Positions 1-64,000 of a stretch of DNA of 64,000 nucleotides are shown here, piece by piece. The notes below the pieces were generated by a model. That model ran no database searches. It had not been told where the DNA came from and saw only the letters and a list, made by a program, of their open reading frames with translations. Position numbers and translations under genes: made by a program. Location: assembly GCA_949289265.1 (NCBI GenBank), contig CASENE010000106.1, positions 1 to 64,000 of the forward strand. Direction: 5' to 3'. The stretch's first letter is position 1, and the number at the start of each line of letters is the position of its first letter. The DNA comes from an uncultured Bacteroides sp. GTDB taxonomy: Bacteria > Bacteroidota > Bacteroidia > Bacteroidales > Bacteroidaceae.

Positions 1-1
1 A

Positions 2-361
2 GAGATGCTCCAGGCTGCCCGCCAACTGCAGAAGAAAGGTTATCATCTGTTTGCCACCGGCGGTACCTCCCGCTTCCTGACCGAGAACGGAGTGGAGAAC
101 ACCCTGGTCTATTGGCCCAGCGAGGAGGGGCAACCTCAGGCACTCGACATGCTCCACCGCAAGGAGATAGACATGGTGGTCAACATCCCCAAGAACCTCT
201 CGTCTGGGGAATTGAGCAATGGCTACAAGATTCGCCGCGCCGCCATCGACCTGAACATCCCGCTGATTACCAACGCCCGCCTGGCCAGTGCGTTCATCAA
301 CGCGTTCTGCACGATGTCGGTGGATGATCTGGCTATCAAGTCTTGGGCGGAGTATAAGTAA
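2..361 (+). CDS. carB: Carbamoyl-phosphate synthase large subunit, C-terminal end (partial)
   Basis: Only the last ~119 codons are in the window; the gene enters from the left edge. CarB makes carbamoyl phosphate from bicarbonate, ATP and ammonia supplied by CarA, for pyrimidine and arginine synthesis in the cytoplasm. The visible part is the MGS-like allosteric domain: it has the FATGGTSRFL phosphate-binding loop, the VVNIPK strand, the IRRAAIDLNIPLITN segment and a short tail ending KSWAEYK, all typical of CarB C-termini. A hairpin followed by a T-run lies just downstream, so this is probably the end of its transcript. Confidence 0.93.
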   Translation, partial: EMLQAARQLQKKGYHLFATGGTSRFLTENGVENTLVYWPSEEGQPQALDMLHRKEIDMVVNIPKNLSSGELSNGYKIRRAAIDLNIPLITNARLASAFINAFCTMSVDDLAIKSWAEYK

Positions 362-389
362 AGCAAGTAGAAACCATAGTTAAAGATAG

Positions 390-428
390 AGTGATGGGTT
401 GGCAGAAGCTGGCTCATCACTTTTTTTA
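390..428 (+). terminator. Rho-independent terminator after carB
   Basis: Inverted arms AGTGATG (390-396) and CATCACT (415-421) close a loop and are followed directly by seven T's. It lies 29 bp after the carB stop codon. Confidence 0.8.
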
Positions 429-448
429 TCTCCCCCGACCGGGGAGTC

Positions 449-540
449 TATTGCCAGCAACCTGGCATTGGAACGCCAGCAACCTGGCATTATAACGCCA
501 GCTACCTGGAACTATAATGCCACTAAGTGCTGACAGGCAG
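449..540. repeat. 22-bp tandem hairpin array A, in the carB-tamL intergenic region
   Basis: Three units start at 453, 475 and 497, exactly 22 bp apart. Each begins GCCAGC(A/T)ACCTGG, an inverted repeat CCAG/CTGG, and ends in a variable AT-rich segment such as ATTATAAC. The array ends at 519 with GCCACTAAGTGCTGACAG. Read on the minus strand this is CAGCACTTAGTGGC, a variant of the boundary seen at 32019 and 62767. The 313-bp gap 362-674 holds only the carB terminator, this array and the tamL promoter. Confidence 0.75.
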
Positions 541-610
541 GCGTTTGCAGGAATCTTGGGATGTCTCCGTGAGAGAGTCTTTGTCCGCCGTCCGTTTTTT
601 TCTCTTTTCA

Positions 611-642
611 TTTTCCAGACAAGAAAATAACGGCTATATTTG
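611..642 (+). promoter_or_regulatory. Bacteroides-type promoter for the TamL-like gene
   Basis: The -7 element TATATTTG (TAnnTTTG) is at 635-642, and a weak -33 match (TTTTCC) begins at 611. Transcription would start about 25 bp before the ATG at 675. Confidence 0.55.
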
Positions 643-674
643 TAGCATCTTAGCATAATTTGGCCAAAGACGGT

Positions 675-2987
675 ATGAAAAGCGGTATCCGTAGCACACT
701 CACCCTGTTTCTCCTGCTGGTGTTAGCAGCCTGTTCTTCCACCAAATACGTTCCCGATGGAGCCTATCTGCTGGACGACGTGCGCATCCGTACGGATAAC
801 GACCGCGTGCGTTCGTCCGAGCTTTCCATGTATGTCCGTCAAAAGCCCAATTCCAAGTGGTTCAGCCTGATAAAGACGCAGCTGTATGTTTACAACTGGT
901 CGGGGCGCGACACGACGCGTTGGATAAACCGGATGTTGCGCCGCATGGGGGATGCGCCCGTGATCTACAGCGAGGCAGAAACGGACCGTACTGCGGAAGA
1001 GATTACCAAGGCTGTCCGTAACATGGGCTATATGAGTGCTACGGTAGAACCTTTCCGGGAGGTGAAGAAGAAGAAACTGAAACTGACCTACCGCGTCCAT
1101 ACGGGGAGACCCTACAAGGTGCGTTCCCTTCAGTACGAGGTGCCGGACGAGAACATACGCGCCCTGATGCGACGCGATTCGGCCAACACGCTGCTGCGCG
1201 AAGGGATGTTTTTCGATGTGAATGTGCTGGATGCCGAGCGCCAGCGCATCACGTCCCATCTCTTGGAGCATGGCTATTATAAGTTCAACAAAGACTATCT
1301 CCATTATACGGCCGATACCGTCCGCAACACCTATCTGGTCGACCTGACCCTTCACCTCAACCTTTACAGACGCCAGCCCACGGATACGCTGGGGCCGCAT
1401 CCGCAGTACCGCATGAACAAGGTGGCCTTCATAACCGATTATAATGTGTTGGAGTCGTCGATGGAGAACAGCATTCAGGTGAACGACTCGTTGCACTACC
1501 ACGGTTATCCCATCTATTTTAAAGACCGGCTTTATCTGCGTCCGCAAGTCCTGGTAAACAACTTGTATTTTGCGCCCGGCGATTTGTATAACGACCGGGA
1601 TGTGCAGCGCACCTATTCTCGCTTCGGACGTTTGCAGGCACTGAAGTACACCAACATCCGTTTCGTAGAGAACGCGCAGAAGGACTCTGCCAGCCTCGAT
1701 GCCTATGTGATGCTTACGAATAACAAGCCGCAATCCATCTCTCTCGAGATAGAAGGAACCAATTCGGCCGGCGACCTGGGGGCCGGGGCATCCGTCTCGT
1801 ACAACCATCGGAACCTGTTTCATGGCTCTGAGGCTTTCATGCTGAAGTTGCGCGGAGCCTATGAGGCCGTTTCGGGCCTGCAAGGCACAGGGTATAACCA
1901 GAACTATATCGAACTGGGGGCGGAGACGTCCATCCACTTCCCGCGTTTCCTGTTCCCTTTCCTTTCCAGCAACTTTACCAGGCGCATCTCCGCCACCACC
2001 GAGTTCGGCCTGCAATACAACTACCAGATGAGGCCAGAGTTTACCCGCATCGTGGCATCAGCCGGGTGGAGCTATAATTGGGGTATGCAACGCCAGCGCA
2101 CCCAGCATCGCCTCGACTTGCTGGACATCAACTACCTGTACATGCCGTGGATAGACCCCGGGTTTGAAGACCTGTATCTGGAGAAGGAGCAGAATTATAT
2201 CCTGAAGTATAATTACGAAGACCGCCTGATTGTGCGGACAGGATACAGCTATACTTACAACAGCGCCGGTCGCGCCCTGGCGAACAATGCCACGCTGGGC
2301 GATTCGTATGCGCTGCGTCTCAACTTCGAGTCTGCCGGAAATCTGCTTTACCTGCTGGGCAAAGCAGCCCGGATGAAGAAGAACGGTAACGGAGAATACA
2401 CGTTGCTGGGCATACCGTTTGCGCAATATATCAAGGCCGACGTGGACTTTGCGAAGAACATTGTGATAGACAACCGCAACTCATTGGCGTTTCACGTTGG
2501 TGCGGGCATCGCCATCCCGTATGGGAATGCTTCGGTCGTACCGTTCGAGAAACGGTATTTTTCCGGCGGCGCCAACAGTGTCCGTGGTTGGTCTGTACGC
2601 GATTTAGGACCTGGCTCGTTCCCCGGAGACAACAATTTCCTGAACCAATCGGGCGACATCAAGTTCGATGCCAGCATTGAATACCGTACGAGACTTTTCT
2701 GGAAACTGCATGGGGCTGCCTTTGTTGACGCCGGCAATATCTGGACGCTCAAGGATTATGAAGAACAGCCCGGTGGTAAGTTTGAATTGAATAAGTTCTA
2801 CAAGCAGATAGCAGTGGCATATGGTTTGGGGATACGCCTGGATTTGGATTTCTTTGTGCTACGTTTTGACGGAGGCATGAAGGCCATCAATCCTGTTTAT
2901 GAGAAAGGCCCGTTGCGCTATCCCATCATTCACCCCCAGTTCAAGCGGGACTTTGCTTTTCATTTTGCGGTGGGTTATCCCTTCTGA
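675..2987 (+). CDS. TamL-like lipoprotein, BamA/TamA (Omp85) family
   Basis: Predicted 770-residue outer-membrane protein of the Omp85 superfamily, which assembles or translocates other envelope proteins. The ATG at 675 starts MKSGIRSTLTLFLLLVLAACSS: a signal peptide with lipobox LAAC, so the N-terminus is lipidated. That is the hallmark of TamL, the Bacteroidota version of TamA. POTRA-like repeats fill roughly residues 30-370, and a 16-strand barrel follows from about 380. The conserved L6-loop VRGW motif occurs in ANSVRGWSVRDLGPG near residue 640. A TTG at 660 is in frame but would put five residues before the signal peptide, so the ATG is preferred. The usual partner tamB is not next to it here. 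BamA proper is less likely because BamA is not lipidated. Confidence 0.87.
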   Translation: MKSGIRSTLTLFLLLVLAACSSTKYVPDGAYLLDDVRIRTDNDRVRSSELSMYVRQKPNSKWFSLIKTQLYVYNWSGRDTTRWINRMLRRMGDAPVIYSEAETDRTAEEITKAVRNMGYMSATVEPFREVKKKKLKLTYRVHTGRPYKVRSLQYEVPDENIRALMRRDSANTLLREGMFFDVNVLDAERQRITSHLLEHGYYKFNKDYLHYTADTVRNTYLVDLTLHLNLYRRQPTDTLGPHPQYRMNKVAFITDYNVLESSMENSIQVNDSLHYHGYPIYFKDRLYLRPQVLVNNLYFAPGDLYNDRDVQRTYSRFGRLQALKYTNIRFVENAQKDSASLDAYVMLTNNKPQSISLEIEGTNSAGDLGAGASVSYNHRNLFHGSEAFMLKLRGAYEAVSGLQGTGYNQNYIELGAETSIHFPRFLFPFLSSNFTRRISATTEFGLQYNYQMRPEFTRIVASAGWSYNWGMQRQRTQHRLDLLDINYLYMPWIDPGFEDLYLEKEQNYILKYNYEDRLIVRTGYSYTYNSAGRALANNATLGDSYALRLNFESAGNLLYLLGKAARMKKNGNGEYTLLGIPFAQYIKADVDFAKNIVIDNRNSLAFHVGAGIAIPYGNASVVPFEKRYFSGGANSVRGWSVRDLGPGSFPGDNNFLNQSGDIKFDASIEYRTRLFWKLHGAAFVDAGNIWTLKDYEEQPGGKFELNKFYKQIAVAYGLGIRLDLDFFVLRFDGGMKAINPVYEKGPLRYPIIHPQFKRDFAFHFAVGYPF

Positions 2988-2998
2988 ACCTGCTTCAT

Positions 2999-3451
2999 TC
3001 AGTGCTTATTTATCTTTCCTTCTTCCTTACGGGCATAAAACATCTTCTGCACAAATGCACGGATCAGCGGATAAGCCTCTTCGGGGGTAGCGGCGTCGTG
3101 GCAAGCAGTTTCCAAGGGGCAACGGCCATCCCCCTGGCGATTCACAATATATGGTACCTGTCGATCGCACTCTGCCTCGATGCCTGCCTGCCGCAACAAA
3201 TCCAGTGCCGTCACACTGGCTACATCGGCATGTACGTAGGCCACTCCTCCCAAGGCCAATAAGGCCGCGGCTCCTTTGCCTATCACCTTGTCGGCCACAT
3301 AGGCTCCTTGCATGAAACCGCGCTCTGTTTCGTACAGTTCGTAAAGGTCTATGACGCCACGTCTGGAGAAAGTGCGGACTTCGTCCCCATGTTGTATTAC
3401 ACATGAATAGTGGCCCTCGTGCAGAAGAGCTTTGATCTTAGCCTTACACAT
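2999..3451 (-). CDS. DUF1893 domain protein
   Basis: Small cytoplasmic protein of 150 residues without signal peptide or membrane helix. The order of segments (CVIQHGDEVRTFSRRGV, then VADKVIGKGAAALLALGGV, then VTALDLLRQAGIEAECDRQVPYIVNRQGDGRCPLE) matches DUF1893, a family with a deaminase-like fold and no proven reaction. Conserved cysteines are visible in the GRCPLET segment. It converges with the TamL-like gene, 11 bp away, and the next gene on its strand starts 100 bp further on, so it is probably a single-gene unit. The family call is firm from memory of its motifs; function is unknown. Confidence 0.75.
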   Translation of the reverse strand: MCKAKIKALLHEGHYSCVIQHGDEVRTFSRRGVIDLYELYETERGFMQGAYVADKVIGKGAAALLALGGVAYVHADVASVTALDLLRQAGIEAECDRQVPYIVNRQGDGRCPLETACHDAATPEEAYPLIRAFVQKMFYARKEEGKINKH

Positions 3452-3554
3452 ACGCTAAACTTTGGCAGTGTCTTACTTAAAATGCAGGTTCGACATAAGC
3501 CTCCTTCGGAAAGAATGCCGGATGTATGAAGGCTTATATCGAATTCACGTTATT

Positions 3555-4937
3555 TCATTTATCTTGCTTCAGTTGCTCCACAAAATGGTCTATGCGATGC
3601 AGTTCGTGGGGAATGTCTATGGATTGCGGGCAATGCGGATTGCACTGGCCGCATCCGATGCAGTGACTGGCTTGCCGCAAACGGGGGACACTTCGGTCAT
3701 AGCCAATCAGGAAAGCGCGTCGTGCGCGACGGTAATCCTCGCTTTGGCTGTCCTGAGGTATATTTCCTTCATTGACACATTTATTGTAATGGAGCAATAC
3801 GGCCGGGATGTCAATGCCATAAGGGCAGGGCATGCAATACTTGCAATCGTTGCAGGGGATGGTCGGGTATTGGGCTATCAAATCAGCCGTGTCGAAGAGA
3901 AATTGCTGCTCGTCTTTTGTCAGCGGAACTAAAGGAGAATAGGTGGACAGATTGTCTTGCAGATGTTCCATATACGTCATGCCGCTCAATACGGTCAGAA
4001 CCTTGGGGAAGGAACCGGCAAAGCGAAATGCCCACGAAGCAACGCTGCTCTCGGGGCGTTGTCTCTTGAGACGTGTCACGATATGATCCGGCAAATTAGA
4101 CAACCGTCCGCCTAACAACGGCTCCATGATAACAGCCGGTATATTCCGTTTCTCTAGTTCGGCATACAGGTATTCGGCATTGACGTTAGCTCCTGAAGCA
4201 TGGCGCCAATCCACATAGTTCAGTTGAATCTGCACAAAGTCCCAATGAACACGGTCGTGCATGGCCAGCACTTGGTCGAAGACATCTTGGGTGCCATGAA
4301 ACGAGAAACCCAAATGGCGGATGCGTCCGGCTTCACGCTCTTTCACCAGAAAGTCCAGCATCCCATTGTCTATATAACGTGCGTTGAACGTCTTGATTCC
4401 TCCATTGCCTATGGAGTGCAACAGATAATAATCAATGTAATCTACCTGCATGTCAACGAATGACTGTTCATACATCTTGATGGAGTTTTCTCGCGTGAAG
4501 TTGGAGAAGTTAGAAAGTTTGGTAGCAATCTTGAAACTTTCCCTCGGATGGCGCTTCAGTGCGATACCCGTGGCTTTCTCGCTCCATCCTTGTACATAGA
4601 CAGGCGATGTGTCGAAATAGTTGACTCCATGTTCGATGGCATAGTCCACAAGTCGGTTTACTTCATCCTGGTCTATCAGGTCACCCTTTCCATCGGGAGA
4701 GGGAATGGTGGGCCAACGCATGCAACCGTATCCTAACAAAGAAACCTTATCTTCCGTCTTATCGGATAAATTCCGGTACGTCATCTGTCCGGTGGTTGCC
4801 GTTGTACCAGTAGTCTGTTGCGAGACATTGTTCTCGTGCTCTCCTTTGGCGGCACACCCCAACAACCCAGTGGATGATGCAGTGGTTAGTCCTATAATCT
4901 TAAGGAAATCGCGTCGGTTTATGTTCTTGCTCTTCAT
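3555..4937 (-). CDS. Tat-exported aldo/keto reductase with C-terminal 4Fe-4S motifs
   Basis: Predicted 460-residue oxidoreductase. The start at 4937 gives MKSKNINRRDFLKIIG, a twin-arginine signal, followed by the lipobox-like TGLLGCAA, so the protein is probably exported folded and possibly lipidated. The aldo/keto reductase barrel spans about residues 55-340, with the NYFDTSPVYVQGWSE active-site loop (Tyr) and YIDYYLLHSI. The C-terminal third has two cysteine motifs, CNDCKYCMPCPYGID and CIGCGQCNPHCPQSI, typical of iron-sulfur clusters. An upstream ATG at 5045 would bury the Tat signal and overlap the next gene, so it is rejected. The likely role is periplasmic electron transfer to or from an unknown carbonyl substrate. 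Confidence 0.85.
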   Translation of the reverse strand: MKSKNINRRDFLKIIGLTTASSTGLLGCAAKGEHENNVSQQTTGTTATTGQMTYRNLSDKTEDKVSLLGYGCMRWPTIPSPDGKGDLIDQDEVNRLVDYAIEHGVNYFDTSPVYVQGWSEKATGIALKRHPRESFKIATKLSNFSNFTRENSIKMYEQSFVDMQVDYIDYYLLHSIGNGGIKTFNARYIDNGMLDFLVKEREAGRIRHLGFSFHGTQDVFDQVLAMHDRVHWDFVQIQLNYVDWRHASGANVNAEYLYAELEKRNIPAVIMEPLLGGRLSNLPDHIVTRLKRQRPESSVASWAFRFAGSFPKVLTVLSGMTYMEHLQDNLSTYSPLVPLTKDEQQFLFDTADLIAQYPTIPCNDCKYCMPCPYGIDIPAVLLHYNKCVNEGNIPQDSQSEDYRRARRAFLIGYDRSVPRLRQASHCIGCGQCNPHCPQSIDIPHELHRIDHFVEQLKQDK

Positions 4938-4944
4938 GTTGTGT

Positions 4945-6081
4945 TTATTTAGGCGCTTTCTGATAGAGGTAGAAAGCGATGAATGTGTACAATATATTGG
5001 GAATCCAGACAGCAATGGACGGAGGCATGTTCCCATTGATGGCAAAAGTGGAAGCTATGGTCTGGAACAATATATACGAGAAACTTAGGGCCAGCCCTAT
5101 ACCCAAGTGCAGCCCCATGCCTCCTTTGGTCTTACGCGACGACAACGAGACACCTATCAGCGTCAGAATGAAAGAGGCAAACGACGTTGCTATACGCTTG
5201 TGATATTCTATCTCAAATTCTTTGATGTTGGCAAATCCACGTTGCTTTTGTCGGTCTATGTATTCACTCAGTTGCGGACTGGTCAGCATCTCCTGCTGGT
5301 TCTTCATTATCAAGAAGTCTGCCGGTTCCATGAACAGCGTGGTGTCGATACGGGTTCCTCGTGTAATGGTCTCTTTCATACCTTTCATTTCGCGTATCAT
5401 GTAATCTTTGATTGTCCATCGGTGTACGGCAGAAGTGTCATAGGTGATACTGCGGGCTGTGAGGTGAGACACCAGTTGTTTCCCTTCAAATTTGTCCAAC
5501 GAGAACCTGTAGCCGGTATTGCTGTAACTCTCAAACCGATTGATATAAGCAATGACGCCGCTATCCACCTCTAACTGAATATTACGCGCAGTGTTCATCT
5601 TTCTCTGCTTGTAGTACTTGTCCTCAAAATTGATACGAGTGACGCTTCCCTTGGGAATAACGTATGCGCCCAGACAGAAGGTTGTCACTGCAATGATGGC
5701 AGCCGAGATCATATACGGACGCAACATGCGTTTAAAGCTCATGCCTGTGGAAAACATGGCTATAATCTCTGAGTTCTCAGCCAATTTGGAGGTGAAGAAT
5801 ATTACGGCAATGAAGACAAACAGAGGACTGAACAGGTTGGCAAAGTAAGGGATAAAGTTCAGGTAATAGTCAAAAATGATGGCACTCCACGGAGCGTCGT
5901 GCGACATGAACTTGTCTTGCTTCTCGTTAAAGTCGAAAACTACGGCAATAGAGATAATCAAGGCAATAGCAAACACATAAGTGCCCAGAAACTTCTTGAT
6001 GATGTACCAGTCCAACCGTTTGAGCGGCTTGTTATCGGCCCAATTCAGTCTTTGCCATATGTTCAGATGGAATCGCTTCAT
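4945..6081 (-). CDS. LptF/LptG (YjgP/YjgQ) family lipopolysaccharide-export permease
   Basis: Predicted inner-membrane permease of the ABC system that extracts LPS or lipooligosaccharide and passes it to the Lpt bridge. N-terminal helices include FLGTYVFAIALIISIAVVF and LFSPLFVFIAVIFF, then IIAMFSTGMSFKRML, a large periplasmic beta-jellyroll region, and two C-terminal helices (ASFILTLIGVSLSSRK, SYILFQTIAST). The ATG at 6081 overlaps the tgt stop codon as ATGA, which supports it over the ATG at 6120. It ends the lon-tgt-lptG-type operon. LptF and LptG cannot be separated from this sequence alone. Confidence 0.88.
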   Translation of the reverse strand: MKRFHLNIWQRLNWADNKPLKRLDWYIIKKFLGTYVFAIALIISIAVVFDFNEKQDKFMSHDAPWSAIIFDYYLNFIPYFANLFSPLFVFIAVIFFTSKLAENSEIIAMFSTGMSFKRMLRPYMISAAIIAVTTFCLGAYVIPKGSVTRINFEDKYYKQRKMNTARNIQLEVDSGVIAYINRFESYSNTGYRFSLDKFEGKQLVSHLTARSITYDTSAVHRWTIKDYMIREMKGMKETITRGTRIDTTLFMEPADFLIMKNQQEMLTSPQLSEYIDRQKQRGFANIKEFEIEYHKRIATSFASFILTLIGVSLSSRKTKGGMGLHLGIGLALSFSYILFQTIASTFAINGNMPPSIAVWIPNILYTFIAFYLYQKAPK

Positions 6082-7208
6082 AATCTCGTGGATACACGTT
6101 TTACCATTGTTGCTTTCCAACTTGCGAAATCTCCGGCAATGATATGCTTTCGTGCTTCGCCTGCCAGCCAGAGATAAAATGCCAGATTATGTACCGAAGC
6201 AATTTGCATGGCCAACATTTCCTGAGCATGAAACAAGTGGCGTAAATAAGCCTTAGTATATAAGGTATCTACATAAGAAGCTCCATCAGCCTCAATGGGG
6301 GAGAAGTCGGATTCCCATTTCTTATTGCGCATATTCAGAATGCCGTCTTTGGTAAACAGCATTCCGTTTCGTCCGTTCCGTGTGGGCATGACACAATCGA
6401 ACATGTCTACTCCCCGTTCGATGCTTTCCAAGATATTGACAGGTGTTCCTACTCCCATTAGATAGCGGGGTTTGTCTTTGGGAAGAATTCCATTGACCAA
6501 TTCAATCATCTCGTACATCTTTTCTACCGGTTCGCCCACAGCCAAGCCTCCGATGGCATTACCGTCTGCATTTTTGGAAGCCACAAACTCTGCCGATTGG
6601 ATGCGCAGATCCCGATAGACGCATCCTTGCACAATGGGAAACAAAGATTGTTGATAGCCATATTTAGGTTCGGTTTCATTGAAACGCTGTATGCAACGAT
6701 CCAGCCACCGATGAGTCAGTCCCAGCGAGTTTTTGGCATAGTCATAATCTGAATCTCCTGGCGGACACTCGTCAAAGGCCATCATGATATCCGCACCGAT
6801 GGTTCGCTCAATGTCCATAACCTTTTCTGGAGTGAAGAAATGTCGGCTTCCGTCTATATGGGAACGGAATTCTGCACCTTCTTCATGCAGTTTCCGGATG
6901 CCTGCCAGAGAAAATACCTGGAATCCTCCGCTGTCGGTCAGCATGGGACGATCGAAGCCATTAAACTTATGCAAACCACCAGCCTTTTCGATAATTTCAA
7001 GTCCCGGCCGCAGATACAGATGGTAGGTATTCCCAAGAATAATCTGTGCCTTGATATCGTTTTTCAGCTCAGATAGATGCACGCCTTTCACCGTTCCAAC
7101 CGTTCCTACGGGCATGAAGATTGGGGTTTCAATCTGTCCGTGCGCTGTTGTGATAAGACCGGCGCGCGCCTCTGTCTTGCTGTCTGTATATTGTAGTTCA
7201 AATGTCAT
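6078..7208 (-). CDS. tgt: Queuine tRNA-ribosyltransferase (TGT)
   Basis: Exchanges guanine-34 for preQ1 in tRNAs with GUN anticodons (His, Asp, Asn, Tyr), a step of queuosine formation. The protein is 376 residues, the usual length. It has the DSGGFQVFSLA loop with the general catalytic Asp, FDECPPGD, GGLAVGEP, YLMGVGTP and DCVMPTRNGRNGM with the nucleophilic Asp. The zinc-site cysteine pattern of classical TGT is reduced or absent near the C-terminus, as in many Bacteroidales TGTs. It overlaps lon by four bases (ATGA) and lptG-type by four bases, so the three are translationally coupled. Confidence 0.95.
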   Translation of the reverse strand: MTFELQYTDSKTEARAGLITTAHGQIETPIFMPVGTVGTVKGVHLSELKNDIKAQIILGNTYHLYLRPGLEIIEKAGGLHKFNGFDRPMLTDSGGFQVFSLAGIRKLHEEGAEFRSHIDGSRHFFTPEKVMDIERTIGADIMMAFDECPPGDSDYDYAKNSLGLTHRWLDRCIQRFNETEPKYGYQQSLFPIVQGCVYRDLRIQSAEFVASKNADGNAIGGLAVGEPVEKMYEMIELVNGILPKDKPRYLMGVGTPVNILESIERGVDMFDCVMPTRNGRNGMLFTKDGILNMRNKKWESDFSPIEADGASYVDTLYTKAYLRHLFHAQEMLAMQIASVHNLAFYLWLAGEARKHIIAGDFASWKATMVKRVSTRL

Positions 7209-9691
7209 TCTTTTGTCTCTGTCTTTTCGTCTTGTTTCTTGATGGTGAAATCAATGGCATCGGCCACTTTTTCTTGGGTCAAGGCTATCTCAAGTACCTC
7301 TTTAACGTCTTTCACATAGTGAAAAGCCAATCCTTTTAGGTAGATGTCTTGGATTTCTTCGATATTCTTTCGATTCTCTTCACACAAGATTATTTCTTTG
7401 ATGCCCGCCCGTTTGGCTGCCAGAATCTTCTCTTTGATGCCTCCCACAGGCAATACCTTGCCTCTCAAGGTGATTTCGCCCGTCATGGCCAGATTGGCTT
7501 TCACCTTGCGCTGCGTAAGTGCAGAGGCCAATGACGTAGCCATCGTGATTCCGGCCGAAGGACCGTCTTTGGGAATAGCTCCTTCTGGCACGTGGATATG
7601 GATGTTCCAATTATCAAAAATAGCATCGTCTATATCCAGCATGGCGGCATGAGCTTTGATATACTCCAAGGCCAGCATGGCTGATTCTTTCATCACGTCT
7701 CCCAGGTTACCGGTCAGGGTCAGTCTGCCGCCTTTGCCACGGCTCAGACTGGTTTCTACAAACAGGATTTCGCCCCCCACAGCTGTCCAAGCCAACCCGG
7801 TCACCACGCCTGCATATTCATTGCCTTGGTATTTATCACGTGTATATTCTGGCGCACCAAGAAAGTCATGCAAGTCTTCCGGTTTGATTTCTGTCTTCGC
7901 AAAGGTACCGTCTGTGGCATATTGGCGGGCCGACTTGCGCAGAATTTTGCCAATCTTCTTTTCCAGTTCGCGCACGCCGCTTTCGCGTGTATAGTTCTCT
8001 ATGATAGTTTCCAGCGTAGCTTTGGAAAACTTAATGGCATTTTTCTTCATGCCGTTAGCTTCCAATTCCTTAGGAACCAAGTGACGACGGGCTATCTCTA
8101 TCTTCTCTTCCGTAATATAACCACTGACTTCAATCAACTCCATGCGATCCAGCAGGGGCGCAGGTATCGTGTTCAGATTATTGGCCGTAGCGATGAACAT
8201 GACTTTCGACAAATCATAGTCTACGTCCAGAAAATTATCATGGAAAGTCGTGTTCTGCTCCGGATCCAGCACTTCCAGCAAGGCCGACGAGGGGTCGCCC
8301 TGATGATCGGCACCCACCTTGTCTATTTCGTCCAGAATGAAAACCGGGTTGGAAGAACCCGCTTTGATTAATCCCTTGATGATGCGTCCGGGCATGGCTC
8401 CTATGTATGTCTTGCGGTGGCCGCGTATTTCCGCTTCATCGTGTACGCCGCCCAAAGACATGCGGATGTATTTCCGTTTCAAAGCCGCTGCGATGGAACG
8501 CCCCAAGGAGGTCTTTCCAACTCCCGGAGGGCCATACAGGCAGATGATGGGCGATTTCATGTCCCCTTTCAGTTTCAGTACCGCCAAGTGTTCCAAAATG
8601 CGTTCTTTGACTTTCTCCAAACCATAATGGTCTTTGTTAAGAGTCTTTTCCGCATTCTTCAGGTTTAAGCTATCTGGCGTATAAACGCCCCATGGCAAAC
8701 TGAGCATCGTCTGTAGATAGTTCAACTGGACACTGTAGTCTGGCGATTGGGGGTGGGTACGTTCCAATTTGTCTACCTCTTTCAGGAATATTTGTTTAAC
8801 CTCATCGCTCCATTTTATGGTATCGGCCTTGGCACGCATCTCTTCAATTTCCTGTTCCTGGCCTCCTCCTCCCAGTTCATCCTGAATGGTCTTTATCTGT
8901 TGTTGGAGGAAATATTCACGCTGTTGCTGGTCGATGTCCTCACGTGCCCTCATTTGGATGGATTCCTTTATCTCAGCCAGTTGCACCTCACGGTTCAATA
9001 TTTCCAGCAGCCGGTAAGCCCGGTCGCGCAGTGAACCGATTTGCAGCAGTTCTATCTTCTCATCCTTCTTCAGAGGCAGGTTCGTGCAAATGAAATCCAC
9101 CAGAAACATGGGATTGCTGATGTTCCGGATGGCAAATGATGACTCTTGCGGGAACATGTCGGACGACTTGATGTAGCGCACAGTCAAGTCTTTGCAGGCT
9201 TCTATCAAGGCCTGAAATTCGCGGTCGGTTTTGTCCGGAAGCACTTCTTCCAGCAGCGTGACCTGTCCCTTCAAGTATGGTTCGGATTCGGTGATTCCCG
9301 TCAGTTCCAGACGCTTGACGCCTTGTAGAATGACCGTTGTAGTCTGGTCCGGCATTTCAAGCGTGCGGATTATCTTGGCTACGGTGCCGATATGATGTAA
9401 ATCATCAAACAATGGATTCTCCGTCTCTGCCTGTTTCTGGCAGACTACGGCTATATAAGAACTTTTCTTTTCGGCTTCGCGCACCAACTTCAGCGAGGAG
9501 ATTCTTCCTAAGGAAACCGGCATAAACACTCCCGGAAATAAAACCATGTTCCGTAGCGGCAATACAGGCACAATATCGTCCACCTCAATATTCATCAGTT
9601 GTTCTTCATTCCCCTCAAAGTCCGCAATCACCGAGAAAGCATTCTTTCTGCCTTCTTCTTCGCTATCGAGCAGGTAATTTCTTTTCTTCAT
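7205..9691 (-). CDS. lon: ATP-dependent protease Lon
   Basis: Cytoplasmic AAA+ serine protease of 828 residues that degrades damaged and regulatory proteins. The N-terminal substrate domain begins with [16 protein letters not shown] central helical region ([19 protein letters not shown]) leads to the AAA+ module, with Walker [10 protein letters not shown] and Walker [10 protein letters not shown]. The C-terminal protease domain has PKDGPSAG with Ser712 and GGIKEK with Lys755, the expected Ser-Lys pair. It is the first gene of the lon-tgt-lptG-type operon. Confidence 0.97.
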
Positions 9692-9739
9692 TTTTCCCTT
9701 TTAAGTTTATGTCAATTTGACAGGCTGATAAAGCGCCTG

Positions 9740-9747
9740 CAAAGTTA
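9740..9747 (-). promoter_or_regulatory. Candidate -7 element upstream of lon
   Basis: Read on the minus strand, TAACTTTG matches TAnnTTTG about 50 bp before the lon start. No clear -33 TTTG is visible at the right distance. Confidence 0.4.
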
Positions 9748-9833
9748 AACTATTTATTTGTTATATGTAGGTTCTTCCCTCTTTAAAATAGCAAAAGCAG
9801 TGCCTTTTTTACGGTTTTTTCCTGCGTATTATG

Positions 9834-9841
9834 TATTTTTG
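9834..9841 (+). promoter_or_regulatory. Candidate -7 element for trmN6
   Basis: TATTTTTG at 9834-9841 matches TAnnTTTG and lies 22 bp before the trmN6 ATG. The -33 box is not clear. Confidence 0.45.
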
Positions 9842-9863
9842 AAGCCTGTTAACGAAAACAAGT

Positions 9864-10571
9864 ATGTCAAACAGCTTCTTTAAGTTCAAACAATTTACCA
9901 TATATCACGACCGTTGCGGGATGAAAGTCGGTACTGACGGGGTATTGCTCGGAGCTTGGTGCAGAGTGGAATCTGCGCGCTTCGCCTTGGATGTTGGTAC
10001 CGGCAGCGGATTGATAGCCTTGCAAATAGCACAGCGAAATCCGGATATTCAAATTACAGGCCTGGAGATTGACGAAACGGCTGCCGGCCAGGCATTGGGC
10101 AATGTCTTGCTATCCCCTTGGAAAGAGCGTGTTCAAATAATTTGTACGGATTACAAACTTTACCAATCCGAACGGAAGTTTGATGTAATCGTCTCAAATC
10201 CTCCTTACTTTGTCGACGCCTTACGTTCGCCGGATGCCCGGCGCCGCTTGGCCCGTCACATCGAAAGTTTGAATTACGACGTGCTGTTTCGCCATGCTCA
10301 ATCCCTTTTGGCACTCGGCGGACGTATTTCTATGATTACTCCTGCCGAAGTGGAGAATCTGGTTCGGGATTCAGCTTGGGCACAGGGATTTTATCCGTGT
10401 CGCCTGACTCGGGTCTTTACCAAACCCGGTAAGCCGTGCCGCCGCATTCTTTGGGAATTTGGTGCCTCCTTAGTGTTCTGTTCAGAAGAAATCTTATACA
10501 TCGAAAACGGGGGCGGTGGGTATTCGGATGAATATATCGCTTTGACGCGCGATTTTTACCTGAATATGTAG
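9864..10571 (+). CDS. trmN6: tRNA1(Val) (adenine(37)-N6)-methyltransferase, TrmN6/YfiC family
   Basis: SAM-dependent methyltransferase of 235 residues predicted to methylate A37 in a tRNA. It has the SAM-binding motif LDVGTGSGLIALQIA near residue 35 and the N6-adenine catalytic motif NPPYF near residue 112. The N-terminus FKFKQFTIYHDRCGMKVGTDGVLLGAW is characteristic of the YfiC group. It stands alone, divergent from lon. The exact target tRNA in this phylum is an inference from the family. Confidence 0.9.
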   Translation: MSNSFFKFKQFTIYHDRCGMKVGTDGVLLGAWCRVESARFALDVGTGSGLIALQIAQRNPDIQITGLEIDETAAGQALGNVLLSPWKERVQIICTDYKLYQSERKFDVIVSNPPYFVDALRSPDARRRLARHIESLNYDVLFRHAQSLLALGGRISMITPAEVENLVRDSAWAQGFYPCRLTRVFTKPGKPCRRILWEFGASLVFCSEEILYIENGGGGYSDEYIALTRDFYLNM

Positions 10572-10692
10572 CGAGACCTTTGGGACGACGCAATGAAACG
10601 CAACGCATAGACGTGTCGCTCTAAGGAGAAATCTGGGCTTGCTGAAGTGATTCTTAGGCTCCTTTAAAAGTCCTTCAAGGTAGCATTGGATT

Positions 10693-10780
10693 GCCAGGTC
10701 GGTAGGACTTAACCGCCAGCAACCTGGAACTTAACTGCCAGCAACCGGGATGTTAAGTCCCGCTAATCCTTGAAATACAG
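10693..10780. repeat. 22-bp tandem hairpin array B
   Basis: Units start at 10693, 10715 and 10737, exactly 22 bp apart. Each begins GCCAG and ends in a TTAA-containing segment; a degenerate fourth unit follows at 10759. The hairpin core is CCAGCAACCTGG in unit 2, with weaker arms in units 1 and 3. It belongs to the same family as the array at 449. The gap 10572-10913 contains nothing else recognisable except the tRNA-Pro promoter. Confidence 0.7.
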
Positions 10781-10865
10781 GCACCTGGAATAAAGCGAAA
10801 ATCGACCGAGCAAGAAGTTCGTCCGGTGAGAGGCATGAAGCAAGTATGATATAATTTTCTAAAAG

Positions 10866-10897
10866 TTTGCCTGAATCGAACAAAGTATGTATCTTTG
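10866..10897 (+). promoter_or_regulatory. Promoter of tRNA-Pro
   Basis: TTTG at 10866-10869, then 20 bp, then TATCTTTG at 10890-10897: a full match to the Bacteroides -33/-7 consensus. It ends 16 bp before the tRNA. Confidence 0.75.
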
Positions 10898-10913
10898 CAT
10901 CCGGTTTGAAAAA

Positions 10914-10988
10914 CGGGGTGTAGCGCAGTCCGGTTAGCGCACCTGCTTTGGGAGCAGGGTGTCGCAGGTTCGAATCCTGTCACCCCGA
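10914..10988 (+). tRNA. tRNA-Pro (anticodon TGG)
   Basis: The acceptor arms CGGGGTG (10914-10920) and CACCCCG (10981-10987) pair perfectly. The anticodon stem CCTGC/GCAGG holds the loop TTTGGGA, so the anticodon is TGG. The T arm is CAGGTTCGAATCCTG. The discriminator is A, and CCA is not encoded. Confidence 0.95.
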
Positions 10989-11000
10989 CTAATTGATAAT

Positions 11001-11035
11001 GAGGCACTTGGAGATAAACCAAGTGCCTCATTTTG
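11001..11035 (+). terminator. Terminator after tRNA-Pro
   Basis: Arms GAGGCACTTGG (11001-11011) and CCAAGTGCCTC (11019-11029) are followed by ATTTTG. Confidence 0.85.
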
Positions 11036-11046
11036 TTAGAAATCGT

Positions 11047-11244
11047 CTAAATTAAGTGTGTAACTTGATAATCGCCAAAGCCATGGGAGATGATGGAGGG
11101 ATTGCATTTGTCTTCACGAAGCTGGACTTTCTTTTCGTCCAGCCAGATGTCAAAACGGGTATCGGTTTTCTCGAAGTTCACCACGTCGAAATTGTCTATC
11201 AGCACATCCGGAAGGATGGCTCTGAGGAGGTCGTCTGTTTTCAT
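11047..11244 (-). pseudogene. Remnant of ISAon1-type transposase N-terminal ORF
   Basis: A 65-codon reading frame starting MKTDDLLRAILPDVLIDNF and continuing VNFEKTDTRFDIWLDEKKVQL. This resembles the short first ORF (N-terminal region) of ISAon1-group two-ORF transposases common in Bacteroides. It breaks off after ISHGFGDYQ, and neither the rest of the first ORF nor the second ORF is present. It is squeezed between the tRNA-Pro terminator and tRNA-Ala, so it looks like a decayed insertion at a tRNA neighbourhood. The family name is from memory of similar proteins. Confidence 0.65.
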
Positions 11245-11343
11245 GCCGCAAAGCTACTCAATATGCTTGAGAATTTCTACTGCCCCGGATTATCCGCTGA
11301 TCCAAAATACAGGGGCGCAGGCGCATTCCACACGTGTTGCCCT

Positions 11344-11382
11344 AAAAAAAGAAAACCGCTAACTAAATGACAGTTAGCGGTT
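11344..11382 (-). terminator. Terminator after tRNA-Ala
   Basis: On the minus strand, AACCGCTAACT and AGTTAGCGGTT form an 11-bp stem with a 7-base loop, followed by TTCTTTTTTT. It lies 7 bp after the tRNA 3' end. Confidence 0.85.
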
Positions 11383-11388
11383 ACATTG

Positions 11389-11462
11389 TGGAGCATAGCG
11401 GACTCGAACCGCTCACCTCGACACTGCCAGTGTCGCGCTCTAGCCAGATGAGCTAATACCCC
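11389..11462 (-). tRNA. tRNA-Ala (anticodon GGC)
   Basis: Acceptor GGGGTAT pairs with ATGCTCC, allowing G-T pairs. The anticodon stem CGACA/TGTCG holds the loop CTGGCAG, so the anticodon is GGC. The T arm is GCGGTTCGAGTCCGC and the discriminator is A. It is 74 nt long with no encoded CCA. Confidence 0.93.
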
Positions 11463-11480
11463 GTTTTCCTTTTGACGGTG

Positions 11481-11511
11481 CAAAGATAAGACGTTTTATT
11501 GGAATGGCAAA
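11481..11511 (-). promoter_or_regulatory. Promoter of tRNA-Ala
   Basis: On the minus strand, TTTG (11511-11508), 19 bp, then TATCTTTG (11488-11481). This is a full consensus match, 19 bp before the tRNA. Confidence 0.75.
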
Positions 11512-11571
11512 ATTTTCCGTTCATTTTTTATTTCTGATAAAGAAAAAAAGAGCTCATATTTGAATATTTGC

Positions 11572-11579
11572 TAAGTTTG
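11572..11579 (+). promoter_or_regulatory. Candidate -7 element for the DUF4286-ruvC operon
   Basis: TAAGTTTG matches TAnnTTTG and ends 20 bp before the DUF4286 ATG. No well-spaced -33 TTTG is visible. Confidence 0.45.
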
Positions 11580-11598
11580 CACTCAAAAAAGGAAGCTT

Positions 11599-11901
11599 AT
11601 GCTGATATTTAATACAACTTATCATGTAGAGGACGGGCAGGAAAAGTATTTTCTGATATGGATGCAGGAATACTATTTGCCGGAAGTAGAAAAGAATGGC
11701 GTATTGCATGCACCGCGCATAGCGAGGGTTTTGAGTCATCATGAGGATGGCGTTTGCTTTTCTGTGCAGTTTGAAGTAGAAGATTCTGCGCGTTTGCATC
11801 GCTGGCACCAGGCGCAAGGCATATTGTTGGCAGAGGAGATGAAAAGGATATTCAAGGATAAGGTGGTAGGATTCCCTACGTTGATGGAGGTTATTGTGTG
11901 A
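11599..11901 (+). CDS. DUF4286 family protein
   Basis: Protein of 100 residues, predicted cytoplasmic. [30 protein letters not shown] and the tail [12 protein letters not shown] match DUF4286, a small ferredoxin-like alpha/beta family of unknown function. Its stop codon overlaps the GTG start of ruvC by four bases, an arrangement I recall from other Bacteroidales genomes, so the two are likely co-translated. A link to DNA repair is only suggested by this pairing. Confidence 0.8.
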
Positions 11902-12467
11902 TATTACCGGTTAAAGAGAAAATCATATTGGGTATTGATCCGGGTACTACCATTATGGGATATGGGGTGCTTCGGGTGGTGGGAGTGAAGCCGGAGATGG
12001 TTGCTATGGGCATCATTGACTTGCGTAAATATGCTAACCATTACCTGAAGTTGCGGCATATTCATGAAAGAGTATTGAGTATTATTGAAAGCTACTTGCC
12101 GGATGAGATGGCGATAGAGGCGCCGTTTTATGGAAAGAACGTGCAGTCCATGCTGAAGTTGGGGCGTGCGCAAGGGGTAGCTATGGCAGTGGCTTTGAGC
12201 CGTGACATCCCTATCACAGAGTATGCGCCGTTAAAGATAAAGATGGCTATCACGGGCAATGGGCAGGCTTCGAAAGAGCAAGTGGCCGATATGTTGCAAC
12301 GCATTCTGCATTTCAGCAAAGATGATATGCCTACTTTTATGGATGCCACCGATGGCCTGGCGGCTGCTTACTGCCATTTTCTCCAAATGGGACGTCCTGC
12401 CGTGGAAAAAGGATATAAGAGTTGGAAGGACTTTGTGGCTAAAAATCCAGATAAGGTAAAACGCTGA
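11898..12467 (+). CDS. ruvC: Holliday junction resolvase RuvC
   Basis: Endonuclease of 189 residues that cuts Holliday junctions bound by RuvAB during recombination and repair. The motif [16 protein letters not shown] carries the first catalytic Asp (Asp14). [24 protein letters not shown] and [14 protein letters not shown] carry the remaining acidic residues. The start is GTG within a GTGA overlap with the DUF4286 gene. ruvA and ruvB are not nearby, as is common in this phylum. Confidence 0.96.
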
Positions 12468-12495
12468 GGGGCGTTGCTGTTGGCCTTTTTCGATG

Positions 12496-13827
12496 TTAAT
12501 AACTTAGTCTCAGGCCTGCTTGGAGCGTGAAGTTGCACGGGTTGTCTTTACGGATGGTTGGAACCTCCGAACCGTCATCGAAGTAATAGGACACGCCGGG
12601 TTCTACGTAGATGCCTACATGCCGGTTCATGTTATATTGGGCGCCGACGGAAGCCATTACGGACCATTGGACGGGAGCCACGGTTTCCGTTTCAGTGCCT
12701 ATTTTTCCGTAGATACATTTTTCTATCATGCCTCCGGCAGAAAGGTAGAGGGTAAAGTCCTTTTTGTTTACGAAATTCCAGTTGGCACGGAGGGGAATAC
12801 CTAAGTAGTGTAGTTTCTGCCTGGTTTTGATGGCCGAGTTCTCGTAATACAAATCAGAGATTAAAAGCGTATACACCAATCCGGTCTCTACGGAGAAGTT
12901 TTTGGGAAGGTCTTTGCGGATGGCAAGGCCTACGCTGACGGGTTGTTTGTGGTCGGCAGAGACGATTCGGCGTTTATTCTGTTGCAAGTAGGGAATGCCG
13001 TTTTTGAATACCAGTTCTTGGCCTTCGGGGATGGCTATGATGCCATTCGAGGCATGAGTCAGGTCAAGGCCCATGAAGCCTGTGCCGGGGGCGCTTTGTG
13101 CCAGATTCTGCATCCCCGAATGGTTCAGTTGCGAGCTGAATCCTCCAGTGTTGCCGGCAGACAGGCTGATGGCCCATCCTTTCTTTTGCGAAGGAGTTTC
13201 TTCTGCAAGGGCCAGCAGATCGTCGGTCTCAGGCAGCCTTTGGGCTTTGGGGGCTTGCTTTTCTTTAGGGGAGGATTGAAGTCCTGTGGTTGGGGCTGTA
13301 GTGGACGTTGGTGCGTTGGGGGATGCTGGAGAGGAGGCCGCAAGGGTATCCATGCCTTCGGATTTGCCTGCTGTCTGTTGCATGAGGACGGGTGAGGGCG
13401 CAGGGAAAGACTCCGGACGCGTTTCCTCAGTGGAAGTCGGCAGCGGATGGGGGCGTGTAACCACGCGGGCAGTGATGCGGTTTGAAGTGACCGCTTGGGC
13501 AGTCGGCGCAGGCATAGATATAAATAATGTATCGCCTGCGACTGTTAAGACCGGGCTGGCGGAAGATTGCCAATCGGGCGTGACGGTCGTGTCCGTCAGG
13601 CGTAAGCCTATCAGCGATACCGCTCCGATAATCATGGCAGCGGCTCCCATGGCCCACCATTGGCGCAGGGGGATGGCAGTGCGTGTTTTTTTCGGCGCAG
13701 GCAGTTCTTTCTCCAAGCGTTCCCATCCCGCAGCAGGAGACGGTTCGGCATAGTCTTCCACACGCTTTTTCAGTTTCTGCAACCATACTTCTTCTTTCAT
13801 ATCCCGGTTTCTCCTTTCTGATTTCAT
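12496..13827 (-). CDS. Anti-sigma-like N-terminus, one membrane helix and a C-terminal outer-membrane-type beta-barrel
   Basis: Protein of 443 residues coupled to an ECF sigma gene by an ATGA overlap (start 13827; in-frame ATGs also occur at 13845 and 13800). Residues 1-45 are charged and contain the segment VEDYAEPSPAAGWERLEKEL. A single helix follows (WWAMGAAAMIIGAVSLIGL, about 47-66), then a long Pro/Ser/Thr-rich linker to about residue 230. The C-terminal ~210 residues look like a porin-type barrel: GWAISLSAGNTGG, FSVETGLVYTLLIS, LHYLGIPLRANWNF, and the terminal FTLQAGLRLSY with a final aromatic. By position it may act as the sigma factor's membrane regulator. How one chain could place both a cytoplasmic and a barrel domain is unclear. 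Confidence 0.7.
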   Translation of the reverse strand: MKSERRNRDMKEEVWLQKLKKRVEDYAEPSPAAGWERLEKELPAPKKTRTAIPLRQWWAMGAAAMIIGAVSLIGLRLTDTTVTPDWQSSASPVLTVAGDTLFISMPAPTAQAVTSNRITARVVTRPHPLPTSTEETRPESFPAPSPVLMQQTAGKSEGMDTLAASSPASPNAPTSTTAPTTGLQSSPKEKQAPKAQRLPETDDLLALAEETPSQKKGWAISLSAGNTGGFSSQLNHSGMQNLAQSAPGTGFMGLDLTHASNGIIAIPEGQELVFKNGIPYLQQNKRRIVSADHKQPVSVGLAIRKDLPKNFSVETGLVYTLLISDLYYENSAIKTRQKLHYLGIPLRANWNFVNKKDFTLYLSAGGMIEKCIYGKIGTETETVAPVQWSVMASVGAQYNMNRHVGIYVEPGVSYYFDDGSEVPTIRKDNPCNFTLQAGLRLSY

Positions 13828-14372
13828 GCGTTCTTTTTTATCCATGCGCGTACCTTGTGGGCCAATGCAGCCTTGGCGCGCGTCAGTTGTGAGGCAGATG
13901 ATTTCTCGTTGATTCCCAAGAGCGACGCAATCTCTTTGTGCGACTTCCCTTCAAACACATACAGGTTCAGCACGGTTCGGTAGCCGGTGGGCAGTTCGCG
14001 GATGAATTGCATCAGTACTTCACGCGGAATGGTATCGACGGCTTCCGGTTCGGGCTCGTCATAGGTGGCGGGGACGTCGTCCAGGGCAATCCATTGGTTC
14101 ATCACGTCGTTCTTCCGCAGGTGTTGCAGAGCGGTGTTTGCCATGACGCGTTCCATCCATGCTTTCAGTGAGCCTTCGCCCCGCCAGGTGAACTTGTCGA
14201 ACGAATTGAATATCTTGAGAAATCCGTCGTGCAGCAAGTCCTCGGCCGTGTCACGGTCTGCCACATAGCGCAGGCTGATGCCCATCAATCGTCCGGCGTA
14301 TCGCTCGTACAATTCCTTATAGGCAGCCCTATCTCCTCGCTTGCAGCGCGCGGCCAGTTCTTGTTCCTCCAT
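13824..14372 (-). CDS. ECF-type RNA polymerase sigma factor (first of two)
   Basis: Sigma-70 family factor of 182 residues with region 2 (AYKELYERYAGRLMGISLRYVAD, then DTAEDLLHDGFLKIF) and region 4 (LPTGYRTVLNLYVFEGKSHKEIASLLGINEKSS, a helix-turn-helix). The ATG at 14372 gives MEEQELAARCKRGD, the normal beginning of the family; the upstream extension to 14465 lacks family character. It heads a two-gene operon with the downstream membrane/barrel protein. It is divergent from the NigD-like gene. Confidence 0.92.
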   Translation of the reverse strand: MEEQELAARCKRGDRAAYKELYERYAGRLMGISLRYVADRDTAEDLLHDGFLKIFNSFDKFTWRGEGSLKAWMERVMANTALQHLRKNDVMNQWIALDDVPATYDEPEPEAVDTIPREVLMQFIRELPTGYRTVLNLYVFEGKSHKEIASLLGINEKSSASQLTRAKAALAHKVRAWIKKNA

Positions 14373-14412
14373 TCTCTTGTTACACGTGTTTGATGGCAAA
14401 ATGCAGTTGGAG

Positions 14413-14420
14413 CAAAAGTA
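14413..14420 (-). promoter_or_regulatory. Candidate -7 element for the sigma factor gene
   Basis: On the minus strand, TACTTTTG matches TAnnTTTG, 40 bp before the start at 14372. Confidence 0.45.
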
Positions 14421-14533
14421 CTGCATGGGAGCAGCAATAAAATGCGGCTTTAATTTCTTTAACACGATTCGGCGCAGTATTTAACGTCGGATAGTCTTTC
14501 TTTGCAAACAGGATTTATTTTTTCGAGAAAACA

Positions 14534-15241
14534 ATGAAGGTAGCGAAAGAAATGGCGGCAAGGCGCATGTGGCGCGGCGGCATCTGGCTGGTGATGCTTC
14601 TGGCCTTGGCCTCGTGTCTGGACGACGAGGGGTATGGCGGCGAAAAACTGTTTTTTGCCATTGGGAACGTCCGGGTCATCCAGGCAAACGAATATTACTT
14701 TGAATTGGACGAAGGCAGCAAGCTCTATCCTGCCGATACAACGGCCATACAGGACTATCCCATTGTGGACAACCAGCGGGCTTTCATCTATTTCACCGTG
14801 CTGGACGAGCCTTTGGCCGGCTATGAATACAATGCGGCGGTGAAGCATATCGAGAACATCCTGACCAAAGACATATACCCGATGCAGCCGGCGGAAGAGG
14901 ACAGCATCGGGAACGACCGCATAGACGTGGACGACATCTGGTTGAGCCGCGACTACGTGAACATTGTCTATAAGTTCTACCACAGCAACAATCCGGAGAA
15001 GCGGCATATGCTGAATCTGGTTGTCAACGAGCAGGCCTCGGCCGACGCGACGACCGACGACGGGTATCTGCATTTGGAGTTCCGTCACAATGCCTACCAG
15101 GATACGCCCCTCCAGGGAGGCACCGGCATCGTGTCTTTCCGCTTGGATTCCATTCGCGACCGGCTGGCCGGCGCCAAGGGTTTGTGCATACACGTCCAGA
15201 CCTTGTATGGGGGCGAACGCGAGTTTGTCATCGACAAGTAA
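14534..15241 (+). CDS. NigD-like lipoprotein
   Basis: Predicted exported lipoprotein of 235 residues. The signal sequence ends in LALASC, a lipobox, about 30 residues in. The mature part, with LFFAIGNVRVIQANEYYFELDEGSKLYPAD and the DNQRAFIYFTVLD strand, matches the NigD-like family of Bacteroidales. NigD was named from a bacteriocin (nigrescin) locus, but most relatives are widespread envelope lipoproteins of unknown function. No bacteriocin gene is visible here. It is followed by a clear terminator. Confidence 0.82.
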   Translation: MKVAKEMAARRMWRGGIWLVMLLALASCLDDEGYGGEKLFFAIGNVRVIQANEYYFELDEGSKLYPADTTAIQDYPIVDNQRAFIYFTVLDEPLAGYEYNAAVKHIENILTKDIYPMQPAEEDSIGNDRIDVDDIWLSRDYVNIVYKFYHSNNPEKRHMLNLVVNEQASADATTDDGYLHLEFRHNAYQDTPLQGGTGIVSFRLDSIRDRLAGAKGLCIHVQTLYGGEREFVIDK

Positions 15242-15276
15242 CAACATTGGTTTCGTGCAGTCTTGATGTGCGTCTC

Positions 15277-15303
15277 GGCCGGAGGTCTCCGGCCGTTTTT
15301 TTC
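15277..15303 (+). terminator. Terminator after the NigD-like gene
   Basis: Arms GGCCGGAG (15277-15284) and CTCCGGCC (15287-15294) are followed by GTTTTTTT. Confidence 0.9.
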
Positions 15304-15365
15304 ACTTTCCCGTCAGAAAACTTGGCCAAGTGCGGGGGAAAAGTTGTCTTTCCCTTGGAAAAACT

Positions 15366-15452
15366 GTAAATCTAGGCTGGATTTACATGAATCTAGGTTA
15401 GATTTACATAAATCCAGGTTAGATTTACATAAATCCAGCCTAGATTTATAGT
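15366..15452. repeat. 21-bp tandem hairpin array with palindromic ends
   Basis: Four units begin at AATC(T/C)AGG positions 15369, 15390, 15411 and 15432, exactly 21 bp apart. Each carries the inverted repeat AAATC...GATTT. The first unit contains TAAATCTAGGCTGGATTTA and the last contains its exact reverse complement, so the array is close to one large palindrome. The 508-bp gap 15242-15749 otherwise holds the NigD terminator and a candidate hisH promoter; I see no gene in it. Confidence 0.85.
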
Positions 15453-15641
15453 TTTCGCCAAGGATTGCCAACTTTTTCCCGCAAGATAGGGGATTTTTAT
15501 CCTTGGAGAGAGGATTGTTTCGGGGGGAGCCTGGCCATGTCCGCGGCCCCATTCCGGCCGATGCCCGCTCCCTCCGGAGGACTTTCTGTCTTTTTTGAAA
15601 AACTTATCGTGCTAAATGTTCCTTCTTTTGCATTTATTCCT

Positions 15642-15649
15642 TATTTTTG
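15642..15649 (+). promoter_or_regulatory. Candidate -7 element for the his cluster
   Basis: TATTTTTG matches TAnnTTTG, about 100 bp before the hisH start. No consensus -33 box at the correct spacing was found. Confidence 0.4.
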
Positions 15650-15749
15650 CGGCCATAAGGGATTCGCGCGAATCAAAAAGAAAGGATTTGAGAGCGCTTG
15701 CCGACACTTCTGTCTTTTTGTTCGGGCTTATTGATAAAGAGAAAGGGAT

Positions 15750-16340
15750 ATGAGTATTGCCATCATTAAATACAACGCCGGAAACATCCGTTCGGTGGAT
15801 TACGCGCTTCGGCGCCTGGGTGTGGAGCCGGTCGTCACGGCCGACGCGGCGGCTTTGCGCCGGGCAGAGCGGGTCGTCTTTCCCGGCGTGGGCGAGGCAG
15901 CCACCACCATGGATTTCCTCCGCGCCTCCGGCCTGGACCAGTTGATAAAGAGCCTGACCCAGCCAGTTCTTGGCATTTGCCTGGGCATGCAGCTGATGTG
16001 CCGGCATTCCGAAGAAGGGGATGCCGAAGGCTTGGGCATCTTTGACGCCGACGTCGTGCGCTTCCGTGCCGCGTGCCGCGAGGGCAAGGTGCCTCACATG
16101 GGCTGGAATACCCTGACGCGCACGGCCGGACCCTTGTTCGACGGTTTCCGCGGCGGCGAATACGTCTATTTCGTCCATAGCTATTACGTCCCCTTGCATG
16201 CGTGTACGGCTGCTGTGACAGACTATATCCTGCCCTTCAGCGCAGCCTTGCACAAGGATAACTTCTATGCCACCCAGTTCCACCCCGAAAAGAGCGGCGG
16301 CGTGGGCGAGCGCATCCTGCGTAATTTCCTCACCTTATAA
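15750..16340 (+). CDS. hisH: Imidazole glycerol phosphate synthase, glutaminase subunit
   Basis: Class I glutamine amidotransferase of 196 residues that supplies ammonia to HisF in histidine synthesis. The nucleophile is in GICLGMQLMCRHSEEGD (Cys), and the His-Glu pair lies in FYATQFHPEKSGGVG. It is the first of four consecutive his genes (hisH-hisA-hisF-hisIE) with short gaps. The rest of the pathway genes are not in this window. Confidence 0.96.
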   Translation: MSIAIIKYNAGNIRSVDYALRRLGVEPVVTADAAALRRAERVVFPGVGEAATTMDFLRASGLDQLIKSLTQPVLGICLGMQLMCRHSEEGDAEGLGIFDADVVRFRAACREGKVPHMGWNTLTRTAGPLFDGFRGGEYVYFVHSYYVPLHACTAAVTDYILPFSAALHKDNFYATQFHPEKSGGVGERILRNFLTL

Positions 16341-16360
16341 TTATAAACCGACAGTCCGTT

Positions 16361-17098
16361 ATGACGATAGAAGTGATACCCGCCATCGACCTCATAGGAG
16401 GCAGGTGCGTGCGCCTCTCCCAGGGTAAGTATGATAGCCGGAAGGTGTATAGTGAGCAACCTTTGGAAGTGGCCAAGGCGTTCGAGGCCCACGGAGTCCG
16501 CCGCCTGCACGTGGTCGACCTGGACGGGGCGGCCTCGCATCACATCGTGAACCATCGCACGCTGGAGCAGCTGGCCACGCAGACTTCGTTGGCCATCGAC
16601 TTTGGCGGCGGCATCAAGACGGACGACGATTTGCGCATCGCTTTTGAGTGTGGCGCACAGATGGTGACGGGGGGAAGCATTGCCGTGAAAGACCCCGATA
16701 CGTTCTGCCGCTGGATTCAGACTTACGGGCCCGGGCGCATCATTCTGGGGGCCGACGTGAAAGACGGGCGCATTGCCGTGAACGGCTGGCAGGAAGAAAG
16801 TGCTTGCGAGCTTTTCAGTTTCCTCGGCTACTATCAGGACAAGGGCATTACCCAGGCCATTTGCACGGATATCGGACGGGACGGCATGTTGCAAGGCCCG
16901 GCGTTGGAACTGTATCGCGACATCTTGCAACATCACCCGACGCTCCGCCTGGTGGCCAGCGGCGGGGTGGGGAGCATGGACGATGTGCGTGCCCTGCAAG
17001 AGGCGCATGTGCCGGCGGTCATCATCGGAAAGGCCTTTTACGAAGGGCGCATCACTTGGCATGACTTGGAACAACTGGCTTGTGCTTCACAAGTATAA
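16361..17098 (+). CDS. hisA: Phosphoribosylformimino-5-aminoimidazole carboxamide ribotide isomerase
   Basis: TIM-barrel isomerase of 245 residues, the fourth step of histidine synthesis. [20 protein letters not shown] contains the first catalytic Asp, and [17 protein letters not shown] the second. Phosphate-binding loops are [11 protein letters not shown] and [12 protein letters not shown]. It lies 20 bp after hisH and 26 bp before hisF. Confidence 0.96.
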
Positions 17099-17124
17099 AT
17101 ATAGAAAAAGGAGAAAGAAACGAT

Positions 17125-17883
17125 ATGCTGGCCAAAAGAATCATACCCTGTCTCGACATCAAGGACGGGCAGACCGTGAAGGGAACTAACTTCGTAAACC
17201 TGCGGCAGGCGGGCGACCCCGTCGAACTGTCCCGCGCTTACAGTGCGCAGGGAGCCGACGAGCTGGTCTTCCTGGACATCACCGCAAGTTTTGAAGGGCG
17301 CAAGACGTTTACGGAACTGGTGGAGCGCATTGCCGCCAACATCAACATCCCCTTTACCGTGGGAGGAGGCATACACGAACTGAGCGACGTGGAGCGCTTG
17401 CTGGGCGCGGGAGCCGATAAGATTTCCATCAATTCTGCTGCCATACGTAGTCCTCAACTCATTGATGACATCGCGCGTCACTTCGGTTCGCAGGTTTGCG
17501 TGTTGGCCGTCGATGCCAAACAGACCTCTGCGGGCTGGCGTTGTTTCCTGAACGGCGGCCGGGTGGAGACGGAGCGCGAACTGTTTGCCTGGGCTCACGA
17601 GGCGCAAGAGCGCGGTGCCGGCGAAGTGTTGTTCACCAGCATGGACCACGACGGGGTGCGCACAGGTTATGCCAACGAAGCCCTGGCCACGCTGGCCGAC
17701 TCGCTGTCCATTCCGGTCATCGCTTCGGGCGGGGCGGGCGCCAAAGAGCATTTCCGCGACGCCTTCCTTCGGGGGAAAGCCGATGCGGCGCTGGCGGCGG
17801 GCGTTTTTCATTTCGGAGAAATCAATATTCCCGATTTAAAGTTGTATCTTTGCGCCCAAGGAATTCCCGTCCGGGCCATATGA
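17125..17883 (+). CDS. hisF: Imidazole glycerol phosphate synthase, cyclase subunit
   Basis: TIM-barrel cyclase of 252 residues that joins ammonia from HisH to the substrate, producing imidazole glycerol phosphate and [25 protein letters not shown] has the first catalytic Asp, [17 protein letters not shown] the phosphate loop, and [15 protein letters not shown] the second Asp. The ATG at 17125 is the conserved start; an earlier in-frame start at 17080 would overlap hisA and adds non-family residues. Confidence 0.96.
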
Positions 17884-17916
17884 CATAACGTAATACGCTA
17901 AAATTGATACAGAACC

Positions 17917-18528
17917 ATGAGTTTGAATTTCGAGAAAATGAACGGGCTTGTTCCCGCTGTCATACAAGATGCCGACACGGCCAAGGTGCTGATGCTGGGT
18001 TTCATGAACGAGGAAGCATACCAACGGACGGTGGAAAGCGGCAAGGTAACCTTCTATAGCCGTACCCGCAATCGCCTGTGGACGAAAGGCGAAGAGAGCG
18101 GCCATTTCTTGCAAGTGGTATCCATGCAGGAAGATTGCGACCACGACACCCTGCTCATACAGGTGCATCCCCACGGCCCCGTGTGCCACACCGGCACGGA
18201 CACTTGTTGGGGCGAGAAGAACGAAGAACCCGTGATGTTCCTCAAGACGTTGCAGGACTTCATCTGCCGGCGTCACGCCGAGATGCCCGAAGGCTCATAC
18301 ACCACCAGCCTTTTCCGTTCGGGCGTCAACAAAATGGCGCAGAAGGTGGGCGAGGAAGCCGTGGAGACTGTCATCGAGGCCTGCAATGGTACAGACGAGC
18401 GCCTTATCTACGAAGGAGCCGACCTGATGTACCACCTCATTGTGTTGCTCACCTCCAAGGGCTATCGCATCGAAGACCTGGCCCGCGAACTTGAGCAGCG
18501 TCATAGCGCCACATGGAAGAAGCACTGA
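17917..18528 (+). CDS. hisIE: Bifunctional phosphoribosyl-AMP cyclohydrolase / phosphoribosyl-ATP pyrophosphohydrolase
   Basis: Fused enzyme of 203 residues for steps two and three of histidine synthesis. The cyclohydrolase half has FYSRTRNRLWTKGEESGHFL and DCDHDTLLIQVHPHGPVCHTG, including zinc-binding cysteines. The pyrophosphohydrolase half, from about residue 110, has KVGEEAVETVIEA with the metal-binding glutamates. The last 16 bases overlap the next gene, so the FtsE-like ATPase is probably translated from the same transcript. Confidence 0.95.
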   Translation: MSLNFEKMNGLVPAVIQDADTAKVLMLGFMNEEAYQRTVESGKVTFYSRTRNRLWTKGEESGHFLQVVSMQEDCDHDTLLIQVHPHGPVCHTGTDTCWGEKNEEPVMFLKTLQDFICRRHAEMPEGSYTTSLFRSGVNKMAQKVGEEAVETVIEACNGTDERLIYEGADLMYHLIVLLTSKGYRIEDLARELEQRHSATWKKH

Positions 18529-19202
18529 TTACATACCGGGACGTAGAGATTCACCAGCAGGAATTGTGCGTGCTCAGCGGGGTGAACCTCAGCTTGCAGG
18601 CAGGTCAGTTGGTGTACCTCATCGGCAAGGTGGGTTCCGGCAAGACCAGCCTGCTTAAGACTTTTTACGGCGAACTGCCCGTCGTTTCGGGGCAGGCCCG
18701 GGTGCTGGGGTATGATATGGGGCGTCTTCGCCGCAAGCATATCCCGAGCCTTCGCCGCAAGTTGGGCATCGTCTTCCAGGACTTCCAGTTGCTCACCGAC
18801 CGTACCGTCTATCATAATCTGGAGTTTGTCTTGCGTGCCACCGGTTGGCGGGACAGGCAGCAGATGAAGGAGCGCATCGCTCAGGTGCTTTCCCTGGTGG
18901 GCATGGAGCATAAAGGCTATAAGTTTCCCAACGAGCTTTCCGGAGGCGAGCAACAGCGCATAGCCATCGCCCGCGCCGTGCTCAACTCGCCGCAAATCAT
19001 CCTGGCCGACGAGCCGACGGGCAACCTCGATGCCGAGACCGGGCGCGCCATCCTGTCATTGCTCGACGGGCTCAGCCGAAGCGGTACGCTGGTGGTGGTC
19101 ACCACGCACAACCTTCAGCTCTTGCGCGACTTTCCCGGCAAAGTCTACCGCTGCGAGGCCCATCGCCTTGCCGAGGCCGACGATGCGTCAGACATCGGAT
19201 AA
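18513..19202 (+). CDS. FtsE-like ABC transporter ATP-binding protein
   Basis: ABC ATPase of 229 residues. Walker A is [12 protein letters not shown], the Q-loop is [10 protein letters not shown], the signature is [14 protein letters not shown], Walker B is [12 protein letters not shown] and the switch His is in VVTTHN. The pattern is that of FtsE/LolD-type ATPases, and FtsE is the closest by general look. No FtsX-type permease is adjacent, so the partner must be elsewhere. Its start lies inside hisIE, which ties its expression to histidine genes for no obvious functional reason. Confidence 0.85.
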
Positions 19203-19244
19203 GAACCAATGCGAAAGAAAACAATTAATATAACTACATAAGAA

Positions 19245-20582
19245 ATGAACACAGGAATGAAAGTTTTAAAGTTTGGAGGCACTTCGGTAGGTTCCGCCCA
19301 GCGGATGAAAGACGTGGCCCGGTTGATTACAGACGGTGAACGCAAGATTGTGGTCTTGTCCGCCATGTCGGGAACAACCAATACATTGGTGGAGATTTCG
19401 GACTATCTCTATAAGAAGAACCCGGAAGGGGCCAACGAAATCATCAACCGCCTCGAAGCCCAGTACCGCAAACACGTCGATGCGCTGTATGCCACGCCCG
19501 AATACAAGCAAAAGGGGCTGGAACTTATCAAGTCGCATTTCGATTACATACGTTCCTATACCAAAGACCTCTTCACCCTCTTCGAGGAAAAGGTCATCTT
19601 GGCGCAAGGCGAACTCATCTCCACCGGCATGATGAACTACTACCTGCAGGAGTGTGGCGTGAATTCCGTGCTGCTGCCTGCCCTGGAGTTTATGCGTACC
19701 GACAAGAATGCCGAGCCCGACCCCGTGTATATCAAGGAGAAGCTGCAAGCACAGCTGGAACTGCATCCCGATGCCGATATCTACATCACGCAGGGCTTTA
19801 TCTGCCGCAACGCTTACGGCGAGATAGACAACCTGCAGCGTGGCGGTAGCGACTATACGGCCTCGCTCGTCGGTGCTGCCATCCAGGCTTCCGAGATACA
19901 GATTTGGACAGACATCGACGGCATGCACAACAACGACCCCCGCATCGTGGACAACACTTCGCCCGTGCGGCACCTGCAGTTTGAAGAGGCTGCCGAGCTG
20001 GCCTACTTCGGCGCCAAGATTCTGCACCCCACGTGCATCCAGCCGGCCAAGTATGCCAACATCCCCGTGCGTCTGCTCAACACCATGGACCCTTCGGCCG
20101 AGGGCACGCTGATTTCCAACGACACGGAGAAGGGCAAAATCAAGGCTGTGGCAGCCAAGGACAACATCACCGCCATCAAAATTAAGTCCAGCCGCATGCT
20201 CTTGGCTTATGGTTTCCTGCGCAAGGTGTTCGAGATATTCGAGAGCTACCAGACCAGCATCGACATGATTTGCACCTCCGAGGTGGGCGTATCCGTGTCT
20301 ATCGACAACGTGAAGCACCTCAACGAGATTCTGGACGACCTGAAGAAGTACGGTACCGTCACCGTCGACCGCGACATGTGCATCATCTGCGTGGTGGGCG
20401 ACCTGGAGTGGGAGAACGTGGGCTTCGAGGCCAAGGCGCTCGACGCCATGCGCGACATCCCCGTGCGCATGATTTCCTACGGCGGCAGCAACTACAACAT
20501 CTCTTTCCTCATCCGTGAGTGCGACAAGAAGGCGGCTCTCCAGTCGCTGAGCAAGGCGTTGTTTGGAGAAGAGAATCATTAA
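19245..20582 (+). CDS. lysC: Aspartate kinase
   Basis: Monofunctional aspartokinase of 445 residues, the first step of the aspartate family (lysine, methionine, threonine, diaminopimelate). KVLKFGGTSVGSAQRMKDVA holds the conserved KFGGTSV loop, FICRNAYGEIDNLQRGGSDYTAS the substrate site, and two ACT regulatory domains occupy the last ~150 residues (AIKIKSSRMLLAYGFLRKVF, MCIICVVGDLEW). No homoserine dehydrogenase domain is fused. It is followed by lysA, so the pair likely serves lysine and peptidoglycan supply. An ATG at 19260 is an alternative start. Confidence 0.95.
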   Translation: MNTGMKVLKFGGTSVGSAQRMKDVARLITDGERKIVVLSAMSGTTNTLVEISDYLYKKNPEGANEIINRLEAQYRKHVDALYATPEYKQKGLELIKSHFDYIRSYTKDLFTLFEEKVILAQGELISTGMMNYYLQECGVNSVLLPALEFMRTDKNAEPDPVYIKEKLQAQLELHPDADIYITQGFICRNAYGEIDNLQRGGSDYTASLVGAAIQASEIQIWTDIDGMHNNDPRIVDNTSPVRHLQFEEAAELAYFGAKILHPTCIQPAKYANIPVRLLNTMDPSAEGTLISNDTEKGKIKAVAAKDNITAIKIKSSRMLLAYGFLRKVFEIFESYQTSIDMICTSEVGVSVSIDNVKHLNEILDDLKKYGTVTVDRDMCIICVVGDLEWENVGFEAKALDAMRDIPVRMISYGGSNYNISFLIRECDKKAALQSLSKALFGEENH

Positions 20583-20586
20583 TAAA

Positions 20587-20688
20587 TTGACAAGGGGACG
20601 AGGGAACGAGACTACAAGGCCCGTTAATCACAGAGACAGGAGTGATACGTTGAACCTTGTAGCCTTGTTAACTCGTCCCCCTTGTCAA
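20587..20688. repeat. Long imperfect inverted repeat between lysC and lysA
   Basis: The left arm TTGACAAGGGGACGAG (20587-20602) pairs with the right arm ending CTCGTCCCCCTTGTCAA (20672-20688). Inner parts ACTACAAGG and CCTTGTAG also pair. It could form a ~100-nt hairpin in the lysC-lysA transcript. It shares the CAAGGGGAC core with the element at 43561. Confidence 0.75.
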
Positions 20689-20717
20689 CTAAATACTCAT
20701 TTACAAATACACTGACA

Positions 20718-21878
20718 ATGAAAGGAACATTCCCCATCGACAAATTCCAGTCCCTGCACACTCCCTTCTATTATTACGATACCCAATTGTTGCGCGACAC
20801 GCTCGATGTCATCAAGACCGAGGCAGGCCGCGCAGGCAACTACGCTGTGCACTATGCCGTCAAGGCCAACGCCAACCCCAAGGTTCTGTCCATCATCCGC
20901 GAGAGCGGGCTGGGCGCCGACTGCGTGAGCGGCGGCGAGATCCGGGCAGCCATCAAGGCCGGTTTCCCCGCCGGTAAAATCGTGTTTGCCGGTGTGGGCA
21001 AAGCTGACTGGGAAATCAATCTGGCGCTGGAGCACGACATCTTCTGCTTCAACGTCGAGTCCATCCCAGAGCTCGAGGTCATCAACCAGCTGGCGGCGGC
21101 GCAGGGCAAGACGGCGCGCGTGGCTTTCCGCATCAACCCCAACGTGGGTGCCCACACCCATGCCAACATCACCACCGGCCTGGCCGAAAACAAGTTCGGC
21201 ATCCGCATGGACGACATGGAGCAGGTCATCGACATCGCCCAGAGCCTGAAGCACGTCGAGTTCATCGGCCTGCACTTCCACATCGGGTCGCAGATACTGG
21301 ACATGGGCGACTTCGTGGCCTTGTGCAACCGCGTCAACGAGTTGCAGGAACGCCTCGAGGCGCGACAACTCCGCGTGCCCTACATCAACGTGGGCGGCGG
21401 CCTGGGCATCGACTATGCGCACCCCAACCGCCAACCCATCCCTGACTTCCAGGCCTATTTCTCCACCTACCGCACGCACCTCAAGCTGCGCCCCTACCAG
21501 ACGTTGCACTTCGAGTTGGGACGCGCGGTGGTGGGGCAGTGCGGTTCGCTCATCTCGCGCGTACTTTATGTCAAGCAGGGCGTCAACAAGCAGTTCGCCA
21601 TCCTCGACGCGGGCATGACCGACCTCATCCGTCCCGCCCTCTACCAGGCCTACCACAAGATAGAGAACCTCTCGTCCGAGCGGCCCGTACAGGCCTACGA
21701 CGTGGTGGGCCCCGTGTGCGAGTCGTCCGACGTCTTTGGCAAGGCGGTGGACCTGAACGGCGTGCAGCGCGGCGACTTCGTGGCCCTGCGTTCGGCCGGT
21801 GCGTATGGCGAAATCATGGCCTCGGCCTACAATTGTCGCGAGCTGCCCAAGGGCTATACCAGCGACGAACTTTGCTAA
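20718..21878 (+). CDS. lysA: Diaminopimelate decarboxylase
   Basis: PLP-dependent fold-type III decarboxylase of 386 residues that makes lysine from meso-diaminopimelate. HYAVKANANPKVLSII carries the PLP lysine. GGGLGIDYAHPN is the phosphate-binding glycine loop, GPVCESSDVFGK has the active-site Cys, and SAGAYGEIMASAYN is near the C-terminus. The ATG at 20718 gives MKGTFPIDKFQSLHTPFYYYD; a TTG further upstream is disfavoured. Confidence 0.96.
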   Translation: MKGTFPIDKFQSLHTPFYYYDTQLLRDTLDVIKTEAGRAGNYAVHYAVKANANPKVLSIIRESGLGADCVSGGEIRAAIKAGFPAGKIVFAGVGKADWEINLALEHDIFCFNVESIPELEVINQLAAAQGKTARVAFRINPNVGAHTHANITTGLAENKFGIRMDDMEQVIDIAQSLKHVEFIGLHFHIGSQILDMGDFVALCNRVNELQERLEARQLRVPYINVGGGLGIDYAHPNRQPIPDFQAYFSTYRTHLKLRPYQTLHFELGRAVVGQCGSLISRVLYVKQGVNKQFAILDAGMTDLIRPALYQAYHKIENLSSERPVQAYDVVGPVCESSDVFGKAVDLNGVQRGDFVALRSAGAYGEIMASAYNCRELPKGYTSDELC

Positions 21879-21917
21879 ACCGCGTCCTACATCTCCGCGT
21901 GCCGGAGGCATGGACGT

Positions 21918-21960
21918 ACAAAAAATGGAGGGGCTGTCCGAAACATCGGGCAGCCCCTCT
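21918..21960. terminator. Convergent terminator between lysA and the fimbrial locus
   Basis: Arms GAGGGGCTG (21928-21936) and CAGCCCCTC (21951-21959) form a strong hairpin. On the minus strand it is followed by CCATTTTTTG, so it fits best as the end of the fimbrial transcript. It may also stop lysA read-through. Confidence 0.75.
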
Positions 21961-22066
21961 CGCAAACAAAACAAACAAACGGTTCTCCCGATAGGGCGGG
22001 AGAGTGGCAGGGGCTTCTCGTCAGAAGGCCTGCCTGTGGCGCCTCGCGGCGGCACGTATGGGCTTA

Positions 22067-25000
22067 TTACAAATTCTCAATATCTTTGATACAGCGGACA
22101 TAGCCTCTGTCGCCGTCTGAGTTTTGAACGCCCAGACCGAAATTATTGGTGCCCATGACATATCCCTTTCGATCACCGGTATACGGATTTTGTCCCCGCA
22201 TGGAGAAAGCGGTTTGGCTGATATAAAAGCTTGGTCTGCTATATTCACCAAATGCTCCTGTATGATATGTGGGCCATGCGCTTTCAGTCAGGCGCGTCGT
22301 CATAATCAGTAGTTCGCGCATATTGGGCATGCGATAGCCATTGGGCCATTGGCCATACGTCTGGTAATACTCCCAATTCTGTGCATTGTTGAAGTTGTAA
22401 TATATGTAACCACGGTTAGGTTGCGGTGTGTCCTCCCAATACACTTCAAAATAGGTATAAGGACGGTTGTTGGCACTCTGCTCGTTGTGGTTAGGCAGCG
22501 TGGCCCCTGTAACCAGATAAGAGCGTAGCGACTTTTCGTTCATATTGGAGAGGTCGAATCTGTAGGGGGAACTCTCTGTCCCGTCACCCGTGTAATCAAT
22601 CAATGGCTCTGGTTCTGTATCCGGGCTATTCAAGTTGATGCCCAGATTCCGGATGCAGCGATAGGAGTAGTTGGCACCATTGTATTGATTTCCACTACTG
22701 CTATTATAGTTTCCTATAGAGGCTCCTTCTTCTGCCCATAGCACCCAAGGCCCGTTTTGGCTGTCGTCATACGAGCTACTCGTATAGTGCCAATACACGC
22801 TTCTTCCGCCCGGTCTGTCTGAGGCATTCTCAGGATAGAGTCTTGAATCCTGGTCCAGCGCATACTCGCCCAGATAGATGTCCACCAGTTGGTCGATGGC
22901 TGCCAGATACCAGCGGACTTCGTTGTTGTCTATTCGGTTGTCGCCGTCTAAGTCTCGGTTTCGCATCATGCAGGCATAGGCAGCGTTGTTGTAGTTGGTG
23001 TTCAGGCCGTACCTGGCCGATGTGTTGAGGACGCTTGTCCAAGCCAGGGTTCCGTCTCCTATCCATGCCATGGTGTTTTGACGACCGTTGCTCGTGCTGC
23101 TTCCGCTTCTCACATTGCCCGGGTTCAGCCGGTCAGTTTCCATGATAGACTCCAATCCCCAGGCCGTGGTCAGTTCTTCCTTGCTGACGTTGTAGACGGT
23201 GCGGATAGCTTTCTGTGTAAAGGTGTAGAGCGAATTGACCACGCTTGAATTGCCGTCCGGGCTGTAAGTGGCGCCGGAGGTGATGATGTGCAGTTGGCGG
23301 TCGTTCTGGTCCACACTCTTTTTCCACAACTCAAGCTGTATGCCGTTTTCCGGGTGCATGGGGTCTTCGTAATACAGGTTTTCGTCCACGAAGGCGGTGA
23401 CGCAGATGCGGTCGGTCACTCCGTTGGGCATTAGCGAGCTTAGCGTTCTGTCCTTCTTGGCCTGCTTCAGGTATTCCAGCAACTGCTGGATATCCATCAG
23501 TCTGGCATTCCGGTATCGACCCCCTTGGTAGGTTTGATAGTAAGGAGATTCTACTCCGTCGCCGGATTTATCCGGATTGTCATAGTTCTGGTCGCCCGGA
23601 TATTTCACATATTGCCCCTGACCGAAGCCGTATTGCGCGTTGATGGCGAACTTTATCCATTTGTAGTCCTTTAGTTCGGGTTCGACATCCGTGCGGCTGG
23701 CATCGTGCATGCCGTTGCTGAATGGAGTCTTTACGCTCCAGGTGATGGCGTCGTCTATCTCGTTGACAGGGATTTCCACCACGCAACGGTCGTAGTGCGA
23801 ATCCAGGTTGTAGATTTGGTTGGCGCTGTATATCACGTCGCCTTCGTATCCCGGCCGGTTCTCTTGCTCGTTGTCATTGGTGTTGGTCACTTCCACGATG
23901 ATGTCGTCTACGCCCAGCACTGTGATGTTGTAGACATAGTGCCCGTTGCGTTTGGTGTCATAGTCGTTGGCGTCCTTGCTGGCATAGCCCAGGTGCACCG
24001 TGCAGCGCACGTCGGCATTCAGGTCGTTGTTGTTCTCGTCGGTATACGACAGGTGTCCGGTGAAGTACAGGTAGGTCGACTGACCGTTGGCATAGGCGAA
24101 GGCGCCATTCTCAAACTCTTGTCCCGGTTTGTTGCTTCCGCCTTCGGGCAGAGCATCATGTTCCCGTTCGTCGCGCAGGGCATAGGCCTTGGTCGGGTCG
24201 GTTTCCGTGATGGATTGCTTGAAGCGTTTGCGGTTTTCAGGCATGTAGAACACAAAGCTGCCGCCGTTGCCCAGATTGGTGTTCTCGTCCTGGGTAAGGT
24301 TTTCAAATACCACGGCGCGTGAGGTGAAGTATTGGCACGACGCGTCGTCGCTGGCATCCCAGTTGATGGCCTCGGCATCTTGCCACGGGCCGTTGATTCC
24401 TTCTTTCTCCACCGGCAGCAGCAACGATTGCGAGGGAACGCTCATTACCTGCCATTCGCCGGGCGTAAAGGTGAAGTTTGTCCAATTCTTACCCTGAGGT
24501 ACTTCGGCTTTGACGTGCACCTCTACCTTGGCATCCACGCGGCGCAACAAGAGGGTATAATCGTCCAGCGTTGTCACCTCATTCCCTTCGGGTGCCGTGA
24601 TGGTAACGTTGTTGTTGCCGGTCTCATCCTCGGCATATCCTGTCATCAGGAAAAGGCCGCCGCGTTCGATGGACTCCGACTGCGTCATGGGCAGGATGAG
24701 CTGTTGCAGTTCGTCCAGCGTTTCGATGTCGTCCAGTTGTGCCTTGGTCACAGTATAGGCGGTCGAGGTATTGCCTTCCGTCAGGTTGGCCACTCCCACG
24801 ATGCGGGCGTCGTTGACCGATTGGGCGGTGAAGCTAAAACTGCCGGCGGTAGGAGTGGTGGAGTCGCCGTTGGTGACAGACAGGCCACCGCCGCCTGCGG
24901 TAAAGAAGGTCATAGGCTCATCGTTGCTATTGGTGGTGGGGATGCGCTGGCCGTTGCTGTCGAAGATGAAGAGGTAGATGTTTTCCACCCGGAACTCCGA

Positions 25001-25186
25001 TTCTTCGTCTTGTGCCTCGCGGGTAATGACCTGGTTGGCATCCACGGCAAAGTTCATTCTTACCTGGGTGGGGATGCCTTCCTCCACCAGGGGCTTGCGG
25101 GTGAACAATTCGTCGTCCTGGCAGCCCGCCGCCAGAAGCGGCAAGGCCAGCCCCAGCGCGTATGTGCAGAATCGTTGTATGGTCAT
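22067..25186 (-). CDS. DUF4906-type large fimbrial lipoprotein, probable tip or accessory subunit
   Basis: Exported protein of 1039 residues, with lipobox LLAAGC (Cys22). The N-terminal part resembles fimbrial subunits: VRMNFAVDANQVITREAQDEESEFRVENIYLFIFDSNG. Further on are long regions with Tyr/Asn/Gly-rich turns (YNNAAYACMMRNRDLDGDNRIDNNEVRWYLAA, including an EF-hand-like DLDGDNRIDNNE) and a C-terminal domain ending GYVRCIKDI. I recall this pattern from DUF4906 proteins at Bacteroides fimbrial loci. It is the last gene of the minus-strand fimbrial cluster, 25 bp after the FimA-like gene. A tip adhesin role is inferred from size and position. Confidence 0.75.
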   Translation of the reverse strand: MTIQRFCTYALGLALPLLAAGCQDDELFTRKPLVEEGIPTQVRMNFAVDANQVITREAQDEESEFRVENIYLFIFDSNGQRIPTTNSNDEPMTFFTAGGGGLSVTNGDSTTPTAGSFSFTAQSVNDARIVGVANLTEGNTSTAYTVTKAQLDDIETLDELQQLILPMTQSESIERGGLFLMTGYAEDETGNNNVTITAPEGNEVTTLDDYTLLLRRVDAKVEVHVKAEVPQGKNWTNFTFTPGEWQVMSVPSQSLLLPVEKEGINGPWQDAEAINWDASDDASCQYFTSRAVVFENLTQDENTNLGNGGSFVFYMPENRKRFKQSITETDPTKAYALRDEREHDALPEGGSNKPGQEFENGAFAYANGQSTYLYFTGHLSYTDENNNDLNADVRCTVHLGYASKDANDYDTKRNGHYVYNITVLGVDDIIVEVTNTNDNEQENRPGYEGDVIYSANQIYNLDSHYDRCVVEIPVNEIDDAITWSVKTPFSNGMHDASRTDVEPELKDYKWIKFAINAQYGFGQGQYVKYPGDQNYDNPDKSGDGVESPYYQTYQGGRYRNARLMDIQQLLEYLKQAKKDRTLSSLMPNGVTDRICVTAFVDENLYYEDPMHPENGIQLELWKKSVDQNDRQLHIITSGATYSPDGNSSVVNSLYTFTQKAIRTVYNVSKEELTTAWGLESIMETDRLNPGNVRSGSSTSNGRQNTMAWIGDGTLAWTSVLNTSARYGLNTNYNNAAYACMMRNRDLDGDNRIDNNEVRWYLAAIDQLVDIYLGEYALDQDSRLYPENASDRPGGRSVYWHYTSSSYDDSQNGPWVLWAEEGASIGNYNSSSGNQYNGANYSYRCIRNLGINLNSPDTEPEPLIDYTGDGTESSPYRFDLSNMNEKSLRSYLVTGATLPNHNEQSANNRPYTYFEVYWEDTPQPNRGYIYYNFNNAQNWEYYQTYGQWPNGYRMPNMRELLIMTTRLTESAWPTYHTGAFGEYSRPSFYISQTAFSMRGQNPYTGDRKGYVMGTNNFGLGVQNSDGDRGYVRCIKDIENL

Positions 25187-25211
25187 AGGATGTATGGTTT
25201 ATAATCGTTTG

Positions 25212-26210
25212 CTAATTGAATGAGGGGACATCTACCGTGTAGTTATCCCATTGTGCCACCGAGAACCGGATTTCCAACCCGACGGTGGTCGTGACGCGGG
25301 CCAGGATGTTGACCTGCGTGTTGCGGCGGAAATGGTTTTCCGTGGTGAAGCGTTGTGCCTCGTAGGTGTTTGCGCTGGTCTCCAGCGACAGCGTATAGGG
25401 GCTGTTGGCACCGGAGCGGTAGGCGTAGGTGGGGTAGAGGTACAGCGACAAGTTGCTCAGTGTCTGGTTGGCCTCCACCACAATGCCGTCCTGGCTCATC
25501 CCGCCGTTTTCGGGCGTGAACTCCATGGGGACGTATTGGGTTTCTGCCGGGACGTCCAGGTCTTGCGTGGGGAACATGTAGAAGCGGTCGCCGCTGAATG
25601 CGCCAAAGCTTACCCGCTTTATCGTCAACGGCGTGCTGGTGGCATTCTCGATGGAAAGGCTCAACTTCACCACCGCCCGCTCCAGCTGCACGTCCACGGC
25701 CTGCATGCCTTGGGCCACCGTCACCCGGGTGGAGCCGCTCATCGGCAACCCGGCTGCTTCTATCTCCGGGCCTTTCTTGTGGAAGTACGCATGTGCTTCG
25801 TCCACGAAAATCAGTTTGGGATTGTCGCCCAGTTCCTGCCGGATGGTGGGCGTGTCATAGGTTTTGCCCAGGCTTTCTTCGTTGCCAATCACGTAGATGG
25901 TGGCATCGCCAAACGGTATGTTCTCCAGAGTCAGCGTGTGGGTGGTTACGTTTTGCAGGCCGTCTACTTTCGTGTTGTAGACAATGCCTTCTTCGTCCGT
26001 GGACACGATGACGCGCAGGGTGCGAATGCCTTCCCATTGTGCGGCGTCCACTGTGGCGCGGGTATCCGGCGCCGTGGCTCCGGTTCCGATGTTCAGCCGG
26101 AGGGTTCCGGTCTGTCCTTCCGGGCTTTCCGTCTGCAGGGTTTGTTCGCAACCGGAGAGCAGCAGCAGGTAGGCGGCGAGCCATGAGGCAAAATACAGTC
26201 TCTTGTTCAT
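25212..26210 (-). CDS. FimA/Mfa-like fimbrial subunit
   Basis: Exported lipoprotein of 332 residues, lipobox LLLSGC (Cys21). It has GTLRLNIGTGATAPDTRATVDAAQWEGIRTLRVIVS, where the TR/AT context resembles the arginine processing site of P. gingivalis FimA-type pilins. The C-terminal strand FSVAQWDNYTVDVPSFN resembles a donor or anchor strand. Such subunits are exported as lipoproteins and polymerise after proteolytic release of the first strand. It is 13 bp after a fimbrillin and 25 bp before the DUF4906 gene. Whether it is the shaft or a minor anchor (FimB/Mfa2-like) subunit is not settled. Confidence 0.75.
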   Translation of the reverse strand: MNKRLYFASWLAAYLLLLSGCEQTLQTESPEGQTGTLRLNIGTGATAPDTRATVDAAQWEGIRTLRVIVSTDEEGIVYNTKVDGLQNVTTHTLTLENIPFGDATIYVIGNEESLGKTYDTPTIRQELGDNPKLIFVDEAHAYFHKKGPEIEAAGLPMSGSTRVTVAQGMQAVDVQLERAVVKLSLSIENATSTPLTIKRVSFGAFSGDRFYMFPTQDLDVPAETQYVPMEFTPENGGMSQDGIVVEANQTLSNLSLYLYPTYAYRSGANSPYTLSLETSANTYEAQRFTTENHFRRNTQVNILARVTTTVGLEIRFSVAQWDNYTVDVPSFN

Positions 26211-26223
26211 ACGAATCGTTATT

Positions 26224-27162
26224 TTACCAAATTATAGAATAATCCTTTTCTTCCCAATCCTTCACCGTGACGTTCAGTGTGACGTCGGTGGATACGACCA
26301 GGCTGTAGACATAGCTGCGGCCTGGTTCCCAGCTTGCGACATCGGCTGTAGGCAACGTTACTTCGTAGGTCTTGCCGGTGGTCTGCTCGGGGATGTATTG
26401 GCAGGTCAGCGTCAGCTTGGCATTGGCCGGGATGGCATCGAGCGGAAGCAGCAGCAGGTCGCCGAAGACCGATGCCTCGTATTGGTTTCCCGCGTTCAGC
26501 ACGACGTTGCTTGCTTGGAACGGGGAAGCCTGTTCGGTGGCTGCCATGCGGTTGATCCAGGTCGCGGTGCTGTTTACAGCATCCACCTGGCAGTCGCCCT
26601 TATAATCTATTCCGCTCAAGGTGGCCTTGGTGATGGTGACGTCGCCCTCGCTCTGCACTTTGATTTGAACCCGCGCCAGCAGGTGCCGGAACGTGAACGC
26701 CACGGCCTGCGGATTGTCGCCGCTCATGTTCGTGCGGGAGGCGGTCATCAGGTCGATGGCATTGGCGCCCGTGGCGGAGGCGTCGAAGCCGGTGATGGCG
26801 ATTTGGCCGTTGGGGGAAACCTTCACGTCGGATTGGCCTGCGGGATGCACGGCGTAGAAGTCGTATGTCTTGCCGTCTATCCAGTATTGCAGTTGGTCGT
26901 AGGTCCAGTTGCCGCCGGCGGCTCGGGTCACTTCTTTGGCGTTGAACACTTGGGCGGGCGTCTGGGCGTCGGCGCCGGGCTTGTACCAGCCCCACACGGA
27001 GAAGGCGCTCATGCCGTCCGTGGCCTCTATGGCGGCGCGGGTCTGCGGGGCGTGGAAGGCGATGGCGCGTCCGCTGCCTTCGGGCAGGCCGTTGTCCGTC
27101 GTCTCGGTGGCGCAGGCGGCCAGCAGCAGGGCCGGGGCCAGGAGGACGGAGATTCGTTTCAT
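26224..27162 (-). CDS. Fimbrillin family protein (Mfa-like), first of two
   Basis: Exported lipoprotein of 312 residues; MKRISVLLAPALLLAACATET has lipobox LAAC. The pattern AIAFHAPQTRAAIEATDGMSAFSVWGWYK, then NWTYDQLQYWIDGKTYDFYAVHPAG, FTFRHLLARVQIKVQ and GRSYVYSLVVSTDVTLNVTVKDWEE is typical of fimbrillin-like proteins. It probably forms part of a fimbrial shaft or a related cell-surface filament. An ATG five codons upstream (27177) is an alternative start. It belongs to the same strand run as the FimA-like and DUF4906 genes. Confidence 0.82.
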   Translation of the reverse strand: MKRISVLLAPALLLAACATETTDNGLPEGSGRAIAFHAPQTRAAIEATDGMSAFSVWGWYKPGADAQTPAQVFNAKEVTRAAGGNWTYDQLQYWIDGKTYDFYAVHPAGQSDVKVSPNGQIAITGFDASATGANAIDLMTASRTNMSGDNPQAVAFTFRHLLARVQIKVQSEGDVTITKATLSGIDYKGDCQVDAVNSTATWINRMAATEQASPFQASNVVLNAGNQYEASVFGDLLLLPLDAIPANAKLTLTCQYIPEQTTGKTYEVTLPTADVASWEPGRSYVYSLVVSTDVTLNVTVKDWEEKDYSIIW

Positions 27163-27250
27163 TGTTGTCAGGTTCATTTGTATGTATCGGTTTTGTTAGT
27201 TATCGCTTGCCGTTTCCCCTCCTCCTGGGAGGAGGAGGAGAATTAGGTTA

Positions 27251-27340
27251 CCGAGTGGAGGGGGGGCACCTATCCGAGTGGGAGTGTCCCACCTATCCGA
27301 GTGGGGGAGTCCCACCTATCCGAGTGGAGTTTCTCCACTG
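27251..27340. repeat. 23-bp tandem hairpin array at the 3' end of the DUF4469 gene
   Basis: CCGAGTGG recurs at 27251, 27274, 27297 and 27320, exactly 23 bp apart. Units 2 and 3 contain GTGGGA...TCCCAC-type arms, and unit 4 contains GTGGAGTTTCTCCAC, where both arms changed together. The last unit codes the final residues and stop of the DUF4469 protein; the others lie just downstream. Confidence 0.8.
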
Positions 27341-28140
27341 CCACCTTGACTGCCACCGCCAGGCTCTTCGGTCGTTTCGCCCACTGTGATGGGGTGTGGT
27401 AAACTAAAAGTGCGGGGTTCTTTGGTCAAATTGCTGCCGCTGCTGTATTGCGTCGTCACTTGCACCGTCCATTGTCCTTCGGTGACGCCGGCGGGCAGGG
27501 TGAACTGCAGTTTCTTGGGGGTATTGGGGGCGACTTTCGAGGGCGGGATGAAGAACGAGGTGTCTGGGTCGGAGACGGAGGTGAGGGTGATGCCCACGGC
27601 GGGGTCGTCGCCCACCAGCTTCAGCCCGCTGCCGGTCAGCACGGCCATGTCGCCGCCGGCCATGGGCAGGGGGACGCGGGTGGTGGCGTCGGCGAAGGCG
27701 CTGGTCATGCCGGCGATGTGGGGCCCCGTGGCGGCGGGCTGCAGGAAGTAGTGCAGCTTGGCCTTGGAGAGGGCGTCTTCGACGGCGGGGCCTTGGCGGA
27801 AGGAGGCGTAGACGCGCACCTTGTCGCGGTCGACGGCGGTGGCCAGTTCGTCCTCGGTCACCACGCCGCTGGCCATGGGTCGGGCGTAGAAGGCGTCGGT
27901 GGAGATGTTGTAGCCCGAGGCGACGGCCAGGGCCACTTCTTCCATGAACACTTTGATGATGCTCTGCACGCGGGTCGGCTCGTCGCCCAAGCGTTCGGCC
28001 ACGGAGGCGGCGATGTCGTCTTGCGTCAGGGGCGTGCTCTGCGTGTGGACTTTTACGGTGTAGTCGTCCGCCACGTCGGGCGTCAGTTCGTTGGGGTAGG
28101 CCTTCAGGTTGAGGTCGAGGTCGTACTTCAGTTGTGCCAT
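27316..28140 (-). CDS. HU-like DNA-binding protein with DUF4469 domain
   Basis: Cytoplasmic protein of 274 residues. The N-terminal ~120 residues look like the divergent IHF/HU-type domain of Bacteroidales (KYDLDLNLKAYPNELTPDVADDYTVKVHTQSTPLTQDDIAASVAERLG, then ALAVASGYNISTDAFYARP). The C-terminal half has an Ig-like DUF4469 domain (VLTGSGLKLVGDDPAVGITLTSVSD, FIPPSKVAPNTPKKLQFTLPAGVTEGQWTVQVTTQYS). It ends in a Gly-rich tail encoded partly by a 23-bp repeat array. It has no signal peptide, so it is out of character between fimbrial lipoprotein genes. DNA binding is predicted, not shown; a regulatory or nucoid role is inference. Confidence 0.8.
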   Translation of the reverse strand: MAQLKYDLDLNLKAYPNELTPDVADDYTVKVHTQSTPLTQDDIAASVAERLGDEPTRVQSIIKVFMEEVALAVASGYNISTDAFYARPMASGVVTEDELATAVDRDKVRVYASFRQGPAVEDALSKAKLHYFLQPAATGPHIAGMTSAFADATTRVPLPMAGGDMAVLTGSGLKLVGDDPAVGITLTSVSDPDTSFFIPPSKVAPNTPKKLQFTLPAGVTEGQWTVQVTTQYSSGSNLTKEPRTFSLPHPITVGETTEEPGGGSQGGSGETPLG

Positions 28141-28179
28141 GATGTCGTTTGCAATTTAAACAATTAAAAGTTCATAATT

Positions 28180-28208
28180 AAAAATGAAAAGCGGGACGGG
28201 CTGTCCCG
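28180..28208 (-). terminator. Possible internal terminator in the fimbrial locus
   Basis: On the minus strand, CGGGAC and GTCCCG (28208-28192) form a short G+C-rich hairpin, followed by CTTTTCATTTTT. It lies between the fimbrillin stop (28365) and the DUF4469 start (28140), and may reduce transcription of the downstream genes. Confidence 0.55.
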
Positions 28209-28364
28209 GCGCCTTTCCTGGTTCATCAGACCCTGTGTGCGTTTATCGCGTAGCTTCGTGACTTCGATGAGCGCTTTGCACAAATGGTGGTTGATGGTAG
28301 TGGCTGCAAGGGCGGCCAAGCCCTTGCAGCCTGGGGTTGGGGTTGAGTTAGAATATTAGAAGTA

Positions 28365-29366
28365 TTAAGCGTTCGGGATGTTTACAGTGCTACCTGTACC
28401 ATCCTGCCAGATATTGCCATTCCCTTGGCTGAACTCTTCTACGTCAAATACGATAGGCTTCGGGTCGTTGCTGGGGTCGTCGTCGCCATCGTCGATATTG
28501 TCAATGGTCAGTGTAGCCGTGTAGAGATAAGCATACTGGGCCGTCCATGCAGATACGGTCGTAGTCGGTACTGTGGCAGTGATGGTTCCTTGCTTGATAG
28601 TATTAGAGCCGTCAGTAACCACGACATCAGCCGTGATGTTGAAGGTGCCTACGGTCTGCGGGATTACATAATAAGCATCGGTGGGCAGACCATCGGTAGC
28701 GTCAACCGTTTCAGCCGTAGTGAAGTCGCCATATTCGCCCGGTGTAGCCGGAGTTCCATTTGGAGTACCTTTTGTCCATGTGCAAGTGGTGTTGATGCCA
28801 TTGACCTTAAAGTTCTGCATGGTAACAACCTGGCTGCCCAACGTAGCAGCGTCTTTCTCGAACTTGAACTGAATCTTAGACAGCAGGTGTTTGAATGTCA
28901 AAGGTACGGCAGTTTCATTGGAAATATCGTCGGTGGTAGTGCGGGTAGCATCGGCATATACCACGTCGTTCTGATGACCTGCATCGGAATTAACCGTCAA
29001 GGTCAGGCCGTTTGTGTAATCCCAAGAAGCAGAAATGCCGTCAGCCTTAGGAGCGTAAGCGCCAAAGTTAAATGTTTCCGAGGGTTGCCAATACTGAACC
29101 GGAGAATAGCTCCAGCTGCCGCTGGCTTTAGAAACTGTCAGGCCTTCCGTTGCAGTGCCAAACAAACTTTCAACATCTGCATAACCACCGAATACTTGGA
29201 ATTCATCAAAGTTGTCGGTAGTTACATCGCCGGCCTTGGTCATGTTGTTGATGCCCGAACCAGCAAAGCTAATGCCTCTGCTCGGAGCAATCTCCGTTAC
29301 TTCTTCGTTCGTACAGCTTGCCAAAGCCAATGCGGCTACGCCAAGCACAAATAAACTCTTCTTCAT
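28365..29366 (-). CDS. Fimbrillin family protein, second of two
   Basis: Exported lipoprotein of 333 residues; MKKSLFVLGVAALALASCTNEE has lipobox LASC. ISFAGSGINNMTKAGDVTTDNFDEFQVFGGY, SWSYSPVQYWQPSETFNFGAYAPK, TFKHLLSKIQFKFEKDA and WTAQYAYLYTATLTID match fimbrillin proteins, and the tail VEEFSQGNGNIWQDG is typical of the major-subunit type. Its codon use looks more AT-rich than its neighbours, as often seen in highly expressed surface subunits. The start at 29366 is chosen because the ten codons before it add hydrophobic residues ahead of a complete signal peptide. Confidence 0.85.
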   Translation of the reverse strand: MKKSLFVLGVAALALASCTNEEVTEIAPSRGISFAGSGINNMTKAGDVTTDNFDEFQVFGGYADVESLFGTATEGLTVSKASGSWSYSPVQYWQPSETFNFGAYAPKADGISASWDYTNGLTLTVNSDAGHQNDVVYADATRTTTDDISNETAVPLTFKHLLSKIQFKFEKDAATLGSQVVTMQNFKVNGINTTCTWTKGTPNGTPATPGEYGDFTTAETVDATDGLPTDAYYVIPQTVGTFNITADVVVTDGSNTIKQGTITATVPTTTVSAWTAQYAYLYTATLTIDNIDDGDDDPSNDPKPIVFDVEEFSQGNGNIWQDGTGSTVNIPNA

Positions 29367-29444
29367 AACTTGTTTTTGTTTTAAAAAGTGAAACATATAG
29401 TTGATTAATAATCTCTTCGTTGTCGCTTGTGCGCCCGTAGCGGC

Positions 29445-30527
29445 TTACTCCAGCGGCAGGGGGATGTCGATGTATTCGCCCCAGCCCTCCACGTCGACGT
29501 CGAAGGCTCCGCCGCCGGCCTGTCCGTCTTCGTCCTTCACTTCGATGCCACTGACGCGGATGATGCCGCCGCGGGGCTGTGCCTCCACTTGGGCGGTGAC
29601 GTCAAAGTCATAGTCCAGGATGAGTCCGTTGTTCAGGCGCACCTCCAGGTTGAGCATGTAGGTCTGGTCGGCGCGCGTGTAGCCCTCGCCGGGGTAGTTG
29701 GGGATGCCGAAGGTCTGCACCTGTGCCTCGGCGCCGTAGTTCTCCAGGGTGCAGTCGTAGAGGATGGTGGCTGCGGCTTCGTCGGTGTGTCCGTCTTGCA
29801 GGTAGACGCTCTCGGCCATGCCGGACAGTCCGCCGCGGGCCAGGGCCACGTATTCCAGTCCGTGGCTGAACTCGTAGCGCACCACGTAGGTGTAGACCAG
29901 GGGGCGGAGGGTGAGCAGCAGTTGGACGGGCTCGACGGTGCGCTGCGCCTCGTAGGCGTCCACGTAGGTGCCATACAGCATGTCCGGCTCGTTGATGGTG
30001 CGCTCGTCGGCATGTTCGGCCACGCCGCTGAAGGTGGCGCGGGTGCGCGTCCGGGTGGTGGCCGACGCGCTGGCCGATGCATCGAGGTCGCTGAAGACGA
30101 TGTATTCCGTGTCGTTGTTATAGAGCAGCAGGGTGTTCGTCCCTTCCTGCATGGGCAGTCGTCCGCCGTCGGGCTCGAGGTTGTATTCGGTGTATTGGCT
30201 GCCCGCGTCGGGATAGACCAGGGCGCGGATGCCGTCGGCGATGTCGGGCCGCAGGTCGTCGTAGGCGTACGTGAAGTCGGCGGGCCATTGCTGTTCCCAG
30301 TCCGTCTCGTGCGTGCGTTCCCATTCCTGCTCCCAGTCGGCCACCACGTCCACCTTGACCGTGAGGCCGTGTTCGTCGTGCGTGTAGCACAAGTCTTTGC
30401 GGCAGCCCGTCAGCAACAAGGACAGGGTGATGAATAATGTAAAATGTGACATGAAAAGCGGGCGACGGGTCGTGGTTGACTTTTCATTATTCATGATTAG
30501 CTTTTCATTGATAGTACCGTTTTTCAT
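29445..30527 (-). CDS. DUF5119 domain lipoprotein, fimbrial accessory
   Basis: Exported lipoprotein of up to 360 residues with lipobox LLLTGC. Motifs KDLCYTHDEHGLTVKVDVVADWEQEWERT, YNLEPDGGRLPMQEGTNTLLLYNNDTEYIVFSDLD and the C-terminal strand DVDVEGWGEYIDIPL match DUF5119, found beside DUF3575 and fimbrillin genes in Bacteroides. The ATG at 30527 overlaps the DUF3575 stop codon (ATGA). An ATG at 30452 would give a more standard signal peptide (MSHFTLFITLSLLLTGC) and is a good alternative. An anchor or minor subunit role is inferred from context. Confidence 0.8.
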   Translation of the reverse strand: MKNGTINEKLIMNNEKSTTTRRPLFMSHFTLFITLSLLLTGCRKDLCYTHDEHGLTVKVDVVADWEQEWERTHETDWEQQWPADFTYAYDDLRPDIADGIRALVYPDAGSQYTEYNLEPDGGRLPMQEGTNTLLLYNNDTEYIVFSDLDASASASATTRTRTRATFSGVAEHADERTINEPDMLYGTYVDAYEAQRTVEPVQLLLTLRPLVYTYVVRYEFSHGLEYVALARGGLSGMAESVYLQDGHTDEAAATILYDCTLENYGAEAQVQTFGIPNYPGEGYTRADQTYMLNLEVRLNNGLILDYDFDVTAQVEAQPRGGIIRVSGIEVKDEDGQAGGGAFDVDVEGWGEYIDIPLPLE

Positions 30528-31690
30528 CTCTTGCCTCCTTTCTTCTCCATCCATTTGCCGATGTTCCATACCCATGCGAATTTCAGTTTGAGCGGGCCGA
30601 AGTAGTTCAGGCGGCTGCTCTGCTGGTAGACGTAGTGCCCGTCGATGGGGAGGTATTCGTCGTACCAGGTGTGCATGAACCCGATGCCGATGCCTGCCTC
30701 GAAGGCGAAGTAGCGTCCCACGGGGAACATGTATCCGTAGCTCAGGCCGGCCATGACGCCTTCGCCCTTGTATCCGCGTCCGCCGTTCTCCAGGTCGTAC
30801 CATCCGCCGCCCGCGAAGAGACCGACGTAGTGTCCCCGGCGGTCGCCCTGCGGCTTGAACCAATAGCGCGCTTCGGGCACGATGGTGGCCAGCTGGTAGT
30901 ATTTGTGCTTGCCGTTGTTGTGCCACCAGGCCATGTTGCCTTCCACGCCTGCCGACCAGCGGTCGTTGAAGCGGTAGGCCACTTCGAGCGAGGGCATCAG
31001 CACGGCGTCATACACGAGGTTGGTCTTGATGTTCCAGGGCGAGCGGACGTACTCGCGGACGACGGGCGTGGTCTCTTCCGCCATTTGCTCGTCCGCAGGC
31101 AAGACTTCCGGCTCGGCCATCGCAGTCGTGTCGGGCAGGGTGGCCAGCGTGTCCGCTTCCTCGATGACGCCGAGCGTGTCCCGCTCCAGGCTGTCGGCCG
31201 GCAGGGCCACGGGCTCGGGCTTCGCCTCCGGCTCGTAGCCTTCGGCGTATTCGATGCCCAGCAGGGCCACGACGTCGCGGATGCCCTGGTAGGAGCGGGT
31301 GGAGTTGTAGGTGCGATAGTACTGCTCCTTCATGCCGTGGTGGGTGATGAACCACGATTTCACCTGGTTGCTGCGGTTCTTGGCCGCGGCCAGGTTTTCC
31401 GCCTGCGAGCCGAACGAGCCGCAGAAGCCGCGTATCATCACGTAGGCATGTCCGGCCTCGATGTCTTGGCGGTGACGGTCGATGAGGGAGACTGCGCGGC
31501 GGATGGATTCATCGTTGCCGCGGAAGGGGGAATAGAACATCCGCTTGCCCGGGACGAAGCGGAACAGAATCGCGCTGTCCGACCGGACGGGGTCGTCCGT
31601 AGGCGGGAGCGGGGAGGCGCAAGCCGGATGAAAAGCACCGGCCAGCCATACACACAGAAGGGCGTGTACCAACCAATTCGTTTGTCTCAT
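30524..31690 (-). CDS. DUF3575 outer-membrane protein of the fimbrial locus
   Basis: Exported protein of 388 residues. After a signal peptide (MRQTNWLVHALLCVWLAGAFHPACA) comes an OmpA-like region (FRFVPGKRMFYSPFRGNDESIRRAVSLI, YVMIRGFCGSFGSQAENLAAAKNRSNQVK), then a Pro/Glu-rich linker. The DUF3575 barrel follows (SPWNIKTNLVYDAVLMPSLEVAYRFNDRWSAGVEGNMAWW, LKLKFAWVWNIGKW). The ATG at 31690 is chosen for the signal peptide. It is the first gene of the fimbrial run and overlaps the DUF5119 start. It probably forms the outer-membrane base component. Confidence 0.85.
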   Translation of the reverse strand: MRQTNWLVHALLCVWLAGAFHPACASPLPPTDDPVRSDSAILFRFVPGKRMFYSPFRGNDESIRRAVSLIDRHRQDIEAGHAYVMIRGFCGSFGSQAENLAAAKNRSNQVKSWFITHHGMKEQYYRTYNSTRSYQGIRDVVALLGIEYAEGYEPEAKPEPVALPADSLERDTLGVIEEADTLATLPDTTAMAEPEVLPADEQMAEETTPVVREYVRSPWNIKTNLVYDAVLMPSLEVAYRFNDRWSAGVEGNMAWWHNNGKHKYYQLATIVPEARYWFKPQGDRRGHYVGLFAGGGWYDLENGGRGYKGEGVMAGLSYGYMFPVGRYFAFEAGIGIGFMHTWYDEYLPIDGHYVYQQSSRLNYFGPLKLKFAWVWNIGKWMEKKGGKR

Positions 31691-31862
31691 GTCGTTTTTT
31701 GGCATTTCTAAGGATAGCTTTCCGTCCCGGCAAGCCGGCGGCGGAGGGGCATAGCCCGCCATACCTTATTATACTATTCTTATTATTGTTTGCAGTTTAT
31801 GGTATCCCGGAGGAACTCTCTTCTCTTTTTAGTATCTTTCTTATTCTTTCAGAATACCGCTG

Positions 31863-31895
31863 CAAAGATAGAATATTTTAATTTAAGTTTCCAAA
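31863..31895 (-). promoter_or_regulatory. Promoter of the fimbrial locus
   Basis: On the minus strand, TTTG (31895-31892), 21 bp, then TATCTTTG (31870-31863). This lies 173 bp upstream of the DUF3575 start, so a long leader is predicted. No invertible-promoter repeats were seen around it. Confidence 0.65.
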
Positions 31896-32018
31896 CATTG
31901 CGAAAGAAATCTTCGTAAAAAATAATTCAAAGCTGTGTCGCTTCGCTTCGGATAGGGCCATTGTCCCAAGGCCTTTCCCAGATGGCGGAACCGAAGCGCG
32001 GCAGAATGGGTTGTATAT

Positions 32019-32128
32019 CAGCGTTTAGTGGCGTAGTAATGCCCGGTCGCTGGCATAGTAACGCCCGGTCGCTGGGATTATAACGCCCGGCGGGTGGGAC
32101 AGTATCGCCCGGTCCGGCAGGCAGGAAG
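32019..32128. repeat. 22-bp tandem hairpin array C
   Basis: Units start at 32019, 32041, 32063, 32085 and 32107, exactly 22 bp apart. The first is the boundary unit (CAGCGTTTAGTGGC plus GTAGTAAT). The others begin GCCCGG followed by sequences such as TCGCTGG and TATA-like ends. The 567-bp gap 31691-32257 holds only the fimbrial promoter, this array and the DUF3805 promoter. Confidence 0.85.
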
Positions 32129-32197
32129 GGGAGGGGGCGGCACGTTCGTTTTTCGTGACAGGGGAGGGCCTTGGCCCCACGCAAGGTGTACGGAACA

Positions 32198-32228
32198 TTT
32201 GGCATTCCGATGAAAAAGCGTAACTTTG
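32198..32228 (+). promoter_or_regulatory. Promoter of the DUF3805 gene
   Basis: TTTG at 32198-32201, 19 bp, then TAACTTTG at 32221-32228: a full consensus match, 30 bp before the ATG at 32258. Confidence 0.75.
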
Positions 32229-32257
32229 CGGATGAGTTTTTTAAAAGAACTACCTAT

Positions 32258-33079
32258 ATGACGCAGAACAAGAAATTCATATCGCCCGGAGCGTGGTTTT
32301 CCATGCTGTATCCGGCCACGTGGAGCGAGTTTGAAGACGGCGAAGGCTCTTTCCTCTTCTATAACCCCGACGAGTGGACGGGCAACTTCCGCATCTCGGC
32401 CTTCCGCGGAGGCCCCGCCTACGGGCTGGACTGTGTGCGGCAGGAGCTGGCCGACAATCCGCAGGCCATGCTGTTGCGGGTGGGCGACCGCGACTGTGCC
32501 TACAGCCGGGAACACTTCACCGAAGACGGGGTGGACTATACCACTCACTTCTGGATAACGGGACAAGACGACGTGGCCTTTGAATGCTCGTTCACCGTGG
32601 CGCGCGGGATGCCTGCGGGCGAGGCGGTGCACGTCATCGAGACCCTGCAAGTGCGCCGGCCCGACGTAAAGTATCCGGCCGAGCTGATTCCGGTGCGCCT
32701 CTCTGAAATCTGCCAGATAGATGCCGCCTACGAATGGGTGGAGCGCAAGGTGAAGGACGTGCTCAAGACCGACTTCCAGGGCACGGAAGAAGACATTGCC
32801 CGCATGCAGCAGTTGGTGGACCAGTCGGCCTTCAGCCCCCGCAAGCGCGAGGTGTGGACAGACCTGGGCATCGTGCTCTGCGTCATCCTGGCCAACGAGG
32901 TGGACGGGCTGGAGTGGCAGACGCTGGTGGACGGAAACCGCGAAGCCCCCGTGCTGGTGCACGCCGCCACCCGCCGGATGATAGACCCCATGAAGCTGGT
33001 GTGGAGCCGGGTGAAGGCCGGCGAGGCATGCCGGCTGGCCGAGGCTTATGAGGAGGCGATGGGGGAAATGGGGAAATAG
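32258..33079 (+). CDS. DUF3805 domain protein
   Basis: Protein of 273 residues, no signal peptide. KKFISPGAWFSMLYPATWSEFEDGEGSFLFYNPDEWTGNFRISAFRG matches the DUF3805 N-terminal domain. A second domain follows, about residues 160-270 (YEWVERKVKDVL, REVWTDLGIVLCVILANEVDGLEWQT), of DUF3806 type. The ATG at 32258 is the conserved start and fits the promoter; upstream in-frame ATGs precede the transcription start. No function is known for the family. Confidence 0.78.
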   Translation: MTQNKKFISPGAWFSMLYPATWSEFEDGEGSFLFYNPDEWTGNFRISAFRGGPAYGLDCVRQELADNPQAMLLRVGDRDCAYSREHFTEDGVDYTTHFWITGQDDVAFECSFTVARGMPAGEAVHVIETLQVRRPDVKYPAELIPVRLSEICQIDAAYEWVERKVKDVLKTDFQGTEEDIARMQQLVDQSAFSPRKREVWTDLGIVLCVILANEVDGLEWQTLVDGNREAPVLVHAATRRMIDPMKLVWSRVKAGEACRLAEAYEEAMGEMGK

Positions 33080-33158
33080 AGAAGGAAGTTAAAAAGGAAG
33101 GTAGAGGGGGATTCTCCCTCCCCGCCTTAAAAATAACACTAATTTAGCAACATTTACC

Positions 33159-35042
33159 ATGACCCCAATCTTGCAAGTAGAAAACCTGACCAAGTCCTTT
33201 GGCGACTTGGTGCTGTTTGAAGACATATCTTTCGGCCTGGCCGAGGGACAGCGCGTGGGCCTTATCGCCAAGAACGGGAGCGGCAAGTCTACGCTGCTCA
33301 GCATCCTGTCCGGCAAGGAGGGCTACGACCACGGAACCATCTCTTTCCGCCGCGACCTGCGCGTGGGATACTTGGAGCAGGATCCGCGTTACCCCGAAGA
33401 ACTGACCGTGCTGGAGGCTTGCTTCCATCACGGGAATGCCACCGTCGACCTGATCCGCCAATACGAGCACTGCATGGAGACGCCCGGCCATCCCGGACTG
33501 GACGACATCCTGACGCGCATGGATCAGGAAAAGGCCTGGGAGTATGAGCAGAAGGCCAAGCAGATACTGTCTCAACTAAAAATCAACGACTTCGACCAGC
33601 AGGTAAGGCATCTGTCGGGCGGGCAGCTGAAGCGGGTGGCCCTGGCCAACACCCTTATCACCGAGCCCGACCTGCTTATCCTGGACGAGCCCACCAACCA
33701 CTTGGATCTGGACATGACGGAGTGGTTGGAAGAGTATCTGCGGCGCACCAACCTCACCCTGCTGATGGTGACACACGACCGTTACTTTCTGGACAGGGTC
33801 TGCTCGGAAATCATCGAAATAGACAACCGCACCCTCTATGCCTACAAGGGGAACTACAGCTATTATCTGGAGAAGCGGCAGGAACGCATCGAGGCGAAGA
33901 ACGCCGAGATAGAACGCGCCAACAACCTGTATCGCACCGAGCTGGAGTGGATGCGGCGCATGCCCCAAGCCCGCGGACACAAGGCACGCTATCGCGAAGA
34001 GGCTTTCTATGACCTGGAGAAGGTGGCCAAGCAGCGCACCTATGACACGCAGGTAAGGCTCAACGTGAAGGCTTCGTACATCGGCAACAAGATATTCGAG
34101 GCCGACCACTTGTGCAAGTCTTTCGGCGATCTCAAGATACTGGACGACTTCTCCTATATCTTTGCCCGCTATGAAAAGATGGGCATCATCGGCAACAATG
34201 GCACCGGCAAGTCTACGTTCATCAAGATACTGATGGGACAGGTGAAGCCGGACAGCGGCACGCTGGATATCGGCGAGACCGTGCGCTTCGGCTACTATTC
34301 GCAAGAGGGACTGCATTTCGACGAGCAGATGAAGGTGATAGACGTGGTGCAGAACATAGCCGAGGTGATAGACTTGGGCAACGGCAGCCGGCTGACGGCC
34401 TCGCAATTCCTCCAGCACTTCCTCTTTACGCCCGAAACCCAGCACAGCTACGTCTACAAGCTGAGCGGGGGCGAGCGTCGGCGGCTTTATCTCTGCACCG
34501 TGCTGATGCGCAATCCTAACTTTCTGGTACTGGACGAGCCTACCAACGACTTGGACATCGTGACATTGAACGTGCTGGAAGAATACCTGCGGCAGTTCAA
34601 GGGATGCCTCATCGTGGTGAGCCACGACCGTTATTTCATGGATAAGGTGGTGGACCACCTGCTGGTGTTCAACGGCCAGGGAGACATTCGCGACTTCCCC
34701 GGTAACTACACCCAATATCGCGAATGGAAGGAGGCGCGCGACCAGCACGAACGGGAAAAGGAGAAGAAGGAAAACAAACAGCAGGAGCAGCAACGCCCGG
34801 CACGCCAGCGGCCGGAAGGGAAGCGCAGACTCACCTTCAAGGAACGTAAGGAACTGGAGCAGCTGGAGCAAGACATAGCCGCCTTGGAGCAAGAGAAGAA
34901 GGAGGCGGAGCAGGCCTTGTGCAGCGGCACCCTAAGCGTGGCCGAACTGACCGAGAAGTCCAAACGCCTGCCTTTGCTGAACGAAGAACTGGACGAGAAA
35001 ACCCTCCGCTGGCTGGAACTTAGCGAAATAGAAGAATCATGA
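33159..35042 (+). CDS. ABC-F family ATPase (Uup-like)
   Basis: Cytoplasmic protein of 627 residues with two ABC domains and no membrane segment. Domain 1 has Walker A AKNGSGKSTLL, signature LSGGQLKRVALAN and Walker B LLILDEPTNHLD. Domain 2 has GNNGTGKSTFI, LSGGERRRLYLC and LVLDEPTNDLD. A linker of about 80 residues separates them, and a Lys/Glu-rich coiled coil ends the protein (ELEQLEQDIAALEQEKKEAEQ). The ABC-F group acts on ribosomes or, for Uup, in recombination-linked functions; the C-terminal coiled coil favours Uup. It overlaps the PHP gene by four bases. Confidence 0.9.
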   Translation: MTPILQVENLTKSFGDLVLFEDISFGLAEGQRVGLIAKNGSGKSTLLSILSGKEGYDHGTISFRRDLRVGYLEQDPRYPEELTVLEACFHHGNATVDLIRQYEHCMETPGHPGLDDILTRMDQEKAWEYEQKAKQILSQLKINDFDQQVRHLSGGQLKRVALANTLITEPDLLILDEPTNHLDLDMTEWLEEYLRRTNLTLLMVTHDRYFLDRVCSEIIEIDNRTLYAYKGNYSYYLEKRQERIEAKNAEIERANNLYRTELEWMRRMPQARGHKARYREEAFYDLEKVAKQRTYDTQVRLNVKASYIGNKIFEADHLCKSFGDLKILDDFSYIFARYEKMGIIGNNGTGKSTFIKILMGQVKPDSGTLDIGETVRFGYYSQEGLHFDEQMKVIDVVQNIAEVIDLGNGSRLTASQFLQHFLFTPETQHSYVYKLSGGERRRLYLCTVLMRNPNFLVLDEPTNDLDIVTLNVLEEYLRQFKGCLIVVSHDRYFMDKVVDHLLVFNGQGDIRDFPGNYTQYREWKEARDQHEREKEKKENKQQEQQRPARQRPEGKRRLTFKERKELEQLEQDIAALEQEKKEAEQALCSGTLSVAELTEKSKRLPLLNEELDEKTLRWLELSEIEES

Positions 35043-35881
35043 ACCTGACCAATTATCACAGCCATTGTCTCTATTGCGACGGGCGCGCAGACATGGCCAC
35101 CTTTGCCCGTTTTGCTGCCTCCAAGGGCTTTACGGCCTATGGGTACAGCTCGCATGCCCCTTTGCCTTTCCCCACGGCCTGGACGATGGAGTGGGACAGG
35201 ATGGACGATTACCTGGAAGAATTCAGCCGCCTGAAGCAGCAATATGCCGGGCGGCTGGAGTTGTATGTCGGTCTGGAGATAGACTATCTGAACGAGGAGA
35301 GCCATCCCGCCCTGGATTGTTTCCAATGCCTGCCTCTGGACTACCGCATTGGCTCCGTGCATCTGTTGCAGAACGAACAGGGCGAGGTGGTGGATGCCGA
35401 CCTTCCGCCCGACCGCTTCGCGCAGATGGTGCGCACCCACTTCCGGGGAGATATCGAGGCTGTCGTGCAGCAGTATTTCAGTCGTGCCAACCGCATGTTG
35501 CAGTTGGGGGGATTTGACATTCTGGGCCATGCCGACAAGGTGCATTACAATGCCGAATGCTATCGGCCGCATATTACGGCCGAACCTTGGTATGCCCGGT
35601 TGGTGCACGACCACCTGGCCGAGGCCGTGAGCCGCGGTTATCTCATCGAAATTAATACCAAGGCTTTCCGCGAATTGGGTGTGTTCTATCCGGATGTCAG
35701 CTATTTCTCTTTCCTCCACGCCTTAGGGGCGCGTGTTGTGGTGAACAGCGATGCCCACTATCCCGAACGCATCAACTACGGTCGTCCCGAGGCACTGCGT
35801 GCACTGAAGAAGGCGGGATTTGACACTGTGGCCGAATTGCATGGGGGAGAGTGGGCAGACGTGACGTTGCAAGAGGACTAA
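35039..35881 (+). CDS. PHP-family histidinol-phosphatase-like enzyme
   Basis: Metal-dependent phosphoesterase of 280 residues. The PHP motifs are NYHSHCLYCDG at the N-terminus, GLEIDYL, ILGHADKVHYN, and NSDAHYPERI near the C-terminus. It resembles HisJ/HisK-type histidinol phosphatases, which remove phosphate from histidinol phosphate. The four-base overlap with the ABC-F gene shows co-translation. The his cluster is about 17 kb away, so a role in histidine synthesis is likely by family but not by context. Confidence 0.85.
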   Translation: MNLTNYHSHCLYCDGRADMATFARFAASKGFTAYGYSSHAPLPFPTAWTMEWDRMDDYLEEFSRLKQQYAGRLELYVGLEIDYLNEESHPALDCFQCLPLDYRIGSVHLLQNEQGEVVDADLPPDRFAQMVRTHFRGDIEAVVQQYFSRANRMLQLGGFDILGHADKVHYNAECYRPHITAEPWYARLVHDHLAEAVSRGYLIEINTKAFRELGVFYPDVSYFSFLHALGARVVVNSDAHYPERINYGRPEALRALKKAGFDTVAELHGGEWADVTLQED

Positions 35882-35885
35882 TATG

Positions 35886-35915
35886 GCTGAAGCGGGGTGC
35901 TTTCCTACTTCAGCA
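35886..35915. terminator. Convergent hairpin between the PHP gene and the thioredoxin genes
   Basis: GCTGAAG and CTTCAGC arms flank a 15-base loop; AAAA follows on the plus strand, so on the minus strand TTTT precedes the hairpin. It overlaps the end of the thioredoxin-like gene. Confidence 0.5.
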
Positions 35916-36318
35916 AAAACTCTTCGATGGCTTTCTTATACAAATCCTTGTCTGCGGCTCCGCGTATGAATTGCGGCTGTCCTTCGCGCGGGATAAGGAC
36001 GAAGAGCGGTATGCTGGTGGCACCGAACAAAGCGGCCAGTTCCGGCTCTTTGTCCACGTTCACTTTATAGATGACGATGCGTCCGGCATATTCTTTGGCC
36101 AGTTCCTGCATGATGGGGGCCGTGCGTCGGCATGGGCCGCACCAGTCGGCATAGAGGTCGATGATGGCAGGCAGTTGGCCCTTGTATTTCCATGCCTTTT
36201 CCTGCGTATAGTCGCAAACCTTGTCGATGAACATCTGCTTGTCCATTACGACTACCTCTTGGGCGAGGAGGGGCAGGAAAGACAGGAGAAGAGCGAAGCT
36301 GATGATGATTTTCCTCAT
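35905..36318 (-). CDS. Exported thioredoxin-like protein
   Basis: Protein of 137 residues with a cleavable signal peptide (MRKIIISFALLLSFLPLLA) and an active site WCGPCRR in DLYADWCGPCRRTAP. The cis-proline region is ATSIPLFVLIPREG. Predicted periplasmic thiol-disulfide exchange. It lies 6 bp after the cytoplasmic-type thioredoxin gene on the same strand, so the two form an operon. Confidence 0.88.
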   Translation of the reverse strand: MRKIIISFALLLSFLPLLAQEVVVMDKQMFIDKVCDYTQEKAWKYKGQLPAIIDLYADWCGPCRRTAPIMQELAKEYAGRIVIYKVNVDKEPELAALFGATSIPLFVLIPREGQPQFIRGAADKDLYKKAIEEFLLK

Positions 36319-36324
36319 AATTAC

Positions 36325-36618
36325 TTAACTGTTTAAAAGGATACGTTTCAGTTCTGCCCCGCTGGCCATGCCTGAGTGGCGCCAGACGGGGCGTCCGTTT
36401 TTAAAGACGATGAAGGTCGGCACAGCCTGTATGCCGTATTGCATGGCCAGGGATTGCTTCTGGTCGACATCTATCTTGACAATGCGGGCCGCATCGCCTA
36501 CTTCGGCCTTTAAGTTCTCAAGCACGGGGTGCATGGCTTTGCAAGGGCCGCACCACGTGGCGAAGAAGTCTACCAGTACGGGCTTGTCTGACTTGATAAG
36601 TTCTGCGAATGTTTCCAT
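36325..36618 (-). CDS. trxA: Thioredoxin
   Basis: Protein of 97 residues without a signal peptide. DFFATWCGPCKAMHPVLENL holds the canonical WCGPCK site, and IQAVPTFIVFKNG the cis-proline. It reduces disulfides in cytoplasmic proteins. It is the first gene of a two-gene unit with the exported thioredoxin-like protein. Confidence 0.92.
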   Translation of the reverse strand: METFAELIKSDKPVLVDFFATWCGPCKAMHPVLENLKAEVGDAARIVKIDVDQKQSLAMQYGIQAVPTFIVFKNGRPVWRHSGMASGAELKRILLNS

Positions 36619-36703
36619 AATTGTTCAGGTTTTGTTTATACGTTAAAATGAATTTAGGAGTTAAGCCCAATAGTCAGTCAGTGAGCCGCAGGCTGCTTCG
36701 CCT

Positions 36704-38869
36704 TCATTCACCCACAATGTCCAGTTCGTCGATGATATGGCGCGCCCCTGCATACTTCTCGATGATGAAGAGCGTGTAGCGGATGTCTACGCATGAGGCA
36801 CGCTGCAGGGTGGGATGGAAAGCAATGTCGCCGGTCAGTCCCTCGAAGTTACGGTCGAATCCGGTACCAATCAGTTCGCCCCGAGCGTTGAATACCGGAC
36901 TGCCGCTGTTGCCGCCGGTTTGGTCTGTATTGATGACAAAGCATACGGGCATTTCTCCGTCGGGCATGGCATAACGCCCGTAGTCTTTCGTGCGGTACAG
37001 TTGCTTCAGCTTGTCCGGGACGACGAACTCAAAATTGGTGGAGTCTTCCTTTTCTATCACGCCGCGCAGGGTGGTATAGTGCTCGTATTCGATGCCGTCC
37101 GTGGGGCTGTAAGGCAGGATTTGTCCGTAGGTCAGGCGCAGCGTCAGGTTGGCGTCGGGATAGATGGGGCGTCCCTGAGCCTGTTGCATGTCAATCATGC
37201 CTTTTACCCACGTTTGGTGTGCGCGGTTGTAGTTATGGTTGGCTTCCTGCATGTCTCTGGTGGTTTGCGCCAGGCCGTCGTTGATAGAGGCTTTGAACAG
37301 AATCATCCAATCGTCTTCCAGCTGATGAAGCGAAGGCTGGTTTATGAACTTGTCGAAGTTGGCGCGGCTGCCAAAGATGGAATGCTCGAAACATGCGTCT
37401 ATAAACTTGTCCGTATCGCCTTTGAAGCGTTTGTCTATGGTCTGGAAGATGCTGATGCGCTGTTCGGCAGGCATATAGCCGGTGTAGAGCCGCATCATTT
37501 CTTTGGCCACGTCGCTCTCTACCTTGGGGAAGGGCACGCTCTGGAAATAACGGTCTGCCGCCAGGCGCAGGCTGTCTGTCGCACGGCGGATGCGTTTGGC
37601 ATTTTTCTCCTTCAAGGCTGCCGCCAGGCTCTCGGTGGAGGGGATGCGCATGAAATCCATGCCTGTGACGAAGGCCTCCTGAATGAGTTGTTGGTGATAG
37701 AGCATCGGGCGTCGGTGGGCAACGATGTCTTCGATGGTGCGATAGGCAGACGCACAGGTCGTGTCGCCACGCGATGCCTCCCACTGCAGCAGTTCCTGTT
37801 CTTGTGCCCGCTTGGCATCAAACACATCCAGGCTGACAAGACCCTCGTTCATGCCCAGTGCATTCTTCCAGTAGTTGGCGCTTTGGGCGTAGACGGCCGC
37901 ATAGTGGATGCGGGTGGCTGCGTCGGCCTGCATTTCTTTTTGGAGCAGTTGCTGGCGGGCGTCGCGCACATGGATGCGCATGAAGTTGGTGGTTTCCATC
38001 CGCTCCTTTACCTCGTCGCTTATCATGTAACGCCAGTTGCGACCGGGAAAACCCATGACAAAGGCAAAGTCGCCTTCGGAGTATCCGTTCAGACTGATGC
38101 GCAGGTGTTGCTTGACGCGCAGGGGCATGTTGACGACCGAATAGTCGGCCGGTTCGCCGGTAGGGGTGGCATAGATGCGGAAGAGACAGAAATCGCCGGT
38201 GTGGCGCGGCCACATCCAATTGTCTGTGTCGGCGCCGAACTTGCCGATGCTGGAAGGAGGAGCCAGTACCATGCGTATGTCGCGGTAGGTCTTTTTGATA
38301 AAGAGGTAGTATCTGTTTCCGCCATAGAACGGCTTCAGTTCCAGGCTGCATCCGCGCCCTACTTCGATGCCTTCAGCCTGCACGAAACGTTCGGCCACTT
38401 GTTTGAGGTAGGCGGGAGACAGATAGTTGGTGCCTTGCGGGTCTGGGTCGCGCTTCAGTTGTTCCTGCACAAAGGGAGTGATATCCATGATGCGGTCGAT
38501 GAAGGTGACGGTCAGTCCTTTGCAAGGCAGTTCTTCGTTGCGGGCCTGTGCCACGAAACCTTCTGTCAGGTAGTCGTGCTTCACGCTGCTGTGTTGCTGG
38601 ATATAGCGGTAGCCGCAATGATGGTTGGTCAGCACGAGGCCTTCCGAAGAAATGACCTCACCCGTGCATCCGCCTCCGAATTGCACTACGGCGTCTTTCA
38701 GCGAGAGGCTGTCAGGGTTGTAGACGGACTCGATGGGAATAAGCAGTCCCATTTCCTGCATGGCGGCAGCGTTTTGTGTCTTCAGGTCGGTCAGCATCCA
38801 CATGCCTTCGTCGGCCCGGGCCGTGAGCAGGGTGGTCAGAAAGAGGGCAGTCAGTAGGTGTCGTTTCAT
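36704..38869 (-). CDS. S46 dipeptidyl-peptidase, DPP11-type specificity
   Basis: Exported serine peptidase of 721 residues that removes N-terminal dipeptides in the periplasm. The signal peptide is MKRHLLTALFLTTLLTARA, and the mature start DEGMW is typical. The catalytic His lies in [10 protein letters not shown] (residues 83-84) and the Ser in [10 protein letters not shown] (Ser655). The residue 18 positions after Ser is Arg673, the one that gives P. gingivalis DPP11 its preference for Asp/Glu at P1. The ATG at 38869 is chosen for the signal peptide; the 65 codons before it contain the promoter. It is a paralogue of the next gene upstream. Confidence 0.9.
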   Translation of the reverse strand: MKRHLLTALFLTTLLTARADEGMWMLTDLKTQNAAAMQEMGLLIPIESVYNPDSLSLKDAVVQFGGGCTGEVISSEGLVLTNHHCGYRYIQQHSSVKHDYLTEGFVAQARNEELPCKGLTVTFIDRIMDITPFVQEQLKRDPDPQGTNYLSPAYLKQVAERFVQAEGIEVGRGCSLELKPFYGGNRYYLFIKKTYRDIRMVLAPPSSIGKFGADTDNWMWPRHTGDFCLFRIYATPTGEPADYSVVNMPLRVKQHLRISLNGYSEGDFAFVMGFPGRNWRYMISDEVKERMETTNFMRIHVRDARQQLLQKEMQADAATRIHYAAVYAQSANYWKNALGMNEGLVSLDVFDAKRAQEQELLQWEASRGDTTCASAYRTIEDIVAHRRPMLYHQQLIQEAFVTGMDFMRIPSTESLAAALKEKNAKRIRRATDSLRLAADRYFQSVPFPKVESDVAKEMMRLYTGYMPAEQRISIFQTIDKRFKGDTDKFIDACFEHSIFGSRANFDKFINQPSLHQLEDDWMILFKASINDGLAQTTRDMQEANHNYNRAHQTWVKGMIDMQQAQGRPIYPDANLTLRLTYGQILPYSPTDGIEYEHYTTLRGVIEKEDSTNFEFVVPDKLKQLYRTKDYGRYAMPDGEMPVCFVINTDQTGGNSGSPVFNARGELIGTGFDRNFEGLTGDIAFHPTLQRASCVDIRYTLFIIEKYAGARHIIDELDIVGE

Positions 38870-38905
38870 AATGGATAGGGAGTTGATGTATGTTAATGAC
38901 AGGGA

Positions 38906-38913
38906 CAAAGATA
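38906..38913 (-). promoter_or_regulatory. Candidate -7 element for the DPP11-type gene
   Basis: On the minus strand, TATCTTTG matches TAnnTTTG and lies 37 bp before the start at 38869. Confidence 0.55.
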
Positions 38914-38976
38914 CGGTTTTGTGGGAAATAATGGGAATAAACAGGCAGAAAAAGTGACAAGGGGAAGGGCGCGGGT

Positions 38977-39062
38977 ATAAAAAAGGCGCGGATGGCACAG
39001 AGATACATCCTTGCCCTGTGGGTACAGAAGAGGATGGGTCTGCGCTGTCCGCGCCCTTTTTC
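38977..39062. terminator. Bidirectional terminator between the two S46 peptidase genes
   Basis: Long imperfect arms AAAAAAGGCGCGGA...CACAGA and TCTGCGCTGTCCGCGCCCTTTTT form a large hairpin with T-runs on both sides. It follows the DPP7-type stop and precedes the DPP11-type promoter, so the paralogues are separate transcription units. Confidence 0.75.
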
Positions 39063-39080
39063 AAGTGAATGCCTTTACTG

Positions 39081-41240
39081 TTATTCGATGATGGTCATCT
39101 CGTCAACGAGGTGCTTGCAGCCGCCCAGTTTCTCAAGAATGAAGAGCATGTAGCGGATGTCCAATGCAATGCAACGCTGCAGGTTGTTGTCGAAATTGAT
39201 GTCGCCGCTCAGCGATTCCCAGTTTCCGTCGAAGGCCGTGCCGATAAGGCGTCCTTCGCCGTCAATGACCGGACTGCCGGAGTTGCCGCCCGTGATGTCG
39301 TTGGTGGTCAGGAAGCAGACGGGCATCGTGCCGTCGGCCATGGCATAGCGGCCGAAGTCTTTCTTCTTGATGAGTTCCTTCAGCTTGGCCGGTACCACGA
39401 ATTCCGGATTCTCAGGGTCTTCTTTCTCCAGGATGCCGTCGGTGGTGGTGAAGTATTTGTAGTGTACGCCATCCTTCGGATTATAGGATTTCACGTTGCC
39501 ATAGGTCAGGCGGATGGTAAAGTTAGCGTCGGGATAGGAGGGTGTGGGCAACTTCATCTCGCCCAGTCCGCGGATGTAGGCCTTGTGCAGCAGCTCCAGT
39601 TCTTGGGCATGTTCGTTCAGTTTGACGGCAGCCTCTTGCATCTTGGCCAGCTTGGTGCGGCTGTAGGCGGTGGCCATGTCCTTCTCGATGGCTTTTACCG
39701 AGGGCTTCTTCATGAATTTGTCGAAGTTCTCCTGGCTGCCGAAGATGGAGGTGTTGAACAGGTCGTCCACGTAGGCTGAGTAGTCTCCTTTGTATTCCGT
39801 GGCGATGGTCTGATAGAAGTCGGGCAGTTCGTCGGGCGTCAAGGCCTGGGCCAGGGCGGGCAGGATGGCTTTGGCCACGGCGCGGTCCACCTGCTGGTCG
39901 TAGTCCTTGTTGTAGATGTCGTTGAAGACATCGGTCAGTTGTTGCTTGGCTTCTGTCAGCAGCGAGTCGTTCTTGGTCTCGAGGGCTTCCTTCATCTTGT
40001 CCATGATGGCGGGCGGACAGCCGAACTCGATGGTGCGGCTCAGGCCTTCGCCGAGGTACTGGAGCTGGCGGAGTGTCGGGTTCATGGCTTCGACCAAGGC
40101 GTCTATCTTGCCCACCACGCCTTCGTATTCGGGCTTGCCTTGGGCGAAGGCGGCGAACTTCTTTTCTTGTTCGGCCTTGGTGCCCAGGACGTCGTTGTCA
40201 ACGATGGCCTTGTTCATGCCGATGGAGTTCTTCCAGTAGTTGCTGCTGCCGGCAAACTTGTTGGCGTATTGGATGCGGGTCTTGTCGCTTTGTGCCATGT
40301 ATTTCTTCAGCACGTCCAGGTAGACGGTGCGCATGTCTATCATGGCCTGGTTGATGGTTGTCATGCGTTGGCGCACTTCGCTTTGCGTCAGGTAGCGTTC
40401 GGTAGAGCCGGGGAAGCCCATGATCATGGCATAGTCGCCCTCGTCCAGGCCCTTGATGGAGATGGGGAGATACTTGGGCGTGTGCAGGGGGACGTTGTCG
40501 GCGCTGTACTCGGCGGGCTCGCCGTTCTTATCGGCATAGATGCGGAAGATGGAGAAGTCGCCCGTATGGCGCGGCCACATCCAGTTGTCCGTCTCGCCGC
40601 CGAACTTGCCGATGCTGGAGGGAGGGGCGGCCACCATGCGCACGTCGCTGTACACTTTATAATAGATAAGGTAGGTCTTGTTGCCGGCATAGAAGGGCAG
40701 GGCCTGGGCCACGATGCCGGGCTTGCCGTTCAGGTCGCTCTTGGCCAGCTCTTCCTGGGCCAGCTTGCGCAGGAAGGGGGCGGTCATGGCGGTGTATTCG
40801 TCCGCTTCGCCTGCCTTTACCTTCTGGGCCACCAGGTCGGTGATGTCCACGATGCGGTGCACGAAGCGGAACTTCAGGCCCGGCGTGGGCAGCTCTTCGG
40901 CGCGGCTCATGGCCCAGAAGCCGTCGGTCAGATAGTCGTGCTCCACCGAACTGTGCTGCTGGATGGAGGCGTATCCGCAGTGGTGGTTGGTGAGGATAAG
41001 ACCTTCGGGAGAGATGATTTCGCCCGTGCATCCGCCGCCGAAGATGCCCACAGCGTCTTTCAGCGACACGCCGTCGGGGTTGTACAGGTCGTCGGCCTCC
41101 AGCTTGAGGCCTTGTTTCTTCATCATGTCGATGGAGTTCTGCTGCTTCATCAGCTGGAGCAGCCACATGCCTTCGTCGGCCTGGGCCGCGCAGGTCATGA
41201 GGGCGGCAACGGCCGCCACAAGGTACTTCTTTACGTTCAT
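39081..41240 (-). CDS. S46 dipeptidyl-peptidase, DPP7-type specificity
   Basis: Exported serine peptidase of 719 residues, signal peptide [21 protein letters not shown] and mature start DEGMW. The catalytic His is in [10 protein letters not shown] and the Ser in [10 protein letters not shown] (Ser654). The residue 18 positions later is Gly672, the DPP7 state, which favours hydrophobic P1 residues. Together with the adjacent DPP11-type enzyme it would cover acidic and hydrophobic dipeptides from dietary or host protein. The start at 41240 is set by the signal peptide. Confidence 0.9.
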
Positions 41241-41311
41241 AAGTTGTTTACTCGTTGGTTTAATGTTGTTTTTATAAGTTGTTAGTATCCAGTCGTGTAG
41301 GATTCCCAGCT

Positions 41312-41405
41312 GTTCCCGATGCCTGGGAATGTCGTTCCCAGTACAAGGGAATGCCGTTCCCAGTACAAGGGAATGCCGTTCCCAGTATAAGGGATGTCCG
41401 TTCCC
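41312..41405. repeat. 22-bp tandem hairpin array D
   Basis: GTTCCC recurs at 41312, 41334, 41356, 41378 and 41400, exactly 22 bp apart. Central units read GTTCCCAGTACAAGGGAA plus TGCC, with arms TTCCC/GGGAA around a 7-base loop. The 348-bp gap 41241-41588 holds this array and a candidate promoter for the DUF4369 gene. Confidence 0.88.
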
Positions 41406-41550
41406 GCCCCGGGGGACATGCCTTGCCGCGGGCGGCCGGCGCGTCCGGACCCGGCGGGGCGGGGGCGTGGCCCGTGGGCAAAGATTGTGCAAAAATACGT
41501 AAACCACCTGAAAATACCTTTCTTTCCCGCCCGTTTATAAGGAATATTAA

Positions 41551-41558
41551 TACCTTTG
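41551..41558 (+). promoter_or_regulatory. Candidate -7 element for the DUF4369 gene
   Basis: TACCTTTG matches TAnnTTTG and lies 30 bp before the ATG at 41589. The -33 box is not clear. Confidence 0.5.
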
Positions 41559-41588
41559 CCCCGCCTAACAGTTTTAACGTGATTCTAT

Positions 41589-42335
41589 ATGAACAGGATA
41601 CATATCCATACCTGGCTGCCCTTCTGCCTGCTGGCGGCGTTCCTGGCATCGTGCAGCCGGGGCTATCGCGTGGAGGGCAACTCGTCCATCATTAGCCTGG
41701 ACGGCAAGATGTTGTATGTGAAGATGCTGAAGGACGGCGCGTGGGTGGCGGTCGACTCGGCCGAGGTAATCCACGGCAGTTTCCGCATGAAGGGGGTTGT
41801 GGACTCGGTGCGGATGGTGACGCTGTACATGAACGACGACGCGTTGATGCCTTTCGTCCTGGAGAATGGCCGGGTGCGGGTGTCCATCACGCCGGGCAGC
41901 TTCGTGGCCGGGGGCACTCCGCTTAACGACAGGTTGTATGAGTTCATCGGCCGGCGCAACGACCTGCAGCGGGCCGTCGACGACCTGGAGCGGCAGGAGG
42001 CGCGCATGGTGCTGGACGGGGCCGACATCGACGACATACACGACGAGCTGAAGAGGCAGGCCGAGGCGAAGCTCCGGGAGATGGACGAGTATACGCGGCA
42101 GTTCATCGTGGATAATTATGAGAACGTTCTCGGCCCCAGTGTCTTCCTGATGATGTGCAGCACGTTGCCCTATCCTGTGATGACCGAGCAGGTGGAGGAC
42201 GTCGTGCGCACGGCCCCCCAGGCCTTCAAGGAACATCCGCTGGTGCGGGATTTCTTGTTGAAGGCCCGGGAGAACATGCGGTTGATGGAGGAGCACAAAC
42301 GGCTGCAGGAGAACATGGCGGCCAACGTGCGCTGA
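41589..42335 (+). CDS. DUF4369 domain lipoprotein
   Basis: Exported lipoprotein of 248 residues with lipobox FLASC (Cys22). YRVEGNSSIISLDGKMLYVKMLKDGAWVAVDSAEVIHGSFRMKGVVD is the DUF4369 pattern, a beta-rich domain often fused to TlpA-type thioredoxins in Bacteroidales. Here no thioredoxin domain follows; the C-terminal half is helical and charged (LQRAVDDLERQEARMVLDG, KRQAEAKLREMDEYTRQF). It converges with the GTPase gene with a 12-bp gap. Function unknown. Confidence 0.82.
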   Translation: MNRIHIHTWLPFCLLAAFLASCSRGYRVEGNSSIISLDGKMLYVKMLKDGAWVAVDSAEVIHGSFRMKGVVDSVRMVTLYMNDDALMPFVLENGRVRVSITPGSFVAGGTPLNDRLYEFIGRRNDLQRAVDDLERQEARMVLDGADIDDIHDELKRQAEAKLREMDEYTRQFIVDNYENVLGPSVFLMMCSTLPYPVMTEQVEDVVRTAPQAFKEHPLVRDFLLKARENMRLMEEHKRLQENMAANVR

Positions 42336-42347
42336 GGATGCCGCGGG

Positions 42348-43541
42348 TCACTCCAGGCAGTCGTCCAGCGCCTTGCTCAGGGCGTCCTTGTCCAGGTGCT
42401 GTCCGATGAAGACGAGTTTAATCATGCGGTCGCCGTACGTCTCGTCCCAGTCGCGCATCAGTCCGGGCTCTTGCCGCATCAGTTCTATGAGGTCTTCCTC
42501 GGGGGCGGTGGCATACCACAGTCCGGCTTCCTTGATTTGCTTCTGTCGTCCGGCCTGCTCGAAGAGGTAGGACATGTCACGGTTGTGCTTGAAGTAGCAC
42601 ACGCCCTTGGTTCGGATGATGTTCCGGGGCCATTGGGTAGCCACGAAATGGTCGAACTTATGGATGTCGAAGGCCGGTCGGCGGTAGTAGACAAAGGTCT
42701 GGATGCCGTATTCTTCCACTTCTCCTCCCTCGGCAGGGTGATGATGCTCGTGGTCGTGGTGATGGTGGACGGGGGCTTTGGCCTCGCGCTCTTCGTCGGC
42801 CGTGGCCTGCCGCTCTATCTCGCGCACCCACCCGGCGGAAGTGGCCACGCGCTCGAAGTCGAACAGCCGGGTATGCAGCAGGCAGTCCAAGTCCACCTGG
42901 CCATAGTCGCATTCGATGATTTGTGCCGCGGGCTGCAGGGTGCGGATAATCTTCTTGATGCGTTCCCTTTCCTCGAGCGCCACTTCCGACGCCTTGTTCA
43001 GCAGGATGATGTTGCAGAATTCTATTTGCTGGACGATAAGGTTCTCAATGTCTTCTTCGTCAATGCCGGGGCGTGTCAGCGTATCTCCGCAGGCGAACTC
43101 GTCTTGCATGCGCAGGGCGTCCACCACCGTGACGATGCAATCCAGGCGGCAGATGCCGTATTTGGCATAGGCGCCTCCCAGGCGGGGGATGGAGCAGAGG
43201 GTCTGTGCGATGGGCTCGGGCTCGCAGATGCCGCTGGCCTCGATGACGATATAGTCGAAACGTTGCATCTTCATCAGTTCAAAGACCTGCTGGATGAGGT
43301 CGGCCTTCAGCGTGCAGCAGATGCAGCCGTTCTGCAGCGCCACCAGGCTGTCGTCCTTCTTGCCCACAATGCCGCCTTGCTGGATGAGGTCGGCGTCAAT
43401 GTTCACCTCGCCTATGTCGTTGACGATGACGGCAAACCTGATGCCGCGTTCGTTGGAAAGGATGTGGTTGACCAACGTCGTTTTCCCGCTGCCCAAATAA
43501 CCAGTCAGGAGCAGTACGGGGATTTCTTTTTCGTTCTTCAT
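42348..43541 (-). CDS. CobW/G3E-type GTPase, possible metallochaperone
   Basis: Protein of 397 residues. The P-loop is GYLGSGKTTLVN, the metal-binding CxCC motif is in NGCICCTLKADL, Walker B-like VIEASGICEPEP, and NKAS is the nucleotide motif. A His-rich loop HHHHDHEHHHPAE near residue 270 could hold zinc or nickel, and a CobW C-terminal domain follows. The start at 43541 (MKNEKEIPVLLL) is the conserved one; the extension upstream runs through a long inverted repeat. The metal delivered cannot be read from the sequence; zinc is the usual guess for such proteins. Confidence 0.85.
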   Translation of the reverse strand: MKNEKEIPVLLLTGYLGSGKTTLVNHILSNERGIRFAVIVNDIGEVNIDADLIQQGGIVGKKDDSLVALQNGCICCTLKADLIQQVFELMKMQRFDYIVIEASGICEPEPIAQTLCSIPRLGGAYAKYGICRLDCIVTVVDALRMQDEFACGDTLTRPGIDEEDIENLIVQQIEFCNIILLNKASEVALEERERIKKIIRTLQPAAQIIECDYGQVDLDCLLHTRLFDFERVATSAGWVREIERQATADEEREAKAPVHHHHDHEHHHPAEGGEVEEYGIQTFVYYRRPAFDIHKFDHFVATQWPRNIIRTKGVCYFKHNRDMSYLFEQAGRQKQIKEAGLWYATAPEEDLIELMRQEPGLMRDWDETYGDRMIKLVFIGQHLDKDALSKALDDCLE

Positions 43542-43560
43542 CGTTATATGTTGTTTAGTG

Positions 43561-43618
43561 AGCAAGGGGACAAGCTGGACGAGGTTTGTTTCCTCGTTTC
43601 GCGTCTTGTCCCCTTGCT
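43561..43618. repeat. Inverted repeat between plsC and the GTPase gene
   Basis: AGCAAGGGGACAAG (43561-43574) pairs perfectly with CTTGTCCCCTTGCT (43605-43618), and CGAGG/CCTCG pair inside. It may terminate plsC. It shares the CAAGGGGAC core with the repeat at 20587. Confidence 0.75.
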
Positions 43619-43640
43619 TTTGTTGCATGTATGGTCTGGC

Positions 43641-44363
43641 CTATGGCTGTTTCAACCCGTTGGCCACGGCCTCGTAGGTTTTGGTCATCAATGCCTTCAC
43701 GTTCTCCGGCCCTTTGCCTTGCGGGGGCAGCGGCTCGTGGATGATGAGCTCCAGGCGGTGGCGGCGTACCCATTTGGCCGACTTGGGCAGCACGTCGAAC
43801 GAGCCGCGGATGGTGACCGGCACCACGGGCAGTTGCAGGTCGTCGGCCAGCTGGAAGGCGCCACGCTTGAATGCGCCCAAGCTGCCGTCCGCCGTGCGCG
43901 AGCCTTCCGGAAAGACCACCAGCGACACGCCGTTGGTCAGCGAGCGTTCGGCCTGGCGGATGGTGGCAAGCATGCCCTTCTGGCTGGCACGATCGACGAA
44001 GATGTGTCCGGCGCTTTCGCACGCCTTACCTACGAACGGTATCTTCCGCAGGCTTTTCTTCATCATCCACTTGAAATTGCGGCCCAGGAAGCCGTAGATA
44101 AGGAAGATGTCGAATGCTCCTTGGTGGTTGGGTGCGAAGACGTAAGACGTATGTTTGTCCAATTTCTCCCTCCCTGTCACCCGGACGGGCAAGAGCAGGA
44201 GCCGGCAGGTCAGTTGGGACCATATCTTGCCGGGATAATAACCCCATACGTGCGCCCCGCCTATCAGTGAGCCGACGATGGTAGTAAGGGCGGTGAGCAA
44301 GGTCAGCACCAGGAAAATGGGCAAGACGATGCAAAGCTGGTAGATGCGATAGAATATCTTCAT
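43641..44363 (-). CDS. plsC: 1-acyl-sn-glycerol-3-phosphate acyltransferase
   Basis: Membrane-associated acyltransferase of 240 residues that makes phosphatidic acid. The start at 44363 gives MKIFYRIYQLCIVLPIFLVLTLLTAL, a membrane helix. The catalytic HX4D is NHQGAFD, and FPEGSRT is the glycerol-phosphate-binding motif. It is followed by a long inverted repeat and the GTPase gene on the same strand. Confidence 0.92.
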   Translation of the reverse strand: MKIFYRIYQLCIVLPIFLVLTLLTALTTIVGSLIGGAHVWGYYPGKIWSQLTCRLLLLPVRVTGREKLDKHTSYVFAPNHQGAFDIFLIYGFLGRNFKWMMKKSLRKIPFVGKACESAGHIFVDRASQKGMLATIRQAERSLTNGVSLVVFPEGSRTADGSLGAFKRGAFQLADDLQLPVVPVTIRGSFDVLPKSAKWVRRHRLELIIHEPLPPQGKGPENVKALMTKTYEAVANGLKQP

Positions 44364-44384
44364 AAAGCTCGTTTTAAGTCGGCG

Positions 44385-44392
44385 CAAAGATA
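44385..44392 (-). promoter_or_regulatory. Candidate -7 element for plsC
   Basis: On the minus strand, TATCTTTG matches TAnnTTTG, 22 bp before the start at 44363. Confidence 0.5.
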
Positions 44393-44414
44393 CGGATTAT
44401 TTGTGGTTCCTGTC

Positions 44415-45593
44415 TTATTCCGGGCGTGCTTTCTTCAGGGTGATGACCGTAATCTCCGGCCAGGCGCCGAAGCGGAAGGGAAGGCCCACGTATCCGATGC
44501 CGATGTTGACGTAAAGCGCGCGGTGTCCTTCCTGGTACATCCCGCTCCACTCCGGATACTTCAGCGAGGCCAGCGAACGGCCGAAGAAGATGCCTTGCAT
44601 GGCGTGGGTATGTCCGGACAGGGTAAGGTCGACGTCCGACTCCGGCAATACCTCGCGGCGCCAGTGGGTGGGGTTGTGGCTGAGCAACACTTTGAACAGG
44701 CCGTCCGTCCCCTTCAGTGCGCGTGCCAGGTCGGCATGTTGCGGGAAGGGTGGTTCGCCGTCATTCTCCACGCCGGCAAGGACGATGCTGTCGCCCCGGT
44801 GGCGGATGACGACGTGCGCGTTGTTCAGCATCTTCCACCCCATGGCTTCTTGTCGGTCGACGAGGCGTCGCACGTCGGCTTGCGCATCTGTGGGGCGGGG
44901 CCAGTGGTAGTAGGTGGCGTAGTCGTGGTTGCCCAGAATGGAATAGACACCGTCCGGAGCATGGAGGCGTGAGAGGATGCCTTCGAAGGCGTCCAACTCG
45001 CGGCTGCGCTGGTTTACCAGGTCGCCGGTGAAGACGATGAGGTCGGCATCTTGCGCGTTGGCCACGGACACCAGTCGGCGGATGGGTTCGGGACGGCCCT
45101 GCCAGCTACCCAGGTGGATGTCAGACAGTTGAACGATGCGGTAGCCGTCGAAGGCGGCGGGGAGGCGTGGCGAGGCATAGGCGACGTGTTTGACCTCCAG
45201 GCGCGTGATGCCCCGGAAGGAGCCGTAGGCGATGCACCCGAAGCACACGGCGCCCAGCCCGATGCCTGCCACGGTGAATGGACGGCGAGGACAGCGGCGC
45301 GAGAGGGCGTGCAGCCCGTTGCCCAGCAGCGAGCAAAGCATGAACACCGTCTTGGGCGTGGCGAAGAGCATGAGGGCGATGGCCAGGCGGCCCACGGCCA
45401 AGGCATGGTCGGACAGGGGGTTGTCGCCCGACAGGTACATGAAGTAGGCGTAGAGCAGACCCAGCAGGAGGGTGGGCACCCAGTAAGAGAAGCGCAGCAG
45501 GGCGTTGCGGGTCTTGCGGACGATGTAGACGAAGTAGATGTACACGTCCGGCAGCAGCAGCGTGAAGATAAGGAGCAGGCTTATTCGGTGCAT
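44415..45593 (-). CDS. Membrane metallophosphoesterase
   Basis: Protein of 392 residues with four N-terminal membrane helices (for example ISLLLIFTLLLPDVYIYFVYIV and GIGLGAVCFGCIAYG), then a calcineurin-type phosphoesterase domain. Metal ligands are visible in QLSDIHLGSW, FTGDLVNQ, LGNHDY, LLSHNP and SGHTHAMQ. It may dephosphorylate a lipid or nucleotide substrate at the cytoplasmic or periplasmic face; the substrate is unknown. Its start overlaps the stop of the preceding membrane gene by 13 bases, so it belongs to the second sigma-factor operon. Confidence 0.85.
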   Translation of the reverse strand: MHRISLLLIFTLLLPDVYIYFVYIVRKTRNALLRFSYWVPTLLLGLLYAYFMYLSGDNPLSDHALAVGRLAIALMLFATPKTVFMLCSLLGNGLHALSRRCPRRPFTVAGIGLGAVCFGCIAYGSFRGITRLEVKHVAYASPRLPAAFDGYRIVQLSDIHLGSWQGRPEPIRRLVSVANAQDADLIVFTGDLVNQRSRELDAFEGILSRLHAPDGVYSILGNHDYATYYHWPRPTDAQADVRRLVDRQEAMGWKMLNNAHVVIRHRGDSIVLAGVENDGEPPFPQHADLARALKGTDGLFKVLLSHNPTHWRREVLPESDVDLTLSGHTHAMQGIFFGRSLASLKYPEWSGMYQEGHRALYVNIGIGYVGLPFRFGAWPEITVITLKKARPE

Positions 45594-46216
45594 ATGTCTT
45601 TCAATTCTTCGATGTTCTTGCGGATGTCCCGCAGGTGACGGTACATCACTTTCTTATACAACAAGTAGACGATGAGCGCGTCCGCCGCCAGCAGCAGCGC
45701 GGCCACCAAGGCTTGTGTCGGGGCGGGGGCCTCGTGGTAGCCCATCGCCCAGAAGAACACGCCGTTGAAGATCAGCAGCCACAGGCTGGCCGCCACCGCC
45801 TCGGCACGTAGCCGGTGCTGGAAGCGCGTCATGCGCCGGCTCACCTCGACCACGCTCATGCGGTCGGTGCGGATGGCGCGCAACTGTCGGTACGTGATCC
45901 AGTCCCATGCCAAGCCGGCCACGATGCTCGCCAACAGGTACGTCGCCAGCACCAGCAGCCTGCGGTGCTCGTCTCCACCGTCTTCCGCCTCCGGCAGGCA
46001 TCCGCTCCATAAGCAGGCCGCGGCCACGGCCAGCAGTGCTCCCGCGCCCGTCCACAGCGACGCGCGTTGCCACCAGCGCAGGCGTTCCAGCCTCCGCCCC
46101 GTGTCGGCCCTTCCGGCAGCCGTCAGCCGTTCCACTTCCTCGTCGTTCAGCAGCGGGCGTCCCTCCAGTCGGTCGTCCAGCGCGTGCCATGATTTCTTCA
46201 GTTCGTCCAGTTCCAT
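45581..46216 (-). CDS. Membrane protein of the second sigma-factor operon, possible anti-sigma
   Basis: Protein of 211 residues not assigned to a named family. A charged N-terminus (MELDELKKSWHALDDRLEGRPLLNDEEVERL) leads to four membrane helices (WWQRASLWTGAGALLAVAAACLW, VLATYLLASIVAGLAWDWI, LWLLIFNGVFFWAMGY and ALVAALLLAADALIVYLLY). The C-terminus is cytoplasmic, with basic and Glu-rich residues. It lies 3 bp after the ECF sigma gene. An anti-sigma role is inferred from position and the cytoplasmic N-terminus only. Confidence 0.65.
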   Translation of the reverse strand: MELDELKKSWHALDDRLEGRPLLNDEEVERLTAAGRADTGRRLERLRWWQRASLWTGAGALLAVAAACLWSGCLPEAEDGGDEHRRLLVLATYLLASIVAGLAWDWITYRQLRAIRTDRMSVVEVSRRMTRFQHRLRAEAVAASLWLLIFNGVFFWAMGYHEAPAPTQALVAALLLAADALIVYLLYKKVMYRHLRDIRKNIEELKDICTE

Positions 46217-46219
46217 GCT

Positions 46220-46705
46220 TTAGTCCTCCGTTTTCATCTTTCGCAGTTTATTCTTGATGCGGCTCAGCTTGGTGGCGACGTTGGTCACCGTCAGCCCCGT
46301 GATTTCGCTGATTTCCTCGTAGCTCTTGTCGTCCAAGTAGAGCAAGACCAGCGACTTCTCCAGCTGCCCCAGGCGGTTGACGAGGGCATACATCTGCCTC
46401 AGCATCGCCTCCGTCTCGTCGTCCTCCTCCAGGCGGTCGGCCGCTTGGGCCAGGGCCACCAGCTGGGGCGCGTTCCGGCGCCGGCGCACGAAGCTGATGC
46501 ACGTGTTGAGCGCGATGCGGTATATCCACGTCGATGCCTTGCACTCGTGGCGGAAGCTGCCAAAGGCCTTCCACACGTTCAGCAGTACCTCTTGGTAGAG
46601 GTCGGCCAGGGGTGTGTCGGCCGTGGCGTACATGTAGCACACTTTGTAGATGACGCGCTCGTGGGCGCGCACCGTGGCCGCGAATTCTTGCTCCAGTTTC
46701 TCCAT
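46220..46705 (-). CDS. ECF-type RNA polymerase sigma factor (second of two)
   Basis: Sigma-70 factor of 161 residues. Region 2 is EFAATVRAHERVIYKVCYMYATADTPLADLYQEVLLNVW, and region 4 is LGQLEKSLVLLYLDDKSYEEISEITGLTVTNVATKLSRIKNKLRK. It heads a three-gene run: sigma, four-helix membrane protein, metallophosphoesterase. It is shorter than the other ECF factor in the window and not closely similar to it, so the two likely answer different signals. Confidence 0.9.
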   Translation of the reverse strand: MEKLEQEFAATVRAHERVIYKVCYMYATADTPLADLYQEVLLNVWKAFGSFRHECKASTWIYRIALNTCISFVRRRRNAPQLVALAQAADRLEEDDETEAMLRQMYALVNRLGQLEKSLVLLYLDDKSYEEISEITGLTVTNVATKLSRIKNKLRKMKTED

Positions 46706-46789
46706 GAGTCTTCTCCTTGCGCCCCGCGTTCCAGGGACGGGCTTTTACTGTATGAGTCGCAGGCAGTGCCCGCAAATCACACTTCGCTG

Positions 46790-46797
46790 CAAAAATA
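46790..46797 (-). promoter_or_regulatory. Candidate -7 element for the second sigma factor
   Basis: On the minus strand, TATTTTTG matches TAnnTTTG, 85 bp before the ATG at 46705. The 231-bp gap to the next gene holds nothing else recognisable. Confidence 0.4.
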
Positions 46798-46936
46798 CTT
46801 CTTTTTTTCGTTTCCTCCCGTCTCTTCGCGGCGGATATTTCGCCCCCGACATCCCATCCCGTTTGGGCAGCGGGGCAGGGAGAACGTTTGGCGAGGCGCG
46901 GGGAGACGAGAGGGGCGCAGGGAGACAGGCAGGAAG

Positions 46937-48109
46937 TCATCGTCGCATGAACTCGCCTTTGCCACGCATCCGGCATACCAGGCGCCAACGCAGCGATTGC
47001 AGGGGATGCAACAGGTCGAAGATGGGGAGGCTGAAGAGGTAGCGGCGCTCTTCGCCCAAAGCACGCGCCGTGCGGCGGACGGCATAAGCCTGCACCGTCC
47101 AGCGGACGAGGAAAGCCAGCACGGCCAGTCCGGCCACAAACCATTGTCCGCGCACGAGGCCGATGCACAGGGTGGTTATCCATGCGGCATGAAACAGGAG
47201 TCTGGTCAGTGTGTCGAAGCCCAAGAGATAGCGCGCCCAGCCTCGGTACAAGCGGGCGGTGGAGGCGCGGCCAATCTTTTCTTCCCGCCAGTCTTTGGCT
47301 CGCATGCAGGGAGGACGCCGCACAGTGGCCCGCGCGTCGGTCTCCACCTGGGTGTTGCGGCCCGTGGCTACGCTGTTGACAAAGAGGTCGTCGTCGCCGC
47401 GCAGCAGGTTGAGGTGGGCCGAGAATCCCTTTTGGCGGAAGAATGCCTCTTTGCGATAGGCCAAGTTTCCGCCCAGGCCCAAGTAGGGCTGTCGTCCGAT
47501 GGCGGCTCCCAGGTAACGCATGCCAAGCAGCAGTGCGTCGTAAGCCGCGCAGCGTTGCAGCCATCCGCGTCCAGAGGCGTATCCGCAGTATCCCAACACC
47601 ACGTCGATGCCGGGGCGGAAGCGGCGGGACAGGAGGCGAAGCCATTGGTCGGAGGCCGGACGGCAGTCGGGGTCGGTAAGTACCAGCCAGTCATGTTTGG
47701 CCGCGCGTATGCCCAAGGTCAGGCCCAGCTTCTTATGACTGATGTAGCGCGACGAGTCGGGCACGAAACTGTGGTACAGGTGCGGGCAGCGGGATTCCAG
47801 TTGGGTCAGGTAGTCGGCAGTGCCGTCGTCCGTTCCGTCGGTGACGACGATGACCTCGAACGTGGGATAGTCTTGTTCCAACACGGCGGTCAGGTTGGCC
47901 TTGAGTTGCGCGCAGGCTTCGTGGGCATACAGGATGACGGACAGGGGCGGGCAATCGGCCGACGAGGCCTCGTTCCTCTTCTTTTCCCGCTTTTGTCGGC
48001 GGGGAATGCGCAAGTAGAATCCGGCCTGATAGAGCAATTGGATAAGCAGCAAACCGCCCGTGACGGCCAGCAGCAACGTTTCGCACGAATCAAATGTCAG
48101 TAAAGTCAT
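46937..48109 (-). CDS. Membrane glycosyltransferase, GT2 family
   Basis: Protein of 390 residues: an N-terminal membrane helix (LLLAVTGGLLLIQLLYQAGFYL), a GT-A catalytic domain from about residue 50 (LSVILYAHEACAQLKANL, VIVVTDGTDDGTADYL, LVLTDPDCRPASDQWL with the metal-binding DPD), and LGLGGNLAYRKEAFF. Helices near residues 305-355 (LLFHAAWITTLCIGLVRG, FVAGLAVLAFLVRW) end the chain. It resembles polysaccharide-building transferases; the sugar is unknown. The start at 48109 is chosen because the -7 box lies just upstream. Confidence 0.85.
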   Translation of the reverse strand: MTLLTFDSCETLLLAVTGGLLLIQLLYQAGFYLRIPRRQKREKKRNEASSADCPPLSVILYAHEACAQLKANLTAVLEQDYPTFEVIVVTDGTDDGTADYLTQLESRCPHLYHSFVPDSSRYISHKKLGLTLGIRAAKHDWLVLTDPDCRPASDQWLRLLSRRFRPGIDVVLGYCGYASGRGWLQRCAAYDALLLGMRYLGAAIGRQPYLGLGGNLAYRKEAFFRQKGFSAHLNLLRGDDDLFVNSVATGRNTQVETDARATVRRPPCMRAKDWREEKIGRASTARLYRGWARYLLGFDTLTRLLFHAAWITTLCIGLVRGQWFVAGLAVLAFLVRWTVQAYAVRRTARALGEERRYLFSLPIFDLLHPLQSLRWRLVCRMRGKGEFMRR

Positions 48110-48134
48110 AACGTATGGGTCAGGTAAGTCGTTG

Positions 48135-48142
48135 CAAAGGTA
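48135..48142 (-). promoter_or_regulatory. Candidate -7 element for the GT2 gene
   Basis: On the minus strand, TACCTTTG matches TAnnTTTG, 26 bp before the start at 48109. Confidence 0.5.
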
Positions 48143-48192
48143 CAAAAAAAGCTGCCGCCGGATAGGTGGGGCTGCCTTTTTCTTGCCTTCGT

Positions 48193-48837
48193 TCAGAGCA
48201 CGGGCACGCTGTCGAACCGCGTTCCCGGGAAGTTACGTTCGATGTAGTCCTGGAGGTATCGGCGGGTGTCATCGCGTATGGTGGTGTCTGCCACGTCTGG
48301 ATAGAGGTTATAGAGCACCGTGTGCAGAGGGATGTTCCGCTTGAGGATGGCCTCCAGACCCAGCAGGGTATGGCTGATGCTGCCCAGCCGTCTCGAGGTG
48401 ACGAAGACGAGGGGGGCGCGGCGCGCGGCAATGTAGTCGATGGTGAGCAGACGGTCGGCGAGGGGCACCATCAATCCCCCGGCGCATTCCACCAGTACCA
48501 CCTGATAGCGTCGCGCCAGTTCGTCGGTGGCTCGCCCTATCTTTTCTAGATCGATGGGTCTGTGGTCGATGCGGGCAGCCAGGTGGGGCGAGCAGGGGTA
48601 GGAATAGACTTCGGGGGCTGTCAGTCCTTCGCTGTCTTCGGGCATAGGGCCGGTGCCCATCAGCCTGCGGTGTACGTCAATGTCTTCCGAGTGTCCGTCC
48701 GCGCATCCCGTCTGCACCAATTTCTGGGTAATGACGCGCAGACCTGCCCGCCGAAGTTGTCGGGCCAGCCAACCTGTACAGTAGGTCTTGCCGGCATCAG
48801 TGTCAATGCCACTCACGTAGTAGATGTTTGATTCCAT
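48193..48837 (-). CDS. bioD: Dethiobiotin synthetase
   Basis: ATP-dependent ligase of 214 residues that closes the ureido ring of dethiobiotin. The P-loop is SGIDTDAGKTYCTG at the N-terminus, and VLVECAGGLMVPL is the Walker B-like segment. It lies on the same strand as the other bio genes but 203 bp after bioC, with its own repeat-containing upstream region, so it may have a separate promoter. Confidence 0.95.
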   Translation of the reverse strand: MESNIYYVSGIDTDAGKTYCTGWLARQLRRAGLRVITQKLVQTGCADGHSEDIDVHRRLMGTGPMPEDSEGLTAPEVYSYPCSPHLAARIDHRPIDLEKIGRATDELARRYQVVLVECAGGLMVPLADRLLTIDYIAARRAPLVFVTSRRLGSISHTLLGLEAILKRNIPLHTVLYNLYPDVADTTIRDDTRRYLQDYIERNFPGTRFDSVPVL

Positions 48838-48861
48838 TGTATATTATATTTAGTTTAAGCA

Positions 48862-49000
48862 GATGTTGCACATGAGTTTGTCGCATGAAGCTACGGGAAA
48901 GGAAGGGGATAGCGGCTACCTGGACGTAGAAAAGGTGCCACCTTTTCCTACAATCAGTGCCACCTTTTCTTAGAATCAGTGCCACCTTTTCCTATCCTTC
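48862..49000. repeat. 22-bp tandem hairpin array G1 with leader, upstream of bioD
   Basis: GTGCCACCTTTTC recurs at 48935, 48957 and 48979, exactly 22 bp apart, with spacers like CTACAATCA. AGGTG/CACCT arms are seen in the first unit. A 73-bp leader from 48862 (GATGTTG...GAAAAG) closely matches the leader at 63859. The gap 48838-49040 contains nothing else. Confidence 0.85.
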
Positions 49001-49040
49001 CCGATGAGAAAGCAGCGTTATCTTAGCGTATAGGTTGCGC

Positions 49041-49820
49041 CTAAAAAACCTGTCGACGGTCTTCCTTGTCCACGATTACATACACGGGGTGGTAGGTCAG
49101 CGGCACTCGTCCGTCGGCCAGTGCGAAGAGGCGGATGTATTCGTCGCAGAAGGCTTGCAGGCGGTTGCGCGTCCAAATGCGTTTTTCGGTGCCCGTCACT
49201 CCCGTCTGTTTCAGGTGGCGGAGTACATCCGTAGGGGTAGGGAAGGTGAGCGTGGCCACCTCCTCCGAGGCATGAAGCAGCCGAAGACCGACGGGAAGCA
49301 ACGATGTCAACTCTTGGGCGGTGAGGTAGTGCAGGCCGTTGCCTGTCAGGGCACGAATCTCGTTGAGGTTCTCCGGCCCGAAGGTACTGAAGGCCAATAT
49401 TCCTCCCCGGGGAAGGGCGTCGAGGCAACGCTGGAAGAAGTCGCCGGGCGAGGCAAACCATTGCAGGGTGGAGCAGGAGGTGATGATTCGCGTCTGCGGA
49501 GGTATGGGCAACGCTTCGGCATCGCCCGGCAGGAAGTGTACGTAGGGGAGGGTCAGCAGGTCGCTCAGGCTCAATTCCATGTCGGGACAGAGGTCGTTCA
49601 GCCATAGTTCCCTCGGGTGGAGTGCTTCGAGTAACAAGCGTGAATAGATGCCCGTGCCGCACCCCACTTCCAATACTCCCTTTCCCGTCAGGTCGTTGGG
49701 GGCTACGCAGGTCTGTAGCAGGTGCAGCATGTGGGCAGCGGCCTGGTGCTGCACGCGGGCTTCGCGGTCGTAGGTTTTCCGTGCCCGTGCAAATCCCTCG
49801 GCTATCAGTCGTTTCTCCAT
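49041..49820 (-). CDS. bioC: Malonyl-ACP O-methyltransferase
   Basis: SAM methyltransferase of 259 residues that methylates malonyl-ACP so that fatty-acid enzymes can build pimeloyl-ACP methyl ester. The SAM motif is KGVLEVGCGTGIYSRLLLEA, and the N-terminal KTYDREARVQHQAAAHML and mid-region IITSCSTLQWFASPGDFFQRCL are BioC-like. The start at 49820 lies inside the bioG gene (16-base overlap), showing translational coupling. An upstream ATG at 49904 adds residues encoded within bioG. Confidence 0.92.
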   Translation of the reverse strand: MEKRLIAEGFARARKTYDREARVQHQAAAHMLHLLQTCVAPNDLTGKGVLEVGCGTGIYSRLLLEALHPRELWLNDLCPDMELSLSDLLTLPYVHFLPGDAEALPIPPQTRIITSCSTLQWFASPGDFFQRCLDALPRGGILAFSTFGPENLNEIRALTGNGLHYLTAQELTSLLPVGLRLLHASEEVATLTFPTPTDVLRHLKQTGVTGTEKRIWTRNRLQAFCDEYIRLFALADGRVPLTYHPVYVIVDKEDRRQVF

Positions 49821-50467
49821 ATGTCTTGCAGGTAGAGATGAAACATGGATTCGCTGTAGTGCGCGTCCTCCATCGTGCGGACTGGTACGCCCAATTCCTT
49901 CCATGCCCTAAGCTGGTTGTCGGGCGGGATGATGCGGTCTTGTCGGCCCACTACGGCTTCGGTCCAGCACAAGGTGGATGCTGGCAGCGAGGTTTGCATG
50001 TGGCTGATGGCACGCATCTCTTCGGCCAACTCGTCTACTGGGCGGCGAGGGGTGACGCGCAGGAATTGGTGGAAGGCCGGGGCGTCGAGACACATGCGCC
50101 GACAGAACTTGTGCAAGGACGTGGGACTGAGGTTGCGCAGTGTGCCCTGCCAGATGTCGGGATGTATGCCGCGTGTCGCGTCGATGGGGAAGGGCGTCCC
50201 GTTCAGTGCGATGCTTCTCTCCACATCCATGCCCAATTGCGGCACTACGTGTGTGGCGGCCCATACGCCCATCGACCAACCCACCACGTCGATGCCCTCG
50301 TAATCCGCCACGGGCAGATTGGCCGCCAGCGTGCGGTAGTCGTAGCATACCAGCAGGTCTCTTCCCTCGGGGCGGTAGTGGCGGAAAGGCGTGGCATCCG
50401 AAGCCCAGCCCGCAAAGAACAAGAGCAGGCGGGAATGATGTTCGTGTATGATGTATTCGTAGGTCAT
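49805..50467 (-). CDS. bioG: Pimeloyl-ACP methyl ester esterase, BioG (DUF452) type
   Basis: Alpha/beta hydrolase of 220 residues that releases pimeloyl-ACP from its methyl ester. The start MTYEYIIHEHHSRLLLFFAGWASDATPF, the nucleophile elbow VGWSMGVWAA (Ser), and the C-terminal catalytic His in MEDAHYSESMF match BioG rather than BioH. The ATG at 50467 overlaps the bioF stop as ATGA. It supplies the step between BioC and BioF. Confidence 0.9.
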   Translation of the reverse strand: MTYEYIIHEHHSRLLLFFAGWASDATPFRHYRPEGRDLLVCYDYRTLAANLPVADYEGIDVVGWSMGVWAATHVVPQLGMDVERSIALNGTPFPIDATRGIHPDIWQGTLRNLSPTSLHKFCRRMCLDAPAFHQFLRVTPRRPVDELAEEMRAISHMQTSLPASTLCWTEAVVGRQDRIIPPDNQLRAWKELGVPVRTMEDAHYSESMFHLYLQDIWRND

Positions 50468-51657
50468 GAGTCTGTGTGATGTTGTTTGGGATGTAAGATA
50501 AATGGGGTCGAAGCAGCCAGTTCGTGCGTCAGATTCTTCACCTCTTCGTCTGTCAAGTCGGCACGCAGGGAAAGGCGTAGGCGGGACGTGCCTTCGGGCA
50601 CCGTGGGCGGACGGACAGGCAGCAGGTAGAAACCTCGGCGTTGCACCTGCTCGGCCAAACGTATGGTGTCTCCGCTGCGCCCCACGGGGATGGGCACGAT
50701 GTGGCTGTGCGAGGCTGTCGAGATTCCCTGAGCCTGTAGTGCCTCGTGTACGTAGCGGGTCATGCAGGCCAGGCGGCGGCGTTTGTCCTTCATCTCTGGC
50801 AAGCGTCGGATGACATACAGGCTCCAAGCTGCTACCAGTGGGGGAAGGGCGGTGGTGAAGATGAAGGGTCTCATGCGGTTCACCAGACTGTCGCGCACGC
50901 TCTGCCTGCATACTACGAAAGCTCCCGCCGAGGCGGCTGCTTTGCCCAGCGTGCCCACCAGCAGGTCGATGTCCGACGTGACGCCTGCCTCTTCCGCGCA
51001 TCCCAGTCCTTTGGAACCGCGAAGACCGAAAGCATGGGCCTCGTCTACATATAATATAATGTGTGGATAACGGCGTTTCAGTTCGACCAGTTCGCGCAAC
51101 GGTGCCTCGTCGCCGTCCATGCTGAAGATGCTTTCGGTGACGATGAATATCCGTTGGTGGGCCTCCCCCTCCTGCTTGAGCAACCGTTCCAGGTGACTGA
51201 GGTCGTTGTGCCGATAGCGTATCCAGTGCGCCTGGCCCAGGCGCATGCCGTCAATGAGGCTGGCGTGTACCAATTTGTCGGCCAGTATGAGGTCGTCCTT
51301 CCCCGCCAGGGCAGGCAGTATGCCCGTGTTGGCATCGTAGCCGCTGTTGAAGGTCAGGGCAGCCTCCGCTCCGTAGAGCCGGGCCAGCGTTGCCTCCAGC
51401 TCGTCGAACACCGGGTGGTTGCCTGTGAGCAAACGCGAGGAAGAGGAGGAAGGCAGCGACCACCGGGGCGACACCTGTCGCAGGAAGTCGGCATACAGCG
51501 CGTGGTCGGCGGCCAGGCCCAGATAGTCGTTGGACGAGAGGTTGAGCATCCGTCGGCCTTCTTTCAGCAAGTAGCGTCCTTCCTGTTCGGCGTGTGCCAA
51601 GGTACGGTAATTGCCCGTCGCCTTCAGTGCCTCCAGTTGAGATTGTAGAAAGTCCAT
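50464..51657 (-). CDS. bioF: 8-amino-7-oxononanoate synthase
   Basis: PLP-dependent synthase of 397 residues joining pimeloyl-ACP and alanine. NLSSNDYLGLA and FNSGYDANTGIL are substrate motifs, VDEAHAFGLRGSKGLG has the Asp near PLP, and LVGTLGKAAASAGAF has the Schiff-base Lys. It sits 36 bp after bioBA and overlaps bioG by four bases. Confidence 0.95.
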   Translation of the reverse strand: MDFLQSQLEALKATGNYRTLAHAEQEGRYLLKEGRRMLNLSSNDYLGLAADHALYADFLRQVSPRWSLPSSSSSRLLTGNHPVFDELEATLARLYGAEAALTFNSGYDANTGILPALAGKDDLILADKLVHASLIDGMRLGQAHWIRYRHNDLSHLERLLKQEGEAHQRIFIVTESIFSMDGDEAPLRELVELKRRYPHIILYVDEAHAFGLRGSKGLGCAEEAGVTSDIDLLVGTLGKAAASAGAFVVCRQSVRDSLVNRMRPFIFTTALPPLVAAWSLYVIRRLPEMKDKRRRLACMTRYVHEALQAQGISTASHSHIVPIPVGRSGDTIRLAEQVQRRGFYLLPVRPPTVPEGTSRLRLSLRADLTDEEVKNLTHELAASTPFILHPKQHHTDS

Positions 51658-51693
51658 AGATGAGGTAGTATATATTTAGGGTAGATTCCTTAT

Positions 51694-53949
51694 TTACTGT
51701 TCCGTCACCACCTTTATCAGGCCCCGCGTCAGTTTCGATAGTTCTTCCGGCTGAATCACGTAGGGCGGCATCACGTAGGCCAGCCGTCCGAAGGGGCGCA
51801 CCCAGATGCCCTCCTCCACGAAGCGGCGTTGCATGCGGGCCATGTCCACAGGCTGCTTCAGCTCGATGACGCCAATGGTGCCCAATACCCGCACGTCGTT
51901 CACTTCGGGTAGCTGTCGGGCCGGCTCTAACTCCTCCTTCAGCTGACGCTCAATGCGCGCCACCCGCCCCTGCCAGTCATACTCCGGCGAAGTCAGCAGG
52001 CGGATGGAGGCGCACGCCACGGCACAGGCCAGCGGATTGCCCATGAACGTCGGTCCGTGCATGAACACCCCCGGCGTGTGTGCCGAGAGCATGTCTGCCA
52101 CCTCGTTGGTGGCCAGCACGGCCGCCATGGTCATGTATCCGCCCGTCAGTGCTTTGCCTATGGTCATGATGTCCGGCTCCACCCCGGCGTGTTCCCAGGC
52201 AAAGAGCCGTCCGGTGCGCCCGAAGCCTGTGGCTATCTCGTCGAAGATGAGTAGCAGGCCATGCTCACGGCAGTGGCGGGCCGCCTCCACCAAGTACTGG
52301 GGGTGGTAGAACCACATGCCGCCTGCTCCTTGCACGATGGGCTCCAGAATGAGGGCGGCCAGCGTGTCGGCATGGGTGGTGATGAGGGCGCGCAGTTCGT
52401 CGATGTCGTGCTCGTCCCATGCCCCGTCGAAGCGCGAGCGGGGCTGGGGGGCGAAGTATCGCTTGGGCAGGGCAGGGCCGAAGAGCGAGTGCATGCCGGT
52501 GACGGGGTCGCACACGGACATGGCATTCCATGTGTCGCCATGATACCCGCTGCGGATGGTCACGAAGTTCTGCTTCTTCGCCAAGTGGGTAAGGCCGGGG
52601 TGCGACAGGCTCTTGGCATACCAGTATTGCACTGCCATCTTCATGGCCACCTCTACCGACACTGATCCCGAGTCGGCATAGAATATCTTCTGAAGCCTGG
52701 GCGGCACGAGGGGCAGCAGGAGGCGCGCCAGTTCGATGGCCGGGTCGTGCGTCAGCCCGCCGAACATCACGTGCGACATCTGTTCTAACTGTGCTTGGGC
52801 AGCCTGGTTCAACTCCGGGCGGTTGTAGCCATGCACAGCGCACCACCACGACGACATGCCGTCCACAAGGCGTTGTCCCGTCGAGAGCGTGAGCGTGGCT
52901 CCGCGAGCACTTGCTACTTTATAGACAGGCAGGGGATGGGAAGTGGAGGTATAGGGGTGCCACAGGTGCAGGGTGTCCGTCAGGGTGTCGTCCGGCTCGT
53001 ACCCGGCTTCTTGCGCCAGACGATGGTCTTCGGAAGACGTGGAGCCGGTGGTGGTGAGCAGGTCGCCGGTGATGGCCGCATTGATGCCGATGTACATGGC
53101 GCGCCGTTGGACGTCTTTGGAGAAGCGTTTCCTGCCTCCCGCAAAACGCAGGGCGGCGCGTGGCAGGATAAAGCGGAAGAGGGCCACGGTGGTCAGCAGG
53201 TCTTCGTCGCTCAAGAGGGGTTGGTGTGCTAAGGGAGTGCCGGGGATGGGAGCCAGTACGTTGAGGGGCACGGAGGCAATGTCCAGCTCACGCAACCGGA
53301 AGGCCAGCTCGATGCGTTGCTCCACCGATTCGCCCATGCCGATGATGCCGCCGCTGCACACTTCCAGCCCCGCACGGCGGGCAGCTTGCAGGGTGTTTAT
53401 CTTGTCTTCCTGCGTGTGGGTGGTGCAAAGGGTGGGGAAGTAAGAGGGGGCTGTCTCCAGGTTGCAATGATAGCGCGTGATGCCGGCATCGGCCAGGCTT
53501 CGCATGCCTTCTTCATCCACCAGTCCCAGGGAGGCGCAGAGGCGGATGGAGGTGTGTTGGCGCAGGTAGCGGGCGGTGTCGCAAAGGCGCTCCAAGAGTT
53601 GCCGAGAAGGGCGTCGCCCGCTGATGACGAGCGAGAAACGACCGATGCCTTGCGCTTCGTGCAGGCGAGCCTGGCGCAGGCATTCGTCCTTGTCCACCAG
53701 GTCATAAATCTCTGCCCCCGTGTGGTGGTGGGCCGACTGGGCGCACCACTTGCAGTCTTCTGGGCAGCGACCGGAGCGTGCATTGATGATGGAGCAGAAG
53801 TCCGCCCTGCGGTCGGCCAGGCGGAGCGTGATTTCGTGTGCTGCTTCGTACAATGCCTCCTTATCGGGCATCGCGGCCAGGCCGAGGGCCTCCGTCGGGG
53901 TGATGCTCCCTCCGCGGAGAACTTTTTCTTTCAGGTCTTGTATCTTCAT
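51694..53949 (-). CDS. bioBA: Fused biotin synthase - adenosylmethionine-8-amino-7-oxononanoate aminotransferase
   Basis: Bifunctional enzyme of 751 residues. Residues 1 to about 320 are BioB: the radical-SAM cluster motif is [13 protein letters not shown], with [12 protein letters not shown] and [11 protein letters not shown]. From about 335 the BioA half begins with [30 protein letters not shown], the [17 protein letters not shown] helix, [19 protein letters not shown] and [11 protein letters not shown] (PLP Lys) follow. BioA makes 7,8-diaminopelargonate and BioB inserts sulfur at the end of the pathway, so one chain holds two non-consecutive steps. I recall this fusion from other Bacteroides. 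It is probably the first main gene of the bio operon. Confidence 0.96.
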
Positions 53950-54166
53950 AAGGGGTTTCTTTAAAGTCTGAGGGTTCGTGCTCGGCGATGGAAGCAGCCG
54001 TGCCGACGCTCACCTGCTTGTCCAAGGCGCGGTTGGCCACGTCGTGGTGCAGATGCCCGATGGTGACACACCGGCCTACGCTGGCGAAGGCGGCATATCG
54101 TCCGCGACTCCAGCGGCGGAAGCGCAGAGCGGGGCGGTTCAACAAGGTATGCACGGTTGGTCTCAT
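53861..54166 (-). CDS. Small basic protein overlapping the bioBA start
   Basis: A 101-codon frame from ATG 54166. The first ~75 residues ([19 protein letters not shown], then [30 protein letters not shown]) have a compositional pattern I associate, not firmly, with short Bacteroidales proteins near vitamin or TonB-type genes. The last ~29 codons overlap bioBA in another frame and look like noise (Arg/Pro-rich). The conserved part ends before bioBA starts. If real, it is the first gene of the bio operon and would couple to bioBA. No function is claimed. Confidence 0.45.
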
Positions 54167-54257
54167 CTGTTTCCGAATTAAAAAAGTAATGCGCACGGCC
54201 CTTCCGTGGGAAGGGAACAGCCTGCTGCCTTGAAGCAGCCAGACCGCTACTGAATAG

Positions 54258-54366
54258 CTCCCGACCTGGCTTTCTAATACCCGCTTCCTGGGACTCTATT
54301 ACCCGCCATCGGGGACTACTATGCCCGCTTCCTGGGAGTACTATGCCACTAAACGCTGAGAGACAG
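54258..54366. repeat. 22-bp tandem hairpin array E
   Basis: Units start at 54258, 54280, 54302 and 54324, exactly 22 bp apart, with cores CCCGCTTCCTGGGA and CCCGCCATCGGGGA. It ends in GCCACTAAACGCTGAGAG (54345 on), the reverse complement of the boundary at 32019. The 457-bp gap 54167-54623 contains this array and the proS promoter. Confidence 0.82.
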
Positions 54367-54451
54367 TCTGTTTCAAGCCGCTTCTAAAGGCATCCGGCGG
54401 AAATGCCGTGCGGTATGCGGATGCAAATGTAATATAAAAGCGGAATACTTG

Positions 54452-54481
54452 CTTGCTTTCGACCGAAAATTCGTAATTTTG
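54452..54481 (+). promoter_or_regulatory. Promoter of proS
   Basis: TAATTTTG (54474-54481) matches TAnnTTTG, and CTTG at 54452-54455 is an imperfect -33 box, 18 bp upstream. The ATG is about 140 bp downstream, so a long leader is predicted. Confidence 0.5.
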
Positions 54482-54623
54482 CACGCTCTGAATGAGCACT
54501 TGGAGGGAACCGTCATGGCACTAATCGGCACAGATGCGCCCAGGTTGAAGGTTTCATCTGCGGATATCGGCGGTTTCGGTCAGACAGTGCATACCTTTGA
54601 TTGTAACTTAAACAAAATAGAAA

Positions 54624-56117
54624 ATGGCAGTAGAATTAAAGAACCTTACCAAACGGAGCGAGAACTATTCGCAATGGTATAATGAATTGGTGGTGAAGTC
54701 CGATTTGGCCGAACAATCCGCCGTGCGTGGATGTATGGTCATCAAACCCTACGGATACGCCATCTGGGAGAAGATGCAGCATCAGCTTGACCAAATGTTC
54801 AAAGATACGGGTCATGTCAACGCCTATTTCCCCCTGCTCATCCCCAAGTCCTTCTTGAGCCGCGAGGCAGAGCACGTGGAAGGATTCGCCAAAGAGTGTG
54901 CCGTGGTGACCCACTACCGTTTGAAGAACGACCCCAACGGGGGCGGCGTGGTGGTCGACCCCGAAGCCAAGCTGGAGGAAGAGCTCATCATCCGTCCTAC
55001 GTCGGAGACCATCATTTGGAATACCTACAAGAACTGGATTAACTCCTATCGCGACCTGCCCATCCTGGTGAACCAATGGGCCAATGTCTTTCGTTGGGAG
55101 ATGCGTACCCGCCTCTTCCTGCGTACTGCCGAGTTCCTTTGGCAAGAAGGACACACCGCCCATGCCACCCGCGAGGAAGCGGAAGAAGAGGCCGTAAAGA
55201 TGCTGAACGTCTATGGCGACTTTGCCGAGAAATACATGGCCGTGCCTGTCATCAAGGGCGTCAAGTCGGCCAACGAGCGCTTTGCCGGCGCCCTCAACAC
55301 CTATACCATCGAAGCCATGATGCAGGACGGCAAGGCTTTGCAGAGCGGTACTTCACACTTCCTGGGGCAGAACTTTGCCAAGGCCTTCAACGTGCAGTTC
55401 GTCAACAAGGACAACCAACTGGAATATGTATGGGCCACTTCGTGGGGCGTGTCTACCCGCCTGATGGGCGCCCTCATCATGACCCATTCCGACGACAACG
55501 GCCTTGTCCTGCCTCCGCACCTTGCCCCCATCCAGGTGGTCATCGTGCCCATCTACAAGAGTCAGGAGCAGTTGCATCAGATTGATGAGAAGGTGGCCGG
55601 CATCGTGGCGCGTCTGAAGGGCATGGGCATCAGCGTGAAGTATGACAACGCCGACAACAAGCGTCCCGGATTCAAGTTTGCCGACTACGAAGTGAAGGGC
55701 GTACCCGTGCGCCTCGTGATGGGTGGACGCGACCTGGAGAACAATACTATCGAAATCATGCGCCGTGATACGTTGGAGAAGGAGACCCGCACGTGCGACG
55801 GCATCGAGGAATACGTCAAAGACTTGCTTGAAGAGATTCAGAAGAACATCTACCAGAAGGCCCTGGCCTATCGCAATGCCCGCATCACCACGGCCGATAC
55901 GTACGATGAATTTAAGGAGAAGATTGAGCAGGGCGGCTTCATCCTGGCCCATTGGGACGGCACGACCGAAACCGAACTCCGCATCAAGGAAGAAACGAAG
56001 GCTACCATCCGTTGCATCCCGTTCGATTCCTTCGTGCCGGGCGACAAAGAACCGGGCAAATGCATGGTGACCGGTCGTCCTTCGGAGCGTCGTGTTATCT
56101 TCGCACGCTCGTATTGA
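54624..56117 (+). CDS. proS: Prolyl-tRNA synthetase, archaeal/eukaryotic-type
   Basis: Class II aminoacyl-tRNA synthetase of 497 residues that charges tRNA-Pro. The N-terminus [27 protein letters not shown], motif 2 RPTSETIIW followed by [27 protein letters not shown], motif 3 [13 protein letters not shown], and the C-terminal [19 protein letters not shown] are typical of the ~500-residue ProS type 3. It ends in a hairpin terminator. Confidence 0.96.
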
Positions 56118-56150
56118 TTGAAAGCAGGGTATAGAAACGATTACAGATGC

Positions 56151-56196
56151 GGAAGCGCGGATACGTCGAGAGCGGCGTCCGCGCTTCCGTCGTTTT
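56151..56196 (+). terminator. Terminator after proS
   Basis: GGAAGCGCGGA (56151-56161) pairs with TCCGCGCTTCC (56178-56188), followed by GTCGTTTTA. The T-run overlaps the stop of the convergent fucose-isomerase-like gene. Confidence 0.85.
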
Positions 56197-57433
56197 ATCC
56201 CATTCGTTTGCACCCGTTCGTCTGGAAGAAGTCGTTCAATGCTTGTTCGTGATTGCCCAGCAAGAGCACATGGTGGTTTCCCAGCGGATTCCTAAGGAAG
56301 TATTGGGCCTCGGAATGAAGCTGGACGCGGATTTGCGTGCGACAAAGATTGACGTAGTTCGTGTTCTCCGACAAGGTGCCCGTAGTGAGGTAATATTCGT
56401 CCAGACATTCGCCTCCACACTTCACTATTGTCACTTCGCTGTTGGCAGGCATCAGCCCTTGGATGGCAATGCCCGTCTGCGTCTCAAAGTGGTTGCGCAA
56501 GATAAAGCGGTCGGTCATTTTCAGGCCGATGGTGCAATGGGCCAGCACTACTTCGTTCGTGCGGGTGTTGACGAGCGAAGGATTGGCCATGAATGACTCT
56601 TGGCCCGTTATGGTCTGTGCGGCCAGCATGGTGAACAAGGCTTGCAGGTCGCCTTCGCAACCGGCAGGGATACCTTGGTCGTTCAGCAGGGACAGGGCGA
56701 GGCAGCCGGTGGTCTTGAGTTCTTCCGTCAGGCGGAAACAGCTCAGAGTGAGGGCGTCAAGTCGTTCTTCGTCTACAACTCTGCGGAGGGCGCGGTAAAG
56801 ACGCATGGCTTTCAGCATGTCGTCGGGCGTGGCCTCGCGGCAAGCCAAGGCCTGTGCGGCCAGATTGGCGCTGGATTCGCCTACCTCGTCGTCGGTAATC
56901 TGCCGGAAATGGTTATAGACTTTTTCCAAAGGGATGTCGACAAACTCAATGTCCCACCGTTGTTTGCTCAGCAAGTAGTCTGCTTTGCTGGCAACGAGCC
57001 ACGAGGCCGGTGTGCCGATGACACCGATGCGCGACCCTGCCAGGCGTCGTTGGGCTTTGAAATTGCTGTATAAGACGGAGATACGTTGGATAACTTCGGT
57101 CAACTCTCCGTGCAGGATTTCGCTTTTCATGCCTCGCGCCCGAAGCCAGGCCGAGACCTCGAGGGCTGCCGCCAGCGAGTTCTGCATTCCGTCGGCCAGT
57201 AAGAGCGTAGGACGTGGCAATTGCTCGAAATGCTGGATGATCAGTTGCTCGACTCCTCCCGTGGCAACGAATACCAGGCTGAAGTCATCGGGCTTAAGGG
57301 CACCTATCTCGTGGTAGTCCACGAAATCGAGGGTGAAGTATTTTTCCATTTCGGCCAGCAACACTTCGTGGCATCCGCGCACCGAAGCTTTTGAATGCAA
57401 CAAAGAGGCAAATGTTATCAGATGTATGGTCAT
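56195..57433 (-). CDS. L-fucose isomerase-like protein
   Basis: Protein of 412 residues, predicted cytoplasmic. It has GVIGTPASWLVAS in the N-terminal half, the substrate-type region LALSLLNDQGIPAGCEGDLQALFTMLAAQTITG, and the C-terminal AHCTIGLKM. These are shared with the fucose/arabinose isomerase fold. It is shorter than true FucI (about 590) and lacks an adjacent fucose kinase or aldolase, so the substrate is uncertain. It is convergent with proS. Confidence 0.72.
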   Translation of the reverse strand: MTIHLITFASLLHSKASVRGCHEVLLAEMEKYFTLDFVDYHEIGALKPDDFSLVFVATGGVEQLIIQHFEQLPRPTLLLADGMQNSLAAALEVSAWLRARGMKSEILHGELTEVIQRISVLYSNFKAQRRLAGSRIGVIGTPASWLVASKADYLLSKQRWDIEFVDIPLEKVYNHFRQITDDEVGESSANLAAQALACREATPDDMLKAMRLYRALRRVVDEERLDALTLSCFRLTEELKTTGCLALSLLNDQGIPAGCEGDLQALFTMLAAQTITGQESFMANPSLVNTRTNEVVLAHCTIGLKMTDRFILRNHFETQTGIAIQGLMPANSEVTIVKCGGECLDEYYLTTGTLSENTNYVNLCRTQIRVQLHSEAQYFLRNPLGNHHVLLLGNHEQALNDFFQTNGCKRMG

Positions 57434-57549
57434 GTGTCGTAAAGGTTGGTTATCGTGCCGTAAAGGTAGTCCTTTCGGGAGAAAGGGCGGATCGCTTTTT
57501 CGTTGGTTTTGCTTAAATTATTATTGTTTATGGAAGCTTGCCGATCGAA

Positions 57550-58107
57550 TCAGGTCTCGTCTGCATTGAAAGTATATTCTTCGCCGTCTTGCGGAGGGAT
57601 GCTGAAGGAATGGTGGGAGAAAAGGTCGGCCAATCCAGAGATTTGCTTCAAGCGGAGCACTTCGTCGCGATCCATGCCGATGTTCTTCATGATCCATTCA
57701 TCGCTCATGCCGGCCCTGTCCAGTTCGGCCACGATGTTGCACATGAGTTCGATGTTGTGCGTGCCGCGTGCCCGGTTGTGGCGTATGGTGGAGGCCATGC
57801 GGTTGGATATGTCTTTCTGGATGACTACGACGGGCAGAAGTCCCTTCTCCCGTTGGTAAATGCGCTTGGACGTTTTCAATATTTGATAGCGGTGGAAGCC
57901 GTCTACCAGTATGTATCGGTCTGTCTCTTTCTCGTAATAGCAGACACAGGGCATGGTGAACCCGTCTTCCCAAATGGAAAGCTCCAACAGGCGCATTTCA
58001 GGCGGAGCTACCTTGTTCGGGTTGTAGTCGTTGGCAAGAACCTTTTCCACCGGGACAGCCGTGACGTTATAGACGGGGCTTTTGAATTCTTCTGTTGTAT
58101 CGTTCAT
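57550..58107 (-). CDS. ParB-like nuclease-fold protein, IbrB-type
   Basis: Protein of 185 residues with the ParB/sulfiredoxin fold: VPVEKVLANDYNPNKV, then YILVDGFHRYQIL (DGFHR at 69-73) and IRHNRARGTHN (109-119). A C-terminal helical region (AGMSDEWIMKNIGMDRDEVLRL) could bind DNA. It overlaps the DUF3440 gene by four bases. In E. coli the matching pair IbrA/IbrB activates prophage eib genes. Whether this copy regulates anything is not known. Confidence 0.8.
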   Translation of the reverse strand: MNDTTEEFKSPVYNVTAVPVEKVLANDYNPNKVAPPEMRLLELSIWEDGFTMPCVCYYEKETDRYILVDGFHRYQILKTSKRIYQREKGLLPVVVIQKDISNRMASTIRHNRARGTHNIELMCNIVAELDRAGMSDEWIMKNIGMDRDEVLRLKQISGLADLFSHHSFSIPPQDGEEYTFNADET

Positions 58108-59396
58108 AGGTTGATGTTCTTAAATTGTTTCATGATTTGGTCTCGTTTATACATCTCGTCTTTGGTCAGGGTGAATCCCATGTATTTGCAGGCATGGTCG
58201 TTCTTCAGGATGCAGATGCACATGCGCTTGTAGCTGGGAATCTCCCTGAACTCCGGGATGTTGATGTCGTCCAGGTAGTCCATCCGCACCGGGTGTTTCG
58301 TGGTCTTATAGTTGGTAGACCCCATCACCTCGATCGGGATGTTCAGTGCGCGCAGGCGGTTGATGGTAGCGTCGGACAGGCATCCGCCCTTGGTGCGCCA
58401 GAACTCTATGCTGACCGTCAGCTTGTGCAGGTAGTTTCGGCGGGTCTCTTCGGGCAGGGTGGAAAGCAGGAAGTGCATGAATCCTTTCCACGTGTATCCT
58501 TTGGGAAGCGTGATGCTCTGCCAGCCCATTGCCCGTGTGCCTCCATAGATGCCCGTAAAATTCACTCCGTTGACGCGGCCTATCATTTTTCCCCACGTAT
58601 TGGGGTCGATGGCGCGATAGAGCCGCAGGCTGTCTTGGGCTTCGCACAGAAAGGGACTGGCCACCCGCTGTCGCTCGATGTTAACCCCGGCCATGTAGTA
58701 TAGGTCGTACAGGTGGTTGTAGTCATACTTGAATTTGCCATTGGCTGTCCAGATGTCCACGGTCTTCCAGTCAAAAATAGGGTAAATATTATAGAGGTCG
58801 CTTCCTATCTTTGAAGTCCACCGATAGTTGTGATACATTTGATATTTACGGTTCAGGTGGATGCTGCGCCAGCGGTTGAAACTCTCTTGAGTACGGATGC
58901 CTATAAGGAAGCAGGTGCGTGTACTGTCTTTCTTTTGATGCAGCCATTTGGCGAAATGCATCTGAAACTCATAATCCCACATGTCGGCTGTGTAGAAAGG
59001 GAACTGCTCGTGGGTCATACAGGCTGTGGGCATGGGGCGCACCCATATGTCCTTCATGTCTTCGTCCCATGGGCGCCAGTAGTTTTGAAACATCGACGTG
59101 CAGGTGGCTACCTTGAAGGGCACGCAGACACGATATACCTCCAGGATGTCCTTGTTGGCTTCCAGGATACGGTCGACATATTCAATCGTGTGACGGTATT
59201 GTATCTCATAATCCATGTGGAATACGCACAACTTGCGTCCGGGGCAATGGCGACGGATGTATTCCATGCAGAGGTTGAGCAGTACGCCACTGTCTTTCCC
59301 GCCGGAAAAGGAAACGCATATCGTCTCAAATTCGCGGAACACGATGTCAAGCCGTTCCAGAGCCAGTTCATATACGTTCTTATTCTTATTTAGCAT
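58104..59396 (-). CDS. DUF3440 PAPS-reductase-like protein, IbrA-type
   Basis: Protein of 430 residues. The PP-loop SFSGGKDSG (residues 29-37) is that of PAPS reductases and N-type ATP pyrophosphatases. FHMDYEIQYRHTIEYVDRIL, IYPIFDWKTVDIWT and the long C-terminal DUF3440 region (NFTGIYGGTRAMGWQSITLPKGYTWKGFMHFLL) follow. This is IbrA-like, and differs from CysH in length and in lacking the CysH C-terminal Cys motif. It probably activates a substrate by adenylation. It is the middle gene of a three-gene cassette with GNAT-like and ParB-like genes. Confidence 0.82.
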   Translation of the reverse strand: MLNKNKNVYELALERLDIVFREFETICVSFSGGKDSGVLLNLCMEYIRRHCPGRKLCVFHMDYEIQYRHTIEYVDRILEANKDILEVYRVCVPFKVATCTSMFQNYWRPWDEDMKDIWVRPMPTACMTHEQFPFYTADMWDYEFQMHFAKWLHQKKDSTRTCFLIGIRTQESFNRWRSIHLNRKYQMYHNYRWTSKIGSDLYNIYPIFDWKTVDIWTANGKFKYDYNHLYDLYYMAGVNIERQRVASPFLCEAQDSLRLYRAIDPNTWGKMIGRVNGVNFTGIYGGTRAMGWQSITLPKGYTWKGFMHFLLSTLPEETRRNYLHKLTVSIEFWRTKGGCLSDATINRLRALNIPIEVMGSTNYKTTKHPVRMDYLDDINIPEFREIPSYKRMCICILKNDHACKYMGFTLTKDEMYKRDQIMKQFKNINL

Positions 59397-59799
59397 AGGC
59401 CGGTTCTTTTTTCATTTTCACATACAGAGTCCATCGCTTTTCGGTGGTGAAACCTGCACGAAGGAATACCTCTTCGTCGTCGCGGAAAGCCACAGCCGTC
59501 AGTGTTTGGGCAGGGAAAACACGGATAGCTTCTTGAATCAATAAGGACAATAAGTCTGCGTCGCGGTTGGCGATGTAATAGTTGTTGATTACATTGCTGG
59601 ATGCTTTATGTTCTATGGGAATGAAGCCAAGAATGCGCTCGTCGCTTTGTGCGATGAGCCATTCAAAGCGGTCAGACGTGCGAAACGGATAGTTGTTGTT
59701 CTGTTTCAATACAGCGGGATTCATCACTAACGGAGCCACCAATTGGTATAATTGTGTGTCTGTCCCGTGCAATCGTTTTATTTCTACGTAATCGTTCAT
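59386..59799 (-). CDS. GNAT-like protein, first gene of the IbrA/IbrB cassette
   Basis: Protein of 137 residues with a GNAT-type acetyltransferase look: DRFEWLIAQSDERILGFIPIEHKA, the AREA-like IQEAIRVFPAQTLTAVAF and the C-terminal FLRAGFTTEKRWTLYVKM (beta-6/7). The acetyl-CoA loop (R/QxxGxG/A) is not obvious, so activity is uncertain. Its stop codon overlaps the DUF3440 start by 11 bases. It is preceded by an AT-rich gap of 209 bp with no other feature seen. Confidence 0.6.
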   Translation of the reverse strand: MNDYVEIKRLHGTDTQLYQLVAPLVMNPAVLKQNNNYPFRTSDRFEWLIAQSDERILGFIPIEHKASSNVINNYYIANRDADLLSLLIQEAIRVFPAQTLTAVAFRDDEEVFLRAGFTTEKRWTLYVKMKKEPAYAK

Positions 59800-60008
59800 A
59801 TTTAATTTATGCTAAAGGTTATTGCCTGTATTCAGCGTTTTTGCGTGCTTATTGTACGGACAATATAGACCATCATCGTGCATGATACCTTATCAATGTC
59901 TGAGATTAACCAGCTTAAAGTTACTCCTTGCTTCCATATTTATTAGCATGCATTCATTTTATCTTATGACTTACTTATATATTAGGTGTCATTCTCTATT
60001 CATGGGAA

Positions 60009-61271
60009 TCACGATCGGGCATCCAGTTTCCGGGAATAGGGTGTGTCTATATAAGAATCTTTGAACCCTAAGAAATAGAGTACGCCATCCAGACCGATTG
60101 TGTTGATGGATTGTCTGGCGTTGGCCACTACTTTGGGCTTGGCGTGGAAGGCTATTCCTAGACCGGCCACTCCCAGCATCGGCAGGTCGTTGGCTCCATC
60201 ACCCACCGCGATGGTTTGGGCAATATCTACTTTTTCCACCTGTGCAATGAGGCGCAATAGTTCAGCCTTGCGTTTGCCGTCTACCACATCTCCCACGTAG
60301 CGACCTGTCAGTTTCCCGTCTATGATCTCCAGTTCGTTGGCGTATACGTAGTCAATGCCATACTTTTTCTGCAGGTACTCGCCGAAGTAGGTGAAACCTC
60401 CTGACAGGATAGCTATTTTATATCCATATTTTTTGAGTACATACATCAGCCTGTCCACTCCTTCCGTGATGGGTAGATGTTCGGCTATATCTTGCATGAC
60501 AGAGACATCCAGACCTTTTAATAGCGCGACTCGCTCGCGGAAACTTTCCGTGAAATCTATTTCTCCGCGCATAGCCCGTTCAGTAATAGCTTTCACCTGG
60601 TCGCCCACTCCGGCGCGCATGGCCAGTTCGTCTATCACTTCCGTTTCGATGAGCGTGGAATCCATGTCGAAGCAAATCAACCGGCGCATCCGGCGATACA
60701 TGTTGTCTTGCTGAAAAGAGAAATCTATCTCCAGTTCCGAGGCCATTTTCATCAGTTGCCTTTGCATCTGTTCCCGGTCTTTGGGAGTGCCGCGCACGGA
60801 AAACTCGATGCAAGCCTTGGTCTTTGCTTCAGTCTCATTCAATGGAATGCGTCCGGTCAGGCGTTTAATGGCGTCAATGTTCATCCCCTGGTCTGCCAAG
60901 ATACGGGTGGCGGCGGCAATCTGATTGGCGGTGAGTTTGCGTCCGAGCACGGTCAGGATGTAACGGTTCTTGCCTTGCATGTTTACCCAGTCGTTGTATT
61001 CTTTGGCGCTGATGGGATAAAACCGGATAGATACGCCCAACGAAGAGGCTGCGAAAAGTAGCTCTTTCATGATGAATCCGGAATGCGCTTCCTTCGTTTG
61101 GCAAAGGATACCTAATGAAAGTGTGCTATGAATGTCCGCCTGACCAATATCCATGATAGTGGCATCATATTTAGCCAGGATTTCCATGACTGACGCCGTT
61201 AGGCCGGGACGGTCTTCTCCGGTGATGCGGATAAGGATTAATTCTGTATCGGATTGTTTCTGTTCTTGCAT
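60009..61271 (-). CDS. serB: Phosphoserine phosphatase with N-terminal ACT-like domains
   Basis: HAD-family phosphatase of 420 residues, the last step of serine synthesis. The first ~190 residues contain two ACT-type regulatory regions (LILIRITGEDRPGLTASVM, YILTVLGRKLTANQIAAAT). The HAD core has ICFDMDSTLIETEV, ILSGGFTYF and VGDGANDLPMLGVAGLGIAFHAKP. The start at 61271 (MQEQKQSDTE) is preferred; a longer frame upstream lacks family residues. Confidence 0.95.
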   Translation of the reverse strand: MQEQKQSDTELILIRITGEDRPGLTASVMEILAKYDATIMDIGQADIHSTLSLGILCQTKEAHSGFIMKELLFAASSLGVSIRFYPISAKEYNDWVNMQGKNRYILTVLGRKLTANQIAAATRILADQGMNIDAIKRLTGRIPLNETEAKTKACIEFSVRGTPKDREQMQRQLMKMASELEIDFSFQQDNMYRRMRRLICFDMDSTLIETEVIDELAMRAGVGDQVKAITERAMRGEIDFTESFRERVALLKGLDVSVMQDIAEHLPITEGVDRLMYVLKKYGYKIAILSGGFTYFGEYLQKKYGIDYVYANELEIIDGKLTGRYVGDVVDGKRKAELLRLIAQVEKVDIAQTIAVGDGANDLPMLGVAGLGIAFHAKPKVVANARQSINTIGLDGVLYFLGFKDSYIDTPYSRKLDARS

Positions 61272-61409
61272 ATCACAATAGTATCTAAAAATGAATAAAT
61301 CAGCAGATAAATGGTTCGTTGGTAAGTTTCCAAGTTTGTAAGTTGAAGCCTGATAATAATTTGTGAACAAACAAACTTAAAAACGCAAAAGCTGAACACT
61401 TAGCTTTTG

Positions 61410-61417
61410 CAAAAGTA
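61410..61417 (-). promoter_or_regulatory. Candidate -7 element for serB
   Basis: On the minus strand, TACTTTTG matches TAnnTTTG, about 140 bp before the start at 61271. Confidence 0.4.
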
Positions 61418-61510
61418 AAGAAATTCCTGTATAAATAGGGATTTGTATGTTCGTTTTATGCTAAACAACATAAAAAATGAGGGCAGAATACGTTTTTCTG
61501 ATTTGTTTAT

Positions 61511-61543
61511 TTGGAAAATACTTTTATAAATGCCTACCTTTGC
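61511..61543 (+). promoter_or_regulatory. Promoter of the thioredoxin-fold gene
   Basis: TTTG at 61511-61514, 21 bp, then TACCTTTG at 61536-61543. The ATG is about 120 bp downstream. The AT-rich gap 61272-61666 contains no other gene. Confidence 0.6.
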
Positions 61544-61666
61544 CACCGATTTCAGGATAAAGAACTTGAAGTGTGATGGCGCTTCAAACTTGTGATAGTA
61601 AAGATTTGGAAGTGAAATCTTCACAAACAGTGGATTCCAAATGAGTATTAATCTAAACCGTATTGC

Positions 61667-62146
61667 ATGAGATATGTAAAATGGATTTTTGCAGTGGTAT
61701 TAGTTAGCTTCTTGACTTCTTTTGTGAATAAGGACAGAGTCGCAAAAGGGTTAAATGTTGGTGATAAAGCTCCTGATATTTCTGTTCAGTCTTTAGAACT
61801 TTCTGACTATCAGGGAACGTATGTCTTATTGAGCTTTTGGGCCAGCTATGATGCACCATCCCGCATGAATAATGCGGCCTTGAGCAATGAACTTCGTATC
61901 GCAGGCTCTAATGACTTGAAGATGATTTCCATCTCGTTTGACGAATACGAGTCAGTCTTTAGAGAAACTTTGCGAAAAGATTGCATAGCAACAACCGCTT
62001 GTCTTGTGGAAACAAGAGGTGAATCGTCCGAACTTTATGAGTCATATCATTTGGAACGAGGTTTTGCCAATTATCTGTTGGATGAAAATGGTATTATATT
62101 AGCTAAAAACATCTCTGCAGATGAACTTACTGCTTATTTGAATTGA
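61667..62146 (+). CDS. Exported thioredoxin-fold (TlpA-like) protein lacking active-site cysteines
   Basis: Protein of 159 residues with a signal peptide (MRYVKWIFAVVLVSFLTSFV). The fold is clear from LNVGDKAPDISVQSLELSDYQGTYVLLSFWASYDAPSR, where the usual WCxxC is replaced by SYDAPSR. FANYLLDENGIILAKN is a typical TlpA C-terminal strand. Without the two cysteines it cannot do standard thiol exchange, and may instead bind or scaffold. Two Cys remain elsewhere (DCIATTACLVE). Confidence 0.8.
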   Translation: MRYVKWIFAVVLVSFLTSFVNKDRVAKGLNVGDKAPDISVQSLELSDYQGTYVLLSFWASYDAPSRMNNAALSNELRIAGSNDLKMISISFDEYESVFRETLRKDCIATTACLVETRGESSELYESYHLERGFANYLLDENGIILAKNISADELTAYLN

Positions 62147-62265
62147 AAAAACGGAGTAATTTGAGGGTAGTAAAGGATAAAGGCGAAGAGGATTGGAGAA
62201 ACGTACTTCTAAACGGAATCTGAACAGAATCTTTAAGGCGAGAATAAAAAAATAGGTGTTTAATT

Positions 62266-62295
62266 TTTGCATTTCTCGAAACTTTATTACCTTTG
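62266..62295 (+). promoter_or_regulatory. Promoter of tRNA-Gly
   Basis: TTTG at 62266-62269, 18 bp, then TACCTTTG at 62288-62295. Confidence 0.65.
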
Positions 62296-62331
62296 CACTG
62301 CGTTTTCATAGTATAGAATTTTATTTTAGTC

Positions 62332-62404
62332 GCGGCAATAGCTCAGTTGGTAGAGCATCAGCTTCCCAAGCTGAGGGTCACGAGTTCGAACCTCGCTTGC
62401 CGCT
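62332..62404 (+). tRNA. tRNA-Gly (anticodon CCC)
   Basis: Acceptor GCGGCAA pairs with TTGCCGC. The anticodon stem TCAGC/GCTGA holds the loop TTCCCAA, so the anticodon is CCC. The T arm is CGAGTTCGAACCTCG. The discriminator is T, as usual for bacterial tRNA-Gly. CCA is not encoded. Confidence 0.94.
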
Positions 62405-62415
62405 CGACTGAGAAT

Positions 62416-62450
62416 CAGGCACTTAGATGAGAATCTGGGTGCCTGTTTTC
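62416..62450 (+). terminator. Terminator after tRNA-Gly
   Basis: CAGGCAC (62416-62422) pairs with GTGCCTG (62439-62445), followed by TTTTC. Confidence 0.8.
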
Positions 62451-62462
62451 GTTATGGCTATT

Positions 62463-62500
62463 GCGGGTCAGTGGATAATTCGGATTATCCGCTGACCCGC
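62463..62500. repeat. 38-bp nearly perfect palindrome between two tRNA genes
   Basis: GCGGGTCAGTGGATAATTCG is followed directly by GATTATCCGCTGACCCGC, with two mismatches. The segment CGGATTATCCGCTGA (62481-62495) occurs identically at 11286-11300, in the other tRNA region. Confidence 0.8.
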
Positions 62501-62513
62501 ACAAACCTCTTGA

Positions 62514-62554
62514 AGCAAAACAAGCTGTATGCTATTGGCATACAGCTTGTTTTG
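62514..62554 (-). terminator. Terminator after tRNA-Arg
   Basis: ACAAGCTGTATGC (62520-62532) pairs perfectly with GCATACAGCTTGT (62538-62550). On the minus strand TTTTGCTT follows. Confidence 0.85.
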
Positions 62555-62558
62555 AAAG

Positions 62559-62632
<74 letters not shown>

Positions 62633-62654
62633 GACCTTTGTTTTAATTCGGGTG

Positions 62655-62686
62655 CAAAGATACCATTTTCTACCTGAACACACAAA
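62655..62686 (-). promoter_or_regulatory. Promoter of tRNA-Arg
   Basis: On the minus strand, TTTG (62686-62683), 20 bp, then TATCTTTG (62662-62655): a full consensus match. Confidence 0.75.
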
Positions 62687-62766
62687 TATTCAGAACAAAA
62701 AATCACGGCGTTTACGTCGCTTTCTCATCCAATGCCCCTTTAAACCGCTTCAAACGGCCTGTCAGT

Positions 62767-62865
62767 CAGCGTTTAGTGGCGTAGTATTCGCCGGTGGCTG
62801 GCATAGTACTCCCAGCTTGCTGGAGATAGAGTTCCAGGTAGCTGGAGTTATATCTGCCGGTCAAG
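62767..62865. repeat. 22-bp tandem hairpin array F
   Basis: Units at 62767 (CAGCGTTTAGTGGC boundary), 62789, 62811 and 62833, exactly 22 bp apart. Cores are CCGGTGGCTGG, CCAGCTTGCTGG and CCAGGTAGCTGG, which are changed but still paired. It lies just after the 3' end of the dehydrogenase gene. Confidence 0.85.
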
Positions 62866-62870
62866 CGAGG

Positions 62871-63827
62871 TTAGGCCACGTTGTTCTTCGCTTGCCCCTG
62901 AAGCCACGAGCGGAGGTTATCCGTGGCGATTTGCATCAGGCGAGTACGTGCGTCCTGACTGGCCCAGGCGATGTGCGGAGTGATGAAGCAGTTGCGGGCG
63001 TCCAGCAAAGGATTGTCCGGACGCGGAGGCTCTGCGGACAAGACGTCCAGACCGGCTGCATAGATACGTTCTTCGTTCAAGGCATCTGCCAAAGCCTGCT
63101 CGTCAATCAAGGGACCACGGGATGTGTTAATCAGAATGGCCGACGGCTTCATCAAAGAGAGACGACGCTTGTCCACCAGATTCTGTGTCTCAGGAGTCAG
63201 CGGACAATGCAGGCTGACAATGTCGCATTGGGCAAACAGTTCGTCCAAGGTCTCTGCCTTATGTATTCCGGGCGGCAACTGGGAGGCAGGCTTGGACGTC
63301 CAGGCGTCTACATGCAGGCCGAAGGACTGGGCGATGCGGGCCGTGCGGCTGCCGATATGGCCAAAGCCGACAATACCCATGCGCTTGCCGCTCAATTCTA
63401 TGAGTGGGGTATCCCAGAAACAGAAATCTTTAGAAGCGCACCAGCGTCCGCTGCGCACGGCCTCGGCATGGTGCTCTACGTGTAGAGCGATGTTCAGCAA
63501 ATGGGCAAAAACCATCTGGGCCACCGAATCCGTGCTATAGGAAGGAATGTTCGTCACCACAATGCCGCGACTGCGGGCCGCGTCGATGTCCACGATGTTA
63601 TATCCGGTGGCAAGCACGCCGATGTAGCGTAAGTCGGGTAGGGCGCGAATCGCTTCCGCCGAAAGCACCGTCTTGTTGGTCAATAACACTTGGGCTCCTG
63701 CGGCGCGTTCCATGAGTTGCGGGGGCGAAGTACGTTCGTAAACCACACAATCGCCCAAAGCCTTTATCCCGTCCCAGCTCAAATCGCCGGGGTTGGCTGC
63801 ATAGCCGTCCAATACTACTATTTTCAT
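62871..63827 (-). CDS. D-2-hydroxyacid dehydrogenase
   Basis: NAD(H)-dependent dehydrogenase of 318 residues, similar to glycerate/hydroxypyruvate reductases. The dinucleotide motif is GIVGFGHIGSRTARIAQSFG, the Arg is in ILINTSRGPLIDEQAL, and the Glu and His are in DVLSAEPPRPDNPLLDARNCFITPHIAWAS. The exact substrate is not readable. A repeat array with leader lies just upstream of its start. Confidence 0.9.
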   Translation of the reverse strand: MKIVVLDGYAANPGDLSWDGIKALGDCVVYERTSPPQLMERAAGAQVLLTNKTVLSAEAIRALPDLRYIGVLATGYNIVDIDAARSRGIVVTNIPSYSTDSVAQMVFAHLLNIALHVEHHAEAVRSGRWCASKDFCFWDTPLIELSGKRMGIVGFGHIGSRTARIAQSFGLHVDAWTSKPASQLPPGIHKAETLDELFAQCDIVSLHCPLTPETQNLVDKRRLSLMKPSAILINTSRGPLIDEQALADALNEERIYAAGLDVLSAEPPRPDNPLLDARNCFITPHIAWASQDARTRLMQIATDNLRSWLQGQAKNNVA

Positions 63828-63858
63828 TTAGAACCAGAATTTTTAAATCATTAAACAG

Positions 63859-63996
63859 ATGTTGATTGTTAGTTTATCGCACAAAGCTACGGACAAGGAG
63901 AGGGGAAGTAGCTACCTTGGTATAGAAAAGGTGGCACCTTTTCCTACAATCAGTGGCACCTTTTCCTACAATCAGTGCCACTGATTCTTATCCTTC
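63859..63996. repeat. 22-bp tandem hairpin array G2 with leader, upstream of the dehydrogenase gene
   Basis: GTG(G/C)CAC-type units start at 63931, 63953 and 63975, exactly 22 bp apart, with CTACAATCA between. The 72-bp leader from 63859 matches that at 48862. On the minus strand the leader contains TAGCTTTG, a -7 type element, so the element may carry the dehydrogenase promoter. It runs to the window edge. Confidence 0.85.
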
Positions 63997-64000
63997 CCTT

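Follow-up and report, generated by a model that had tools for sequence, protein, structure and literature searches.

Intergenic tandem arrays on a 21-23-bp grid in an uncultured Bacteroides sp.: possible docking arrays for a DNA-binding protein

The described repeats that come closest to the arrays analysed here include an element of P. gingivalis, which belongs to the same order as our source organism. This element, the BrickBuilt MITE, consists of 23-nt imperfect tandem units without spacers (up to 22.8 units) and occurs in 19 dispersed copies, which are exclusively intergenic and possess distinct flanking modules, IS5-like terminal inverted repeats and a long leader and tail, according to the part of PMC4596501 that was available. 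The bacterial repeats of constant size and variable sequence were reported by Subirana and Messeguer in 2020 and 2021 (the former known to us through its citation in PMC8161180). As far as the available text of PMC8161180 goes, they are non-coding, 20-23 nt long, unrelated in sequence and present as several families per genome; their size is compared to two helical turns, and a protein polymerising on the DNA is suggested. A word search of PMC8161180 gave no hit for Bacteroid- or Porphyromonas, and a tested explanation for such repeats was not found in the literature examined, which was partly available as incomplete text. With constant-size repeats published and BrickBuilt being close, the original prediction that no named element fits does not hold. 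Tandem repeats of B. fragilis are the topic of PMC7585543, as judged from its available part. We found no published description of the present Bacteroides arrays in a coverage consisting mostly of open-access papers.

The window, i.e. the whole stretch of 64 kb analysed here, comprises positions 1-64,000 of contig CASENE010000106.1 (assembly GCA_949289265.1, uncultured Bacteroides sp.). For this window nine arrays had been announced, but ten were actually listed. TRF recovers nine of these ten at the given places with periods of 21-23 bp; the array at 62767 is absent from the TRF list, but is confirmed by a match to the family-1 profile (Table 1). All ten lie outside called genes, as proposed, except that the array at 27251 overlaps the 3' end of gene 27316 by 14 bp. 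That the sequence differs between arrays is only half right: five of the ten (453, 10693, 32019, 54258 and 62767) belong to one dispersed family, and those at 48935 and 63931 are copies of a second one. Conserved sequence beyond the repeat was found as a tail in family 1 and as flanks in families 3 and 4, and is absent for the single-copy arrays at 27251 and 41325.

Table 1. Arrays and elements in the window, with strand and supporting evidence.
Feature	Position	Strand	Evidence or remark
Family-1 element: half unit, three 22-bp units and tail GCCACTAAGTGCTGA...	432..546	+	profile E 8.8e-30; TRF 453-522, period 22; supported by family alignment
Family-1 element, diverged copy	10683..10786	+	profile E 1.2e-11; TRF 10707-10750, period 22
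Family-3 left flank	15317..15363	.	A-tracts 15317-15320, 15339-15342, 15360-15363, ~21 bp apart; 21 copies aligned
Family-3 array, period 21, core unit TAAATyyAGsCTrrATTTA and 2-bp spacer	15367..15448	.	TRF
Family-3 right flank	15452..15497	.	T-tracts 15452-15455, 15473-15476, 15494-15497, 21-bp steps; 21 copies aligned
Array, period 23	27251..27329	.	without relative among sampled arrays
Family-1 element	32005..32116	-	profile E 1.7e-25; TRF 32029-32114, period 22
Array, period 22 (GGGAATGCCGTTCCCAGTACAA)	41325..41405	.	without relative among sampled arrays
Family-4 element, array 48935-48994 (period 22)	48899..49002	+	gap between BioC gene and next gene
Family-1 element, upstream of proS	54259..54373	+	profile E 5.9e-28; TRF 54265-54335 and 54280-54347, period 22
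Family-1 element, 5 bp off 3' end of gene at 62871	62752..62866	-	profile E 4.4e-28
Family-4 element, array 63931-63981 (period 22)	63890..64000	+	

Across 315 kb, made up of the window and a systematic sample, 49 intergenic tandem repeats were counted; the period lies at 21-23 bp in 35 of them and at exactly 22 bp in 27, whereas two fall at 15-19 bp and none at 25-29 bp; among the genic repeats period 22 was found in 0/5. An excess of 21-23-bp periods between genes, the lack of which had been named beforehand as counter-evidence, is thus present with about a quarter of the genome read. When sequence families (clustered at 72% identity) are counted once, a period of 22 bp is found in 14 of the 33 families of period 10-60 that the genome holds besides family 1 in 698 kb, in 16/34 families of the genus, of which at least one array counted as independent (L126) is a distant family-1 relative, and in 13/48 of other Bacteroidales. 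A small sample of other taxonomic families of the order yielded 0/9 arrays of 21-23 bp. The period is common to families of different sequence, both here and in related species. This speaks against ordinary minisatellites produced by replication slippage, whose period would be set by chance at each locus. The arrays are indeed tandem repeats, but they contain few units: 1.9-5.4 copies in the 45 own arrays outside family 1 with a period of 20-24.

The same distance is seen between the centres of inverted repeats. Within own intergenic DNA (105 kb, including stretches picked around family-1 matches), 52 pairs of centres lie 22 bp apart compared with 4.0 in first-order Markov shuffles; the corresponding numbers are 45 vs 11.4 for the genus, 32 vs 17.2 for other Bacteroidales, 6 vs 4.0 for other Bacteroidota and 1 vs 1.0 for E. 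coli (17 kb only). Among dyad pairs no more than 60% identical, 22 bp stands out modestly in the own genome (15 vs 4-8 at 20, 21, 23 and 24 bp) and the genus (19 vs 3-14 at these distances) and not at all in other Bacteroidales (22 vs 18-26). Peaks at 11 and 33 bp follow mathematically from palindromes recurring every 22 bp and are no separate evidence. As a general rule an 11-bp half period is unsupported: in 33 typed 22-bp units a direct 11-bp signal was significant in 1/15 (own) and 0/18 (genus), and whole-unit dyad symmetry in 2/15 and 3/18, respectively. With the 22-bp period fixed, the 11-bp peak of family-1 conservation has p=0.11, and a peak at 7.3 bp is slightly stronger.

Family 1 occupies at least 134 loci, among the 150 matches listed of 163. 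The common tail was found at 90 of these 134 loci and, among the matches listed, together with the full length within one match at 75. The elements have mostly 3.5 units, and this number is mostly fixed. Length is exact in 146/150 listed matches, only 4/150 have a net length change, and a gapped profile search showed an indel in 1/134 alignments; indels are somewhat under-counted here because profile searches stop at gaps. An alignment of 28 copies is gapless over 156 columns, though a motif without gaps and a match rule of 22 bp had been used to select these copies. Mean column identity is 74%. The CC/GG marks are invariant or nearly so and alternate every 10 and 12 bp. Columns 22 apart co-vary, as local copying would give, and at some loci additional units are found in register, both of which would suit slippage; the mostly fixed unit number would not.

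The family is specific to its lineage. In other genomes of the genus the count at E<=1e-6 is 7/118, and these matches are weak. For the element at proS, 59 other genomes were searched and 29 same-genus loci examined, and no family-1 sequence was found in their flanks except for one weak match (E 0.34); the position of this element is not conserved at these loci. Several of these 29 loci carry other repeats of 20-23 bp.

Family 3, the family of the array at 15367, lies at 32 distinct genomic places according to a count by eye of 66 matches, in part as incomplete copies, and matches both strands at 31 of these places; the flanks of the window copy are complementary. The array is flanked by A-tracts to the left and T-tracts to the right, which succeed each other in 21-bp steps, while their surroundings have diverged: tract columns are conserved to 90% (left) and 94% (right), other flank columns to 57% and 62%. 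With 3/4 letters required, each of the six tracts is retained in 16-21 of the 21 copies, and all six in 15/21. These tracts lie outside the repeat and keep the same grid, which again speaks against slippage, and we give the minisatellite explanation hardly any probability. Family 4 has nine distinct places (counted by eye from 12 matches), and its copies at 48899 and 63890 are 85% identical. In the TTCGTCC family all 16 same-strand pairs within 70 bp, from 7 clusters, are spaced by 11, 22, 33 or 44 bp; the five opposite-strand pairs are spaced by 24, 25, 46, 46 and 58 bp.

The original prediction saw an inverted repeat in nearly every unit, with changing but complementary arms, and suggested selection on structure or helical phase. 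A palindrome in the consensus unit (p<=0.05) was found in only 17/86 own, 9/32 genus and 6/41 other Bacteroidales arrays; a variant without free loop, superseded by this test, gave 16/86 at p<0.05. Compensatory changes of the arms are at chance, with 1 seen and 0.9 expected, and so they are in own and genus arrays; no excess of complementary arm changes, the very result that had been set beforehand as speaking against the idea, was found. In family 1 RNAalifold reports a compensatory change in 0/8 pairs, complementary double changes do not exceed chance, and the pairing is matched or exceeded by 479/500 and 495/500 column shuffles in two tests. For family 3 this is the case in 500/500 shuffles. 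The absence of arm covariation means that these two families maintain no hairpin, whether of RNA or cruciform; for them hairpin or RNA structure is rejected on the pairing and compensation tests, and over all arrays it is weak.

Hairpins acting at the RNA level might still be imagined as terminators, attenuators or protectors of mRNA 3' ends, with family 3 possibly as a two-way terminator. The enrichment of palindromes (the 17/86 above) would agree with this, as would the A-tracts before and the T-tracts after the family-3 array and the lean of this family to convergent gaps (7/21 vs 19/116, p=0.077), together with its tendency to be scarcer in divergent ones (2/21 vs 31/116, p=0.10). In other Bacteroidales arrays 4 compensatory cells were counted with 0.5 expected. 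The named arms of family 1 also pair more frequently than they do after a shift of 1-3 columns, but dyad-symmetric marks would do likewise. However, family 1 does not avoid divergent gaps (18/55 vs 31/116 for all gaps, p=0.47), which speaks against a role at RNA 3' ends, and in same-direction gaps its full copies run nine times along and five times against the genes. Rfam thresholds were reached in the window by tRNAs only. Taken with the shuffles and RNAalifold, this makes an RNA hairpin very improbable.

Of the two parts of the suggestion, structure is unsupported: compensation does not exceed chance in family 1 and is at chance over the own-genome arrays, and pairing in family 3 falls below that of shuffles. 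Phase fares better, given the 22 bp common to different families, the exact length of nearly all listed family-1 matches, the TTCGTCC pairs at multiples of 11 and the family-3 tracts at 21-bp steps. In families 1 and 3 the conserved feature is the position of letters and not the pairing of hairpins. This makes them likely docking arrays for a putative DNA-binding protein, with conserved positions that suggest a reading of the DNA at fixed steps.

We therefore favour helically phased putative protein-binding arrays that have partly spread as dispersed elements. These short intergenic arrays on a 21-23-bp grid would likely be bound by a putative protein assembling along one face of the helix, a reading with a probability of roughly 0.45. 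The grid corresponds to two helical turns, and several arrays are copies of dispersed families. The putative protein would read the marks and bind cooperatively, so that spacing would count more than sequence, and its role might lie in fixing or organising the chromosome and not in the regulation of a single adjoining gene. In line with this reading, family 1 in same-direction gaps always keeps at least 60 bp from the called downstream start (29/29). Counting against it are the lack of a general half-period mark, the unconserved position at proS, the narrow range of family 1 within the genus and the 0/9 arrays in other families of the order. If it holds, these bacteria would possess an architectural code, scattered over the genome, that current annotation overlooks. 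The many copies of families 1 and 3 are usable as probes for capturing the putative protein. HU/IHF proteins are encoded in many copies in the source genome, which is the sole ground for considering a link with them.

Selfish dispersed elements of the MITE type, which contain an internal minisatellite, would also explain spread and intergenic placement; they would resemble BrickBuilt, have no host function and owe their period to old source elements. The dispersal of families 1, 3 and 4 with conserved extra sequence, the lineage-specificity of family 1 and the location of all ten window arrays between genes fit such elements. Less easily reconciled with them are family-1 copies that are nearly indel-free at their degree of divergence, and a period of 22 bp, which is not expected in all families of different sequence. 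Long terminal inverted repeats are rejected for family 1, as its flanks are not complementary (permutation p 0.97). Over all 89 arrays tested, own flanks are complementary to a slightly higher degree than swapped ones (p=0.002); the array at 15367, however, is the only one above the 99th percentile. A search for transposases, which covered the Y1 type only (PF01797), gave 0 matches in the source genome, a 93%-complete draft, while 19/41 genomes searched have one. We consider purely selfish elements rather unlikely.

A bolder extension of the favoured protein-binding arrays, and a distinctly unlikely one, would be a bacterial phasing code. A single conserved architectural protein would polymerise on intergenic DNA, and many sequences unrelated to each other, both within one genome and throughout Bacteroidales, might for this reason have arrived convergently at marks spaced two helical turns apart. 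Position on the helix would then be inherited while the sequence drifts, as a loose bacterial counterpart of nucleosome-positioning DNA.

Among known systems, REP/BIME elements (RAYT, TnpA-REP) are likewise short, dispersed, intergenic and palindrome-like, but the present arrays keep a strict 22-bp grid and have no compensating arms, and as no Y1 transposase was found in the 93%-complete draft, REP/RAYT identity is rejected. With BrickBuilt, as described in the available part of its report, they share dispersal and the presence of flanking modules outside the repeat (families 1, 3 and 4); unlike BrickBuilt, with its terminal inverted repeats and up to 22.8 units, family 1 lacks complementary flanks and has few units. 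The likeness to the repeats of Subirana and Messeguer, again as far as the available text goes, lies in the constant length of 20-23 nt, matched here by the 35/49 intergenic arrays at 21-23 bp, and in several sequence families per genome, here 33 besides family 1, 14 of them at 22 bp. Their rule of at least four repeats (PMC8161180) is reached by 10/45 own and 3/32 genus arrays (period 20-24, outside family 1). Common tails, flanks with phased A/T-tracts and a covariation test are features of the present work that we did not find in the available text of PMC8161180. Bacterial repeats of constant size and variable sequence are a known but unexplained kind, and the present arrays belong with them.

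The arrays lie between genes and share a grid of two helical turns, although the families that carry it differ in sequence. The genome is a 3.03 Mb draft in 108 contigs (93% complete), in which long arrays are possibly collapsed; its ProS protein is 95% identical to those of two same-genus genomes and 93% to those of an uncultured Bacteroides and Mediterranea massiliensis, which makes the bacterium one of Bacteroides type. The ten arrays listed in the original prediction are genuine, as Tandem Repeats Finder recovered nine and a profile the tenth. Intergenic arrays were counted at a Tandem Repeats Finder score of at least 50 in the window together with a systematic sample of 20 stretches picked by contig number (314,895 bases overall), with genes called by a dicodon caller made for this analysis rather than taken from an annotation. 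Among 49 such arrays, 27 have a period of 22 bp, three of 21 and five of 23, and five further ones repeat at 42-46 bp, about twice the unit, while none of the five genic arrays has period 22. Of the gaps that measure 100 bp or more, 116 in all, 34 contain an array with a period of 20-24 or 40-48.

In other genomes, exactly 22 bp was found for 17 of 42 intergenic arrays in samples from other species of the genus, 2 of 11 at Bacteroides-like proS loci, 15 of 102 at proS loci of other Bacteroidales and 3 of 11 in other Bacteroidota (6 of 11 at 21-23). None of nine arrays from other families of the order, sampled on a small scale, had a period of 21-23, and 150 kb of E. coli MG1655 gave one array, of period 21. 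When each sequence family is counted once (72% identity), 14 of 33 families of the own genome (family 1 excluded), 16 of 34 of the genus and 13 of 48 of other Bacteroidales have period 22. The 22-bp period is thus not a property of one family, even though the genus families include at least one, that at locus L126, distantly related to family 1. Tandem repeats in intergenic DNA of other Bacteroidales show, besides 20-23 bp, a second peak at 7 and 14 bp. By eye, we also noted in another genome (G021, locus L131, 5297-5440) consecutive GAAAC...GTTTC palindromes whose loop and spacer lengths offset each other, the longer the loop the shorter the spacer, which keeps the centres about 22 bp apart.

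Family 1 accounts for five window arrays and consists of a half unit, three 22-bp units (more in a few copies) and the tail GCCACTAAACGCTGAnnnnCAGnCnGTTT. Its length changes are almost nil. The alignment of 28 copies is gapless over 156 columns, these copies having been selected with a tail motif that allowed no gaps, together with a 22-bp match rule. With gaps allowed, a profile search of 698 kb returned 134 alignments over the two strands, one with an indel, at 57 distinct loci; indels are under-counted by local profile alignments. Overall, about 27% of the genome was read, part of the stretches being biased towards family 1. The whole genome yields 163 matches, and the 150 listed ones represent at least 134 loci, of which at least 90 have the tail, 75 of them full length in one match; net length change occurs in 4 of these 150. 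The grid carries conserved marks: CC and GG, invariant or nearly so, alternate at 10 and 12 bp.

The gene context of families 1 and 3 was checked for places inside the stretches read. After two of the 57 family-1 loci, located at stretch ends, were dropped, 29 of the remaining 55 lie in co-directional gaps, 18 in divergent and 8 in convergent ones, about as all gaps predict. In same-direction gaps nine full copies run along the genes and five against them, and all 29 loci lie at least 60 bp from the called downstream start. None of the 29 other species examined shares the proS-upstream array of the window. In one of the compared genomes (G015, locus L180), GAGACTTGAAA recurs every 11 bp, about five times (by eye), upstream of proS in the gap that holds the family-1 element in the window genome.

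A gene noted in the window besides the arrays
Feature	Position	Strand	Description
Fused bioB-bioA gene	51694-53949	-	One reading frame matching biotin synthase BioB (residues 16-317), then BioA (329-748)

The arms, the halves of the inverted repeat within a unit, show no compensation in families 1 and 3. The original prediction that nearly every unit contains an inverted repeat was too broad, as palindromes are enriched but not universal (17 of 86 at p≤0.05). For family 1, RNAalifold gave 8 pairs without a single compensatory change, and standard pairing in two possible arm sets was 65.9% and 62.8% against 67.8% and 65.0% in shuffled controls. Arm pairing does exceed that obtained when the partners are shifted by 1-3 columns, which dyad-symmetric marks would be expected to produce, and the strongest linkage joins adjacent columns or equivalent columns of successive units, not arm partners. 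Complementary double changes in arm cells numbered 1 against 0.9 expected in the own arrays and 0 against 0.4 in those of the genus; the 4 against 0.5 expected in other Bacteroidales arrays are the sole result leaning towards compensation. In family 3, arm pairing is lower than in all 500 shuffles, and variable arm partners are mostly C-A or T-G instead of Watson-Crick pairs, since the palindrome of the unit is imperfect and present in both orientations.

Family 3 (the array at 15367) occupies 32 genome places, some partial, 31 of which match both strands (counted by eye), and the 21 copies examined lean, not significantly, to convergent gaps. In the alignment of 21 copies (the window and 20 fetched ones) per-column conservation of the 82-bp array is 90%, and flank conservation resides mainly in short tracts: A-tracts end at -46, -25 and -4, and T-tracts begin at +4, +25 and +46 and, less strongly, at +68. 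Mean conservation is 90% in the left and 94% in the right tract columns, against 57% and 62% in the remaining flank columns. With three of four letters required, the six tracts are retained in 16, 20, 21, 21, 21 and 20 copies, and all together in 15. Judged from these alignments, family 3 is the clearest sign that helix position, not pairing, is kept.

In a further family, TTCGTCC, all 16 same-strand pairs at most 70 bp apart (7 clusters) are spaced by 11, 22, 33 or 44 bp, and the five opposite-strand pairs by other distances. Yet another family has nine places in the genome, among them the arrays at 48935 and 63931; for those at 27251 and 41325 no relative was found among the arrays sampled.

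We infer that the marks on the two-turn grid would be read by a putative protein assembling with fixed spacing; phase would then matter more than sequence. The families have probably spread as elements, given that family 1 is lineage-specific and that several of them have ends extending past the array, and a purely selfish origin therefore remains the main rival to protein-read phasing. Separately, a search of 60 Bacteroidota genomes for the HU/IHF family (PF00216) gave 12 matches in this genome, more than in any of the others (0-8); they may provide a pool of architectural DNA-binding proteins.

Our literature search turned up no publication on this Bacteroides set of arrays, on its common tails and phased tracts, or on the negative covariation test. 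The general kind of repeat has already been published (PMC8161180, with an earlier survey in PMC6749651, both as excerpts), and the nearest named element we encountered is BrickBuilt (excerpts of PMC4596501). The protein-polymerisation idea of Subirana and Messeguer, as it appears in the excerpts of PMC8161180, is close to the present proposal, and theirs came first.
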